A stretch of 64,000 nucleotides of DNA from Dillenia suffruticosa. Taxonomy: Eukaryota > Streptophyta > Magnoliopsida > Dilleniales > Dilleniaceae. Below are positions 1 through 64,000 of the stretch, piece after piece. Location: assembly GCA_033439265.1 (NCBI GenBank), contig JAVTVX010000031.1, forward strand, positions 11,951,501 to 12,015,500, given 5' to 3'. The position numbers and the translations under genes were made by a program. Numbering within the stretch: the first letter of the stretch is position 1; each line of letters starts with the position of its first letter. The notes under the pieces are model-generated. The model made no database searches. It was not told the DNA's origin and worked only from the letters and a program-made list of their open reading frames with translations.

Positions 1-1060
1 AAGTGCTCGATGCCGATCTAGACAGACTTGGTTTCGAAAATGCACTTGAGGAAGAGCTACCTCTTGTTACCTTAGAAAGTTGCAGACAAACATAGCTTCG
101 AATGTCTTGAAGCTGGTCATCCTTGAGCTGTACCATTTCCCATGCCCTCATGAGTGATTTAGGGCATTGGAGCTTGACTTCAATAGCCAACTCACGCTTG
201 AGCCCTCCAACAAATGATCCAACCAATGCTTGCTCGGGGCAATCAACTCTTGTGGAAATTTTCTCAAATTCTCTTTCATATTCCCTTAAGAAAGATGTTT
301 GCCCTAGCCGGGTAAGAGCAACATTGCAATCCACATATTTGATGTCTTCAAATCACTTGGTGAACTCATTGTAAAGCTGTGACCATAAGATTCTCCTTTG
401 GTGTGCATTACACCTTTCCTTAAGCAATTGAAATCAAAGTTTAGCTTCAATTTCAAGATAAAAGCTTGCAATGTGTACCTTCTCATACTTGTCAACCGGG
501 TAGTAGCTAAAATAAGTTTTAGATTTTGCAATCCATGTGCTCGGATCACCATCCTTGAAGGTAGGAAACTCTAAGTGGGGTTGGACAGCCCTTTATCACC
601 TATCCCCTCTTTGTTTGGGGGACTATAGGCGTTGTGAGCAACCTTTCATCTCCATCTTGCATAGCCCTTCACTTCACTTTTACTAGAGGCTAAATCAAAG
701 TTCTCTTCTTCGACATCGGGGCATTCGGGTGATAGAGTTAGATCTTGTGTAACTTGTATAGGAACTTCCTCCCAGTTGGAGGCTTGCTGGCTGCTAGAGT
801 GGTGGGGTTCTCAGCTTCCTCTTATTTCAGGTTGCCTTGTCACTTGTATGTCCTAGAGCATGGTGGTGATGGTGGCCAAGTTTTGCTCAAGTTAGATAAG
901 ATGTTGGTCAGCCACTCACCTAGCTATCTGGTCTGCTTCAAGCTCAGTCTCAAGGGCCTCAATTCTTTCTCTTTGAGTAGGGATCTTTTCGACCATTGTG
1001 ATGGTTGAACATAGAAATGGAATAGATGTAATGTCTCTCAATGAAAACACTAATTTGTTG
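1..1060 (-). pseudogene. Ty3/gypsy gag remnant (element A), broken
   Basis: Minus-strand translation, spread over several frames, gives a retrotransposon gag protein. It has a leader of the type 'EQNLATI', then a core with recognisable pieces such as DKYEKVHIASFYL, EYEREFEKIS and the tail MRAWEMVQLKDDQL. The same protein recurs at 50537-51372 on the same strand, which confirms the reading and its direction. Gag coats the element RNA in cytoplasmic particles. Frameshifts and stops break the frame, for example around 304-360, and the window begins inside the gene before any zinc knuckle, so the 3' part lies outside. The leader meets the LTR near 1060, where the sequence GGGGACCCGGGAC resembles the usual end of such LTRs. 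Family and strand are secure; the sub-lineage is not. Confidence 0.75.
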
Positions 1061-2960
1061 GGGACCCGGGACTAGGGTCAGCTGAGAGCACCTCTTGAGC
1101 TTCAGTTGAGGGTTAGGTTGGTGGAAGGGTTGTCTTGTATGGTGGAATGCACCTTCTTTGTAACACCTATGTCACACGAAAGATGGTGGCTTGTAATGTA
1201 TTGAGATTGGTTGAAGGGACTTGAATACGGCCTGTTAGGGAAGAATCGTAAGCCTCACTACTTTGCACCAAAAGAATTACTCAAATGGTGGTGTAACTTA
1301 AAGAATCAGTAGCTTCCTTAAACACCTAAGAACTCCCTTGCTCACAAATGAAGAGAAAACTTGAATGTTGTTGCTCAAATAGATGCCTTATAAACACCAC
1401 TAAAAAACGGACTTTCAGTAATGGAAAAATCTATCGCTGAAAGTCCATTTGCCTGTCGTTGAAGGGTATTAGCGACGGATTTTTTCTGTTGCTAAATCCA
1501 TTGGTTATAATGATCCTGCTAAATATCAGCGACAGATTTTTTTTCCGTTACTAATATCAACAATGGAGTAACGATGGAAAAAATTCATCGCTGATAATTA
1601 ACGATGGAAAAAAAATCCGTTGCTGAAAAAAAAATATGAAAAAAATTTGGAAAAAAATCAGTGACGGAAAAAATTCCGTCGCTGATTTTTGAGCTCTCAG
1701 GCACGTCCCCACGTACTCTGCCATGTGGCACCCACCCACACACCCGCCCATGTGCTGACTTGCTTTATTATGCATAAAATTCGTTCGGCCACGTCCGATG
1801 AGCCTCGAACCTGGGCACAAACAAAAACCATAGAACTCCACAACCACCACAGCACCTTAGATTCTCTTACCTTTTTTTTCACTTGTTATCTTCATCACAC
1901 TGTTTTTAATAATGAAATAATTTAAAATGATTTTTTATTATAAAATAATAATAATAAAATATTACAAAAAGGAAATAATAAAATGATATTTATTATAAAA
2001 TAATAATTTAAAATAAAATATTACAAAATTTTTAAAAAATAAAATAATATTATTTTTCACAAAAAATAAAAAGAAAAGGAAAAAGAATTATTAAATAAAA
2101 AATTAAAAATTAAAAAAAAAATTAAAAAATCCGTCAGTAATCCGTCGCTAAAATTTCTGTCGATAATCCGTCACTAAAATTTATGTCACTAATCCGTCAC
2201 TAATTTTTTCGTCGCTGATAGCTATATTTATTTATTATTTTTTTTTACCCTTCACAACTATACCGATATATTAGCAACGGAAATTTTTCGTCTCTAAAAA
2301 TTCCGTCGATAATTCGATACTGATACGTTTTACAGATTTTTTTTTTACTATGGACCACTACACAACGGATTAGCGACCGAAATATTTCCGTCGCTAATTA
2401 ATCGCTAATTTCTCGGTATTCAATTCGACATTAATCCGCTATTATTATCGACAGATTTTTTTCTATCGGTAATTTTCTGTCACTGATAGCGTGCTTTATT
2501 ACAGTGAAAGCTTTTAGACCGGGCTATTTATAGGCTTAGGGGAGGAAAGATCTAAAACCATATTATTTATGAGCTTCTCTTGCTTTTGGGCATGGCCCTC
2601 TTGAGAGTGCTTGGGCTCCCGTATGCTTGTGGGCTCGGTCTTAGAGTTAAGGGCCTTGGTGTGCCCAAAGATGTCCTCTCAGGGCTTTAAGTGCTTGGTT
2701 TTGTTGGGTCTTGAGGTTGTGGAGCTTGATTTGCCAATGATGTCTGCATGTACTGCATCATCTAAGGATTTGGGTTCTTTTGGTTTTGGGCTGCCTTCTT
2801 GAACTTAGTCTCTCCTTGGTGTGTCTCATAGCACCTTGGCCAAGTGCTCGAGTCTTCACGAGCCCCCAATGCTTTCTCCTGTGCATGCCTTACTGTGGAA
2901 CACTTGGCTCTATCTCGTGCATCGTACAAGGCCTTCTTCAAGTCTGCAACCAAAAAAAGG
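1061..2960 (-). mobile_element. LTR of gypsy element A, split by a CACTA insertion
   Basis: The stretch outside the gag leader matches the corresponding part of element B at 51640-52240. Both carry CTCAAAT(A/G)GATG, then CTATTTATAGGCT (a TATA-like motif on either strand), then runs of GGGCTTG/GAGCTTG-type words. The homology continues on both sides of 1395-2506, so that segment is a later insertion. The outer end is not clearly defined; I place it near 2960 where the GC-richer LTR text stops. No coding capacity. Confidence 0.55.
1395..2506. mobile_element. non-autonomous CACTA (En/Spm-type) element
   Basis: The left end CACCACTAAAAAACGG and the inverted right end CACTGTAATAAAGCAC form an imperfect terminal inverted repeat. 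Both then reach TCAGT at the same offset (bases 21-25). A 3-bp target duplication AAA flanks it (1392-1394 and 2507-2509), and the host LTR text resumes on both sides. Subterminal regions are full of short repeats of the form CCGTCGCTAAT/GTCGCTGAT in both orientations, the binding-site pattern typical of CACTA elements. The left end also closely matches the terminus of the larger CACTA element at 40259. No transposase is present; the middle is AT-rich. It would depend on an autonomous relative for movement. Confidence 0.8.
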
Positions 2961-3104
2961 GCGCGCCCTCATGTGACCCAATCCTAGAAAATCATGAAAT
3001 TCTAAAGAAAAAAAAAACGTTAAATTCATAGCCTATTTGTCTCTATCATTTTGAGCCATTAAAGGAAAAATTGGGCATTATGGTTGAAGCACAAAACATA
3101 GCAC

Positions 3105-3290
3105 CGTTCTTGTAACGACGGTCAAATGGTAAAAATTTTCATTCAAGTGTCTTTCTTGAGATTGGTGTAGTGTTCGAACCCTCGTACATGTATTTTTATA
3201 GTTTTCGCAACTCCTATGTAACCTAGAAAAATAAATAAATAAATAAATGAAAAATAAATAAATAAATAAATAAACATAGGTCTAACTATG
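3105..3290 (+). mobile_element. possible tRNA-derived SINE with AAAT tail
   Basis: A box-A-like GGTCAAATGGTAA near 3119 and a box-B-like GTGTTCGAACCCT near 3172 are spaced as in an internal RNA polymerase III promoter. The segment ends in (AAAT)n at about 3230-3282. The word AAACATAG occurs just before the head and just after the tail and could be a target duplication. No second copy was found in the window, so this is tentative. Confidence 0.35.
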
Positions 3291-5052
3291 CTAGCTCAAA
3301 GGACCGGTATACTCCACTCCGCTTGCTAACCTCAGTGATTTTTAACAAGATCAACTAACCAGAACTTCGTTCTTCTTCCATGGCAAAAACACCCAAACCT
3401 ACAATGTAAGATTTCTCCGTGTTTCTCACACTCCCTCTAATAGAGAATTTGCTCTCTTTCTCTAGAGAGAATTTTCATTTTTTTTTTCCTTGAAAAAAGA
3501 GAATTTTCTATTCTATTATTCTCAATTGAAAAATCTGGGTTTATAAGGAAAGTAGGACTACTCCTACTTGACCAGAGAATTATCCGGATAATGAGCACTA
3601 ACTATTTTAAATTTATCTGAAATTCAAGTAATTATTTCAGATTGTTAAATATCATGTATCATCACTAATTAATTAATTACTTGGGTGGGTTCATGGATCT
3701 TGGGTCGGGCCATCAAGGACACCCCATAATCCAATTTACTCGATATTGACAATTACAATTTTTTTTTTTAATTCAAGGTTTATAGAAATGATTATTACCG
3801 GATGGTGTTAATATAGTGCTGGGAATTTTGATTTGTGTTCAAAAAAGTCTTTTCATTCCTCCTTTTCTTTGATCAACGTAGTTAGATTAACATCTCTGCG
3901 ACCTAATTTATATTCTTCATAAAGTTTACTAGGAAAATAGCTGGTTTTCTTGTTGGCTTAAAAATACGTTTGCAAACATATTAAAGATTATTTATTTTTA
4001 AACTCAAGTGGTTTCGTTACACCATGATGATTTTAAGAAGGAATATTAAGAAAATACTAAGTACCTCAATAAATTAGTAATATTTTATTTGAGTTTTTTT
4101 TTTTTTCAATTTTTATATGTCTATATTTATAATAGCAATAGTTTAACTGAAACAATATTTCATTAGTCCATAATGATAGATAAAGCTTAACGATCGAACT
4201 AAACACAGAGAATTTAATTATGGTGGCCCCTAATTTTAGTTTTGATGTTTCATTAGATATAATTTTAATTTCGATGAAGTCTAATTTATAATATAAAAAT
4301 TTTGTTATTGCATAGATAGAGCTAAACTTTTGAACGTAAAAGAAGAATAAAATGTTGTACACAGTTGGTTCTTTCAATGAGCCATGTGCTGCAAAAGCAC
4401 AAAATCATAATTTAATTATGTTAATTATTCCTTTTTATTTGTAAAATCATTAATATATCTTTTTGGGATACAGTTACAGGAGATAGAACAACCGAGAATT
4501 CTCATAAATCATGAACCTTGGGTTCACATATTTCTCCTATAAAATTCAAGGAAAGGTGCCTGCAAAAGACCATAATAAATTGTGACAGCCTTATTATTAA
4601 CATTGATTCCCTTTAAAGTGTGTTCCCTTTTTAATTAGTTATTATATATAAAAGTATATAATAAAGAATTTCAACGTTACGGATGGATAATTAGTCTAAT
4701 AAGTAAAGGTATCAGGATATTAATTTTTTTAATCGAATTTCATATTCAAAAATTAGAACTGGAAAAAATTACGTTGGGAGAGCTCCTTATAATTTGGATC
4801 TGATAATATTTAAATCGAATTATTAAAAATATGAATTTAAGATCCGTCGGTAAAAAAAATAAAAATCAATATTAGTTTCAAAAGTTAGAATCAAACAATC
4901 AGTCAAGTCAATGCGTAGTTAAAATTAAAAAAAAAATGCAAAATAAAAGTCCATTAGCATTAATAATAATTCTCCAAAGCATTTACACAAGGTGGCTAAT
5001 CAAAAGATCCGGCGGGCTACAAGGAACTAGACCAAAGCAAAATATGTTTTGG

Positions 5053-5055
<3 letters not shown>
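3291..5055. other. intergenic, no gene seen
   Basis: AT-rich sequence with homopolymer runs and no open frame that looks coding on either strand. The 103-codon minus-strand frame at 4066-4377 is low-complexity (Ile/Lys/Phe/Tyr-rich) and is judged chance. Confidence 0.5.

Positions 5056-5084
<29 letters not shown>
5056..5084. repeat. (CT)n microsatellite
   Basis: Uninterrupted CT dinucleotides lying immediately downstream of, and touching, the stop codon of the minus-strand gene at 5083-5793. Confidence 0.9.
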
Positions 5085-5085
<1 letters not shown>

Positions 5086-5793
5086 GTTTTCTCCAAAATT
5101 TTGGATTTCTTGAAGCCTAATTTGTCTATTAAAATTTTGGATAAACTCTTCAACTCTCCTGTTCAGTTCTTCATCGCTCATGTCTGAATATTCCTCTTCG
5201 TCAACTTCATTCTCTGCCCTCTGAGTCTCTAACAAGCAAATCTCAATTTTATCGTCGTTAGTAATATTAAACTTACTATGATCATGTTCATGACATGTTT
5301 CTTGTTCCTCCTTGTTTGTGTCAATAGATTCATCACAAGCTTTTTCAATGAGTTGCAAAGCCATTTCTTTGCTTAACTCACCATGCTTCACTGCGTCACT
5401 TTTGATGACAATTTTGATCTCTCTCTTCGTTTGAACTTCATCATTAGCATCACTTATTTCTAATTGTTTATTCTTATGCAAAGTTTGATCAATCTCTACT
5501 TTTTGGGCAACTTCTTGGGGTCGAGAAATGATCAAGGGCTCATCGTAGGAGTTCTCATCATCTTCATTTGATGAAGAGAAGGCACCGGAATCAACGGCGA
5601 TGATGATGACGAGAGCATTAGAAATAAGAAACCAAAACTTACTGTTCTTAAAGAGAGTGTTGGGAGAAAAGTTGAATACATAGAAGATGGATATGTAGAT
5701 CAAGATAGAGAGAACAAAGGCCGAAAATGGGACTCCCTTAACATTTTGTTGAGTGCTCGGATGACCTATGATCCTTATTTGGAGCTTGGCCAT
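5083..5793 (-). CDS. membrane protein with C-terminal DUF761/DUF4408-type motif
   Basis: An intact 236-residue single-exon gene of unknown biochemical function. Residues about 22-42 (SAFVLSILIYISIFYVF) and 53-68 (FWFLISNALVIIIAV) are two hydrophobic segments. They are followed by SGAFSSS, a long acidic and Lys-rich hydrophilic middle (about 70-195), and a C-terminal motif SDEELNRRVEEFIQNFNRQIRLQ-like (written here in part: SDEELNRRVEEFI at about 206-218, then RQIRLQ). This layout is familiar from plant-specific proteins of the DUF4408/DUF761 class, which end in a related EEFIxxFxxQxRLQ motif; I give no firmer name. The start is the first Met after a TATA box about 130 bp upstream, and the N-terminus MAKLQIRIIG is not a classical signal peptide. 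Probable location is an endomembrane, with the tail in the cytosol. No frame damage is seen, and it is one of the few clean genes in the window. Confidence 0.75.
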
Positions 5794-5921
5794 TTCTTTT
5801 TTCTCCTTTTTGGGTGAAGAAAGAAGGAAGAAGACGTTGAGAGGCTTTGTGGGGTTTGCAAGAGCATATGAATTTTTGGATGTGCGTAGCTGGTTTGGTG
5901 AGTGAGTACCAAATTGAGAGG

Positions 5922-5930
5922 ATTTATATA
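5922..5930 (-). promoter_or_regulatory. TATA box for the 5083-5793 gene
   Basis: TATATAAAT on the minus strand, about 130 bp upstream of the ATG, within CCCCCTATATAAATCC. The position suits a plant core promoter with a leader of about 100 nt. Confidence 0.6.
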
Positions 5931-6209
5931 GGGGGTTTGGTGGGGAAAATGATACGCATGCGAGTGTTGGGGAAATAATTGAATCTATGAAGTTACATTT
6001 GCACCCTTTGTTTTTGTTTTAGCCAGTACGCATAGTCTATTGCAAATTTTGATAGCATCGAGAACCTTCGACCTTAAATAGGAGTCTGGGACCATTCCAA
6101 CTGTCACCTATTGAATTATTTTGATTTTTCTTTTTTCTAAAAAAATCCTAAATAAGAACACTAAGAATTAGCATTATTATTTATTTCGACTGACGTTGTA
6201 GGAAACTAC

Positions 6210-6678
6210 TAGACATGTAACCGGGCCGGGCCGGGCCCGGCCCGGTCCGGTTCAAGGGCGGTTCCAGGAACCGCGAGCCGGGCTGGCTGCGGTTCCTAGG
6301 TCAGTCCGGGCCGGGCCGGGCCGGTTCCAAAATTTTTTTTGCTTGAACCGGCCCGGCCCGCTGAACCGGAACCTGCGGGCCGGTTCACACCGGGCCGGGC
6401 CGGTTTGGCCAAACAAGGAGGGGGAAAATTTTTTTAAAAATTCAAAAAAAAAAAGGGATCAAAGAGAGGTTGGAACCGGCCGGGCCGGGCCGGTTCCATA
6501 TCCGTGCCGGTTCCGGGCCGGTTCACGGTTCCAAAAACCCTTGAACCGGCCCGGGCCGCTACAGTACCCAGTTCGGTCCGGTTCGGGTTACTGTAGCATC
6601 GGGCCGGTTCACGTGTCGGGCTTTTTCCGGGCCGGCCGGGCCGGTTTTCAGGCCCAAACCGGCCCGGGTTCTTCTCTA
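6210..6678. mobile_element. GC-rich hAT-like MITE with 8-bp target duplication
   Basis: The 8-bp word GAAACTAC flanks the element exactly (6202-6209 and 6679-6686), the duplication size made by hAT transposases. The ends TAGACATGTAACCGGGCCGG and, inverted, TAGAGAAGAACCCGGGCCGG match at 15 of 20 positions. The interior is almost entirely permutations of GGCCGGTTC/GAACCGGCCC, a striking island of G+C in an AT-rich region. The open frames across it (for example 6343-6795) are periodic Arg/Pro/Gly strings produced by this repeat and not genes. Similar but decayed wording occurs at 16828-16990. Confidence 0.75.
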
Positions 6679-6853
6679 GAAACTACCCCTGTTATAAACT
6701 TACTTTGGATTTTATATATTATTTTTAAAAATATGTCGTATATTAAATATAAAACAATTAATGATTTAATCGTGGGAAGATTTTGTGGTACATGACTGTC
6801 CCATCCCATGAGCAAAGATACGAGAATATAATAATGAAATTTAATATACCAAC

Positions 6854-7057
6854 GTGGTTGATTCAATTGAATGTGTGGTTGAATTTTTTTAAACATGACT
6901 GAATTTCGACTTTCACTGGGAATATCAGACCCTCATGTGTATGGAATATTCCCTATTGGAAGACTCACTCTCTGAAAGAAGCCACTATAGCGGTCGGTTT
7001 AGATAAGTCGAGACGAAATCTCGAATACCGAACGGTGTCTAAAATATGGTATTAACA
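6854..7057 (+). mobile_element. tRNA-derived SINE, copy A
   Basis: Aligns along its whole length with the inverted copy at 19509-19733. The head is GTGGTTGATTCAATTG with box B ACTGAATTTCGACTTTC, then the body CCCTCATGTGTATGGA, GCCACTATAGCGGTCGGT, ATACCGAACGGTGTC and the end ATATGGTA. The head has the GG(T)TGGCTCAACTGG/GAGGTTCGATTTC pattern of a tRNA-like polymerase III promoter, better preserved in copy B. This copy is more AT-shifted (CpG and CpA decay), so it is the older insertion. Confidence 0.75.
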
Positions 7058-10000
7058 AAAATAGTAATGAAATTCAAAATAAGAAAAATATTGTCTTTTG
7101 TTGGTATATTATCTGATTACTACGCATACTTTGCCCACTTAATCAATTCTAGTTTTAGAAGAAACCTTTCTAATCGTGTCATATATTGTTCTAAATCTAG
7201 AATCAGATGATCTCTTTATGACTTCTAAACACAAGATGAATAGTTAATAACTAAAATCTTAGGATTAGGATAAATTCTTGGGCAAGTGTAACCAAAATTA
7301 TGTGAACCCCAGCTTAGATTTGGGGTTGGAGCAACATTTGTCATGCCACGGCATTGCATTTGGATTTAATATTGTATAAAAGCCATAGATTAAAATAATT
7401 ATTATGCTATTGTCATGTACTACTCTATCAAATTATTAGGATTTTGTTGAAGATCTTACACGTGACAATGACACAGAGATGTCAGCAGGTATCTTATGAT
7501 AACAAGAATACTAAACCTTTTTAATTAAATTTTAAATTGAAATCTTAAAATTAAAATAAAAAATAAAAAAATTAGGTAATGAGAGAATTTATCAATTAAT
7601 ATATCGGACGGTTAAATCGAGTTAAATTAGTTAAAACCAATAAATTAATTATCAAATATTGATTATTAAAATAGAATAAAATTACAGAGAAGCCCTTGAA
7701 AATTGTACTTGTTGGCATCATGTTTTTACAAAATAATAGTCACTCCGAGTATTTTAAGAGGTTAGACAAATTTAATTTATTGCTATGAAATTAGAACTTT
7801 AAGAACAAAATTCAATGGAAAGTTGTTATTTTCCGTTTTCCAAATTGCTTCATAATTTTTAAATAAAATTTTGGGATTTTTGATCTCTTCAACCCAACTT
7901 CGAAAAAGAGGAGAAAACCAAGGAAGGAACAATAAACTTCGAAAAAGATGAGAAAACCAAGAAAGGAACAATAAGAGTAAAGGCAATAAGGAACAAAGGT
8001 GTTTCCCACTTTTTATGTCTAAAAGCCTAAGAGAAGACAGGAATCCAATAAATGAGAAGCCATATCACCAATTAGGAAACATCAAAATAAGACGTGGCAA
8101 CTAGAGAGTATAGGACTTTTTTTTTATGATTAACTTTATTTCATTTTCAATTTTTTTCACCTGTCTTAACAGGTTCGTGACTCAAGTCACAATCCACACA
8201 TTACTGCCCCAAGACTTTTTATCCTATGCGGTTTCCTCCACCATGCATGCGATCTATCATCTCTTGAAGGACTTTGGTTGACTTTTCCACGTGGCATATT
8301 CCAATTGGTGGTCCTAAATAATACGTGTCTTCTGTCGTACATGCAAACAGCACCGAGCACACCTAGAAAAATCAATTGACCTTTTGAATTGAGCTTATCA
8401 CGTTCACGATTTTCTTTTAAGTCTCTATCCGAAACACCAAAAAACGAAAAGGCAATAATAATAATAATAATAAATACAGATGGGTTCAACTTTTAGAATC
8501 TTTGATTTACAAAAAGTAAAGGGTAATTGAATTTTTCTTGAGAAAAAGAAAATATGATTTTAAATATTTTTTACACAAAATGTAATTAAATATTTCACTT
8601 CTATACAAATGCTTAGCTCTGTTTGAGCTGCTCTTGCTAAGAAAGGTGAAAAATCATAAGCCATTTGTGAAGTTTACCGATTTGTTACCTACAAATTTCT
8701 ATAATATGAATCTTATCTTCTTGTTTATCATAATCCTTTAAAATAATATAATGGAGAAATTGTTAGTGCCATATATATAACCTTGAAAGTTATACTACGA
8801 TTTACGAATACACAGATTTATAACACTCATAAGACTTGAAGAAAGAATGTGACCTTCTCAATAAATTTGTTTGAGTAGGTGGACAACAACAAACTAATCT
8901 TTAATTTTAAATTTTGAGATATTTGATTATTTTAAGGCATTGTTCGGTTAGTCTATGGTTGGTACTATTATATTATTCCTCTCTACTGATATATATCTTA
9001 TTTATTTCGTTTATAATATTTATCATATAAAATTAAAGATATTTTAGAACAAAATAAAAAATCATAAATAAAAAGCAAATTCTTTATTAAAAGACCAAAA
9101 TTGTATCAATAATTCGTCCATAAAAAATTCTACATAATCCCTCGCCTATGCAATTTCTACTCTCCGAAACGCTACATAATTTTTTCATATAATCAAATAA
9201 TATAAAAAACTATAGTCACTATTCCGTTTTGAGAGTTATTGAATTCAATTTAAAAAAAAAAAAGAAATACTTTCAACGTAATTTTTTTAATTTTAATTTT
9301 AAATATAATATTTAATTAAGATATTTAATATTTTTATTCGTTAAATCAAGTATAGATCGCAAGAATCATTGTTTCAAACCCTTGACCAAAACACCACATA
9401 ATGGTTGTTTCAAGAGTCTGTCTCGTTGCGGCTACAAATCTATTTTTTTTTATCTTCCAAAAGAAAAGCCATGCAAAACACTCCCCGGTCTTCGGGCAGA
9501 GAATGATGTGGGTGGGCCTTCACGAAAACACCTCAATTAAATTTTTACTTCCATTATTGATCCATCATTTCTACGAGGATGCCATGATTTGGGTTTGATG
9601 GGGCCCCACCAAACAATTGTATCTGCAAATATGTCCACAATTTGATGGAGCCAACTCGGTATGGATTGGTGGCTACGTGTTGCCAGGCAGCCACAAGAAG
9701 TTGACAATTAAATTGCAAGAAAAATGGTTTTCTTGTTCTTGTCATGGTTGGTCATCATATATTATGTCATTTTTTGCTTACTTTTGCCTAAATTTATCTC
9801 CACCGTCTCCGAAATATTATTACGTTAAATTTATCTTTTTTTTGTTGAAAATTTTGAGATTATCTGTGTGTAAGATAAGATTTGGAAGCTAAAACGTTGG
9901 GGGTGTGGATCATAAGACATTGAGAAAAGCCATTTTGTTTGTTGGATAATTATGATGGTGACATGATCAATCGCATTATTAAGGCCCCTAGTCATGTTTG

Positions 10001-10168
10001 CGGAATAGTAATCCTTTGTTGATTAATTGAATCTCCATAGACAAGAGATTTTCTATTATTAACATAGTAGATGTGCTCTTCTGATCCCTAAGTGAATAGA
10101 CTAGTGATCACAATTCCATTCAATTTTGTGATTCAGAATTCAAATCTCATATAATAAAAAAAAAATAT
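7058..10168. other. intergenic, no gene seen
   Basis: AT-rich sequence. Visible structure is limited to a 38-bp imperfect tandem duplication (AACTTCGAAAAAGA.GAGAAAACCAAG) at about 7898-7975 and an (AAT)n tract near 8455-8472. Short open frames here have no recognisable protein features. Confidence 0.5.
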
Positions 10169-10345
10169 GATCTTCCTAGTTTTCCCCCTTTTCATATGAT
10201 GGTGGAGATTTTAAGACAATGGAGAGAAAACTAACCCAATTTCAATAAAATTAAAAATGTGGTCTTCCTAGTTTTCCCCCTTTTCTTATGATAGCGGAGA
10301 TTTTAGGACAATGGAGAGAAAACTAACCCAATTTCAATTTATCCC
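10169..10345. repeat. 92-bp direct tandem duplication
   Basis: TCTTCCTAGTTTTCCCCCTT starts at 10171 and again at 10263, followed in both by ATGATGGTGGAGATTTTAAGACA-like text and the shared end GGAGAGAAAACTAACCCAAT. Two copies, about 90% alike by eye. No gene. Confidence 0.8.
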
Positions 10346-10627
10346 ACTCTACTAAGCAGATGCAAGTAATGTAAAATTTGCCACCAATTAATCCCACTCT
10401 ATTGCATACGCTTCTCCTTTCTGCTGCTCGCTTCTGTTACAGACAACCCAAAAATAAAAAATAAATAAAAATACCCTCCGCCATAGACAAGCAATTAGGC
10501 TAAAATAGTTTGAAATTTCAATCCTGAAGTCATATAAAATATTTAGACCTAATTTTAAAGTTCATAAAAATTCAAAAAATCTTATTTTGTTGCTATTTAG
10601 TATCACTTATGTCATTTCAAATTATCA

Positions 10628-10718
10628 AAATTTTTTTATATATATGGTAAGACTCAAATTCAAAACTTTTATAAGGGATAGGAAAACAGTATCAGTTAAA
10701 CTATAAGTTGTTGACTCA
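10628..10718 (-). mobile_element. short SINE-like tRNA head, family 2
   Basis: On the minus strand: AACTTATAGTTTAACTGATAC (box-A-like, tRNA TAGCTCAGTTGGTA pattern), then about 35 bp later GTTTTGAATTTGAGTC (box-B-like), then an A-rich tail. The same order occurs at 13554-13655 and 48936-49025, also on the minus strand. Individually weak; the three together make a family. Confidence 0.45.
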
Positions 10719-13345
10719 AACTATTATAAAATATTAACATAGTATTTCGGTCTTGTATATAAATAAGACTAATTGGTATCTAAAACATAAGATGTGCTTC
10801 ATAGGACTAACGTTTGAAACTCCAAAACCACATCTAAGCCAGAAGTTGTAAGAGGCCCATAAATCATTAGCAAGTGAAGGCTAGTTTATGTCATAAGTCG
10901 TTTACACGTGAAGTTCACATTTCTGTCGATTGATTTCTTGTTGGAAGTGATTATCTACTAGACACTCACCACTTTTATAATCATAATCATTCGTAAAAAG
11001 AAAAGGTATTCTCCATTAACATTTTGATGATATTTTGCATATTAGTTAACAAGATAAAGTTTGCCACAATTAAGTCCTATCCCCCTGTTGTAGTGTAGCT
11101 TAGCCTTAAAATACTTGAATATGAATTTCCCCCGTGGGTCAAATTAGGCATAATAATTTAATAAGTACGCTACATCAGCAGCCGTGGGTTCACAACTTTG
11201 AATAAAAATTTTATTTTACATCGTGGACTTCACACAATGCGATAGTTAATTTAATTGTGGATAAAATATGAGAGTGTCGTCTGAAATGATTTGATCATAC
11301 ACAAAAAAAATCCAAAAATGTACCGATTAGGAGAATCAAGAACTTAAATATAATAAATTTAGTAAACCACAGAGATAGACTGTTAAAAATTTAGATATAA
11401 TTTATCCGTAAAAACATGATAATTAAGGGTTTAGATGAAAAAATTGTTTTAGATAGGAACGAGTGACGTAAAAGAATCCACACAAATTAAACGAACATAT
11501 TATATATATTTTTTATTATATATATTTTTCATTATTTTAATTATTATTATTATTATTATTATTATTTATGTTCTTTTTCTTTATTTATTTATTTATCTAT
11601 TTTTTTATATCCATATTTGTTTTTCAAATCGCTGATTTTAATTATTGAGATTAAAACCGAATTGTTATTCTTGTTGTTGTATCATGGACTTCAAACGGTA
11701 GAAAAATCTTAATTGAGGTAGTGTTAAATTAGTATTATATCAATCAATTTTTTAAATTATTTCTATTAAAGTGGTTTAACTTTTATCGATAACACAGATA
11801 TAACTGATCAAATTTATTTGATCCAAAACAGTTATAAGTATTATTTAGATTCAGTGTCATAATCAAAATTTTACTTTCATGTCTGTTGTCGCATCTTATT
11901 AACAATTTCTAATGTAAAACTCAAAACTTTAACTGACTAAACAATAGAATATATTTGTTTCATCGTTGCAAAATCTACTAGGAAGAAAAAAGAAGATTCA
12001 AATTTTACATTAGATTCCCCTCCCTCAGGCAGCCTTAATGGGGGTGAGAATCTCTTTTTCCTCTTCTTCTTTATTCCTCTTGTCTTCCTTCTCCTCTAAG
12101 AAACTTTTTTTTTTTTTTTTGGATAAACATGACAGTGAAATGCACCCAAAAATTATAAAAATTAAAAATTAAAAAAAAAAAAAAAAAAACGTTTTTTAAC
12201 TATAGCTCACGGGGACCATTGTGTTGTGACTTGTATGCAATGCCCTAGTGATGATAACATGTTTTTTATTTTGTTTTATTATTTCTTTTAAATTTGGTTC
12301 GACCTTGTATCTTCTACTTATAATAATTTTTTCAAATGAAATAAAAACTTTTTGTAGGAAATAAAAAATTTTATAAGTCAAATTCGGATTTTATTTACAA
12401 AATGAAATAAAATTATTATTGCATTATAATATTTTATTGAAAATTTTAGATAAATTTTATTTCAACTTTCCTAACAGTTCCTAGACAATTGTCGATTGTT
12501 AGTTAATTTATCTGATTATTCATTAAGTTATGTAGGCACAGATTAAGATTTTTCCCTTTTTAGGATGACTGGAATTATGTGATTTGGCAATTGGTAGTTT
12601 CTAAAATTTTTGCATTTTACAATTTATCATATTATGTGTTCCTTGTTTTTAACATTTGAGAAAGTACATTCATTTTAAGAGATTGATGAGATAAAAATGG
12701 AGACTTCTCAAATCACCTTTTTTGTTGGAGGTGTTTTTTAAAATTTATGGGCCACTCAATGTTCCCAAATAAAAAATAAAAAAGAAAAGAGATGCCAACA
12801 CCTGGTTGGTCCAGTATATGGATACTAATATTTCTTAAATAAGATTCGAGTTTGAATCTTGTGACAAGAAAAAACAAACACAGGAGAAATTTGTTCTTTA
12901 AAAACTCAACTCAAATTTGATTTAATCGAGATAATATGATTATCGATATTAGTGATTTATAAAAAAAATAAAAAACAAAAACAAAACAAAATGACAAAAC
13001 ACAATTCTATTTACCGAAGTGTTTGAAATTTAAAGACAAAGAACACAACTTCAATGAATTTTTACTGATTTTCCTTAAGTAAAATACTCTTATTTTTAAC
13101 ATGGGAAGTAAAAATAAATTAATTAATTTTTTTATAAGAAAATAAAAATACTATTCGTCTCTTGACGAAATGGGCCAGCCCATGAATGGTCCCTAGGCCC
13201 CTTACAGTCTTTAGAGATGAATCCCAGCATTGGGGTAAGCGTGTCGCATCCATCCATGAAGCCCTACTCTGTTAAACTGCACCATGTGAATTGAGAGCCC
13301 AGTCCGTGATGTTTATCCCATTCAAGGTTTAGGATGGTCATAATT
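10719..13345. other. intergenic, no gene seen
   Basis: AT-rich text with an (ATT)n tract at about 11541-11567 and poly(T)/poly(A) runs near 12106-12120 and 12172-12189. At 12800-12870 a TGGTCCAGTATATGGA / GAGTTTGAATCTTG pair could be one more degenerate SINE head. No plausible coding region. Confidence 0.5.
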
Positions 13346-13553
13346 AGGGATGGCAATTTATCGGTCCATCTAATTTCAGGCGTCTTCAGGCACTGGTACG
13401 GGTCCAGTTCCCGGTCCCTAGTATCCCTACTCAAAATAGTTAAAATTAAATATTTTTCTCAACTTTTATAACACTCACTCGAAAATTTTTTTAAGAAACT
13501 ACTCCCTATTTACATATTTTGTAATATATGCCAACGAACAGTGAATCTAATAG

Positions 13554-13655
13554 ATTTTTTTTTCTTTTTTTTTTAACGTATAAGGATATTCAAACTCGAG
13601 ACTATTATAAAGAAGAGAAAGACGGTATCAGTTGAGATATAATTTATTGACGTTG
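13554..13655 (-). mobile_element. short SINE-like tRNA head, family 2, with poly(A) tail
   Basis: Best of three related copies. Minus strand: TATATCTCAACTGATACCGTC, then ATAATAGTCTCGAGTTTGAAT, then a tail of about 20 bases made almost only of A. The head mimics a tRNA A box and B box about 35 bp apart. Confidence 0.55.
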
Positions 13656-15045
13656 ACTTAGCAAATAAGAGTACTAGATTAATTAACAAAATCTCAGATT
13701 AATGGGAAAAAAAACTATGTTAGAGAGTTTTTCATAAATTGAATTCAATAACGCTTGAATCAGATTAGTCGAAATATAACTATAAACACAGATTGATCCA
13801 ATGCAAAAAATATATATATTTTCTAATTTGTCTAATGAATTGGATTTGTGCCATGTGTCTAATGTATTATTTGAGATTTATTATTTATAATATTGTTCTT
13901 TATTTGTATTTGACATTGGTTTCATTGATGAAATTAAATAACAAGAGTGATTTTACAATAAAAAGGGTAAAATTCGGTAATTTCGAATCTAGCCGAAATG
14001 CCGATGGTGTAGATATGGATTTGTACTCTATCCGGTTTGGTTTCAGCCCGGGTCTACCTAGACTTGACGGATCCGAGTTGAAGATAACTTTACCAAACCG
14101 ATTCAAGCCCATTGCGTAATCATAATTGTCAATCGACTAACGTTGAAATGAATCCAAAAATTTTCATTTAAAGATGGTAATGTAAGTTTGTTAACATGTG
14201 TGATAGCTAATATACGCACGTGTAAAATGGTTTACCAATTCGATTTTTTAAAAAGTTTGATATAGTTTTCAGCAACTAGGAAGTGGTATGATGAGAGTTA
14301 CCTAAGGATATGCATTTAACTAACATCGTCAACTCAAAGAAAAAATGAGAAAGAAAAAGAAAAAGCTCCCATCACAAAAGCTATAGGCCAATTGTTCTGT
14401 TCAATGCCCCCTCCCCCTTCTTTCTCAAAAAAATTTGAAACGTATGTATGTAATGTAATAAGACATTGGGGCAAAAGCAAGAGGGACAGGCTCCATTTTT
14501 TGGTTTGCAAGCTCTATATCCACTGTTTGATCTCATAGTTTGAGTATTGACCAAGGCATATCATCACAACATGTAGCTCCAAATTTTAGGATTTAAAGAG
14601 TGGATAACAAGTAGTCTTGAGGATCTCATCTCATGTTGTCTTTTCTTTGTGCTCATTTATGCTGACCTGTACTATCATTTTCTGCCCACACTAGCTAGCA
14701 TCATTTTAGGGTCCAGAGAGAGAGAGAGAGAGTCTGATAAAGCCTGCATATAGTGTTGGGCATGAGAAGAAAAGATTACAGCTATTGTCATTTCATGTTG
14801 CAGTTTTTTGTTCACAAATATGACCCATTTCTGACTAAAGTTTCTTCAAATAGTAACTGCTGCATTTCCCTTCCCCTGTGTCCCTTTCCATGCTAAACGA
14901 CCAACACATTTGTCCTCTCTCTTTTTTAAACACTCTCACTTTGAAAACCAACATCTTTTGCAGCCTTACAATTATCTCCCTGATGTGATTGATATTCCTT
15001 TTCCTTAGTATCTGTTTGTGCCAAAAGTTCTAATAAAAATAACGC
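13656..15045. other. intergenic; upstream region of the RLP29-like gene
   Basis: No gene. The 108-codon frame at 13793-14119 has no recognisable domain and mirrors a minus-strand frame, so I leave it out. The last 400 bp contain a (GA)n run near 14717-14733 and lead into a (CT)n tract at about 15046-15062, just before the receptor-like gene; CT-rich leaders are common in plant core promoters. Confidence 0.45.
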
Positions 15046-15118
15046 CTCTCTCTCTCTCTCTCACATATCAATCAGCTTAGACTGGATTTGAAGTGGGGGT
15101 TTGCCCATCTTCTCTCTA

Positions 15119-16522
15119 ATGGCTTCTTCTGTGCTGATTTTGCTTGTAGGATTCTTTATTTGGGCACATGGGGTTGGTGGTTTTGCTGAAGCTTTGATGG
15201 AAGAGAATGAAATTTTAGGGCTTTACGACGTGATGGGAAGTCTTTTGGATGATCCAAGTTGGGGTTCAATGCATCCACAGCCTTGCACTGACACACCATG
15301 GCCTGGTCTTCAATGTGAAATCAGTCAAGACCCTTTACTATTTCATGTCACCAAAATCCACGTTGGTCCTGATATTGTCTACCCACCTTGTAAATTCAAT
15401 GCTACACTGTCAATGTCTCTTCAAAATCTACCATTTCTCAAGACCTTGTCTTTGTTCAATTGCTTCACTTCTTCACAAGTCACTCTCTCCCCATCTTTAT
15501 TTGGAAACCTCTCTTATTTGGAACATCTGGCACTTGAGTCAAACCCCTCTTTAGTTGGACAAATCCCTTCAAGTTTATCAAATGTCACCACTTTGAGAGT
15601 CCTTAGTCTCTCACAAAACAATCTCCAGGGAGAGATTCCAAAAATGCTTGGTGGGTTGGTGAATTTGGAGCAACTTGATTTGAGTTTCAACAACTTGAGT
15701 GGTGAAATCCCACAAGAGATTGGCGGGCTGAAGAGTTTGACCATTTTGGATCTTGGTTGGAATGGTCTTGAAGGTCAGTTGCCTTCTTCCTTGGGTCAAC
15801 TCAGTCTCCTCCAAAAGATTGATTTGAGCTACAACAAGCTTACTGGAGAAATTCCTGAAGAACTTGGGAGCTTAAAGAGGTTGGCTTTGCTTGATTTAAG
15901 TCACAATCTATTAAATGGTCCAATTCCCTATGGCTTATCAGGTTTGGAGCAATTAGAGTACTTGTTGATGGACGACAACCCTATAAAAACAGTTGTGCCG
16001 TTGTTTTTAGGGACTCTAAACAGGCTCACTACATTGAGCTTTTCAAATTGTGGGCTTACAGGCCCAATACCAATTGCAATTTCCTCTCTGCAAAATCTCA
16101 CTGCATTGTCACTAGACAACAACAATCTCAAGGGGTCTGTACCTCCAAATTTGGAGTCACTTCCATTGCTTGATCACCTCAATTTGAGTCACAATCAACT
16201 AGGTGGGGAACTATTATTCTCTCAAGAATTTATTGCAAGGCTTGGAAATAGACTTGATGTTAAAGCAAATCTTGGGCTTTGCACCAAGCATCAATTAGAC
16301 AACATTGTAAACATTTCAATGACTTTGGAGACCCCTTATTGTTTGGATGCAACAAGGGAGAGAAGCAACCAAACTTGTGGAGAAAATCCAGGTGACTTAC
16401 AGAGAGTTGAACCGCCACGCAAGAATGGCAACTCAAGCTCCTCCAATGATGCTTCAAAATTGAACCAAGAGATGGTGGTTTTGGCTTTTGAGTTGTTTGT
16501 TTTTACTTTAATTTTAATGTAA
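15119..16522 (+). CDS. LRR receptor-like protein, RLP29-like
   Basis: Intact 467-residue single-exon gene for a cell-surface leucine-rich-repeat protein without a kinase. The first in-frame ATG (MASSVLILLV) is at 15119. The frame is open a further six codons upstream, but from a TTG, which I do not use. Residues 1 to about 22 form a signal peptide. ALMEENEILGLYDVMGSL and the Cys pair in PCTDTPWPGLQC (Cys 56 and 66) form the N-terminal cap. About ten 24-residue LRRs of the plant type (LxxLxLSxNxLxGEIPxxLG) cover roughly 100-380. A Cys-containing C-terminal cap (LGLC, near 387) and a short hydrophobic C-terminus (MVVLAFELFVFTLIL) follow; this could be a membrane segment or GPI signal. The caps and order are those I know from Arabidopsis RLP29 (At2g42800). 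Likely role: plasma-membrane co-receptor or decoy; the ligand is unknown. The CT-rich leader lies about 60 bp upstream. Confidence 0.9.
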   Translation: MASSVLILLVGFFIWAHGVGGFAEALMEENEILGLYDVMGSLLDDPSWGSMHPQPCTDTPWPGLQCEISQDPLLFHVTKIHVGPDIVYPPCKFNATLSMSLQNLPFLKTLSLFNCFTSSQVTLSPSLFGNLSYLEHLALESNPSLVGQIPSSLSNVTTLRVLSLSQNNLQGEIPKMLGGLVNLEQLDLSFNNLSGEIPQEIGGLKSLTILDLGWNGLEGQLPSSLGQLSLLQKIDLSYNKLTGEIPEELGSLKRLALLDLSHNLLNGPIPYGLSGLEQLEYLLMDDNPIKTVVPLFLGTLNRLTTLSFSNCGLTGPIPIAISSLQNLTALSLDNNNLKGSVPPNLESLPLLDHLNLSHNQLGGELLFSQEFIARLGNRLDVKANLGLCTKHQLDNIVNISMTLETPYCLDATRERSNQTCGENPGDLQRVEPPRKNGNSSSSNDASKLNQEMVVLAFELFVFTLILM

Positions 16523-18461
16523 TACAACTTGATGTTCGTGTACTGATTTTTGGATGGACCAAGTAAAAAAGCTTCCACTTTATTTTAGTTTCTTTTCTGG
16601 TTAGTTTAAGAAATTAAATCTATAGAAGTTTAGTCCCATCAAAGATATGTGAGTTGTCTGTTATGAATTCTCAGACAGACAGGAAAAGAAGTGTACAAGA
16701 AACGGATCCCAACATTAAAGATAGCTCTCCTTTTACAAGTGAAAAGATGGATCTGGCGCATCTTCTAGTTGCTATAAATAGATTCTTTATCGAAGACAGA
16801 GAGAGAAAATTTGAGGTGCACAATTAGACCCGGCCGGCCCGTTCAAGGGTCACAAAAATATAAGCCTTGCTCTTGAACCATCCATATGGTTCAGGGTGCC
16901 GTTTCATATGGTTCAGGGAGCCGGTTCAGTAACCCTTGGGCTGGCAGTTCAAGCTTGATTTGGGCGGGACCGGTTTCGTGTTCTGAACCGTCCTTTCATT
17001 TTCTTTTTCTGTTGGGTTTTATCGGTACAATTTTCTTGGTCATTTTTTTAGGAACCACAATAGTTAAGAATTAAAAATAAATTTTGCTAAAAAATGTAAG
17101 AATTATTGATAGAGGATAAAATTTTGATGAGATTAAAAAAGACAACAAAAACTAAGTGAGAGCAAAATTGAGCATAAGAGCAAATATCTATGAAGTTGGA
17201 GTCATAGTAGAGAGATAACATTTAGTTGATTCATTAATTGGATACTGATATTTTTAATTTTAATTGAAAGATTTGTGTATTATCGAAAAGTTTTATACAT
17301 TAAGAATCTAATCTGAATTAAACCAAATTTAATTGAATTTAATATATTTATATGATATTTGTGATTTATTAAGAAAGAGAGATTTACAAAAAAATTGAGA
17401 CAGGGTGAGGAAAAATGTGAAATGACCCCACCCCCGTAGAATTTACAAAATTTAGATTTTCTTAAGTATCCAAAACTAATCTTTATTTGAATACTTGGAG
17501 ACAAATTTTGATCCTTTAAATATCTTAAAATGCTTCGTGATAATTGATTTCTTTTTGTTCTCATTAAAGTGCCCCCAAGTAGCCCTTTTTAACTGTTGGT
17601 AGGGACATTTTTGCCATTAAGATAACTGAAAAGTGTTCAGGGCACCTTAAGAAATGCCCTTCAACGACAGATTTTAGGGCCAATTTAGTTCTGTGACCGG
17701 AAGAGAGTCGTTGTCTTCGGCATTTTCAAAATAGTAGAAATTTATTCGTGCTTTGTACTTTAGTGTAGGGTTCTTCGAATGTGCCATTACCTTTGACCAC
17801 GGGCCGGGCCTATCTAGGGTTGAAGACGCATTCAACTCTTGAACCAATCCCTGGTCATGTCCAGGTGCCCCACAACCACAACAGTATAGGACTTTTTACA
17901 CTAACACAGTGGTATAGGACTTCCAATAGCAGCGTTGCTTATCGCCTTTAGATTCAAGTATATTCAAGCGTGGACTACACGTGGGCGCTTACAGGTTGGA
18001 ACTCTGCAGAGGTGAGCAGTCTTCAAACCGATCAGGGTTCGGGCCAAGCCATGGATACGTGATGACATTCACATGCTAGACCTGAGCCTAGCATGACCCG
18101 AGAATTAGGCCTGATTTGATTGCCCAAGATTGATTGAGCTACGCGTGATTTATTACCTAAGGTACATTTTGAAAATCTTAATTCAACTCGAGTTCTCATT
18201 TTACTTTTATTTTTATTGTATTTATAATATTTTTATTTAAAGCATAAAAATATTTTATAAACAATATAGAGTTATACAAGTAAAAATTAAAATTTTCTAA
18301 GGACTAAATTGTAAATATATTAGTAATTTTTATATTAAAAAATAATTAAATTTAATGTATATTTTTCCACCAAGCCTTGAAAGAGGAACACGTTTCCAAT
18401 AATTTGATTACAATCTCGCTTACTAGTTCCATCATTTGAAATTTTCTCTTCGTAATTCTTT
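16523..18461. other. intergenic with a decayed GC-rich hAT-like relic
   Basis: 3' flank of the receptor-like gene, then AT-rich text. At about 16828-16990 the words GACCCGGCCGGCCCGTTC, GGTTCAGGG and GGGACCGGTTTC echo the GC-rich element at 6210-6678, but I find no clean ends or target duplication. CCGGGCC-type words also occur near 17800. No plausible gene. Confidence 0.4.
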
Positions 18462-18609
18462 GGTCAATTAGTGTACATTGTACCCACTTTTTTGACCAAT
18501 TCCAATTCAAGTCTGTAGCAACCATTTTACCTTTTCCTCTCTCTCTCTCTCTCTCATAATATATATAGAGGTCAATAAATCTCTAAACCCTCACTACATA
18601 AAACTAGGT
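18462..18609 (+). promoter_or_regulatory. promoter of peptide gene copy 1 (W-box pair, CT tract, TATA)
   Basis: In order: GGTCAATTAGTGT (inverted TTGACC) at 18462, then TTTTGACCAATTCCAATTC around 18491-18508, a (CT)n tract at 18537-18555, ATATATATAGA at 18558-18569, and the leader CTCTAAACCCTC. ATG is 41 bp after the TATA box. The same order is found before copies 3, 4 and 5. TTGAC(C/T) is the core bound by WRKY factors, which suggests stress- or pathogen-responsive expression; that is inference. Confidence 0.65.
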
Positions 18610-18876
18610 ATGGCTTCTAATTCTTTTTTGTCATCATCGTCATCTTCAAAGATATTGCAATTCGCATGTTATTTTATTTTGGTTCTCCTAATCCTCAATT
18701 TTGTGACAAGTTCTTGTGAGGCCGGTCAATTAAAAATATCAATGAAGTCGAATCATCAAAAACCTCATATAGGGACATGCAGTATTGGTTTTCAACACGA
18801 ACCACTGATATTGAACAGTTTGATAGCCCAAAGTTCGATGAAGGGCTCAGAGTCTCGCACGGCTGCGCAAGGTTAA
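18610..18876 (+). CDS. small secreted peptide precursor, copy 1 (SCOOP-like)
   Basis: 88 residues, single exon, intact. Ser-rich start (MASNSFLSSSSSSK), hydrophobic signal-peptide core at 15-33 (ILQFACYFILVLLILNF), probable cleavage near CEA-G at 36-39, a variable basic middle (KISMKSNHQKPH), and a conserved C-terminus GSESRTAAQG ending at the stop. Paralogues at 32117 and 61663 keep EAGxLxI, a GFQ or DFQ and the C-terminal GSxS[RS][ST]A[GA]QG. A signal peptide, variable middle and short conserved C-terminal end are the layout of plant signalling-peptide precursors processed outside the cell. The SxS core plus Gly-rich end recalls the SCOOP phytocytokines perceived by MIK2 in Arabidopsis. That likeness is my inference: SCOOPs were described from Brassicaceae and this may be an unrelated family. 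Closest gene upstream is the receptor-like protein 2 kb away. Confidence 0.7.
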   Translation: MASNSFLSSSSSSKILQFACYFILVLLILNFVTSSCEAGQLKISMKSNHQKPHIGTCSIGFQHEPLILNSLIAQSSMKGSESRTAAQG

Positions 18877-19435
18877 TCCTCGTATGCATATGGGATTTAG
18901 GGTTCAGAATTTAGATAATAACCCTGGAGATCTCGGATGGTAAAGCTTGACTTCTTGGTATTTATTTGTCATGTAACTGTATTCTCCATTTTTTTTTTTT
19001 TGAATTGTTACATTGGATTTTTTGATGTTATTTTCAGTAATTCTTTTTAATACCCTTATAAAGCAAATGATCAAATAAATATAATGTATATTTTCCGTTA
19101 GCACTGAGGATGCACAAAATGAGCTTGTTCTGCGGCATCAAACGAGATTGGACAAATTTAAGCCTATTGTTGATGGCTAGGACTCTCAATTGGGCCAGAC
19201 TGGATGTAGAATTCTTTACAAATATAATAGAATGGCATGGTAATATTTTGTTGATTCAAGGGAAGGCTCTTGTAGCGTATGCTTTTTTATTTCTAATACT
19301 TAAATTTGAAATTTTGATTAAAATATTTTAATGTTCTGTCATTGAAATCGTCCCACATTGGTGATAATATTTTGTTGATAACATACAAGATTGTCCTTTT
19401 ATACAAATAATGATAGTTCTTTCATTTTTTTGAGA

Positions 19436-19500
19436 AAATTATTTCTGTTTGTAAATGGTGAAACCTTCTGTTCGGTAATCTAATGAATCCGACTCATTCT
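19436..19500 (+). repeat. downstream block of copy 1, shared with copy 3
   Basis: GTGAAACCTTCTGTTCGGTA followed by ATCTAATGAATCCGACTCATTC corresponds to GGGAAAACTTCTGTTCTTCA plus ATCTAATGAATACGACTCATTC downstream of copy 3 at 32525-32570. In copy 3 this block is about 125 bp after the stop; here it is 560 bp away, so 18880-19430 contains extra sequence. Shows that the duplicated unit includes flanking non-coding DNA. Confidence 0.65.
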
Positions 19501-19508
19501 TTTTTGCA

Positions 19509-19733
19509 TGTTTTTTTTTTTTTTGTACCATGTCTTGGACACCGCCCGGTATCGGAGGCTTCGCCCCGACTAATCCGGACCGACCGCTGCAGTGGCTCCT
19601 GTTCGGAGGACGGGTCTCCCAACGGGGAACGCTCCATACACATGAGGGCCCGATGTTCCCGGTAGAAATCGAACCTCGGTCATGCTTAAAGGAACTCAAC
19701 TCCACATCCAGTTGAGCCAACCTCGGTCATGCT
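19509..19733 (-). mobile_element. tRNA-derived SINE, copy B (well preserved)
   Basis: Read on the minus strand: the head GAGGTTGGCTCAACTGGATG holds a clear A box (TGGCTCAACTGG). ATGACCGAGGTTCGATTTC holds a clear B box (GAGGTTCGATTTC). The body follows (GGGCCCTCATGTGTATGG, GCAGCGGTCGGTCCGG, GATACCGGGCGGTGTCC), then a poly(A) tail at about 19509-19524. Total about 220 bp. GC content is far above its surroundings and CpGs are intact, so it looks younger than copy A at 6854. It sits in the 3' flank of peptide gene copy 1, at the point where homology to copy 3 ends. No clear target duplication could be fixed. The open frames across it are by-products. Confidence 0.8.
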
Positions 19734-19807
19734 TAGGCTAGTGTTGGGGTGACACTTGTAATTACAATATAATTAGTTATAATATATTTTAAACAACTAT
19801 GGTCTAA

Positions 19808-19971
19808 ACTAAACCACGAGAGAGCTTCTTTATAATTTTTCCATCACTTTGAAGGCTGAGTTTTGCTTTGGTTTTACATTCTATTCAATTGTTGACAAGT
19901 TCAAATTCAGTACTCCTTAACTCTTTGCTCTATTCTTTTGACCTTCGAAGGTTTCACAAACAATTTTGCAT
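19808..19971 (+). repeat. upstream block U of the peptide-gene unit (copy 2 position)
   Basis: AAACCACGAGAGAGCTT, ACATTCTATTCAATTGTTGA and TTGACCTTCGAAGGTTTCAC recur in order at 31184-31535 and 37905-38100, in each case upstream of a peptide-gene promoter. This marks the start of a further duplicated unit. Confidence 0.6.
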
Positions 19972-20030
19972 TTTACCAAGCAAGTGGGTAACTTACATCA
20001 ACTTTTAAAAGAAAATATTGTTGATTTAAT

Positions 20031-20061
<31 letters not shown>

Positions 20062-20423
20062 AAATTTAATTTTTCCAAGTTACAAACATCCAAATTAGTT
20101 TACTTCTAATTGTACATAAGAAATTCAAACTAACAACAATAATAGTAATAATACTAGTAATAGAATATTATAATAATAATATAATTAGAGAAAGTTATAT
20201 TTTTAATTCCAAAACTATAAGATTAGCTCACAATTAGATTCATAAACTTTAAAATCTAATGATTAATTGCTTAAATTTTAAAAAATATAATGAGTTAATC
20301 TCTCCATTAATAACGAGATGCACTAGATATTAAAAGATATGTCATCTGACGTATAATGTCACTTGCTTATCTAGCATCATTGGACCAAAATGCTGACCTC
20401 GAATAGACCACGTCAGTTTGTCT

Positions 20424-20424
<1 letters not shown>

Positions 20425-20474
<50 letters not shown>

Positions 20475-20575
20475 ACTTCCTTCTAGACATGGCCTACAAT
20501 TCTCTCTCTCTCCCCCTCCCCTCTTCTTCTATTAAGCTATTGTCCTCCGTGCCAAACTCCCTCTTTATCTCTTAG
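20425..20575 (+). pseudogene. possible remnant of a peptide gene (copy 2)
   Basis: A long (CT)n tract (20427-20471) is followed 18 bp later by ATGGCCTACAATTCT, which matches the start of copies 1 and 3 (ATGGCTTCTAA(T/C)TC) at 12 of 15 bases. It lies at the expected distance after an upstream block U. The frame then gives 28 residues, Ser/Leu/Pro-rich, with no signal-peptide core and no C-terminal motif. The (CT)n tract itself produces Ser/Leu-rich frames, so this may be coincidence. There is no TATA box between the tract and the ATG. Confidence 0.3.
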
Positions 20576-21340
20576 TCTCTCAGTCTCTTGCTATCTCCAT
20601 CTCTTTCTCTAGATCCCATACCATTATCACTTAAATCTAACCGGAAAACTTTGAACCACCACCAAAAACCTCATTTGATGGTTGGAATCATGTTTTCCCT
20701 TCATTGCAACCATGCTTGAAGCTTCAATTCATGTTTTCTACTCCAAAAACTCATCAATTTCAAATCTTTGAATGACTCTTGCTTTCTCCATCATGAAACC
20801 CAATGTCTTCCACCACTGGTCAATGATTGAAACCCAAAACCTAGCTTAATCGGCTCATCTTTCTACAAAATGCCAATCAAGTTTCTTGTAGGTTCTTGTG
20901 TCATTCACCTTCGGTCATCTGTTAAAGTGCAAAATGGAAGATTGTTGAAGGTAGCATAAAACATTGATAATGATTGCGAAAACTGGTGGCAAAGTAAATG
21001 AAGAGATGATTCAAAACTTCAATCGCTGCCTCCTACTTTTCGATTTCTATAGTCACCATTTGAAATTTCTGTTGCAGTCGCCCTCGATTCCTGGATACAA
21101 TTCGTCATCTTTGCTCTTTAGTCATCGACGTCTTCATCTATAGCACCTTCAATCTCCACAATCACCGTTCAATATCATATTGCAGTTATATCCTCATGAG
21201 TTTCACCGGATAACATATTCCAATGTAATATATTCTAAAACATCTTCTCACATATCTAATATAGTATAATAAAAATCAATTAAATTTGAAAAAGAATATG
21301 GATTGAGAATCTAAAATCATATAAGTATTTTCGCAATCCT
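20576..21340. other. no gene seen; possible LTR-element interior
   Basis: Many stops in all frames. Text reads like a diverged retroelement leader (repeated CACCATT, TTCAATC words) leading to the tandem repeat and primer-site-like motif that follow. No assignable protein. Confidence 0.3.
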
Positions 21341-21640
21341 GAAGAGTAACTTTATCCAGGACAAATCAAGGGTCTTTTAGAGGTATGTGCGGATGCATAT
21401 TGAAGAGTAGCTTGTTTTAGAATAGACCACAAATATTCTAGAGGCACGTGTGTATACTGAAGAACAGTTTTTCCATTATGGATTAGATGTTTTTCAGAGG
21501 TGTGCACGATTACATATTAAAGAACAGTTTTTTTCAAAACAAATCAGAAGTTTTCTGGGTACGCGTATAGATACGAGAGCGGTTGTCTTTTTGAATCCTT
21601 TTTACAAAGGGAGCTCTTTGCAATTGGAGCTATGATACCA
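21341..21640 (-). repeat. 59-bp degenerate tandem repeat (4 copies) and primer-binding-site-like motif
   Basis: Four consecutive units of 57-61 bp share TGAAGA(G/A)(T/C)A(G/A)TTTTTCC... and ...TTTCTAGAGG(T/C)(A/G)(T/C)GTG(C/T)G (starts near 21341, 21400, 21459 and 21518). At 21627-21640 the minus strand reads TGGTATCATAGCTCC, the form of an initiator-Met tRNA primer site. That would put the LTR on its right (21641 onward) and this repeat in the leader of a minus-strand LTR element cut off by the gypsy remnant at 21790. The LTR partner is not visible. Confidence 0.4.
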
Positions 21641-21789
21641 CATTAAAAATATTTGAATATTATTTTGATATCTTGTTAGAAATAGAAGTAATATAATAAT
21701 AAAATTAATACTCCATTATCTTAATGAATTATTATAATAAATTGAATTTATATCGAAAATCCATTATAAAAAATATGAAAATATAATAA

Positions 21790-22958
21790 TAAGAAAAATG
21801 AAATATAGGGAGTTATTGGTGGGCTGGGATGAAGCGGGAGATCATAGAATTTGTGACTAAATGTTTGGTATGTCAGCAGGTGAAGGTCGAGTATCAACGA
21901 CCGGTTGGTCCATTGTAGCCATTTCCCATTCCTGAATGGAAGTGGGAACACATTCCATGGATTTTGTGACAGGCCTACCACGAATTTCAGCACGATATGA
22001 TACTATCTGGGTGATTGTTGATAAACTCACCAAGTCTGCTCATTTTGTCCCTATTCGTAGCGATTATTCTTTAAAGATTTTAGCCCGCCTTTACATTGAC
22101 ACGATAGTCAGACTCCATGGGATTTCGGTGTCGATAGTGTCAGACAAAGATTCCAGAATCACTTCTCAATTTTGGCCCAGGTTACTGGAGGTTTTGGGTA
22201 CTAAACTGAGTTTTAGCACAGTCTACCACCTGCAAACAGATGGTCAGTCAGAGAGGATCATCCAGACTCTAAAGGATATATTGAGCGCATGTGTTATGGA
22301 TTTTTGGGGTAGTTGGGATCGGCACCTTCTATTAGTGGAGTTTGCATACAATAACAATTATCATGCTAGTATTGGAATGCCACCATATGAGGTCTTGTAT
22401 GGGAGGAAATGTTGTACTCCGTTGTGCTGGGACGAGATAGGAAAGAGATGACTCACCAGTGTCGAGCTCGTTGAGGAGACTAAGGAGAAGGTGAGAATCA
22501 TCTGTACGCGGATGAAAGCCGCCCAAGATAGACAGAAAACCTAGGACAATTCAGGCAGCGGGGTAAGCTGAACCCTAGGTATATTGGTCCTTTTCGCATC
22601 TTGAAGAGGGTCGGAAATGTAGCATACAGACTAGATCTGCCAGATGAGCTTTCACGTATACAGAACGTCTTTCATGTCTCGGTACTCAAGAAATACCTAT
22701 CTGATCCTTCTCATATCCTAGAACCTCCGCCTATTGAGTTGTGTGAGGATTTGAGTCTTCCGATTCAGCCCGTGGCCATCCTTAATCGACAGATCAGGAA
22801 GCTAAGCAACAAAGAAGTTTCCCTGGTCTGAGTTTTGTAGAGGAGTGACCAAGTCGAGGAGCAGACTTGGGAACCGGAGCATACTATGAGGAGATAGTAT
22901 TCCGAGCTTTTCGATGTATAGTTTCGAGGATAAAGCTTTTTATTAGGAGGTTAGAAAT
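21790..22958 (+). pseudogene. gypsy (Tekay/Del-type) integrase and chromodomain remnant
   Basis: Plus-strand translation, with shifts, gives the C-terminal half of a gypsy polyprotein. First comes the end of the zinc-binding HHCC part (FVTKCLVCQQVK). Then the integrase core carries its three acidic residues in MDFVTGLP, IVSDKDSRITSQFW and [15 protein letters not shown]. Last comes a C-terminal region with NVFHVSVLKKYLSDPSH and PVAILNRQIRKL typical of Tekay/Del chromoviruses. The fragment starts abruptly at about 21790, so gag, protease, RT and RNase H are missing. A stop follows GKR near 22451, a frameshift lies around 22540 and another stop follows EVSLV at 22831. It resembles the fuller element at 52241-60788. 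Non-functional. Confidence 0.85.
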
Positions 22959-25900
22959 TATAACACCGTTTTTTGATAATTGTGTATCGAGTACCACTTC
23001 TCATGGTTATATATATATATATATATATATATTAACATTCTTTCGAGGCGTTTAAAATGAAATCTTTTTTTATTTATTTACTTTGAGATTTCGCTCAAAA
23101 TCGTTGAAATCGAAAATTTTATTGGTAAACCAAAAACCCTCTTGGCAAGCGCTAGCAATGCCTAAAGAAGTCAAAAATAACTAAGAGAAAGCCTACACAT
23201 TTAAATAGAGATATTTAAATAAAATTTCACATATTTAAGAAATTTCGAACAAAATTTCATAGGGATAAAAAATACAAATTGTTAAAAGTTAAGGGTCTAA
23301 ATGCAATTAAGAAACGTTGAGGAACTTAATTGCAAACCACTCAATGATAAACAATTGGAGCTAAATAATTGGTCAAGAGGGCAGCAAGTTTGGTTAGTGG
23401 CCACCTAAACTCATTCCACCAAAGACAAATATCATTGGTTGAATAATTCTTGGATGAATTCTCATTGGTTGGTCAAAAACCCCTCTCTTTGTGCTTGGAA
23501 TCCATCATACATGAAGGTGTATGAAGGTAGCTTGTAAGCAAGATAATTTTCATTGACAAGTGTAGAGTAGAGATCTTGCATGTAAAATGAATTAAAAGTC
23601 AAGATAGTTTGATTAGGTTTATATAAAGGCCAAAAATCAACAAATTTTCCGTCTATTCACCTCTCTTGAAAGACAATTTTAGTAAGAAAAGAGGGATCGC
23701 TAAATGTTCAAGTAGAATTCTTGGAGTATTGGAGAAGGAACATATGAAAAAGAGGTAAGAACACCATTAACTCTATGCCTCTAGTTGATTAAGATAGTAT
23801 AAGGATTGTATAAAGATTGATATTTGATGAATTATGTTACTATGGTGTTAAGGTGATCAAGGTTTCAAGAAAATCAAGATCAAGGTGATATGTATTAGTT
23901 AGCAAAGGATCATACAAAAGAAGGTAAAATACTCAAAATTGAAGTTTTTACAAGTAGTGAAATTAAATGCATATACTAGCATGTTAGATTTGATTATTTT
24001 AGATTTGAGTTATGTATAGTCTTGCCACTATATCTCATTGTGTAGAACTCAAAATTCTAAACCATTTACTCCTGAATAAACTAGACTCCTTAAGATTTAA
24101 AATAAGATATGGTTCAAAAATTTCTATTAAGAATGTGATTTATAGTGATTTTGGAAGAGGACAACAAAATGACATGTTCGGTTTTTCATCCTCTGTACAC
24201 GGCCAGTATGTTGTATAAATTTTTAAAATATCTTTTGTTCAAAATTTAGAGAAATTTAAAATATCAAAGTTTTAGCTCTCGGTCTTATTTTTAAAATGAA
24301 CTAAATTTCACTTGAATCGGAGTAGTGTACTAAGAGTTATGATATTTTTACCGAAACTGTGCAGAATATAATTTAGAACTGGAACTGAGCCATAAATAAA
24401 ATTTTATAAAATTCTGCACTTAGAATTAATGGAAATGCTGAATATGAAAGTTGTAAAACTTCTCTTATCTTTCAGTAGGACTTGGAATCATGTAAATCGG
24501 TGATATACATACTGAAATATGAATTTTCTACCAAAACTGTGTAAATTTAGTTATATGAGTACAAACTATATCTAAGCTAGATTTTTATAAATTCTTACAG
24601 TGGGAATTTGGAGATGAGTTGAACACAAAAAATGTAAATATATGTCTTAGTTTTCAGTTGCAATTTGAATTACTCAATTCTGAGCTATATAGAAAAATTT
24701 ATAGCATTTTTTTCTAAAACTGCGCAAATGTAAAAAAATTTTAGAATTTATAAATTTATAAATGTTGGGCTTGAACTACTAAAACAAATTTATATTGGAC
24801 CCAAATTCAATTAGAACTTTAAAGTCCAGCAATCCAAGACCCATGCAAATTTGTATTTGGGCTAATCCAAAACACAAAATCTTAGTATTTGATTCAAATC
24901 CAATTAGAACTTTTAAATCTAACAACCTAAGACCATAATGAGAGATGTGATCCAAAAATCTAAAACTAATTAAAATTGTGAAAGTCTTATAAAGAAATAA
25001 AGAAATTCACACATATATATATTATTGCTTTAGGGGCACATTATTATTCTACACACGAGGGGCGATTTGGTTGAGCTCGAGATTGATAGGGGAGTGGTGT
25101 ACCCTCCCCATATGGGCGAGTGAGATTACGATACCATGTTATTAATATCAAACCATATTTTATCGTTTTCAGAAATGTCATGATTTATCCGTGTGAAAAA
25201 TGATATTGTTAAAAATTTTGATAAATGTTTTGCGATAAGTGGAGTGTCTAAAGAAATGAATTTATAATATGTATCCATATGAATTGTTAAATGATATTGT
25301 GTTGTATTTTGAAATTCTAAAATATGATTACTGATATGAATATGCGTCTTGGTACATTTGATTGATACTGATTTGGCACTTGGACTGAGAGTCCATGGAA
25401 ATTGACGGATATGATATAGTCCCTAAGGGACAGTTGTAGCTAGAGCACGTTTGTCGAGACACTCCATATGTGTCCGGATAGCCTTCTGCCGGATAGCCTT
25501 TTGCAAGAGGTATCCCACAAACGATGCCTAGCACATGAGTTGGACCCATAAATGGTTTTATAGATTATGAACTAGTTCAGTCGAACCAAAAGGGGAGGGC
25601 TGCCAGTATAAATGGTTTAACACTGGGGGAGGCCCGTGACCAACACCGATGTAAAAAGCAATATAAGAAAATACTTGAATATGAAAAACGCTCTGTGTGC
25701 CTGTCATTGGTCGTGATTGATCCTTGTCGGGAACGATTTTTTTGCTAACTCTATCGATTTCTAAAAGTGATTTAGATACAAATAAATGATTTGATGTGTA
25801 TGCGTGGATCATAACACACTGTTTGAAAATTTCATATAAAATTTTGAAATGTATCTATTATATTAATTTTGACACTCTATTGTTCACCCCACGTATTAAT

Positions 25901-26245
25901 TTCATGATATCAACCATTCACTCACTGAGTATTTTCAAATACTCACCCCTACTCCTGAAATTATAATAGAGATAGACTGATAGAGGGATACGTTAGGAAA
26001 ATTTCGACGCACTTGACTTATCGGAAACTTAGACACAGTACTTTTCCATCTTCTACTGAATGTATATATGTGAGGATTTTAGATTGATCATGTATGGTAT
26101 GACTATATTTATGTTATGAATTGAGACTTTCATTTTGATTTAATTACTTGATTTGATTTTGATATATAATTATAGATATTCACTTCTTCAAGTTTGATAA
26201 ACGAACAAAAGAAATAGGATAAAACAACATTATCCACCTATTCTG
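22959..26245 (+). mobile_element. long LTR-derived sequence of the gypsy remnant
   Basis: Begins with TATAACACCG right after the coding remnant, the usual kind of Tekay LTR start. It includes ACTGAGTATTTTCAAATACTCACCCCT at 25924 onward, matched by ACTGAGTATTCCCCAATACTCACCCC in the LTR of the element at 52241-60788, and a GGGGGAGG-type segment before it. No coding frame. It ends near 26245, where sequence homologous to the flank of peptide gene copy 3 begins. The exact right end and any target duplication could not be fixed. Confidence 0.55.
24260..24735 (+). repeat. about 180-bp degenerate tandem repeat inside the LTR
   Basis: (C)C(G/A)AAACTGTG(C/T) anchors fall at 24351, 24531 and 24714, spacing 180 and 183 bp. 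Each is preceded by a GAATCGG / AATCATGTAAATCGG / AATTACTCAATTC segment and followed by AAATTCT(G/T)(C/A)CA. Three units, heavily diverged. Confidence 0.55.
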
Positions 26246-26252
26246 TAGTGCA

Positions 26253-26425
26253 AGAAAATGTGACATCATAAATCATTACAAGGTTTTGAATGGACCCATA
26301 TAGGGTCCAAAATGGTGCTAGATCCAAATCATCCAGCAAGAAGCGCAACAATTCCTATGAATTTTGGTTTTGTTTTATATTTTATTCTAAATGGTGGAAT
26401 CCTCAACCATCACATTACTCTATAA
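26253..26425 (+). repeat. downstream block D of a peptide-gene unit, displaced
   Basis: GCAAGAA..TGTGACATCATAAATC, then AAGG..TTTGAATGGACCCATATAGGG.CCAAAATGG and AGTGGAA(T)CCTC.(A)CCATCAC correspond in order to 32695-32905 downstream of peptide gene copy 3. It is likely the tail of unit 2, separated from its head (19808-20575) by the retroelement insertions between. Confidence 0.6.
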
Positions 26426-27118
26426 CAAATCATATGTAGTGCATAAACATATACAAACCTTCTTTGTTAGCTTAAAAGTCCTCAAGCGCTATCTTAAATT
26501 TTGTCTTAAAAAGAGGTACATCTTTTATCAAGTGATATCTATAATCAAACTCATTACTTCATAGCAAAAATGCCTTGTTTTTATTAATAGACAGTCGACT
26601 TAATAGGATGACATATAAAATCTTTTAATCAAATTTTGAATTTAAAACTTGAAAAATGAAAAAAATTATACTATAAGAGTCATCCCCTAAATAGACTCCC
26701 ATAAAAACTCGAACCGAATTAATTAAAGTATAATTCCAATATCAGTGGAGAGAACAAAAAAAAAAATACCTTGTTTCCCCCCTAAGTGACTTAACATAGT
26801 CTCGGCTCCTACCCACTAAGATGATTGTATTGGGCTAGAATCTAGTTAAGGGAAACAACTTGTACAAGTATCTTTAGGACCTTTTGTTGATCATGTTACT
26901 GTCAATTGGTAAAAAGTTTATGACATTTGGATAAGATGCTTGAAATGGTGGTTTGGAAGCGGTTCTAAATGGATCGTTGAAACAACTTGTGGAGAATTGG
27001 CAAGGTTTGAGAAAAAGGAGGCGGTAAGATAATGGGAAAAGCATGGTGTGCAGTCTTCTCTGCAATTATTTAGCCTATCTAGATATGGAGGAAGAACCTG
27101 TTTCCAGAGGAAATATAC
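26426..27118. other. intergenic, no gene supported
   Basis: AT-rich. The 26880-27118 part translates on the plus strand to a piece that could be the end of a LINE ORF2 (KAWCAVFSAII then IW.K.LFPEE), but two stops and the lack of any other domain leave it unproven. The copia element inserted here at TATAC. Confidence 0.35.
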
Positions 27119-27525
27119 TGTTGCTGATATAATGCCTCCAATTCCGCCCATCTATCTTGCCTAGTCTTGCGTACTTGCTCAATCAATCCAAATTTGCTGC
27201 ATCATATAAATTACTTTTCGCTATTAGTTATAAGCAATATTCTCTTGCTATAACTAATGCTGGAGATGAGAGAAACATAGCACATATAAGGAAAGGAGAA
27301 AAAAATAAATGCTCTCAAAATTTTTTTCTTCGTGGGTTCTTGTGAGCAGTGGTTTGTGGGCATTGATAAGCATGCTTTTGTAATAGTTCTCTATAATAAA
27401 ATCCCTACATAGTCTTGGCCCGTGGTCGTAGATCATCCTGATAAAATATCAGATTGGTTTGTGGGCACATATTGGTTGTTGTTTGTTTTGTGTTAAACTG
27501 TGGAAATCGTTTCAATTCCTAACAA
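27119..27525 (+). mobile_element. 5' LTR of the copia element
   Basis: Starts TGTTGCTGATAT and ends TTCCTAACA(A). Matches 30147-30575 throughout, e.g. TTAGTTATAAGCAATATTCTC. Preceded by the target duplication TATAC (27114-27118). The primer site TGGTATCAAAGC follows at 27527-27538, complementary to initiator-Met tRNA. The two LTRs differ at many positions and by some 20 bp in length, so the insertion is not recent. Confidence 0.9.
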
Positions 27526-27550
27526 GTGGTATCAAAGCTACTTAATCTCA

Positions 27551-28590
27551 ATGGCAACCACAAAGTTTGAGATTGAAAAGTATGATAGGACAAATGCCTT
27601 CATCCTGTGGAAGGTGAAGGTAGAGGCACAGCTATGTCGACAAGGCTGTAGGGAGGCCACAATGGAGGACGGGCTTCCAATAGATTTGGAGGCAAAAATG
27701 CAGATCTCAATAGAAGCAAAGGTGCACAATACTATATTATTATACCTGGCAGATAATGTCCTATGCAAAGTGATAGACAATGTACCAGTTCATATTAACA
27801 GAGGGTACAACAATGAAGGATCACCTAGATACTTCAATAAGATGATCCTTGAAGCACAGGCTGCTGGAATAATACTGATCGATGATGATAAAGCTATGAT
27901 CTTGATCTTATTATTACCACCTTCCTTGGAGCACTTCACAGATACAATGTTATGTGGTCGAGACACAATCACCTTGTCAACCATGAAAAAAGCATTACTA
28001 CAAAAGGGCATGGAAAGGATGAGGGTGGGAAGAAGTGCTGAAAGCCATGAAGCAAGCTTGATGATGAGAAGAAAATTGATGGGGAAGGGTTCCAGTAGCA
28101 AGAGCAAGGGAAAGTCGAATGACAAGGTAGACCACGAAAACCTTAAATGTTTTTACCGCCATCAACCTGGACATATACAAAAAAATTGACCTAAAAGAAG
28201 GGACAAGCAAGTTACGAATGTGGCTACTGTAGTCTCGATCGATGTTGACAAAGTAGTGGATTCCGAAGGTGAGGTGTATGTTGTAATCTCTGGAATTTCG
28301 AAAGATAATTGGATTCTTAATACTGCAGCTTCTTTTCACATGACTCCACACCGACATTATTTCTCTACCTACAAAGAGAAGGAAGGAAAGGTTGAGTTGG
28401 ACAAGGATTGAACAATCAAGATATGTGGTGAAGGGAACATTCATCTCAAATCTAATTAAGGAGTTGTGACGGAATTCAGAGCTTGGCATGTACCAACACT
28501 AGGTATGAATCTTATTTCCTTATGTACCTTACAAACACAAGGATATAAGTACTTTGGAGACAATGATTGAAGAGATTGAGTCGCCTTGGA
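27551..28590 (+). pseudogene. copia gag and protease, inactivated
   Basis: Begins MATTKFEIEKYDRTNAF, a typical copia gag start 12 bp after the primer site, and runs through the UBN2-type gag core to a zinc knuckle at about 28147-28189. That knuckle is damaged: the second Cys position is Arg (CFYRHQPGH) and the last is a stop codon (28187-28189). The protease segment follows in the same frame (KDNWILNTAASFHMTPH). Here the catalytic Asp position of the family's D-(S/T)-G/A motif is Asn, so it cannot cleave. A second stop follows ELDKD at 28409. After the protease end (LGMNLISLCTLQTQGYK) the sequence jumps straight into reverse transcriptase; the integrase is absent. Confidence 0.85.
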
Positions 28591-30060
28591 AAAATCAAAC
28601 GTGGGAACTAGTACTGTTGCCAAGAGGTAAGAAGGTTGTGGGATGCAAATGGGTGCATAAGAAGAAATAAGGGATTCTAGATGTTGAATCAGCAAAGGTT
28701 CAAGGCAAGACTGTAGGTAAAGGGTATACTCAGGAGGAAGGAGTTGGTTTCCATGAAGTGTTCTCTCCAATGGTTAAGCATAGCAGTATTAGAGTACTCT
28801 TGGCTATGGTATATGTGTAGTATTTAGAGCTTGAACAACTTGATGTAAAGACTGCATTTTTATATGGAAAGCTTGAGGAGCAGATCTATATGTCACAACC
28901 AGAAGGCTTTCTTGAACGTGGTAAGGAGAATCATGTCAGTCTTCTTCAAAAGTCCCTATATGGCTTAAAGCAATCCCTAAGACAATGGTACAAGAGGTTT
29001 GATGCATATATGGTTGATATTGGCTACGCAAGGAACCAATATAACAACTGTACTGTATATTCTCGCAAGCTTCCAGATGGCTTATATATCTATTTGTTGT
29101 TATATGTTTATGATATGCTTGTCGCAGCTAGAAACAAAGCAGAGATTAACATGTTAAAATTTCAGTTGGATATGGAGTTTGAGATGAAGGACATGGGTGT
29201 AGTAAGGAAGATACTGGCTATGATGATACATTATGATCGGAGACAATGCAAGTTAATATTGTCTTATAAGGACTACATTGAAAAGACGTCACAACATTTT
29301 CAGATGGATAGTGCTAAGCCTATGAGTACTCCTCTAGCTACACATTTCAAATTGTCTCTCAAAGATGTAGCTAAAACTGCAGAGCAGGTGGAGCAAATGT
29401 CTCAAGTTCCATATACCAATGCAGTTGGCAGTTTGATGTATGCAATGGTATGTTCTAGACCTGATATTTCATATGCTATGAGTATCATTGGCAGATACAT
29501 GAGTAATCCTAGAAAATAACATTGGGAAGCATTGAAATGGATAATGAGATACTTGAGAGACTCTACTGATGTTTGCTTTTATCGGCAATCTAAATGCCAA
29601 CAATGTAGTAGGCTATGTTGATTCTGACTATGCAGGTGATTTGGACAAAAGGCGTTCCTTGGTAGGTTATGTAGTTACAGTGTTTGGCTGTGTTGTGAGC
29701 TAGAAAATGACATTGCACTCTACAGTAGCATTATCGACTACTGAAGCTGAATACATGGCATTAACAGAAGGTGTAAAGGAGGGTAAATGGTTGCATGGTT
29801 TTTTAGGTAGTTTGGGATTGGAAATGCAAGCTCCTGAAATTTATTGCAATAGCCAAAGTGCAATACACTTGGCCAAAATTCCTGTGTACCAGGAACGAAC
29901 CAAGCACATTGATGTCAGAATATTCTTTGCTAGTGAAAACATTGCAGAAGATTAGGTTGTGATACAGAAAATAGCTACTGCAGACAATCCAGCAGACATG
30001 ATTACAAAGTCACTGATGACAGACAAGTTCAGGCATTGCTTGAACTGGTTGAATGTTAGC
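28555..30060 (+). pseudogene. copia reverse transcriptase-RNase H, inactivated
   Basis: Reads through typical copia RT text: NQTWELVLLPRGKKVVGCKW, QLDVKTAFLYGKLEEQIYM, LLQKSLYGLKQS, and an active-site region YVYDML where the family has two adjacent Asp. Here the first is Tyr, so the polymerase centre is lost. RNase H follows with GSLMYAMVCSRPDISYA and the late motif ALSTTEAEYMAL, CNSQSAIHLAKIPVYQERTKHIDV, ending in NPADMITKSL. Stops occur after HKKK (28668), at 28818, after NPRK (29517) and at 29701, with a frameshift near 29590. It is a dead copy. Confidence 0.9.
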
Positions 30061-30146
30061 AGAGGCTGATGGTGTTCTTCAGAGCATGAGGCATGAAGCT
30101 ATGGATGAAGATCTTAGTCTTGGCAAAATAGAATCAAGGTGGAGAA

Positions 30147-30575
30147 TGTTGCGGATATGGTGTCTCCAATTTCACCCATCTATCTTGCCAAGTCCTGCGT
30201 ACTTGCTCAATAATTCCAAATTTGCTGTATCATATCAATTACTTTTAGGTATTAGTTATAAGCAATATTCTCTTGATATAATTAATGCTGAAGATGAGAG
30301 AAATAGAGCACATAGACGGAAAGGAGACAAAAATAAATGCTCTCAAATTTTCCTTCTTCGTGGGTTCTTGTGAGCAATGGTTTGTGGGCATTGATAAGCA
30401 TACTCTTGTAATATTTCTCTATCACAAAATTCCTGCATAGTCTTGGCCCGTGGATGTAGATCATCCTGATTAAATATCAGTTTAGTCGAACCACGTAAAT
30501 TCTATGTTCTTATTTGCTTAATTGGTTATTTTTTGTCTTGTGTTAAGCTGTGGAAATCGATCCAATTCCTAACGG
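30147..30575 (+). mobile_element. 3' LTR of the copia element
   Basis: Starts TGTTGCGGATAT after a purine-rich AATCAAGGTGGAGAA tract, ends ...CAATTCCTAAC plus two bases, and is followed by TATAC (30576-30580), the same 5-bp word that precedes the 5' LTR. The whole element 27119-30575 (3457 bp) is therefore an intact insertion that lacks integrase. Confidence 0.9.
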
Positions 30576-30580
30576 TATAC

Positions 30581-31183
30581 AAGAGCAGGAAAGCCATTTT
30601 TGATCCTATTAGAATAAGATCTTTTGGCTAATGCACATGTGCAGCATTTGAACACTTATCTCATTTTCAAGAAACTACAAATCTGTGATATTCCAACTTA
30701 AATATAGAGAGGGTTCAAGCTTGGGTACTTTTCTATTTTCATATAATTGCTCATTATCTCATTTCTTTCGAGGTGGCTACTAAGCCACCATCTCTCATTT
30801 ATCTGGAGATGCTTACTTAACCTCCCACTATTCTATTTCTTTGGAGGTGGAAATTAACACTTGTTTATTAACTTTCTTTGCCAAGTTAAGGGCATAAGTA
30901 TGCTAATCACTATCTTTAGAGCTGATTTCTGAAAATAAAGGAAGTTGACACCCAAAAGAGCTAACACCCACTGTAACAATCTAAAGAACTCCAATCAAAT
31001 AACAGCCGCTGAGTGCAGAGGAGGAATAACTCACATAATCTCAAAACAAGCTTGTCTATCTGGGAGTAGGCATAACTTTGTGGTAGCTTGTAATCGCATA
31101 CATGGGACGTGGATCTCTGTTGCGTTTTTGGATGGGGTAAGTAGTAATCTTTTAAACTACAAAAATAATAACTCTAAGGCGGG
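30581..31183. other. intergenic, no gene seen
   Basis: Contains two versions of a CTCATT(T)(A/C)T.TCTTTCGAGGTGG / CTATTTCTTTGGAGGTGG phrase at about 30752-30852, a short imperfect duplication. The open frame at 30945-31286 has no recognisable domain. Confidence 0.4.
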
Positions 31184-31535
31184 CAAAACCATTAAAGAGC
31201 TTTTTATGACTTATCCATCATTTTATTATTTTTCATATATATATAGGAGGGTTATACGGGAGAGAAGGGGTGAAATCAAAAATTAATTTTATGATCTTTA
31301 GTGATTTTTGTATAATTTTTAAACAGCATTTTAAAAATCTTAGTGATATTTTTATGACCTTTTCTATTTTTAAATAATTTTTAATTATGTTTTTAGAAAT
31401 TTTAATATTATTTTTTTGAAATATTATTAAGAATTTACGATGCAAGGTGGCTTCACAGATGCGAGGGGGCTGGGTTTTACTTTCATGTGCTCTATTTGAT
31501 TGACCTTCAAAAGTTTCACAAACAATTTAAAATTG
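31184..31535 (+). repeat. upstream block U of peptide-gene copy 3
   Basis: GGGCAAAACCATTAAAGAGCTTT, TTATTATTTTTCATAT, then after extra AT-rich text TGGGTTTTACTTTCATGTGCT and TTGACCTTCAAAAGTTTCAC. The same sequence of words is at 37905-38100 (and partly 19808-19971). Confidence 0.6.
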
Positions 31536-31775
31536 TATTAAGCATCTTGACCTCGCCAGAAACGAGGGTCGGTTTTGTCGGCTTCTATTTCCTTTAAAAA
31601 GATTTTTTTTAATGTCCGATTTAGCTTCAACATCTCTCTCTCTCTCTCTATTTCTTTTTTTTCTTTCTCCTTTCTGCTCATTTCAATGATGCATATGGAC
31701 GGAAATTTGATTGTAATTTGGTGAACGCGTTTGTTCAATGTGATTTTATATGAGTTTAACCAGTCAAAATTCTTT

Positions 31776-32116
31776 GGGTCAACTAGGCCACCTCATTTTT
31801 TTAACACAAATTCCGGTTCTAACCGGCCAAACAGCGTCAACACCCATATCCGTGTCAACACCCATATCCGTGTCAACACCCGGTTGATCTTTGGATTCGA
31901 CACTAATATACCTTAAATGATACCTCAAATTTAAATTATATATATATATATATGATAAAAATATTTACAAAAAGAGTTTATAAAAATTTAATTCTAACTT
32001 AAATCAAATTTAATCGAATTTAATAAAATTATTATATATCAATAATTACTCTCTCTCTTCCTACCTAATATATATATAGGTGTATATCTCTAAACCCTCG
32101 TCAAATAAAACTAGAT
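31776..32116 (+). promoter_or_regulatory. promoter of peptide gene copy 3
   Basis: GGGTCAACTAGGCCACCTCATT with TTTTTTAACACAAATTCC corresponds to the W-box-like pair in copies 1, 4 and 5. Here the second element has lost its TTGAC (TTAAC). After an inserted (TA)n stretch come a short CT tract (32049-32058), ATATATATATAGG (32067-32079) and the leader CTCTAAACCCTCGTCAAATA, 41 bp before the ATG. A 20-bp tandem triplication CAACACCCATATCCGTGT lies at about 31838-31880. Confidence 0.6.
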
Positions 32117-32401
32117 ATGGCTTCTAACTCCTCCTCCTCCTCCTCCTCCTCCTCCTCTTCTTCTTCTTCTTCTCTAAACCCTCATCAAATAAAACTAGAT
32201 ATGGCTTCTAAGTCTTCTACTTCTTCTTCTTCTAAATTTGTGCAAAATTCTCGTGAGGTCGGTCAATTAAAAATATTATTGGAGCTGAATTATGCAAAAA
32301 CAAGCCATATTGATTTTCAGCATGGAGGAGTGGAATCAAACAAGGTGGTAATCCTATCTGCGGTGAAGGGCTCAAATTCTCGGAGTGCTGGGCAGGGTTG
32401 A
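32117..32401 (+). CDS. peptide precursor copy 3 without signal-peptide core
   Basis: 94 residues, open and intact, but altered. An 84-bp tandem duplication repeats the leader and start (CTCTAAACCCTC...ATGGCTTCTAA at 32088 and 32172), so the protein has two in-frame Mets 28 residues apart, separated by a Ser run from TCC/TCT repeats and by translated leader (LNPHQIKLD). Compared with copy 1, the 16 residues forming the signal-peptide hydrophobic core (copy 1 residues 15-30) are missing in frame: SSSSKFVQNSREVGQLKI here against SSSSK...FVTSSCEAGQLKI there. The C-terminus GSNSRSAGQG is the best-conserved of the family. So the putative active peptide is intact but should not enter the secretory pathway. 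Either a pseudogene in the making or a cytosolic form. Promoter elements are partly decayed as well. Confidence 0.55.
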   Translation: MASNSSSSSSSSSSSSSSSLNPHQIKLDMASKSSTSSSSKFVQNSREVGQLKILLELNYAKTSHIDFQHGGVESNKVVILSAVKGSNSRSAGQG

Positions 32402-32502
32402 AATTTAGAAGCTCATTAAGTTTAAGATCTAGGTTTTGGAGAAACATCATAGTGCTACAGTACCATCTTTCTTCTCTTCTCTTGGTGTTTGTTTGTTATG
32501 TA

Positions 32503-32905
32503 ACTTTATTTTCGTTTTCAAGCAGGGAAAACTTCTGTTCTTCAATCTAATGAATACGACTCATTCTCTTGTGTTTCTTTGCTATTTCTGTTGCATTATT
32601 TTGATCCATTTTTTCCTCCAAACATGGATCTTCACTTATCCAACTTTTGTATACGAACAAAACACACACACACATCACAGCATCAGTGACCCCATTTGCA
32701 AGAATCTGTGACATCATAAATCTATGCAGCTGAGGTGTTTGAAGGGACCAATATATAGAATCGAAAATGGTTTCATTTTCATAAATATTATCTTGAAAGA
32801 AGCACAACTGCAGTAAGAATGGGGGGTTTCTTTAAATATATATATATCTTATTTTTAAATAGTGGAAACCTCCGCCATCACTGTACATGAATAAATCCAT
32901 AGGAT
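32503..32905 (+). repeat. downstream block D of peptide gene copy 3
   Basis: First part (CTTCTGTTCTTCAATCTAATG...ACGACTCATTC, 32525-32570) matches 19440-19500 behind copy 1. Last part (GCAAGAATCTGTGACATCATAAATC...CCGCCATCAC, 32695-32875) matches 26253-26425. Copy 3 therefore holds the most complete 3' flank and links the two displaced blocks. Includes a short (CA)n at 32664-32676. Confidence 0.65.
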
Positions 32906-32990
32906 GCTTTCACAAATCATCACCAGATTCACAAATCATTACCCACGGTGACAAACGGTTTGAAAACTATTGGTTATTGGATTTTGTGTG

Positions 32991-34746
32991 GCATTTTGGT
33001 AAGAGAAAGATAATGGGATAACTTCCATCATTAATTACCAATTAACCATCAAAATAGTAACTCCCCAATTAAGCCCAAAAGATGCCAAAGTGATTGGATT
33101 CTTCTCCTTCTTCCTCAATGGATTCTTGAAAAGAAAAAAAAAATGGTCCATTTTCTTCCTGCAAGAACAGTGACTATGAAGTAGGCTATGGCTAGGATTT
33201 TCCACAATTCTCTAGAGAGAGAAACACTGTGAGGGTCAGAGATTTTCGCGTAAAAAAATCTCTCATCGTCAAACGATTCACCGGACATGAGGTTTGAGGC
33301 GTCGTGGAATTACGGTGGTGGTTCGATGTGATCACCATCCGACCGTGCGATCCGTTCGGGAGATATCGTGACACGGTGGATTTTGGAGATCGCCCTGTAG
33401 AGGCATTTATCCCGAAAATTCCGAATTCCGAATCGATTTATTTTACGCTCGATCATCCTAACAGGTGTATCGAGAAGTCTTTGCTTGCAGGTGTACTCAC
33501 CGGTCGCACGACGCCCAATCTTGTATAAAAGTTCAGTAGGGTGATATGATAGATCGCATGAGTTGTGATCTTGTGATTGACGGAAGTGAAATGCCCTCAT
33601 ATGTAAGTGGGAGATATTGGTTATATATGCCCATTGTGGGGCATTTTGGTAAGAGGGAGATAATGGGGTAACTCCCATAATTAATTACCAATTAACCATC
33701 AAAATGGTAACTCCCCAATTAAGCCCAAACGATGCCAAAGTGATTGGATTCTTCTCCTTCTTCCTCAATGGATTCTTGAAAAGAAAAAAAAATGGTCCAT
33801 TTTCTTCCTGCGAGAACAGTGACTATGAAGTAGGCTATGGCTAGGGTTTTCCACAATTCTTTAGAGAGAGAAGCACTGTGAGGGTCGGAGATTTTCACGT
33901 AGGAAAATCTCCCATCGTCAAACGATTTACCGGATATGAGGCTTCAGGCGTCGTGGAATTGCGGTGGTGGTTCGATGTGATCACCATCCGACCGTGCGAT
34001 CCGTTCGGGGGATATCGTGACACGGTGGATTTTGGAGATCGCCCTTTAGAGGTATTTATCCCGAAAATTTCAAATTCCGAATCGATTCATTTTACGCTCG
34101 ATCATCCTAACAGGTGTATCGAGAAGTCTTTGTTTGCAGGTGTACTCGCCGATCGCACGACGCCCAATCTTGTATGAAAGTTCAGCAGGGTGATATGATA
34201 GATCGCATGAGTTGCGATCTTGTGATTGACGGAAGTGAAATGCCCTCATGTGCAAGTGGGAGATATTGGTTATATATGCCCATTGTGGGGCATTTTGGTA
34301 AGAGGGAGATAATGGGGTAACTCACATCATTAATTACCAATATACCATCAAAATGGTAACTCCCCAATTAAGCCCAAAAGATGCCAAAGTGATTGGATTC
34401 TTCTCCTTCTTCCTCAATGGATTCTTGAAAAGAAAAAAAAATGGTCCATTTTCTTCCTGCGAGAACAGTGACTATGAAGTAGGTTATGGCTAGGGCTTTC
34501 CACAATTCTTTAGAGAGAGAAACACTGTGAGGGTCAGAGATTTTCACGTAGAAAAATCTATTATCGTCAAATGATTCACCGGACATGAGGTTTGAGGCGT
34601 CGTGGAATTGCAGTGGTGGTTCGATGTGATCACCATCCGACCGTGCGATCCGTTCGGGAGATATCGCGACACGGTGGATTTTGGAGGTCGCCCTGTAGAG
34701 GTATTTATCCCGAAAATTCCGAATTTCGAATCGATTCATTTTACGC
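32991..34746 (-). repeat. 650-bp direct repeat, 2.7 copies, probably LTR-derived
   Basis: GCATTTTGGTAAGAG begins at 32991, 33641 and 34290, periods 650 and 649 bp. Units are about 95% alike; the third stops after 457 bp. Each unit contains AACTCCCCAATTAAGCCCAAA, CGTGGAATT.CGGTGGTGGTT, GACCGTGCGATCCGTTCGGG, TTGCAGGTGTACTC and GTGGGAGATATTGGTTATAT. Minus-strand wording (ACATGAGGGCATTTCACTTC after ATATCTCCCACTT) looks like a retrotransposon LTR or leader, hence the strand given, but I find no coding partner. Recurrent frames (e.g. 33304-33528, 33878-34177) come from the repeat itself. Copy 1 has extra decay; copies 2 and 3 are closest. Confidence 0.8.
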
Positions 34747-34756
34747 GTCCGCATGT

Positions 34757-35360
34757 GCGATTAAATCCAACAAAAACAAAAGTTTTCAAGACTTCTGTAA
34801 AAGGTTGAAAATTCAATATCATTTCACCTCCATCATATATCCTTAGACTAACGGTCTCACTGAAATAATGAACCGGACAATCCTGTAAGGACTGAATACT
34901 GCATTGGATGAAGTTAAAAGCCGCTGGGTAGAGAAACTCTATAGTATCCTCGGGACATAAAGAACAATGCCCTAAAAGCAATGAGAGAAACGCTGTTTAG
35001 TCTAATTTACAACATGAAGCAATGATACAAGTGAAAATTGACATCCATTCACTTCGAATAGATCAATATGAGCAAAAGCGGAATGAGCTAGCATTACGTG
35101 AATGGTTAAACTTGATCCTTGAGTTGCGAGAAACCACATCTATTCGAATGACAGCTTATCAATAATAGATGGCGTAATACCACAACAGGCGGGTCAGAAC
35201 TAGAATGTTTAAACCTGTTGATCTGGTGTTAAAAAAATAGAGACCACCAGATAGCCTTAGCTAAGGGAAAACTAGCACCTAATTGGGGAGGGATTTATCG
35301 GATACGCTCAGAAGTTTGACCGGTAACATATCGTCTCAATTGCCTAGATGGCTCGATCAT
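34757..35360 (+). pseudogene. gypsy (Tat-lineage) integrase remnant
   Basis: Plus-strand frames give SNKNKSFQDFCKRLKIQYHF, then TNGLTEIMNRTIL, GLNTALDEVKSRWVEKL and KFDR pieces, the order of the integrase core end and C-terminal region in Tat/Ogre-type gypsy elements (glutamate in the TNGxxE motif). Numerous stops (after SIIYP, TIL, GT) make it dead. Upstream coding parts are missing: the third 650-bp unit is cut off 10 bp before it. Integrase inserts the DNA copy of the element into the nucleus genome; no activity is possible here. Confidence 0.65.
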
Positions 35361-35532
35361 GCCCAGGATTTGGACCTCTGAAAACTTGCGTCTTTACTAT
35401 CAATCATGATTGTCACTATCTTGTGGAAACCTACTCTATTCCGTATCTAGTCGTACAGGTAGGTAAGAACTCTATGGTCCTCTATCCTGCTACACTGACC
35501 AATCTACCCTTGATCTGCTTCTATATCTATAT

Positions 35533-35880
35533 CGAACGTAGCGTGTCAACAATAAGGAATACAACACCACGACGAATAGACATGGCTCATCCTATATTTA
35601 AACTCTCTCAATTGAATATCCTACCGAACGTAACGTGTCATTAGTAAGGGATGTATCTCTCTGACGGGTAGACACGGCCTATCCTATCGTTTGAAATCTC
35701 TCAATTAAATATCCTACTAAACATAGCGTGATATCAATAAAAGATGTATGTCCCTAATAGGTAGACACGACCCATCCTATCGTTTGAACTCTCACGATCG
35801 AATGTCCTATCGAAAGTAGCATATTGACAATAAGTGACGTAATTCCCTATCGGGTAGACATAGCCCATGCTTTTGATCTT
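35533..35880 (+). repeat. 93-bp tandem repeat, 4 copies
   Basis: (C/T)(G/A)AACGTAGCGTG-type starts at 35533, 35625, 35719 and 35811; each unit continues AATAAGG.ATG..T..C..(A/G)(A/C)GGGTAGACA(T/C)GGCC(C/T)ATCCTAT, then TTGAACTCTC and AATATCCTA. Spacing 92-94 bp. Tandem repeats of this kind are known from the 3' untranslated part of Tat/Ogre elements, consistent with the integrase upstream. Confidence 0.75.
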
Positions 35881-37520
35881 ATAACAGGTTAACAAACATT
35901 GAATGCACTAACAATGCCAATTGAACGATTCAAATGTATCGAAAAATATTATTATGTTTCACATCGCAGGTACAGAATAGATATGTAGTACAATTTTCAA
36001 GAAGGAAAGATAAAAAGTTTATTCATTAATATTATTATAAGACAGAGTAGATACAAACGAAATGAAAAGTACAAAGTTCCGTACAAGGCAAAAGAGACAT
36101 TATACAATTAGAAGAAAATTACAAAAATTCTAAAAGAGAAGGCGGAGAGTATTTTGAGAAGGGTTGGAGATCGCCAAAAAGAGGCAGAAAAAATACATCA
36201 AGCTTCACACCTTCTACATTGTTTGGCCTCCTCCAATCTCCCAAACCATGTTATCGCCCGACCCGAAAAAGGTTAAAGAAGAATTCTCAGTCACCCGTTG
36301 CATGTACGGCCCGGATGGTGATTCTGACCTTGAGAAGAAAGCTTCCACAACAAACAAAAATTTCTCATATCTAAACTAAGATCTCTTTGTTCCTAAAGTC
36401 AGCATTCTCGAGGAACTCTAATAGATTCCACCATAATGCTGGGATACCAAACGTCGTGATGGACCTTTGTGTCAGTAGTCCCATTCTTAGTAGAACCTTG
36501 TATCGATATAAGTCCTCTAACACACTGGGTTTTGTGGTTCAAAACCCATATTCACGTTGTCTCTAAGAAGCGCCGACTCTCAACAAAGGGACTCATAAAG
36601 TCTTTTTCAGAACAGTCGAAACCACTTCAGGAAGGTACTAAAATCTCCTCCTCTATTTATGACAATGAAGACGTGATCTTTAAGACTATAGGCAACTGAA
36701 ACGGCCCCAATGGAAGACATGCGTAATGAATAAGGAATTTAACCTCTCCAACTTTCCACATCACATTTATTCAGAGATTATTTATTTGGTGGTTATCTCC
36801 ATTAATATCTCCACGACCTTTCAAATAGTGGTATTTAAACTTACTCCTTATGCCGTTTTCCTTAAAATGACAAAAGTAATGGAGTGTGATCCAAAAGCCC
36901 ATTAATGCAAGACATAAACCCAAGGCCCATGCGCTAAAACGTGTCGAACTACATCATTTATACAGAAAACGCCTTGCTCTCTCGGTGTATACTTACTAGA
37001 CCCTTCTCGGTAACTATTTAATCGGCTTTCGAATCTTTTGGTATTCAATATTATTTCAATTTAGAGTAATATTTATCTTTCTGTAAGACATGGGAATAAT
37101 AACTCATAACAAAGAAGGAAATCTTGGAATCCTCATCGATAGGGAAAGTAATCCCCTAACTAATTGAACTTTTTCCAACCGGTAAAATTCTGAATGCCTC
37201 AAGATTTCGTTAAGCACCCGAAGATCTCGGGACATCCCAAGAAGGAAACTAGGGGTTTAACACCTCAAATACGCCCTCTGAACTTATATATAGCACACAA
37301 AAATATAACAGAACTCTCTTTTAGTCTATTTCTTTTTTCGAAAATCGTTATTTGATTTGAGTGTCGGAATCTTTCCCGTCGGAATACCATCCGATGGTTT
37401 TTTGTGGCTCTCACAAACTAAGATCGATTGACGACCAGTCATCTAATTCAAGTCAGTAGAGCTATCATTTATGGAGTAAAACCAATCTCCAACAGAGGAT
37501 ACACAATCTCTTCTTGTTTA
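35881..37520 (+). mobile_element. Tat-type 3' region / LTR remnant
   Basis: No protein frame of note. Text such as CTCATCGATAGGGAAAGTAATC, CTCGGGACATCCCAAGAAGG, TATATAGCACACAAAAATAT and CCGTCGGAATACCATCCG resembles LTR sequence downstream of Tat coding regions, but I cannot pair it with a second LTR, so the borders are approximate. Confidence 0.35.
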
Positions 37521-37904
37521 AAATTTCGTTGTCTTTCAAACATAATTTCTCCACAACATAAATTCCTCAATTTATAGACAAATCAAATATACCTGCAGTT
37601 GATTCTGAAAAGTTATTTTTCTAATTTATCTAAATGTAGAAATTGTTACTTCTTTTAAAAACAAATAGCCACAAACATAGCACGAGGCACTTCTATTGGG
37701 TTTTCTAAACTACAATTTTTTTTATTAATATGAATCACTAGTTATATTTGGTTCGAATCTGATTGAATTTTTAAGACATAAATTTTTCAATACATCTATT
37801 TTTATCATACATAAAACTTAAACTTAATATGTAATTTAAAGGATACTCATATCCAATCACCAAATTAAGTAACATTGGTTTTTAAACCACACTCTAACAA
37901 CTTT

Positions 37905-38100
37905 AAAATGGGCAAAACCACTTGAGAGCTTTACATACAACTTGCTCATCAATTTATTATTTCTCATGTGTACAAAGAGAGATGTCTAAGTTTTACTTCC
38001 GTTTGACATTCTATTCAATTGTAGAAAACTTGTAATTCGATCATCATTAGCATGGGCTCTATGTTATTGACCTTCAAAACAAACAATAAACGTGGATAGC
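37905..38100 (+). repeat. upstream block U of peptide-gene unit 4
   Basis: GGGCAAAACCACTTGAGAGCTTT, CATTCTATTCAATTGTAGAA and TATTGACCTTCAAAACAAACA, in the order seen at 19808-19971 and 31184-31535. Confidence 0.6.
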
Positions 38101-39397
38101 GGGTTAGAGTCAACTTCTGTTTCTTTTATAAGAATTTTAAATTTATCCGTATTAATATTATTTTATTTCTTTGTGATCGCCTCATTGGATATTTAAGAAT
38201 CTTGTTTACAATTATTTAGTTTAGGTCAAGGACGCACTTGGAGAAAAATGAGAGAATGCTAAAAGTCTTATTGCTAGATATGAACATGAATTGTATTAGT
38301 TATTTAAATTGAGCCTGACTTGTATTCTTATTTGAAATATAAATTTATAATATTATTTTTTTTAAACTTGAAAACCACGATAAATCTGATCAAATTCGAT
38401 TCAAATCAATTTAACTCTTCACAAGCTAAAACTTTCACGGTATCTATTTTTATTATATACAAAAGTCGAATCCGAAATATTATTTAAAAAATATTAGTCC
38501 CAATCATTAAACCAATTAGATATCAATGAAATATATAATATTATTAGATATATTTTTCAAAAATAATTATTATAAAGGGGATGTGTGTTTCAATTATTAT
38601 AAAAAAAATTATTTTACGAATGGTAGAGATAAAAAGGGCACAAATGGATCGATTGTGTATTCCGTATATTTTTTTTTAGAAAGCAGATTTAAGTAATGAT
38701 AATTTTAATTTCATTAATAATTATACAGAAAAATTATCTTTTTGTGGACTCTGAACTTTCCCAAAAGAAAAAAAAAAACACAAAACGACCAAAAAAATGA
38801 GAGATTAAGAAGGGGCATGGAAAACGAGTTTGGATTCATTGACTTGTGGAGATTGACCCCAGAAAAGAAGAATGGGAACCGACTAATTTCCACAACAAAT
38901 ACATGCGCGTGGAATTTTATGAAAACGTCTTTTGTTTTTTTATTTTTCGTCTTCATATTTATAGGAATTAAAAAATAATGTTGGTTGAGTTATAAGTATA
39001 ACTTATTGACATATAAAAATGTTTATATGGTTAATCAACTGTGTATGTTTCCAAGTTATGAATTATTATAAAAATTCCATAAAAATTTAAGATATTGAAT
39101 TTAAAGCTAAATTTCATTATTATCACATCCATTTTATATTTCTTTGATAAGAAATTTTATTATTTCTTCAATAAATTAAATAAAGTATTTATATTCATAG
39201 AAAATAAAAAAGATAGAAATTTCAATCACATGTAAGTGATAGTCCATTCTATCTCGTAACCGAGTTTGACTTATTTGATTAGTATGTTTTTCATTGTTTC
39301 AATTTCAATGATTAAATAAAAAAAAAGAAAAGAAAAGAAATAATTATTGGTTTGATGAATTGTGTAAACGTGTTTCATCCTTTCGATTTTATTAATT
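38101..39397. other. intergenic, no gene seen
   Basis: AT-rich spacer between block U and the orphan promoter of unit 4. The overlapping frames at 38714-38978 on both strands are low-complexity (Lys/Phe-rich) and not supported as genes. Confidence 0.45.
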
Positions 39398-39490
39398 TTG
39401 ACCGGTCAAAGTTCTTTTCGTCAACTGGGGCACCTCATTTGTTTGACAAATTCTAATTCTGGTATCTAGCCAATCAGCCTCTTCATATGC

Positions 39491-39545
<55 letters not shown>

Positions 39546-39590
39546 AGCATAATACATATATGTATATATATAACCATGGAAGATGCTAAA
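39398..39590 (+). promoter_or_regulatory. orphan promoter of peptide-gene unit 4 (gene body lost)
   Basis: TTTGACCGGTCAAAG (a palindromic pair of W-box-like TTGACC) at about 39398, then CGTCAACTGGGGCACCTCATTTG, TTTGACAAATTCTAATTC, a long (CT)n tract (39493-39544) and ATATATGTATATATATAA (39554-39571). This is the same order as in copies 1, 3 and 5. The ATG at 39576 opens only a few unrelated codons (MEDAKHSCARK) and the gypsy LTR begins at about 39604. The gene body that should follow is absent: deleted or displaced when the gypsy element arrived. Confidence 0.65.
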
Positions 39591-39603
39591 CATTCATGTG
39601 CAA

Positions 39604-39746
39604 GGAAACTTGGGCTTGAACTCTTAAGCTTAGACTTTTGGACTTGTGTGCTTGGTTTTGGAGCTATGGGTCTTGTTATGTCTACCGAAAGTTACTAGGT
39701 TTTGGGCCTTCGTGGATGGTCATTTTGGGATTCTTAACAATCGACC
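39604..39746 (-). mobile_element. 3' LTR remnant of gypsy element B
   Basis: GCTTGAACTCTTAAGCTTAG, GACTTTTGGACTTGTGTG and GGAGCTATGGG.CTTGTT correspond to 52140-52200 in the other LTR (GGACTCTTGAGCTTGGACTT, TGAGCTTGTGTATTTAGCTT, GGAACTATGGGCTTGTTTTG). On the minus strand the LTR starts TGTTAAGAATCCC at 39746, right after the coding end. It is truncated at about 39604. Confidence 0.7.
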
Positions 39747-40258
39747 CTCTCTGAAAATCGAACTTGCCCTCGAGGTCAATGTGAGGATAGTTGTGGATGC
39801 ATTTCTCCATGTTAGAAAACTCCACTTCTTTGGCTTTGATTTTGTGATCCATTTTCTATCATGTATAAATTTCATCTCCATCTTCTTATAATTTGAGACT
39901 TACTCACTCAAGTGTTTTGAGCCACTGCACTCCAAGAACAACATCTATATCAATTAAAGATAGTGAATAGAAAACAGTTTTGATATCATACCCTTGGATG
40001 CTAATGATGACTCCTTAGTGGATCTCTGAACATTGTAGTCTTTCACCACCGACTACTTTAACTTTGAAAGGCTGTGCATTCTCCATGGGTAGGTTTAACA
40101 TCTTGGCAACTTTATGGTCGATGTAATTGAGGGATGAGCCTTTGTCTATCAAGAGAGTAACTTCTCGGTTGCCAATATGAGCTTGGGCTCTCATGGTTTT
40201 AGGGCCTTGAGTTCCAGCCATGGTATGGATGGAAATGAGCGCATCCTCCATGGCATGT
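39747..40258 (-). pseudogene. gypsy element B protease and pol end, large internal deletion
   Basis: Minus strand, 40251 to 39905: ALISIHTMAGTQGPKTMRAQ, then the retropepsin site IDKGSSLNYIDHKVA and the C-terminal flap region ending IDIDVVLGVQWL. The family motif is D-S/T-G-S; here the middle residue is Lys (DKGS), which should disable cleavage. Stops appear near 39925. About 39780-39890 is the extreme end of the polyprotein (YPHIDLEGKFDFQREG) just before the LTR. Reverse transcriptase, RNase H and integrase (roughly 3 kb in this family) are missing between them, so a large deletion joined the two parts. The gag part continues at 50339-51372 on the other side of the CACTA element. Confidence 0.8.
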
Positions 40259-40770
40259 CACTACTAGAAATAGAGCTTTCACCGACGGCATTTTCCATTG
40301 GTGAAACATAAATTTCCGTCGGTAAAAAGCATTACCGACGGAAATTTCTGTCGGTAAAACCGTTGGTGAAAACTCACCCGCTAATTGTTAGCGATAGTTT
40401 TTTTCCCTCACTAAAATTTACGACGGATTTGCGACGCTAATAGTAGTAGTTGTTAATCCATCAGTGTGTTTCCATAGGATTTCCGACAGAATGTTCCCGT
40501 CGCAGACAAAACCGTCAGTAATTCGTCGCATTTGTGTATGGCTATTTGCGACGAAATACCGATGGAATAGTTAGCGACGGCTACATTCCGATGGAAATCC
40601 GACGCTAAATAGTTATGCACTATCTCCGACGGAATACCGTTGGAATTTTTACCGATGGATTGGATCTCTTGGTATTCCGTCGCTGAATTTTGTCAAGCTT
40701 TTTCCAACGGATTACCGACGGAATATTCAATGATGGAATTATTCCGTCAGAAATCCGTCGGTTTTTTCCA
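40259..40770. repeat. CACTA terminus and subterminal repeat array
   Basis: After the terminus come more than a dozen copies of a short motif in both orientations, variants of CCGACGGAAAT / ATTTCCGTCGG (e.g. ACCGACGGAAATTTCTGTCG at 40332). Such arrays bind the element-encoded TnpA-like protein and pair the ends during transposition. The terminus resembles the left end of the small element at 1395. Confidence 0.85.
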
Positions 40771-41002
40771 ATTTCCTTCCCTGCACAGGCCGAATGTTTT
40801 TCATCCACCTGTTTGCAATGAACCTGTTTTATCTCAGACACATTGTTACCAACTATTTCAGGATTAAAAACATTTCATAGCTAAAAAAACCTAATGTAGT
40901 TCCAACACACAATACATAATTTCTCAAGGAAATGTATAAAATGAAGTTAAATTCGTCTAATATCGAAGAAACTCAAGTAGAAGCTGAACCATATCATCAG
41001 TC

Positions 41003-43610
41003 TCACAGTGGTAGGTGATAAGAATCTGGTGACTCAGTGCTATCAAGGTCCGGTGGTGCTTGTTTGAGACAAATTTGTAAAAGAATGTCACGAACCTTTG
41101 CATCCGTTTCAGCCCGCACTTCTTCCATAATTTGGCTACGCATCTGACTTTTCATTTCGTCTATCATTCGATCAACCTCCTCCTTAGTATAAATAGGAGA
41201 CGAACCAATGGATGGACCTGATGTGGCAACAAATGAATTAATAAGACTTACATCATCACCTCTCTCTCCAAAACCATATAGACGTCCCTTCATCCGACCC
41301 CCAGTCACCTCACACCATGAGCCCGCATCAAACCCAGGCTGAGAAGCGGTATCTGAGCCAAATTTTTTCTCGATCTTTTGTTTGTACTTGCCCTACAATA
41401 AAAATATGTTATTAAATAGGTGAAGTTAATAATGCTTATAAGTTACATAAAATTAAATGAAAAATGCAATTACCATACACTTATTGATTCAGATTTCTTG
41501 TTGACATACTGTTCTTTTCCCTTATCTCGCCTGTGAGTGTGATTAAAAAGGTCGAGATGGGAAACAGACTGCTGTGTTTCTTCAACCTATAAACAAGAAA
41601 TCAAATTATCTTTACTAGATTGACAAACTTATAAATCATTAGCATCCATTTGATTAATACTATATATATAAAAGGAGACCATTCTCTTTATGTGGGTGGC
41701 AAACGGGATAGAACCGGCTGTGTGCTTTGTAATCTCGCCTTCTTTCTCAGTAGTTCGATTTTGCTTTGCCGCATTTGACTTTTGCTGCCACTTTGGTGTG
41801 GTCCAATGTTTGTCAATCAGTTCATCCCATACAGCCGATGTCAAGAAGATAGGTGGATGATCTTTTGTTTCGACAATATTTGTTGTGCGAACAGCTTGCA
41901 TTGCTTGCTTCCTCGCTACACCAAGAATATCCGAATATCTCCATCTGCACGAAGCTTTCCACGCATGATAGATTGAAGGTGATTGTTCAGCTGGCCACAC
42001 GAATTTTTGCTGCGCTTGAAATAGAGAACTCATTAGTATGGTCAGTCTCAAATCCGAAAAACATCTTAGCATATGAATGGGAAACATGAATGTGTGACTG
42101 TAAGTTGAAGATTTTGAATATAGAGAAAAAAATATAGATTTAACTTTGAACCAAATATATCAGACCTCTCCCAAGATTTTTATTCTTCTAGCATGGAATT
42201 TCTATCCCATGACTCGGTCACAAAAGCTATTTGAATTTACTTAATTTGAACGGAATCAGACAGCCATTGCAATGATTATATTCTTTTGTTATCAGTCTCA
42301 TTGTCATATTATAACCATGGGCCATTTGTCCAATTCTTAGGGATTTGAACCCTCCATACCCATGGGTTCAATTCAATCCATTCTTGACATATACGTTAAC
42401 TATATCATGCTTTCCACCTCTTTTTTTTAAAAAAAAAAATTTAAAATTAACCAATTATAAATCATTCATTAATCTTCTGACTGGATGAAGGGAGAGGGAG
42501 AAGGAATTGTGGTTCACTAAATTTTTTTTTTCCTTATCATAACAATATTATTACAAGTGTCCAAGCAAAATATCTTAGGTTTCTTGACATGTGAATTTGC
42601 AAAATTTATTTATAGGTGACGACATTGGGATGTTGTTTATAGCATTAGAGTATTTCTTTCTCTATCCAACCTTGACCCTAGCCTCTCTTTTTATGTTAAA
42701 CCCCCTTTTAATTTAGGAGAAATTTATCTGCATATGATCGTGTAAGTCTTTGCTGGAGAAATAGTGTGCAGAAAAGTTAACTAGGCAAGCAAAGAGAGAA
42801 TAGAAATAGAGTCCACCTGCTCAAAGTTGACATTACTTTGGCTGCATACATGCCAATAAATTGACATCCCCATCCTGACAGTGCATATAGTCATTTGGCA
42901 TGTGAAAATGCATTATTCACTTGTAATGATATTGCATGATCACTTCTAATAATCAATCTGTCTAATGATCTTGTGAAGACACATGATATACTTTTAATGA
43001 TGTAGTTGAGTTTACTTCAGTCAATAAGGGTAAGGAAACAAATTGAAACCTAAAATTTCTCCCAAAACCCTTCTTTGATATCCTTTGGCACCATGCGCCA
43101 AGTAGGCTGTGCACCAACAATACGTCCCTTAATATCCTCAGTAATTGAACGAATTAAAATTTCTCCCAAAGCCCTTCTTTGATATCCTTTGGCCCCATGC
43201 ACCAAGTAGGTCATACACTAACAATATGTCCCTTAATATCCTCAGTAATTGAACGAACGACTTTAGGATTCAAAAAACTATTGACAAACAAAGTATTGCG
43301 TTAGTATTCCTTACACACATCATCAAACGATTAGGAAGAGAAAAATATACAATTAGAAGAAATAATTATGTTACGTATGATTGGCCACTTCAATGAAGAT
43401 TCTACCTTCTGGATTGAGTGGGACCTCAGTCCCACGGTTTGGCCCTCTAACATGAGGGGAACAGGAACCGACATTTTCCTTATCCACAGCTGTTGACTCT
43501 TTGCACTGGACAATGGTGACAGGGATATTACATACAGATAATGACCCTCGGCTACTCTCACCGCCTCTCCTACTGCTTCCCCTAGAGGTTGATCCTCTGC
43601 CTCGTACCAT
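41003..43610 (-). pseudogene. CACTA second gene (TnpA / transposase_24-like), fragmented
   Basis: Parts in order on the minus strand. A start MVRGRGSTSRGSSRRGGESS (43610) leads to an exon with NPEGRIFIEVANHT. A segment encodes VRSITEDIKGRIVGAQPTWR...PKDIKEGFWEKF (43052-43260, duplicated). Next, WRYSDILGVARKQAMQAVRT, then WDELIDKHWTTPKWQQKSNAAKQNR and HTAGSIPFATHIKR (42087-41629). Last is a C-terminal part IYTKEEVDRMIDEMKSQMRSQ with a coiled-coil look, ending near 41003. The W..L...W..P...QKS..AK.NR and HT.GS..F motifs are those of the plant transposase_24 domain. Introns may account for some gaps, but the internal 104-bp duplication shifts the frame. The protein would bind the subterminal repeats. 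Confidence 0.65.
43052..43260 (-). repeat. 104-bp tandem duplication in the CACTA second gene
   Basis: AAAATTTCTCCCAAA begins at 43052 and 43156; each copy runs to CCTCAGTAATTGAACGAA. The length is not a multiple of three, so the coding frame is broken. Both copies encode the same protein segment (ITEDIKG...PTW...PKDIKEG.WEKF), in different frames. Confidence 0.85.
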
Positions 43611-44790
43611 ATTTCAACTCTGTAAGATGATTATTCGTAAGGCACATAACTATTACTCAGAAAACCATATCAAAAGGGAAATGTTTGCTTAAAAGGTTGA
43701 ACCAAATATTTTCTTATTGTGATATCATAACCCCAATCAGAGATGGAGATCAATACCAAGCAAAATCCAAACACTCTACCTAGCAAAACTGCAGAGGCCG
43801 AGACAATTTTGACCAGCGATGTAGCTTCTCAAAACGGCAATGGACTCTTTGATTTCTTCTACAATCAGCAACCTTCTCATATGGTTAATAGGGTTCATAA
43901 AACCTCTAAGCAAATAGAAGAACAGTTGGAGAAATGCATATAGCATGGTGTTTAGTCCAAATACTTCAATATACATAATAGTTGGAGAGTATTGTCCCAA
44001 AGGAGAGAGGGACCAAGATTGAAACTTCTTGCATCAAGATTCAAGCATCGTGTTCAAGGATGATGAGGTAATTAAATAAAAGAAAGAAGGGGTTTCGAAG
44101 TACCAAGCATGCAAATCTGTAACAAGCATTTGTCCTCAATTAAGCTGCCAAAGTAAGGACAGGCTTCTCTACTTTTGGGATGACACCATTAGTATTACTT
44201 GCATAACATTACTTGTAGTGAAAGATAAATTACCTGATAAACGTGGAGTGTTCTTCAGTTGTGGCAGCCTTGGGTCAGTATTACTTTCCTGTTGCAGGTG
44301 GTCCAAACAAAAGAGAAGCTCTTCAGGCCCACCTGTTGCATAAAATGGAAGCAACAAAGTGGTCAACGATCTGCATTCAAACAAACCTGAATGAAGAAAC
44401 ACAGCATAGCTCATAACAAAATGATTGGATTGTACAAGGTTTTAAGACTCTGTTTAATATGTAAGAAGCACACAAAGAAAGTGATAGGACTACTCATGGT
44501 TTTTAACAGAACTACCAACTAATGCTGGGAGCTGCCTTATCCTCTCGTATGGCTAAATAGAATACCCTAAGTCCCTCTACCACAACAACAATGTATGTAA
44601 AGCAAATAAGTTTTGTGACAAGCCTTGAGAGACGAAAGCAAACAGGGATGAAAGCTAGTCATTATGTAATGTTTCTCAAATTTATATAAATTGGCAAAGC
44701 ACTTTCATATTACAAGTGTGATCATTCCATGTCATCGTCACCGCCATCACAATCAATTTTTGCATTGTGCTCCATTTCAGAACAACACAA

Positions 44791-47700
44791 CTATTCCTCT
44801 TCATTGTCTTCTTCTTCTTCTTCTTGTTTGTCTTCGTCTTCTTCATCATCAGCTTCTTCTTCGCCTTCTTCTTCTTCTTCTTCTTCTTCTTCTTCTTCAT
44901 CTTCTTCTTCTTCTTGTTCTTCTTCTCCTTCAACATCTTCGATATCTGTTGACAAATGATACAAGATGTCTTCATTTTGTGGAAGTTCGTTAGTATTTAC
45001 CTCTTCCATATCACCGCCAAATAGAATCCTTGAATCATCAAGTTCGGGTGGACGATCTATGCCAACATTCATTGAGGGTTCATCTTCTTGATAAAAGCTT
45101 TCATTTATAATGGGAACCGTAACTCCATCATTAACAGACCCTCTAGCCTCTATTTTATAGGCAACCCACCACTTACTCCTCTCTCTCTTCTTAGAAGGGT
45201 AGCAACTATAGTACACTTGTTGTGCTTGTGTTGTCAAGACAAAAGGCTCATTATAATACAATCTTGATTTATGATTAACTTCAACAAGACCATGACAAGG
45301 GTGAACCTTGACTGCTTTTTCAGTATCATACCAAATGCACTTAAATAACACAAGTATATTACCAACTCCAAAGTACCTCAACTCTATGATCTTAACCAAC
45401 ATTCTATAGAAATCACGCTCAAAATCATTGTAACAACTTTCTTTCACACATACACCGCTATTCATTGTTGATTTCCATAAACCATAGTCGTATGTGTGAA
45501 ACTTGAAACCGTTAACGAAATATCTATTGTAACATTTTACTAAATGTGACGGCCCTTGTACAATATCCCTAACATTTTTTGATACGAAATTTCTTTCATC
45601 TGTTACCTATTAAAAAAATAAATAAATAGCATATAATTAGATAAAGTGACGATATACATAAGCTCTCAAATCACATTATACTTGGAATGAAAATGGCGTA
45701 CATACAAATTGCCTCAACCAACTTTTGAACTCCTGTTCCCGTCTTTTCTCTAGTTGCGCATCTGTGATGAAGGTATTTTCTTGTCTCACGACATCATCAA
45801 ACATCCTACTCACAACAAGGAAACATCATCTCATGACAGCTAAAATTTCAATAAACGTAACTACTAAACAGATATGAAGATACATATTCTATAAATTCAG
45901 TTAGCTTAATACAATTCAATAACACATATATAACAGCAGCCTTGTATTCTGATTCTGATAGATATCTAAGATGGCATTCCCTATATGCTCAACCTGAGAG
46001 AGAGAATATGGATAATCTTCCCATTGTTTGAAGACAACCCCCATCATCATTTCGAGGAACTCGATTAAACTTTGTTTCAATATGCAGTTCGAAATAGAAC
46101 GAGCAGAATGTGGAAATCTCCTCAATAATATAGTCCTCACATATGGATTCTTCAATGCGCGCTCGATTTCGGACTTTCTTCTTTAAACGAAACATACACC
46201 TAACATTAAAATAGCATTAATTAGAAAAGTGTCTTGAAATCATGTGAATTGATAAAAAGTTGTACACGGTACCTCTCAAATGGGTACATCCATTTGTATT
46301 GAACGGGTCCTCCAACCTTCGCTTCATATGCTGAATGAATAGATAAATGCTCCATACTATCGAAAAACGAAGGGGGGAATATTTTCTCAAGTTTGCACAT
46401 TGTCTCAACTATATTGCTCTCTAATAACTCCAAATGATTATCACGCAACTCAGTGCACATAAGTTATGAAAAAAAGTACTGAGTTCTGTTAATACATCCC
46501 AGACAGCATTAGGTACAAGGTCATGAAAGGCAATAGGGATCAATCTTTGCATGAAAAAGTGACAGTCATGACTCTTCATCCCATAAAATTTGCCTTCCTC
46601 CAAGCTAACACATCGCGTCAAGTTTGAAGCATAGCCATCAGGGAATTTCAATTTTTGCACCCATCGACATATATCAAATATTTGATCTTTTGTTAATATG
46701 TATGAAGCTTTGGGCTTCCAAGTCCTCCCATTACTTTCCTTCAATTCTAATTCTTGTCATTTGCAATATAACCCCAGATCCAGTCTTGCCTGATGCTGTT
46801 CTTCGTCTTTCCTTTCACATCCATAACATTCTCGAACATATTTTTTTCAATATGCATGACATCCAAGTTATGACAAATAAGAAGTATTCTCTAATAAGAT
46901 AACTCCTAGAAAATACTTTTTTTCACCCAGTTGTGTTCGATCCCAAACCCTTGAATAATTTGTTTACCGTATTTTGTGTCATATACAATATCTGGAAGAC
47001 AACATATTCGAGAAAACATCTCGTCCCCTAACAGTGTGCGAGGTGGCTCAACAATCTCAACTTTTCCTTTTCGAAACTTGTACCTTTGTTTCCGATAAGA
47101 ATGATCAAGAGGCAAAAATTGACAATGACAATAAAAAAATGTTGTCTTTCGACAATTCGCTAGCACAAACAATTTTGTGTGCTCCATGCAATAAGGACAA
47201 GCTAACTTTCCATGAGTGCTCCAGCTAGACAACATCGCATAAGCAGGAAAGTCGCTTATAGTCCATAAAAGATCTGCCCTCATACAGAAATTTTGCGATA
47301 TTGAAATATCATAGGTGTTCACACCTTCATCCTATAACATTTTCAATTCTTCAATTAAAGGTTTCAAGAAGATATCAATATGCTTTATCGGATTTCTTGG
47401 CCCTGGGATAATAAGACTTAGGAAAATGAATGGTTGCTTCATACACATAGAAGGAGGCAAACTAGACACAATTACAAAAACTGGCCAACAAGAGTATGGA
47501 ATGGTAGATTGACCGAATGGGTTAAAACCATCTATACATAGCCCTACGAGCACATTTCGAGATTTAAAGGCAAATGATGGATGAATAGAATTAAAATGCT
47601 TCCATGCTTCGCTATGGGCCAAGTGTGAAACAACTTCATCGTCATTACATTCATTTCTTGCATGCCATGTCATGTGTTCTGATGTACTTCTTGACATGTA

Positions 47701-48532
47701 AAGCCTTTGAAGTCTTGGTATAAGAGACAAGTATCGTAATACCTTATTTGGCACTTTTTTGTCTTCCACTTCCAACATTTCTTAATTTATAACGAGAATG
47801 ACCGCAGACAACACACTTCGACTTATCCCGATATTGTTGATAGTATAACATGCAATAATTTTTACAAATATCAATCTTTTCGTACCCAAGTTCTAATTTT
47901 TTCAAAAGTTTCTTTGCTCTGTAGAAAGTTGTTAGCAACTTCGATTCTTTAGGTAACATCGTTTGAATAATCTCATTTAAGCGATCATAACATGCTTCGA
48001 TCATGTTGAACTCAGACTTACAATTTAACAACTGAGATACAGCTGACAACGTTGTTTGCATTTTACATCCATCCCATAATGGTTCTTTAGCAGCTTTAAG
48101 CAAGTCATAAAACAATGTTGTATCAGGATTAGAACCGTCCGTATTCTCTGCATTTAAGTTATCATAAATGGAACTCCAATCATGTTGAGCACCTAATGCA
48201 TCGACAACCATGGATCTATATGGAGTTTCATCATCCTGTCTCCATCGAAATGATTGCCCTTCAACATATTCTCTATTTCTCATTTCTCCATGAGAAACCC
48301 AAATGGTGTAACCATTAACAAACCCTCTCGAAAATAAGTGAATTGTGACTTCATCTCAAGTACAAAATTTATGGTTGCGACACTTATAGAAAGGACATCT
48401 AATATTGACTCCATCCATGAAGTTAGGTTAAGTATAGGCAAATTCCAAAAACTGATTAACCTCAACAAATTCATCTATCAAGTATCCATTAGCTAGTCGA
48501 CGATACATCCAACTACGATCAATGAACCCCAT
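44791..48532 (-). pseudogene. CACTA TNP2-type transposase, inactivated
   Basis: The ATG at 48532 opens MGFIDRSWMYRRLANGYL, the N-terminal transposase-associated zinc domain. It holds two in-frame stops, TAA at 48430-48428 (codon 35) and TGA at 48358-48356 (codon 59). The frame then continues MRNREYVEGQSF to 47744 (ending KCVVCGHSRYKL). A shift leads into the TNP2 catalytic part at 47778-46906 (RLQRLYMSRSTSEHMTWHA, VLVGLCIDGFNPFG, SCWPVFV, IKHIDIFLKPLIEEL, then FPAYAMLSSWSTHGKLACPYC), with another break near 47330. Next come 46744-46421 (SHDCHFFMQRLIPIAF), a DUF4218 segment at 46460-46217 (FPPSFFDSMEHLSIHSAYEA), 46195-45989 (RNRARIEESICEDYIIEEIS) and a DUF4216 segment at 45465-45010 (LRYFGVGNILVLFKCIWYD, YNEPFVLTTQAQQVYY). 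A Glu/Asp-rich tail encoded by a GAA/GAG repeat closes it. The order is that of plant CACTA transposases. Several breaks make it non-functional. Confidence 0.85.
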
Positions 48533-48935
48533 TATCGAAGTAGTAACAGTATAACAAATAATCAATTATAAATATTATAATCACAATACCCATTTATGAA
48601 TCGAAGTAGAGACCTTAGTTAAAGGGGTATACTCCATGCTGTTAGCGCCATATGTCATTGGTGTATCTAAAATAATTACCAAAGAATAAAGTTTCACAAC
48701 TCATCAAGTATTGATATTTCACATAAAAATTTCACAATCAAAACAAAGATATCATTATTATTTATTGATCAATTTTGCATTGATTCATTTTTTATTCACA
48801 TAATCAGCATTTTCGCTCTGGATTTTGCATGCAACAGGAGACATTCAACCATTGTCTAATATTTATTAAATAAATATCAGAGCCAAAGATTTATTATTTG
48901 CTTCCCTAATGTATAGCAGAGCAACTACTAGTATT

Positions 48936-49025
48936 ATTTTTTTTATACATAATAAATATTCGAACTCAAAATCATTAAGAGAAAAGAGACGATATCATTT
49001 GAGTTATAGTTCATTAATAGCAATA
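48936..49025 (-). mobile_element. short SINE-like tRNA head, family 2, inside the CACTA element
   Basis: Minus strand AACTATAACTCAAATGATATC (A-box-like) and ATTTTGAGTTCGAATATT (B-box-like), followed by an A/T-rich tail. Same structure as 10628-10718 and 13554-13655. Confidence 0.45.
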
Positions 49026-50338
49026 GTATTATCTATATGTAAATATTAGCCTGAAGGTCCCAATTTATTGTAAAATATTTAATTTTAATCATAACTATTA
49101 TTTTTACAGGGCATATTATCACAACTACACTAAAATTTTAAAAAATAGAAAAAAAAACTCACAATTTCTACAATAAAAATATCAAATCTTAAATTTATAA
49201 AATATGCATCACATTCACTAAAATAACCACCTTAGTTATTTGGAAAAAAATATGTTTTATTTTACAGACAATGCAAATTTGAAATGCAACCCTTCTGCCT
49301 TTTTCATCTTTAGTTAGACAAGGAAATTCAACATCTTTTTTATATTTACTACTCACTTTTTCAGTAGTCTTTACGTGTTAAGACCTTTCAAATTTCTTAA
49401 AGGGCAAATTTATTTATTAGAAAGTATGGGTCTCAATGTAAGATCTCTTATATATCCCAGGATAAACTTTTGTTGTATGAGATTATTTGAGATGAGATTA
49501 CCCTTAAAAAACATATGTCATTTTAATAATAACATTAAATCAATATACTAGTATAGGTTTTCTCATTCTTATCTCCACTCAAACTCTCTATAGAATTATG
49601 GTTAAACTATTGCTCATTCTAAATCTACCAAGGAGGAGATATAAGATATATTAAATCCAAAACATAAGATTGTGCAAAATAAGGCTAAAAGAAGATCCAA
49701 AACAACGAATGAGCAATAGAGAAACAACCCATGGTCTGGAGAAGCAAAATAAGACTATACCAAAGATTCCACAGTTCCCAAACATAAAGGATAAGCAACT
49801 AATCAATAACATCACTAACCGAAAAGAATGGATCAAGGACGTGAAGATCAAGGATTGACAAGAGAATACCAACTTATATCATTTGGACATAATAAGAGTA
49901 TTACAACTATTTGAGTTTTCTCCTACCAAATTTTGACTTTCATTTCGACCTAACAGGTTTGTAACCCTATTTCAAATTCCTCCCACAAAATTTGTACAAA
50001 CGTTTATACTCGGAAAATTGCAAAATGCAGATTGTTATGATGTATGCACAGCAAAGATTGCTATGTTCTATCACAAACCCTAAAGTATGAAACAGAGGGA
50101 GATAGAGATAGAGACGAACCTCAAGGGACGAACGACCGTGATGGCAATGACGACTTCAAATCGACTTTGTCCATTTCATCACTCACGACACGCGGGGACG
50201 AAGGTTTACCACCGTGAAAGGTAGAGTGATGCCACAGAGATACAGACAAAGAGTGATACAGACGGACGCGACCGAAGCAAAGCGGCTGCTCTTTGATAAG
50301 TTAGGGTTTTTTTGGATTCCTTTCATCGACGGATTACA
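49026..50338 (-). other. 5' end of the CACTA element, non-coding
   Basis: No coding frame. From about 49860 the sequence becomes less AT-rich (ACGACTTCAAATCGAC, GAACGACCGTGATGG) as in a transposon promoter/leader upstream of the transposase, and ends TTTCATCGACGGATTAC where the gypsy gag takes over. No CACTA terminus or target duplication is visible here. Confidence 0.5.
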
Positions 50339-51640
50339 TTTTTAGCCTCGGGCTCCTCATCACCAAGGACTTCGATCATGAACAACCAGGAATGCTTACA
50401 CTTGTGCCCCGGGGTAAAACGTTCATTGCAATTAAAACAAAGTCCTTTGGCACGTCAAACCTCCATTTCTACATAAATGATCCTATTGACTCCTTGAGTG
50501 GATGGTGTCTTCCTATTTCTAGTTCTTGTCGTCAATCTAGGAAGGGGTGGCTCTGAGTATGCTACATGAAGAGTAATTTCTAGTTGTCTTGAAAAGTTGG
50601 GGTCGAGTATAGCACCAAAGGTCATGGAGCTGGTCATCTTTTATTAGGACTACTTCCCAAGCTCTCATAAATGTTTTCGGCCGTTGGAACTTGACTTCAA
50701 TATCTAGCTCATGATTTAGTCCTCCAATTATTGCTTGCTCTACCCAATTAACTCTAGAAGAAATCTTCTCAAATTCCCTTTGGTACTCCCTTAGAGAAGA
50801 GGTTGCTCTTAGCATTGTGAGAACAACATTATAGTTTACATAGTTGGTTTCACCAAATCGCTTTGTGAGCTGCTTGCAAAGCTGCTGCCAAGAAATTTTC
50901 CTTTGAAATGTATGGTACCGTTCTTTGAGCCATTGGTACCAAAGCTGGGCTTCTCTATCGAAATAGAAGCTTATGATTTGCACCTTCTCGTATCTGTCCA
51001 CCGGTAAGTAAGTAAGTAAGTCTCCACTCTAGTGATCCAAGTGCTGGGATTGCCTTCTTTGAATGCTGGAAACTCCAAATAGGGTTGGGCAAGAAATTAA
51101 TCACCCTTTGAACTACTCTTGGATGGACTTCTGGCTCACTGTCACTTGTGGCAGAATCATGAGTCTCCTATCCAACAATAGAGGATGCAGGTGTTGGAGG
51201 TAGAGCTCGAAAAGGAGGGTCGGTATCTCCTATTGATTGGAGGCTTGCTAGCTTCGAGAGCGATGATGTTTCTTGGTCTGCCTTTTTTGGGCTGCATTGT
51301 GGCTTGCATGCCTTGAATCATGATGGTGATGGTGGCCAAACTTTGCTCAAGACGATCAAAACGCTGGTCCATTTGGGTAAAACACTAGTCAGAGTCTCTC
51401 TTTGATCATGATGGTGGTTGGGATAAAATGTAAATGACTATTTTTTTTAATGAATAAAGGGTATGTGTTATGGTTAAAGGATGAAAGGTTGCAAGGATAG
51501 GTATATGGTTTAGGAATGAAATGGTGTCGGTAGAATGGATATACTGCCAATGAATTGTGGCAATGGATTGCCTATTCTCAATGAAAAGTGGGTTGGGCAA
51601 CCCGTCCCAATGAAAGCACTAAAATGATGGGTACCTAGGT
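50339..51640 (-). pseudogene. gypsy element B gag with zinc knuckle
   Basis: Minus strand. 51372-51160 gives the N-terminus (MDQRFDRLEQSLATITIMIQ). 51001-50537 gives the gag core (MDRYEKVQIISFYFDREAQL, YQREFEKISSRVNW, TFMRAWEVVLIKDDQ). Near 50440-50390 an intact-looking zinc knuckle reads GLCFNCNERFTPGHKCKHSW. This is followed by MIEVLGDEEPEAKN, where the CACTA element cuts in. Gag makes the particle coat and the knuckle packages RNA. Stops and shifts occur between 51157 and 51001 and after 50537. The paralogous remnant is at 1-1060. This is the 5' half of the element whose protease lies at 39747-40258. Confidence 0.85.
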
Positions 51641-52240
51641 CTAGGGTTGATACATTGGGTAGGGTTTTAGAGCGAAACTATGAGCTTACTATGCCGTATC
51701 ATAGAGATCTCTCACGTAGTGTATGAATTAAGGGTTTGAACAAGGTCTTTGTATAAGAACCATAACTCTACTACTGTGCATTGTAGAAATCACTCGTGTA
51801 GTGTGTAACTCAAGGAAATGTTTGCTTTCGTAAGGTCTTAAGGATAGAAACTCTTTCAAAATAAGAGAAAAACTTGTATTTTTACCTCTCAAATGGATGA
51901 TCTATAATGCTTAGGGAAGAGGCCTATTTATAGGCTAAGGGGGAGGGGAGACCAAAGGTCTCATTATTTCTTAACCGTCCATCAAGGGTGGCTTTTGATC
52001 ACATTCATTATAAGTTTTAATTTTTATGTTTCCATTTTTTTTTTACATTTTATTACATTTATTTATTTCTAAACCTTTTGTCTTCCCAAGATTTTCGCGC
52101 TTCTAAGAAAGTTATTTCTTTTGGCCCATAAGAGAGCTTTGGACTCTTGAGCTTGGACTTTTGAGCTTGTGTATTTAGCTTTGGAACTATGGGCTTGTTT
52201 TGTCTAAAATGATTTCTTGAGTCCAGTTGGCTTCTTTAGC
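51641..52240 (-). mobile_element. 5' LTR of gypsy element B, truncated
   Basis: Matches the LTR of element A (CTATTTATAGGCTAAGGGGG against CTATTTATAGGCTTAGGGGA) and the 3' LTR piece at 39604-39746. The outer end is missing about 35 bp compared with the other LTR; it stops where the LTR of the plus-strand Tekay element begins. Confidence 0.7.
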
Positions 52241-53412
52241 TTTGTGAAATGAGATGTTTGAGAAATAAAGGGTGCTGGTAGTTAATGGTTATAGTCATTC
52301 CCAACACAGAGGACCCGACGGGGTGGCATGGTTGGGATTGGATGTGTAGGGGAGTTAGACGTCCCTCTCTCTGCCGAAGTCGTGCTATATCAGGTTTGCA
52401 CCCCGGTGAGGTATGAGCCAACGCCAATGAAGGGGGTATGTTTTGGAACATTGGATGGAAAAAAAAAAAGAAAAACCTTGGCGGGTTTTCATCTAGGTTC
52501 GGCTAGCCTAAGACGGGAGTGCTTTCGATGGGACCCCATGATTTTCTGATGGAATGATTAATGTGGATGCATGATTTGCAAATTGATCGAATTATTAAAA
52601 TGTGTTTACATATATAAAGTATGGTTATGAGATATGCTTTGACTGCCCCATATCACCTCTCATTTATGAACACAATCACACCATTGCACTCCACTTACTG
52701 AGTATTCTCCAATACTCACTCCTCTCTCTACATTTTTCAGAAAATACTTAGTTCGGAGACTGGACACTGGAGCTTGTGAAGGATTTTTGCTGATTTGTAT
52801 AGGTATCTAGCAAATGTAGAAATTTTTGGAAATTGTAGTTTATAGAACCATGGAAAGAAGTTCTGTACATCTCATACGATGTGGATTTTACTGATACTGG
52901 TTGAGTTATTCAGCAATTATTGGTAAAATCCAACGATTATGATTTAAAACTTCATTATTTTGATTTAACTGTTTGGACAAATGTTTTATTTTGTACTGGA
53001 ACATTTGGATTGAATTCTGAGTTTTGATATTTTCTTTTGGACTTGTGAAATTCTGTACATCTCATATCGCTTGGATTTTGCTAATGCTAGCTTGTTTTCT
53101 TCATGCAAGTATTAGTAAGATCCTGCGACTATGATTTGGAACTTCTTTTATTTTGAATACTTTATTTATACTGAGATTTCTGGAAAGGCTGGGATAGCTA
53201 TACTGCATACTTGTATGTATAGGGATGGACTAGATGGGTCCTTTGCATGTGTATTGTTTTTATGAATTTCTTATTTGATGGATTTGTATACTGGAAGATT
53301 TATTGTTCAGTAATGTAGCCTTGTGGGGTCCCGGTATATGGGGAGGCTCTGCCCGTGTACCGAGACAATGCAGCAGTTGTTGCCTGCTCGATTCGAGGAT
53401 CGGGATGTGACA
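52241..53412 (+). mobile_element. 5' LTR of a Tekay/Del-type gypsy element, start missing
   Basis: Aligns with 59834-60788 (GAGAAAT(A/G)AAGGGTGCTGGTAG, ATTCCC(A/C)ACAC.GAG, CTTACTGAGTATTC(T/C)CCAATAC, TTCTGTACATCTCATA twice) and ends GATGTGACA at 53412 as the other ends GACGTGACA. The first about 1.2 kb present in the 3' LTR (58607-59833) is absent, so the element is 5'-truncated at its junction with element B. Relative to the 3' LTR it retains about 220 bp around 52400-52610. Confidence 0.85.
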
Positions 53413-53418
53413 ACTTTA

Positions 53419-53430
53419 TTGGTATCAAAG
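53419..53430 (+). other. primer-binding site of the Tekay element
   Basis: TTGGTATCAAAG six bases after the LTR end; the initiator-Met tRNA type used by most plant LTR elements. Confidence 0.75.
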
Positions 53431-53704
53431 TGACAGGTTGGCTCACGATTTTAAAGGTTAATGGTTTTGAAATGTTTTCAATCGTTTCCAAATGTTCCGA
53501 AAGTTTTCTAAAGATTTTGAAATGTTTAGTTTCTGAAAAAGATTTAAATCTTTTAAGAGTCTCCGAAGAATGTACAGAGCCTTCCATGGATTTTCGAGTA
53601 AATTATAAATATTCTTTTTATGGGGTTAAGTATTAGCCTTCGCTTAACCTTTGACTAAATTGTAATTTCTTGTTGTGTAAATCACTATACCTCCATGAAG
53701 GAGA

Positions 53705-55095
53705 ATGAGGAATGTGAATGAGATTCCTCTACCAGAGTACGAGGATGAGTCGTCCTCGCATGCTCTCCCTCCTTCTGTATCTGCACACCCGGCTCCTTCT
53801 CCTGGGATTACTGCTCTTCCTATTGCCGCTCTTCAACAAGTAATGGAGTGGTGGAGTACCTTCGGAGTGTAGTATCAAGCTCCACAACCGTCTTCAGTCC
53901 CTCCACATGTTCCTCCTTCAGTGCCAGCTTCTACACCTAGTACTCTAGTAGCACCTCCTCCTCCGGTTGTTGCACCAATCAGCCGTTCCCTAGTTCAGTT
54001 GTCCAAACTAATCAAGGAAGCAAGGCAACTGGGATGTGAGACCTTCTCGGCATCTGGTGTCCTGTAGAGGCAAAGAAATGGATGAAGAATGTCAGAAAAG
54101 CTATAACGGATATGGGGATAGAGGATAGTTTGAAGCTCTTGATAGTTGTGAGATTGTTGGACGAAGATGCTAGCACATGGTGCGATGAAGTAGAGGAAAG
54201 GGCAATTGCACCTCTCAATTGGCACGATTTCCTTAGGGAATTCGACTAGAGATTCTACACCCGATTCAATCGGGACTTAAAGAGAAGAGAATTCCTTCAG
54301 CTTCGCCAAGGAAATCTGTCTGTGATAGAATATGAGGCGAAATTTAGAAGGCTATCCTCATTTGTACCAGAGCTAATCACCTCCAAAAAGTACAGACGCT
54401 TCAAGTTTGAGGATGGCTTGAATCTGAATATTCGAGAGAAGATGTCGGTCACGGATGAGCACACATACCAAAACGTGTTGCAATTGGCCTTGAGGGCCGA
54501 ACAGATGGTGCTTGAAAGGGGAAATGTTAGGGATCACCATGGGAAGAAGAGGTCCGGTGGATTTGTACCAGGCCAAAGCTCTAAGAAGAACAGAACTACA
54601 GGCTATCAAAGCGATGGATTTGTTTTGGGATCGGTTAGATTTCCTCAAAACCAACCAATTCATAGATCGAGTGTTCCTAGTACTGAGAATGTTGGATTAT
54701 GAGCTAAACCATGGGGAAGTGAAATGAGGACTTGCCCTAATTGTAAAGGGTATCACACGGGTCCGTGCAGAGGACCTAAGAGATGCTATCAGTATGGGAA
54801 GGAGGGACACCTCCGTTATTCTTGCCCTGAGTTGAAGGAAGAAGAGCAAGGTAGTCGTCAAGTCAGAGGTCCCTCTAGCGACTCCAAAACTGGTCTAGTT
54901 AGTTCGGCGACACATTCTACCAGTACTAACCCTAGGACGGGCATGGGAAGTAATGTTATAGCCACCTCCGCTCAGCGACCTCAATCTAGATCTCAAGCTA
55001 GAGTCTTTGCTATGACCAATGAAGAAGCCCAAGTTAATCCTGACGTAGTTACAGGTAATTTTCATTTAAATCTAAGTTCAAAATTTGAAATGTGA
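53705..55095 (+). pseudogene. Tekay gag, broken
   Basis: ATG at 53705 gives MRNVNEIPLPEYEDESSSHA and a Pro/Ser-rich N-terminus with a stop near 53871. After a shift comes the gag core: KKWMKNVRKAITDMGIEDSL, LLDEDASTWCDEVEERAIAP, NWHDFLREFD (stop at 54248), RFYTRFNRDLKRREFLQLRQ and MSVIEYEAKF-like text to 54702. After another shift a zinc knuckle CYQYGKEGHLRYSC (about 54784-54825) follows, in which the second Cys of the C-x2-C pair is Tyr. The CP..CKGYHTGPC motif before it is usual for this lineage. Frame ends at 55095. Confidence 0.85.
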
Positions 55096-55199
55096 TATCT
55101 ATGATTTAGAATTATGATTTGATGATTTGTGATTATGAATTAAGGAGTATGGTGATATAATTTTGTTTATGGTTTATATTTATAGGTATGATGAATATC

Positions 55200-58100
55200 T
55201 TTGGTGTTGATACTCATATACTCACAGATACCGGGTCGAATAATTCATTGTGAGTTCAGAATTTGAGAGACATTCTGATAGGCCATTAGTCCCACTTGAT
55301 GAAGAATTGTTGGTTATCACCCCCTTGGGAGAGCATTTGATTAGGGATTCAGTATGTAAGTCTTGTAAGGTGAAAGTTGGTGAGACAATCCTTGAAATGG
55401 ATTTGATTCTGTTGGATATAAAAGATTTTGACGCCATCCTAGGCATGGACTGGCTAAGCCTTCACTGAGCTTCAATGAACTGCTTCACTAAAGAAGTGGA
55501 ATTCAGTAGGTCAGGGCATCCCCTACTTGTGTTCGCTGGTGAACAGCGAGTATTGCCAAACTGTGTGATTTCAGCTCTTAAAGCACAGAAATTAATGTAT
55601 AAGGGTTGTGAAGCTTACTTAGCTCACATCATTGACACTACGGCGAAAAGCCCTGATCTGAACGATATCCCTTTGGTGAATGAGTTTCCGGATGTCTTTC
55701 CGGAAGAGTTCCTGGGTTACTACCGATCCGGGAGTTCGATTTCACTGTTGATCTTGTTCCTAGTATAACACCAATCTCTACTCCTCCTTATCGAATGGCA
55801 TCGGTAGAATTGAAAGAGTTGAAGGTCCAACTTCAAGAGTTGTTAGATAAGGGATTCATCCGACCGAGTAACTCACCTTGGGGTACTCCGGTTCTGTTTG
55901 TAAAAAAGAAAGATGACACGTTTCGGTTGTGTATCGATTATCGGCAATTAAATAAGGTAACCATCAAAAACAAATACCCCTTGCCAAGGATTGATGACTT
56001 GTTTGATCAACTCCAAGGGGTCAGTGTATTCTCTAAGATAGATTTGAGATCCGGTTATCACCAGTTGCGGATAAAGGAAGATGATGTCCCCAAGACTTCG
56101 TTTAGAACGCAATATAGGTATTATGAATTCTTGGTGATACCATTTGGTTTGACTAATACTCCAGCAGCTTTCATGGACCTTATGAATCGAGTTTTTCACT
56201 CCTATCTCGATAAGTTGGTCATTATTTTCATTGACGACATCCTTGTGTATTCCAAAAATGATGAAGAGCATTCAAATCATCTTTGGATTGTGCTACAAAC
56301 TCTCCAAGATAAGCAATTGTATGCTAACTTCTCAAAATGTGAATTCTGATTAAAGAAAATTGGCTTCTTGGGGCACATAGTATCGGGAGAAGGGATATTT
56401 ATCGATCAGAAGAAAGTTGACAATTCTGAAATGGGAACAACCTAAAAACGTCACCGAGGTGAGAAGTTTTCTCGGATTGGCAGGTTACTACTGAAGATTC
56501 GTAGAGGGTTTTTTCAAGATTGCAGCTCCGTTGTCTGGCTTAACACGGAAGGAAATCAAGTTTGAATGGACAGATAAATGTGAACAGAGTTTTCAAGAAC
56601 GCAAAAGGAGACTCACGTCAGCTCCCATACTCACTCTTCCTACCACCGGTGATGATTATGTTGTCCACAGCGATGCTAGTAAACAGGGGTTAGGATGCGT
56701 CTTGATGTAAGGCGACAGAGTTATCGCCTACGTTTCTCGACAGTTAAAGGAGCATGAGCTGAATTATCCTACCCATGATCTAGAATTTGCTGCTATTGTA
56801 TTTGCTTTAAAGATTTGGCGACATTACTTATACGGAGCCACTTGTAGAATCTTCACCGACCACAAGAGCCTCAAGTATTTGCTTACCTAGAAGGAGCTCA
56901 ATTTGAGACAAAGGAGATGGTTAGAGCTGATTAAAAACTATGATCTAGTGATTGATTATCATCCGGGTAAGGCGAACGTAGTTGCGGATGCTTTAAGCCG
57001 CAAGTCTTCATTTTCTTCTCTGATTCAGGGAGATTCTTACCTCTCATGTCTAATGGGACTTCGTGGTCTTGGAACTAAATTTGCTTGTGATGCGATGGTA
57101 TATTATTGACAAAATTCGAAATTCGACCAACATTGGTGGACTGTATTAAAGAACTCCAAACCACCGATGAAGAGTTAAAGGAGATAGTGAAAAAGATTCG
57201 CAAGGGTGAAAATAGTGATTTCCGTATTCAAGAGGATGGTATAGTCATGTATGGGGAAAGAATTTGTGTTCCAAAGAATGAGGATTTTCGAAAGGCCATA
57301 CTTGAAGAGGCACATTTTTCGGTCTATACTATGCATCCGGAGAGTACCAAGATATACTTACCATTAAGGAGTCATATTGGTGGTCTTGATTTAAGAGAGA
57401 GATCGCCGAATTTCTGGCGAGATGTCTAGTGTGCCAACAAGTCAAAGCTGAACACCAGAAGCCAGCCGGTGTCTTCCAACCACTGCCAATACCGGTATGG
57501 AAGTGGAAACATATTACTATGGATTTCGTTGTAGGATTTCCACGTACTCCAAGACGTCACGATGCCATTTGGGTGATTGTGGATCATCTCACGAAGTCAG
57601 CCTACTTCTTGCCGATTCAAACACATATTCTTTGGAAAGATTGGTTAAATTATATGTTGATGAGATCGTAAGACTTCACGGAGTTCCGGTATCCATTGTA
57701 TCAGACCGTAATTCTCGATTCACTTCTAGATTTTGGCCAAAGTTGCAAAAGTCCTTAGGGACTAAGCTGAAATTTAGTATTGCTTTCCATCCTCAGACCG
57801 ATGGGCAATCGGAACGTACAATCCAGACTATAGAGGACATGTTGAGGGCGTGTGTCTTGGATTTCCAGGGAAGTTAGGACCGACACCTTTCATTAATTGA
57901 ATTCGCCTATAATAACAACTATCAAACTAGCATAGGGATGCCGCCCTATGAAGCTCTTTATGGAAGGAAGTGCCGGACTCCATTGTGTTGGAACGAGGTT
58001 GGAGAGAGAAAAATTGAAAGTGTAGAATTTATCGAATCACTAAAGAAAAGGTGAAATTGATTCGGGAAAGAATGAAGATGGCTCAAGATCGCCAAAAGAG

Positions 58101-58558
58101 CTACGCCGATAAGAGGAGGAGACCCTTGGAGTTTGAAATAGGGGATAGGGTATTTTTGAAAGTCTCTCATTGGAAGGGAATAATTCGATTTCAGAAACGA
58201 GGAAAGTTAAACTCTCGATACATCGGTCTCTTCAAAATCCTTGAAAGGATTGGGCAAATGGCATATCGGCTAGAATTTTCGTCGGAGTTGCAAAGGATCC
58301 ATAATGTGTTTCACGTTTCAACGTTGAAAAAATATTTACCGGATCCTTCGCATGTATTGGAAGCTCCTCCGGTAGAGTTAAATGAAAATTTGAGTTTCAA
58401 GATACAACCGATGAAAATCATTGATCAACAGATCAAGCAGTTGAGGAGTAAACAAATCCCCATGGTTAAGGTATTATGGAGAAGTAATCAAGTGGAAGAG
58501 GAAACTTGGTAGATCGAAGAGTTGATGCAAAGACAGCACCCCCAACTTTTTAATGTGT
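55200..58558 (+). pseudogene. Tekay pol (protease, RT, RNase H, integrase, chromodomain), broken
   Basis: Protease near 55205 (LTDTGSNNSL, then a stop and shift; end at 55440 with DFDAILGMDWLS). Reverse transcriptase 55795-56500: [45 protein letters not shown] and the catalytic FIDDILVYS with both Asp present; a stop follows KCEF at 56347. RNase H 56640-57000 (VHSDASKQGLGCVLM then a stop, [37 protein letters not shown]). Integrase 57106-57980: zinc part ending [10 protein letters not shown]-like, core acids in [22 protein letters not shown] and [16 protein letters not shown]; a stop follows DFQGS at 57875. C-terminal part 58051-58512 with a chromodomain-like end (VKVLWRSNQVEEETW, stop at 58510). 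All domains are present in order, with at least seven stops or shifts. Dead but nearly full-length. Confidence 0.9.
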
Positions 58559-58606
58559 AATTTTCTTTTGAATTTTGAGAACGAAATTTCTTTTTCTGGG
58601 GTTAAG

Positions 58607-60788
58607 TGTTGTAGCACCAAGAACAAAAAAAAAGAAAAGAAAAAGAAAAGTTAACATTTTCACATTTCCAATAAACACTCTCTCTCTCTCTTCCCTCTCC
58701 CCTCACTTTCCCAATCACCCGAAATTTTTTTTTCTTTCTTTCTTCTCTTCTTCATATCACCCTTCTCTTGCTCTCGTATCTGTTTCTCTAATTCTCTCCA
58801 GCTTCCCGTCTCCCTCATCTCACTCTCTCGATTTTCTCTCTCTTTCTCTCTCCTGTACGCACGCGACAACCCTTTGCTTCTCTCCCTTTCTCACTCGTGC
58901 GTGCTACTTCTTGCGAGCACTACGCTTCTGCAACCTTCGCAAAAACCCCAAGCCGACAGTAGCAGTAGACCCTCAAAAACCCTAGGTCGCGATTCCTCCA
59001 CTGATGTCTTGAATTGGACATCCGAAATCCCCTAGGCCACGACTACGATTCTCTCTCTGCGCAAGTAAGGACCGGTTCCTAATCTTAACTCTAGGGTTTT
59101 GAATTTGCTTAGTAATTAGGTTTAATTGCTAAAAGGTACTTCAATTTGGAAGCGTTGTAGGTTCCGGACTGAATCAAACGGCGCACGAAAGTTAGGTCTA
59201 CGAGCTGCAAAATCCCTAGGTGAGGGAATTTCTAATCCTTTCAGTAGTTGAATGAGCTTAGGGCGAATATAAAAATGAGAGCTTTGTAGATGTTCTGAAA
59301 AATGTGCGGAATTTGAAAAGAGTGCACCTTCCTAAAAATTGATATGTAATTTCTAGGGTTACGTATAAATCCTATATGAATGTAGGTTGATTAATATGAA
59401 AAAAACGTGTTAGATGAAATTAGAAACTTGTTGGGTGGTATAGAACAGCTTTCCTTAGAGTTTGGTGTACGATTTAATGATTCATTTGTGATCAATGTCT
59501 TAAGTTAAGGCATTTGGAATTAAAGAAGGGGTAGGATTTTATTCGATTTGGAAATTGAGAGTGATTACCCTCCCAAAAGGTGAGTGGATGGTTTATTGTA
59601 TTCTTAAATGAGTAACTTGTTTAAAATTGCTTTATAAATAGTTTTGTAAGATTTTTACATATTTTATATAAATTATTTTGTGATTGTGGGATGTCTGAAC
59701 TAGATCGTAAAGTATGAATACATCCACCATGTTTATAAATGCATGTGTGCCATATTTTATTTGAAGTTGCTTTATGAATTGCTAAGGCAACAAATTTTTA
59801 ATTATTTGTTGGAAATTATGGCACATGATTTGTGAAATGAGGTGTTTGAGAAATGAAGGGTGCTGGTAGCTAATGGCTATAGTCATTCCCACCACGGAGC
59901 GACCTAACAGGGTGGTGTGGTTGGGATTGGATGTGCGGGGGAGTTAGACGTCCCTCCCTCTACCGAAGTCGTTAATACTTTTACATATATAAAGCGTGGT
60001 CATGAGATATACTTTGACTGCCCCACATTCACCTCTCATTTATGAATACAATTACACCATTGCACTCCACTTACTGAGTATTCCCCAATACTCACCCCTC
60101 TCTCTACATTTTTCAGAGAATATTTAGTTCGGAAACTGAACGTCGGAGCTTGCGAAGGATTTTTGCTGATTTGTATAGGTATCTAGCAAATGTAGAGAGT
60201 TTTGGGAATTATAGTTTATAGAACCATGGAAGGAAGTTCTGTACATCTCATACCGTGTGAATTTTACTGATACTGGTTGAGTTATTCAGTAAATATTGAT
60301 AAAATCGGACGATTATGATTTGAAACTTCATTATTTTGATTTAACTGTTTGGAAAAATGTTTTATCTTCTATTGAGACATTTGGATTGAGATTCTAAATT
60401 TTGATACTTTCTTTTGGAATTGTGAAGTTCTGTACATCTCATACCGTTTGGATTTTACTGATACTAGCTTGTTTTCTTCATGCAAGTATTAGTAAGATTC
60501 TGCGACTATGATTTGAGACTTTTTTTATTTTGAATGCTTTATTTGTCTGAGATTTCTAGAATGGCTGGAATAGCCACACTGCATGCTTGTGTGTACAGGG
60601 ATAGACTAGATGGATCCTTTGCATGTGTATTGTTTTTATGAATTTCTTACTTGATGGATTTGTGTACCGGAAGATTTATTGTTTAGTAATGTAATCTTGC
60701 GAGGTCCTGATATATGGGGAGATTCTACTCGTATATCGAGATAATGCGGCGGTTGTTACGTACTCGATCCGAGAATCAGGACGTGACA
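58607..60788 (+). mobile_element. 3' LTR of the Tekay element
   Basis: Starts TGTTGTAGCACCAAG after the coding end and ends ACGTGACA. 2182 bp. The first part has CT-rich text (58678-58860) whose open frame (58575-58985) is low-complexity, and CCCTAG...CCGATTCC-type words. From 59834 it aligns with the 5' LTR. A deletion of about 220 bp compared with that LTR lies near 59970. Divergence by eye around 10%, so the insertion is old. Confidence 0.85.
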
Positions 60789-61472
60789 GAGGGGATACTC
60801 AAAAGGCATGCTTGTTAGATTTAGGGACCATTAATTTAGATTCATTTAGGGTTGTGAAGGTACGCGGCTAGTTTCAAGAAGGGACAATGGTGTGATGTCA
60901 TACTCCCTTAAGACTTGATCCTAGCGCTGCGTGAGGATATAGGGTATTCTCATCTTGTAATACTATTCAAATAAAAATATTCCATCATTCTCATGAATAT
61001 TTATATTTATGAGATTACAAACACTCTAATTATATTATTATTTTTTATAAAATAAGATTATAGTGTGATAAGTATATTAAATGGTGATCAAAGGGTTATC
61101 ACCTCTATAAATATTAATATCGATGGCATACTCACAGATATTAAAAGAATTCCCATTCAAATGAACTTCGACTGAATATAGAGTTTGATTTTGAAACTAT
61201 TATTGTAGTTAGGCTTCTAAAACCGCCACTGATTCAAAACTTGGCCACAAAATTTATTCGAAGAATTTTTAAATTCAGGCTAATAGGAATTTGACTCATA
61301 GTTATGTCTAGTTTTGTGACATAAAATTATGAAAGATTGGTTGATTCTCCTCGCAACATATTACAGATTTTGCCCCCCCCCTAAGTATGCCTCATAAATG
61401 AGAAAATTCTAGTAACATTATTTGATTATAATTTTTATAAGAGTTTCTATTTTTTTTCAAACACTAATTGCT
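60789..61472. other. intergenic, no gene seen
   Basis: AT-rich, ends in the promoter of peptide gene copy 5. Contains a C8 run near 61373-61381. Nothing recognisable. Confidence 0.45.
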
Positions 61473-61540
61473 GGGTCAATTAGTGTCCACATTTTTTTAT
61501 TAACTCTTGACAAATTCCAATTGAATAAGTCATTCAACAC

Positions 61541-61593
<53 letters not shown>

Positions 61594-61662
61594 AAATAAC
61601 ATATATATATATATATATATTAGCATGCAATCTCTTAAATCCTCATGAGGCAAATGTCCAAC
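61473..61662 (+). promoter_or_regulatory. promoter of peptide gene copy 5
   Basis: GGGTCAATTAGTGTCCACAT (61473), CTCTTGACAAATTCCAATTG (about 61505), a (CT)n tract (61543-61587), ATATATATATATATATAT (61600-61620) and leader CTCTTAAATCCTCATG. Closest to copy 1 in the first block (GGTCAATTAGTGT in both). Confidence 0.65.
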
Positions 61663-61920
61663 ATGGCTTGTTCTTTTTCTTCATCTTCAAGATTATTGCA
61701 ACTTTGTTTTTACTTTGTTTATGTTTTTCTGCTCCTCAATTTTGCCACAAATTCCTGTGAAGCGGGTCGATTAGGAATTTTGATGAAGGACAACTATTCT
61801 GAGCCTTATACAAGAACAAACAATTCGGGATTTCAATTTTTTGGAGAACTGTGGTTCAACTGTTTGACGGCCCAAGTTTCAGTTAGCGGGTCAACTTCTT
61901 CGAGTGCAGGACAAGGTTAA
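61663..61920 (+). CDS. small secreted peptide precursor, copy 5 (SCOOP-like)
   Basis: Intact single-exon gene. I start at the ATG at 61663 (MACSFSSSSRLLQ, 85 residues) because it aligns with the start of copy 1; an in-frame ATG at 61645 would add MRQMSN. Signal-peptide core LLQLCFYFVYVFLLLNFA, cleavage probably near CEA-G (as in copy 1), then GRLGILMKDN, a GFQ-like middle, and the conserved end VSGSTSSSAGQG at the stop. Compared with copy 1 about 40% of residues agree, with the best agreement in the signal-to-EAGxLxI stretch and the last ten residues; the middle is free to vary. After the stop AAATTTGAAGTTCA resembles copy 3 (AAATTTAGAAGCTCA). It should enter the secretory pathway and be trimmed to a short C-terminal peptide; the receptor is unknown. 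Confidence 0.7.
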   Translation: MACSFSSSSRLLQLCFYFVYVFLLLNFATNSCEAGRLGILMKDNYSEPYTRTNNSGFQFFGELWFNCLTAQVSVSGSTSSSAGQG

Positions 61921-64000
61921 AATTTGAAGTTCACAGTGTTTGTCGATGAAGATGGCTCATTCATTAGTTCATTCTGTCTTCTCCTGGCGTACATTTGTTC
62001 TTTATACCACTATTTTTGTTTTTTTTGTTTTTTTTTGCCATGTAAGAGTTAATCCTTTTGTAAGGTTCATTATCATATTAACAATAAACATGAATGTACC
62101 AAAAAAAACAATAAACATGAAAATCAATAAATTTATTTTAAGTGTAAAACAATTATGTACAAGTTAATATATATGGATTTTAAACTTCATGTTTCCAAAA
62201 TGCATACCATGATAAATAGATCGAAGAAAATTAGGACGTAATTTCTAGAGATCTGATAAACAATTAATGATTTATCTCTCTTCTTGAAACTTTTATGATG
62301 ACTGTAATATTTAGGTGTATGAAAGTGTTGGGACAGTGAGAAGATGATACTCTTGTTTATTTATTGTCTCCCGTTAAACAAAACAATCGTGACTCTTCAA
62401 CAGTTATGACTTTTAAGCCAAAGATCTATACTTCAACTGGTACCATCCTCTCTCCATTTGTAAACGTCAAGTAGTGTCTTTTAATAATCATAAATTTTAA
62501 TTAAAAAGTTATCATTAATTCAAAATTCAAGAATCATACATATATCTAATCAATAGTCATGCATGTTTCTTGAATAGCCAATATTTTATGAGTTATACAA
62601 GATCTGAGCCACATTAATTGGTTTTACATAGCAATGCAAATAAGATATAATTCATATTTATTTTCATGAGTATTTGTGCAGGCTCAGCTAAGTTGGGGTG
62701 CCCTGGAAACAAATCTCCTCGTATATAATCGTCATTATAAGCACTCTCATTGGTGGTAACTAGACCTTGAAAGCAACTTTTACAAATTGAGAGAGAGAGA
62801 ATAGATTGAAACATATAGTTTTGCAATGTGCAAACAAGTAGAAGGCAGCAAAATAAAGTTGGAGATAGGAATCGAAGATGCTATCACAATTAAAGAGAGC
62901 TTGAACAAAAGTAAAAGAGTGAAAGCATTATGTTAATTTTGCATAGAAAGTTTAGTGAAATAAATATGTCATGCATTGGACCCCAATCTTATTCAAATTG
63001 AGTTTAGAAAACAAGTTCCCCAAAAGATAAAAATAATTCTAGCCCTAAGAGATGTGGGGAAAGACTCGACCATGAATAATACTTAAATGTGAAATAAAAA
63101 ATTTTATTCCCAATATAAAATAATAATAATAAATAGAGATTCGGTCTGTTTCTCAAAAAAAAAAATGTCAATAAAAGGTAATCTTAATTTACTTGACTAG
63201 TAGCATTAAAAACCCTTCCTGTGTATATTTGTTACGTTTGGTATAGCTTAAATACATTATACGTAAAATAGAAAATATTTTTGGGAGAAATTATGGAATA
63301 CAAAATAAAATAACAAGTAGAGAGAGAATATTTTTATGTAAGAAATTTGGGAAGATATTGTGTGACGTGCAAGTTTTGATTTCTACATATAGGAGTTTTT
63401 ATGGTGACTAATTGGAGTTCCCCTAAAAGAGGGTATTCCCATAACGGGTTTACTAAAATTAGGATGTGTGATTCAAGATCGAGGGAATTCTATATTATGC
63501 GCGACAATTAGGATTGGTCATTGGGAACACCCGCAAGATTGTTTATAAAAGGTGCTTTATGTGGTAAGATTGTTTCATCGGTTATTTTTTTTTATAAATT
63601 ATCGGTATTTAATTATTTTTTTATAAATTATTGATATTTGATAATTATTTTATATCTGATTAAATCTAATTCGAGTCGAAATAAACCCTTAAGAAATAAA
63701 ATTTTTTAAATACATTTTTTTTTATATATAAGACTTAAAATCAAAATTTTATTTAAAAATATACCGATATCTAGTTATTCGATCGATTAGATGTTAGTAC
63801 CGTTTGTTTATTTGATTAGTCATAATGATTGCTTCTTAAGAAAAGAATAAATGATAATGGGTGATAATTATGTACCAAGTGTTTTCATTGAATTGAATAG
63901 ATATTATATTTTTATATTAATTTACTTTTATTGTGCATGAATATTAGTTTTGATCAACTCGCCTAATCGAGTAGCATCACAAAAGTGTGTTACAGGATTG
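61921..64000. other. intergenic, no gene seen
   Basis: AT-rich flank of copy 5 with short frames that have no recognisable features (61940-62167 Phe-rich, 62614-62826). At about 62425 the phrase CTTCAACTGGTACCATCC is a weak A-box-like word without a matching B box. No transposon ends seen. Confidence 0.45.

Follow-up and report, generated by a model that had tools for sequence, protein, structure and literature searches.

A tandem gene family of Dillenia suffruticosa related to IDA-LIKE genes, with predicted secreted precursors and a new C-terminal end

The described systems closest to this locus are the abscission peptides IDA and IDA-LIKE (IDL), with the receptors HAESA (HAE) and HSL, the SCOOPs, which are immune peptides of Arabidopsis and ligands of MIK2, the PIP and PIP-LIKE (PIPL) peptides and the poplar RISP. 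The PIP motif of IDA and IDL is defined by Pro at positions 2, 3 and 7, Ser at position 5 and a final HN, with [PL][VI]PPS[AG]PSKRHN as the published PIPR consensus (PMC4627355), and a conserved Arg after the signal peptide is a further IDA/IDL trait (PMC4526919). PIP and PIPL are marked by an SGPS core and a C-terminal GxGH (PMC4526919). A survey of 350 proteomes reported PROSCOOPs from Brassicales only; the large majority have two coding exons with the signal peptide on the first (PMC9784617), and most SCOOP precursors carry an RxLx/RxxL subtilase site (PMC13157962). The RISP protein has four cysteines and its mature form acts directly on rust (PMC4756128).

The window, which is the whole stretch of 64,000 nt that was analysed, contains three small ORFs on the forward strand: copy A (18610..18876, 88 aa, end KGSESRTAAQG), copy B (32117..32401, 94 aa, end KGSNSRSAGQG) and copy C (61663..61920, 85 aa, end SGSTSSSAGQG), the last with a second in-frame ATG at 61645. 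ORF listing and tblastn showed that they exist, are homologous and end as a sequence-only reading had described, with E-values of 1e-17 between A and C, 1e-9 to 8e-11 between A and B, and 3e-6 between C and B. The conserved end claimed by that reading was also borne out, since the strict pattern GS.S..A.QG at the stop codon is found in three of the 2087 stop-to-stop segments of at least 20 aa within the window, and these are A, B and C. No fourth full copy was found in the window by homology search. L045, a truncated relative with a signal peptide followed by CDATRLG, runs off its right edge on the reverse strand (63931..63999). Copies A and C are single-exon precursors, as judged from their ORFs and from homology (for A, to homologues in its own genome), and copy B is a damaged paralogue. 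A signal peptide in two of the three copies had been proposed, and hydropathy agrees, because the hydrophobic core of A ranks first, that of C fourth and that of B 79th among the 80 window ORFs of at least 60 aa. The signal peptide region of A (18610..18723, + strand) contains the highest hydrophobic 15-mer of these ORFs, and that of C (61663..61764, + strand) the fourth; both are probably cut after SCEA, a site that we assume in copy A from the -3,-1 rule. In B, part of the Ser-rich start is translated from duplicated 5' UTR sequence: the 5' UTR and start are repeated in tandem, with the second copy at 32171..32217 (+ strand, 93.6% match to 32087-32133), and this duplication supplies the first ATG and SLNPHQIKLD. 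The original start of B is probably the second ATG, at 32201, which aligns with A but has no hydrophobic core.

The three copies, taken at first as the family, are a small part of it. The window's own genome (596 Mb) has at least 10 core copies ending in G-S-x-S-x-x-A-[GA]-[QH]-G-stop, located on two contigs, and these homologues support the proposal of a family of small precursors that begin with a signal peptide and share a conserved end. Six of the ten are intact, as single ORFs of 78-88 aa, and four are damaged: B and L009 have no signal peptide, that of L010a is broken, and L016 has lost its start. The G, S, S, A and final G are invariant in all ten core members, and the consensus of the new end is S-V-x-G-S-T-S-x-[ST]-A-G-[QH]-G at the stop codon. 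Within the last 11 residues, L011 and L010a have one Pro each and the other core members none. The likeness of C to L011 on contig C12 extends beyond the coding region (76.7% identity over 591 nt, promoter included). Core monophyly obtained 82/93 with the motif columns and lost its resolution when these were left out. Copy B came up in none of the three genome searches (queries A, L018a and L014), which led to largely the same loci, 12 of 13 and 11 of 15 being on A's list of 13. No match reached the cut-off in Pfam or NCBIfam for A, B or C, or in Pfam for seven relatives; profile searches of solved structures with queries A2 and A3 gave no match up to E=10, one scan each of a viral and a prokaryote collection with A2 gave no relative, and Rfam and tRNA scans found nothing.

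Besides the core copies, these searches brought up genes that have the signal peptide in common with them and a propeptide related to theirs, and which end in the IDA/IDL motif (L014: LVPPSGPSKRHNS), as well as two genes, L013 and L019, with intermediate ends. The L014 sequence LVPPSGPSKRHN fits the PIPR consensus, and the tails of L014, L015 and L032 match the EPIP of AtIDA at 14, 14 and 13 of 28 positions, respectively, which none of 20000 shuffles reached in each case. With the composition correction off, L014 and L015 match seven of the eight core proteins given with E-values of 5e-9 or better, and the intermediate L013 at 3e-20; B alone matched no IDL in this comparison. The precursors share homology with genes that carry a canonical EPIP. 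At the DNA level, L015 shows 70-77% identity to the family over 57-149 nt. A profile of core and intermediate members without signal peptides scored L014 and L015 above all 500 shuffles, while L032 was weaker (reached by 4 of 500); the core profile alone against the IDL mature parts was weak, with 9, 1 and 36 of 500 shuffles reaching L014, L015 and L032, respectively. Intronless genes with an N-terminal signal peptide, as in IDA and IDL, are likewise indicated by the ORFs and, for A and C, by hydropathy. Among the nine core members assessed, the Arg after the signal peptide is found in C, L011, L010a and L010b, and A, B, L016, L018a and L018b have other residues. The PIP motif is absent in all ten core members, and neither SGPS nor GxGH is found in any of the ten core ends. 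Genes of the same precursor kind in the same genome carry the IDA/IDL motif, and therefore we conclude from the comparisons that the family is a divergent IDA-LIKE offshoot with a replaced PIP motif, and not SCOOPs. Among the open-access texts listed, which include few subscription journals, no paper on IDLs with this end was found, which is not proof of absence.

Among the six intact genes, pN/pS was 0.56 in the signal peptide, 0.77 in the middle and 0.49 in the last 11 codons, which is suggestive, no more, of an end that is more constrained than the middle; this extra constraint was reached by 64 of 1000 column permutations (Fisher 0.09). With all ten members the value was 0.086, and conservation was higher in windows inside the signal peptide (0.81 vs 0.77). 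In the A-C pair the end does not change less than the middle over its last 11 codons (0.68), and the values were 0.07 for A-B and 0.047 for B-C. The candidate peptides encoded by these codons lie at 18841..18873 in A, with the five residues identical in all ten core members, and at 61885..61917 in C (both + strand).

Promoters shared by the three copies had been proposed, and this holds only in part: A and C share a block with a W-box, and A and B share only the TATA and 5' UTR. Upstream of A, W-boxes are located at 18462..18467 (- strand, within a block that C, L011 and L010a also have), 18492..18497 (+ strand) and 18570..18575 (- strand, close to the TATA and the start); upstream of C, one is found at 61474..61479 (- strand) in the block common to A. 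Nine core genes have 24 W-boxes upstream against 4.4 expected, a number reached in none of 100000 resamplings, although the counts share ancestry and P is 0.039 when one lowest-count promoter per group is used. The promoters of the IDLs L014 and L015 have none. Control by WRKY is perhaps indicated, and a phytocytokine role is plausible because of this enrichment.

Kinship with SCOOPs, which the sequence-only reading had raised as a possibility, would make these genes PROSCOOP members perceived by MIK2. In all ten core members the C-terminal 13-mer has SxS at positions 5 and 7, C is identical to SCOOP12 at 6 of 13 positions, and A, B and C are the best matches to SCOOP12 among 191 window ORF C-termini. 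Nevertheless, their SCOOP12 scores (A 10, B 18, C 19) are within chance for the window, where an unrelated 13-mer among 11000 of the window ORFs scores 33; B and C exceed shuffles only nominally (0.02-0.03) and A does not (0.12), and with SCOOP10#2, the only other SCOOP compared, none of the three does. Since the likeness amounts to SxS spacing with a chance-level score, a single ORF in A and in C holds both signal peptide and motif, instead of two exons, and SCOOPs are reported from Brassicales only, this kinship was rejected, with the homology to IDLs pointing elsewhere, and we regard it as very improbable. The propeptides of A, B and C, the three examined, have no RxLx/RxxL motif. Even less credible is that the end is a splice-donor artefact (CAR-G|GTTRA) with the protein continuing in another exon. 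All three window copies read CAR-G|GT, but L009 reads GGC TAA without GT, the stops differ (TAA/TGA), and acceptors with a pyrimidine-rich stretch within 700 nt yield no exon seemingly common to the three copies; this origin was also rejected.

Two further readings were considered. The core copies could be duplicated IDLs without the peptide motif which drift without function, as the four damaged copies and the A-B propeptide suggest, in which non-synonymous change is at least as fast as synonymous (0.31 vs 0.19). Against such decay, pN is lower than pS between A and C (0.33 vs 0.52, Fisher 0.004), simulations under substitutions of this order leave the ORF open by chance in only 1-6%, the five residues of the new end are identical across two contigs and the W-boxes are kept, so we hold it to be unlikely. 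The function could also belong to the propeptide as a whole or to its N-terminal part, for example as an apoplastic antimicrobial or host-defence peptide like RISP, with a C-terminus that is no receptor ligand. The direct action of RISP on rust fits this, and of the 14 positions invariant among the six intact genes, nine (I, K, N, P, F, L, L, A and S) fall elsewhere in the mature part than in the new end; yet the middle has the highest pN/pS, A and C have no common cysteine pattern, and AlphaFold on copy A with a three-row alignment (mean pLDDT 52.5) shows one helix at 14-44, that of the signal, and no other fold. We judge this quite unlikely.

The explanation that we favour, with a probability of roughly 0.62 as a whole, is an IDL-derived tandem family whose intact genes give a C-terminal secreted ligand of phytocytokine type. 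The homology to IDLs, the loss of the PIP motif, the common new end, the intact and damaged copies side by side and the W-box-rich promoters can be read at the level of sequence. The family would have arisen from one IDL gene, each intact gene being a single-exon prepropeptide. Its signal peptide is predicted to be cut after about SCEA; a propeptide of some 35-40 residues that changes fast follows, and the new peptide stands at the stop codon in place of the PKGxxVPPSGPSKRHNS of IDLs. The most likely product is a prepropeptide from which a C-terminal ligand of about 10-13 aa is made: the precursor would be secreted and apoplastic proteases would release its last 10-13 residues. These may be perceived by a leucine-rich-repeat receptor other than HAE/HSL, because the motif that HAE/HSL recognise is gone, and expression would be stress-induced and WRKY-driven.

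If so, the family may show a peptide-hormone ligand in mid-change, with IDL ends, two intermediates and the new end in one genome, beside promoters rich in defence-type W-boxes. A 2025 review notes that MIK2-clade receptors have expanded in species without SCOOPs, so that further ligands, exogenous or endogenous, come into question, and it speaks of less similar MIK2 orthologues (PMC12507258), in contrast to a report that found no MIK2 homologue outside Brassicales (PMC11331138). The core peptides would be concrete candidate ligands for such receptors. It is a speculative and improbable extension that an abscission-type IDL ligand gene became a new class of immune peptide, its HAESA-read proline motif replaced by an SxS end converging on the SCOOP solution, as an endogenous ligand of a MIK2-clade or other leucine-rich-repeat receptor in a SCOOP-free lineage. 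An SxS end by itself does not make a SCOOP.

A gene encoding an LRR protein lies near copy A, at 15119-16522. Ligand/receptor linkage as in poplar RISP was set aside and is not used as an argument, because the stretches fetched around the other clusters contain no relative of this gene and the genome has only one other match at E<=1e-60, on contig C19, among 91 of 1405 candidates scored.

In comparison with known systems, poplar RISP beside its LRR-RLP resembles this locus as a small secreted orphan protein, here with an LRR gene 2.1 kb from copy A, although A and C each have one Cys after the cut instead of four. PIP/PIPL and CEP are also secreted precursors with a C-terminal ligand, and PIP/PIPL are likewise intronless, but the core family differs by the missing SGPS and GxGH. 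SCOOPs and PROSCOOPs share the signal peptide, the Ser/Gly-rich end, the SxS spacing and tandem genes among transposon debris, whereas the family has one exon and its motif exactly at the C-terminus. IDA and IDL are similarly small, single-exon genes with a signal peptide and the ligand region at the C-terminus, and the IDLs of the same genome have the signal peptide, the RLG-type start and part of the propeptide in common with the family; however, the core family has lost P2, P3, S5, P7 and HN and lacks the IDL tail, G-S-x-S-x-x-A-G-Q-G being followed directly by the stop codon.

The three ORFs picked out by the sequence-only reading, copies A (18610-18876), B (32117-32401) and C (61663-61920), exist and are related to one another by sequence comparison. 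The C-terminal end described as common to them was also recovered: GS.S..A.QG at the stop codon is found in three of the 2087 stop-to-stop segments of the window, which are A, B and C. A signal peptide had been claimed for two of the three, and the N-terminus is indeed strongly hydrophobic in A and C (ranks 1 and 4 of 80 window ORFs of at least 60 amino acids) and not in B (rank 79). Copy B, without a hydrophobic core, is damaged; its first ATG lies inside a tandem duplicate of the 5' UTR and start (32087-32133 is repeated at 32171-32217), and therefore its residues SLNPHQIKLD are translated 5' UTR. A and C have no cysteine pattern in common, and no fold was predicted for A outside the signal helix. 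Neither Pro nor Tyr occurs among the final 11 residues of A, B or C; the related loci L011 and L010a have one Pro each.

Searches of the genome (596 Mb, 37 contigs; the window is C31:11951501-12015500) found 13 places with query A at E up to 1e-3, 13 with L018a at 0.01, 12 of them also found by A, and 15 at 1 with L014, which has an IDA-LIKE (IDL) end, 11 of them also found by A. Since copy B is absent from all three lists, these family counts are lower bounds. The new end is present in at least ten core members, six on C31 (A, B, C, L016, L018a and L018b) and four on C12 (L009, L010a, L010b and L011). Of these, six (A, C, L018a, L018b, L011 and L010b) are intact and four (B, L009, L010a and L016) are damaged. 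Their common end is G-S-[T/E/N]-S-x-[S/T, once R]-A-[G, once A]-[Q/H]-G-stop, in which G, S, S, A and the last G are invariant in all ten. Furthermore, at the window edge (63931-64000, minus strand) lies the start of a truncated relative, L045 (MAASKLLQGSFYFVYLMLACNPVTHFCDATRLGELIKTNIHAQ). Both contigs have members of the C type and of the L018 type as grouped by the tree; L009 was excluded from the tree and is placed with the A/B type by the alignment. From this distribution, the array probably predates a segmental or whole-genome duplication (pS between C and L011, 0.18-0.28). Support for the core clade was 82/93 with the motif columns, and the core was not resolved without them. The intermediates L013 (C12) and L019 (C31) are reciprocal best matches, yet do not group in the tree.

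Across all aligned codons, synonymous difference exceeds non-synonymous difference between A and C (0.52 and 0.33; Fisher 0.004) and between B and C (0.61 and 0.42; 0.008). Coding gaps in the A-C alignment are of 3, 9 and 3 nt, with gaps of 1, 2 and 5 also in the flanks. In simulations with substitutions only, 1-6% of frames with 20-37% of their bases changed remained open by chance. In the A-B alignment the start region is rearranged, with gaps there that are not multiples of three, and the propeptide shows relaxed or diversifying change (non-synonymous 0.31, synonymous 0.19; 0.12 by site counts, 0.019 by codon position), which counts against constraint. The pN/pS of the six intact genes is 0.56 in the signal, 0.77 in the middle and 0.49 in the last 11 codons, the usual prepropeptide pattern. 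These genes suggest, at most, that the end is under stronger constraint than the remaining mature part (64 of 1000 permutations; Fisher 0.09); A and C alone show no such contrast.

The same searches recovered three IDL-ended genes, L014 and L015 on C24 and L032 on C26. The signal peptide of L015 (MASLSSSSSKLWQISCYIFYLLLILNLVTSSCEAARLG...) is of the kind seen in the core genes, and its end is FNFFPKGNLVPPSGPSKWHNSVIDSSKP; L014 reads LVPPSGPSKRHN, in agreement with the IDA/IDL1 consensus [PL][VI]PPS[AG]PSKRHN (PMC4627355), and L032 reads VPPSGPARTHN. Their 28-residue tails match the AtIDA EPIP, in the letters given in PMC6971993, at 14, 14 and 13 positions (L014, L015 and L032; 0 of 20000 shuffles each). 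Two more IDL ends are found on C10, L044 (FFPKGTLIPPSGPSKRHN) and L046 (FFPKGTPLPPSGPSKRHN), both in ORFs with long tails. Core and IDL genes are akin, as the overlapping searches (A found both C24 genes at 7.5e-7 and 4.6e-5, and L014 found core genes at 2.5e-6 to 0.036), protein matches, DNA matches (57-149 nt, 70-77%) and mature-part profiles indicate. With composition correction off, seven of eight core proteins tested have a match to L014 or L015 with an E-value no higher than 5e-9 (B has none) and L013 matches these two IDLs at 3e-20, much of the core-IDL matching falling within the signal peptide. For mature parts alone, a core-plus-intermediate profile placed L014 and L015 above every one of 500 shuffles, and L032 above 496 of them; the core-only profile was weaker, L014, L015 and L032 being reached by 9, 1 and 36 of 500 shuffles. 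L013 (FNYFPKGRVLSAGPVKGSDSPPASIA) retains FPKG and the GP.K...S of the IDL end, and L019 (FNSLSTGTISGSKSPPSRIG) has lost FPKG and has GSKS; KGSxS may occupy the place of IDL K-R-H-N-S, in a tentative match of the residues. The genes are best classed as a divergent branch of the IDA-LIKE family with a replaced ligand end. Among the matches listed, no description of it was found in open-access literature.

W-boxes are the sites that WRKY factors bind in stress-induced genes. The 400 bp upstream of each of nine core genes (all except L009) contain 24 W-boxes against 4.4 expected, at least one in each of the nine, a total reached in none of 100000 resamplings of 1633 windows; this significance is inflated because the promoters share ancestry, and the lowest-count promoter of each subfamily alone gives P = 0.039. 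No W-box is found upstream of L014 and L015, the two IDLs compared, or of L013, and one upstream of L019. The intact precursors run from a predicted signal peptide through a variable propeptide to the common C-terminus directly before the stop codon. With the PIP motif lost, perception by HAE/HSL is not expected. This anatomy, the missing motif and the W-box-rich upstream regions lead us to favour stress-induced secreted ligands of a receptor other than HAE/HSL, whose secretion, processing, perception and role in immunity we infer.

An intronless gene at 15119-16522 (plus strand) encodes a 467-residue LRR protein with a hydrophobic C-terminal tail, which we take to be PII-2/RLP29-like. Its residues 28-394 align with TOO MANY MOUTHS in one stretch, though higher scores come from several LRR kinases that align in more than one stretch. 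Among the 91 of 1405 candidates in the genome that were scored, its sole further match at E up to 1e-60 is on C19 (42% identical). Between A and B lie LTR-like paired repeats (27119-27523 and 30147-30573, 83%) of copia-type look (weak gag_2, RVT_2), and about 570 bases downstream of B start three tandem copies, about 93% alike, of a 649-base repeat (32968-34746). Between B and C, LTR-like repeats (52241-53412 and 59829-60788, 88.6-88.9%) enclose RT and Tf2-1-like SH3 ORFs, probably a gypsy-type element; the start of C lies within 1 kb of the right-hand repeat. On the minus strand are a 236-residue ORF with a DUF761 C-terminus (5083-5793) and a DUF4216 ORF (44791-45465) with other small same-strand ORFs nearby, perhaps the remnant of a CACTA-type transposon.

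The kinship with SCOOPs proposed from sequence alone was rejected, since the likeness to SCOOP12 falls below that of an unrelated 13-mer, the homology is to IDLs, signal peptide and motif lie in a single ORF in A and C, and the A, B and C propeptides have no RxLx/RxxL sites. Most PROSCOOPs have two coding exons (PMC9784617) and carry RxLx/RxxL sites (PMC13157962), and the family is reported only from Brassicales (PMC11331138). A, B and C are the best three to SCOOP12 among 191 window ORF C-termini, with BLOSUM62 scores of 10, 18 and 19; of the 11000 13-mers taken from the window, one that is unrelated scores 33. Compared with shuffles, B and C have a nominal advantage (0.02-0.03) and A has none (0.12); for SCOOP10#2 none of the three has one. 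SxS at positions 5 and 7 is common to SCOOP12 (PVRSSQSSQAGGR) and the final 13 residues of the core members, and C additionally shares V2, S8, A10 and G11.
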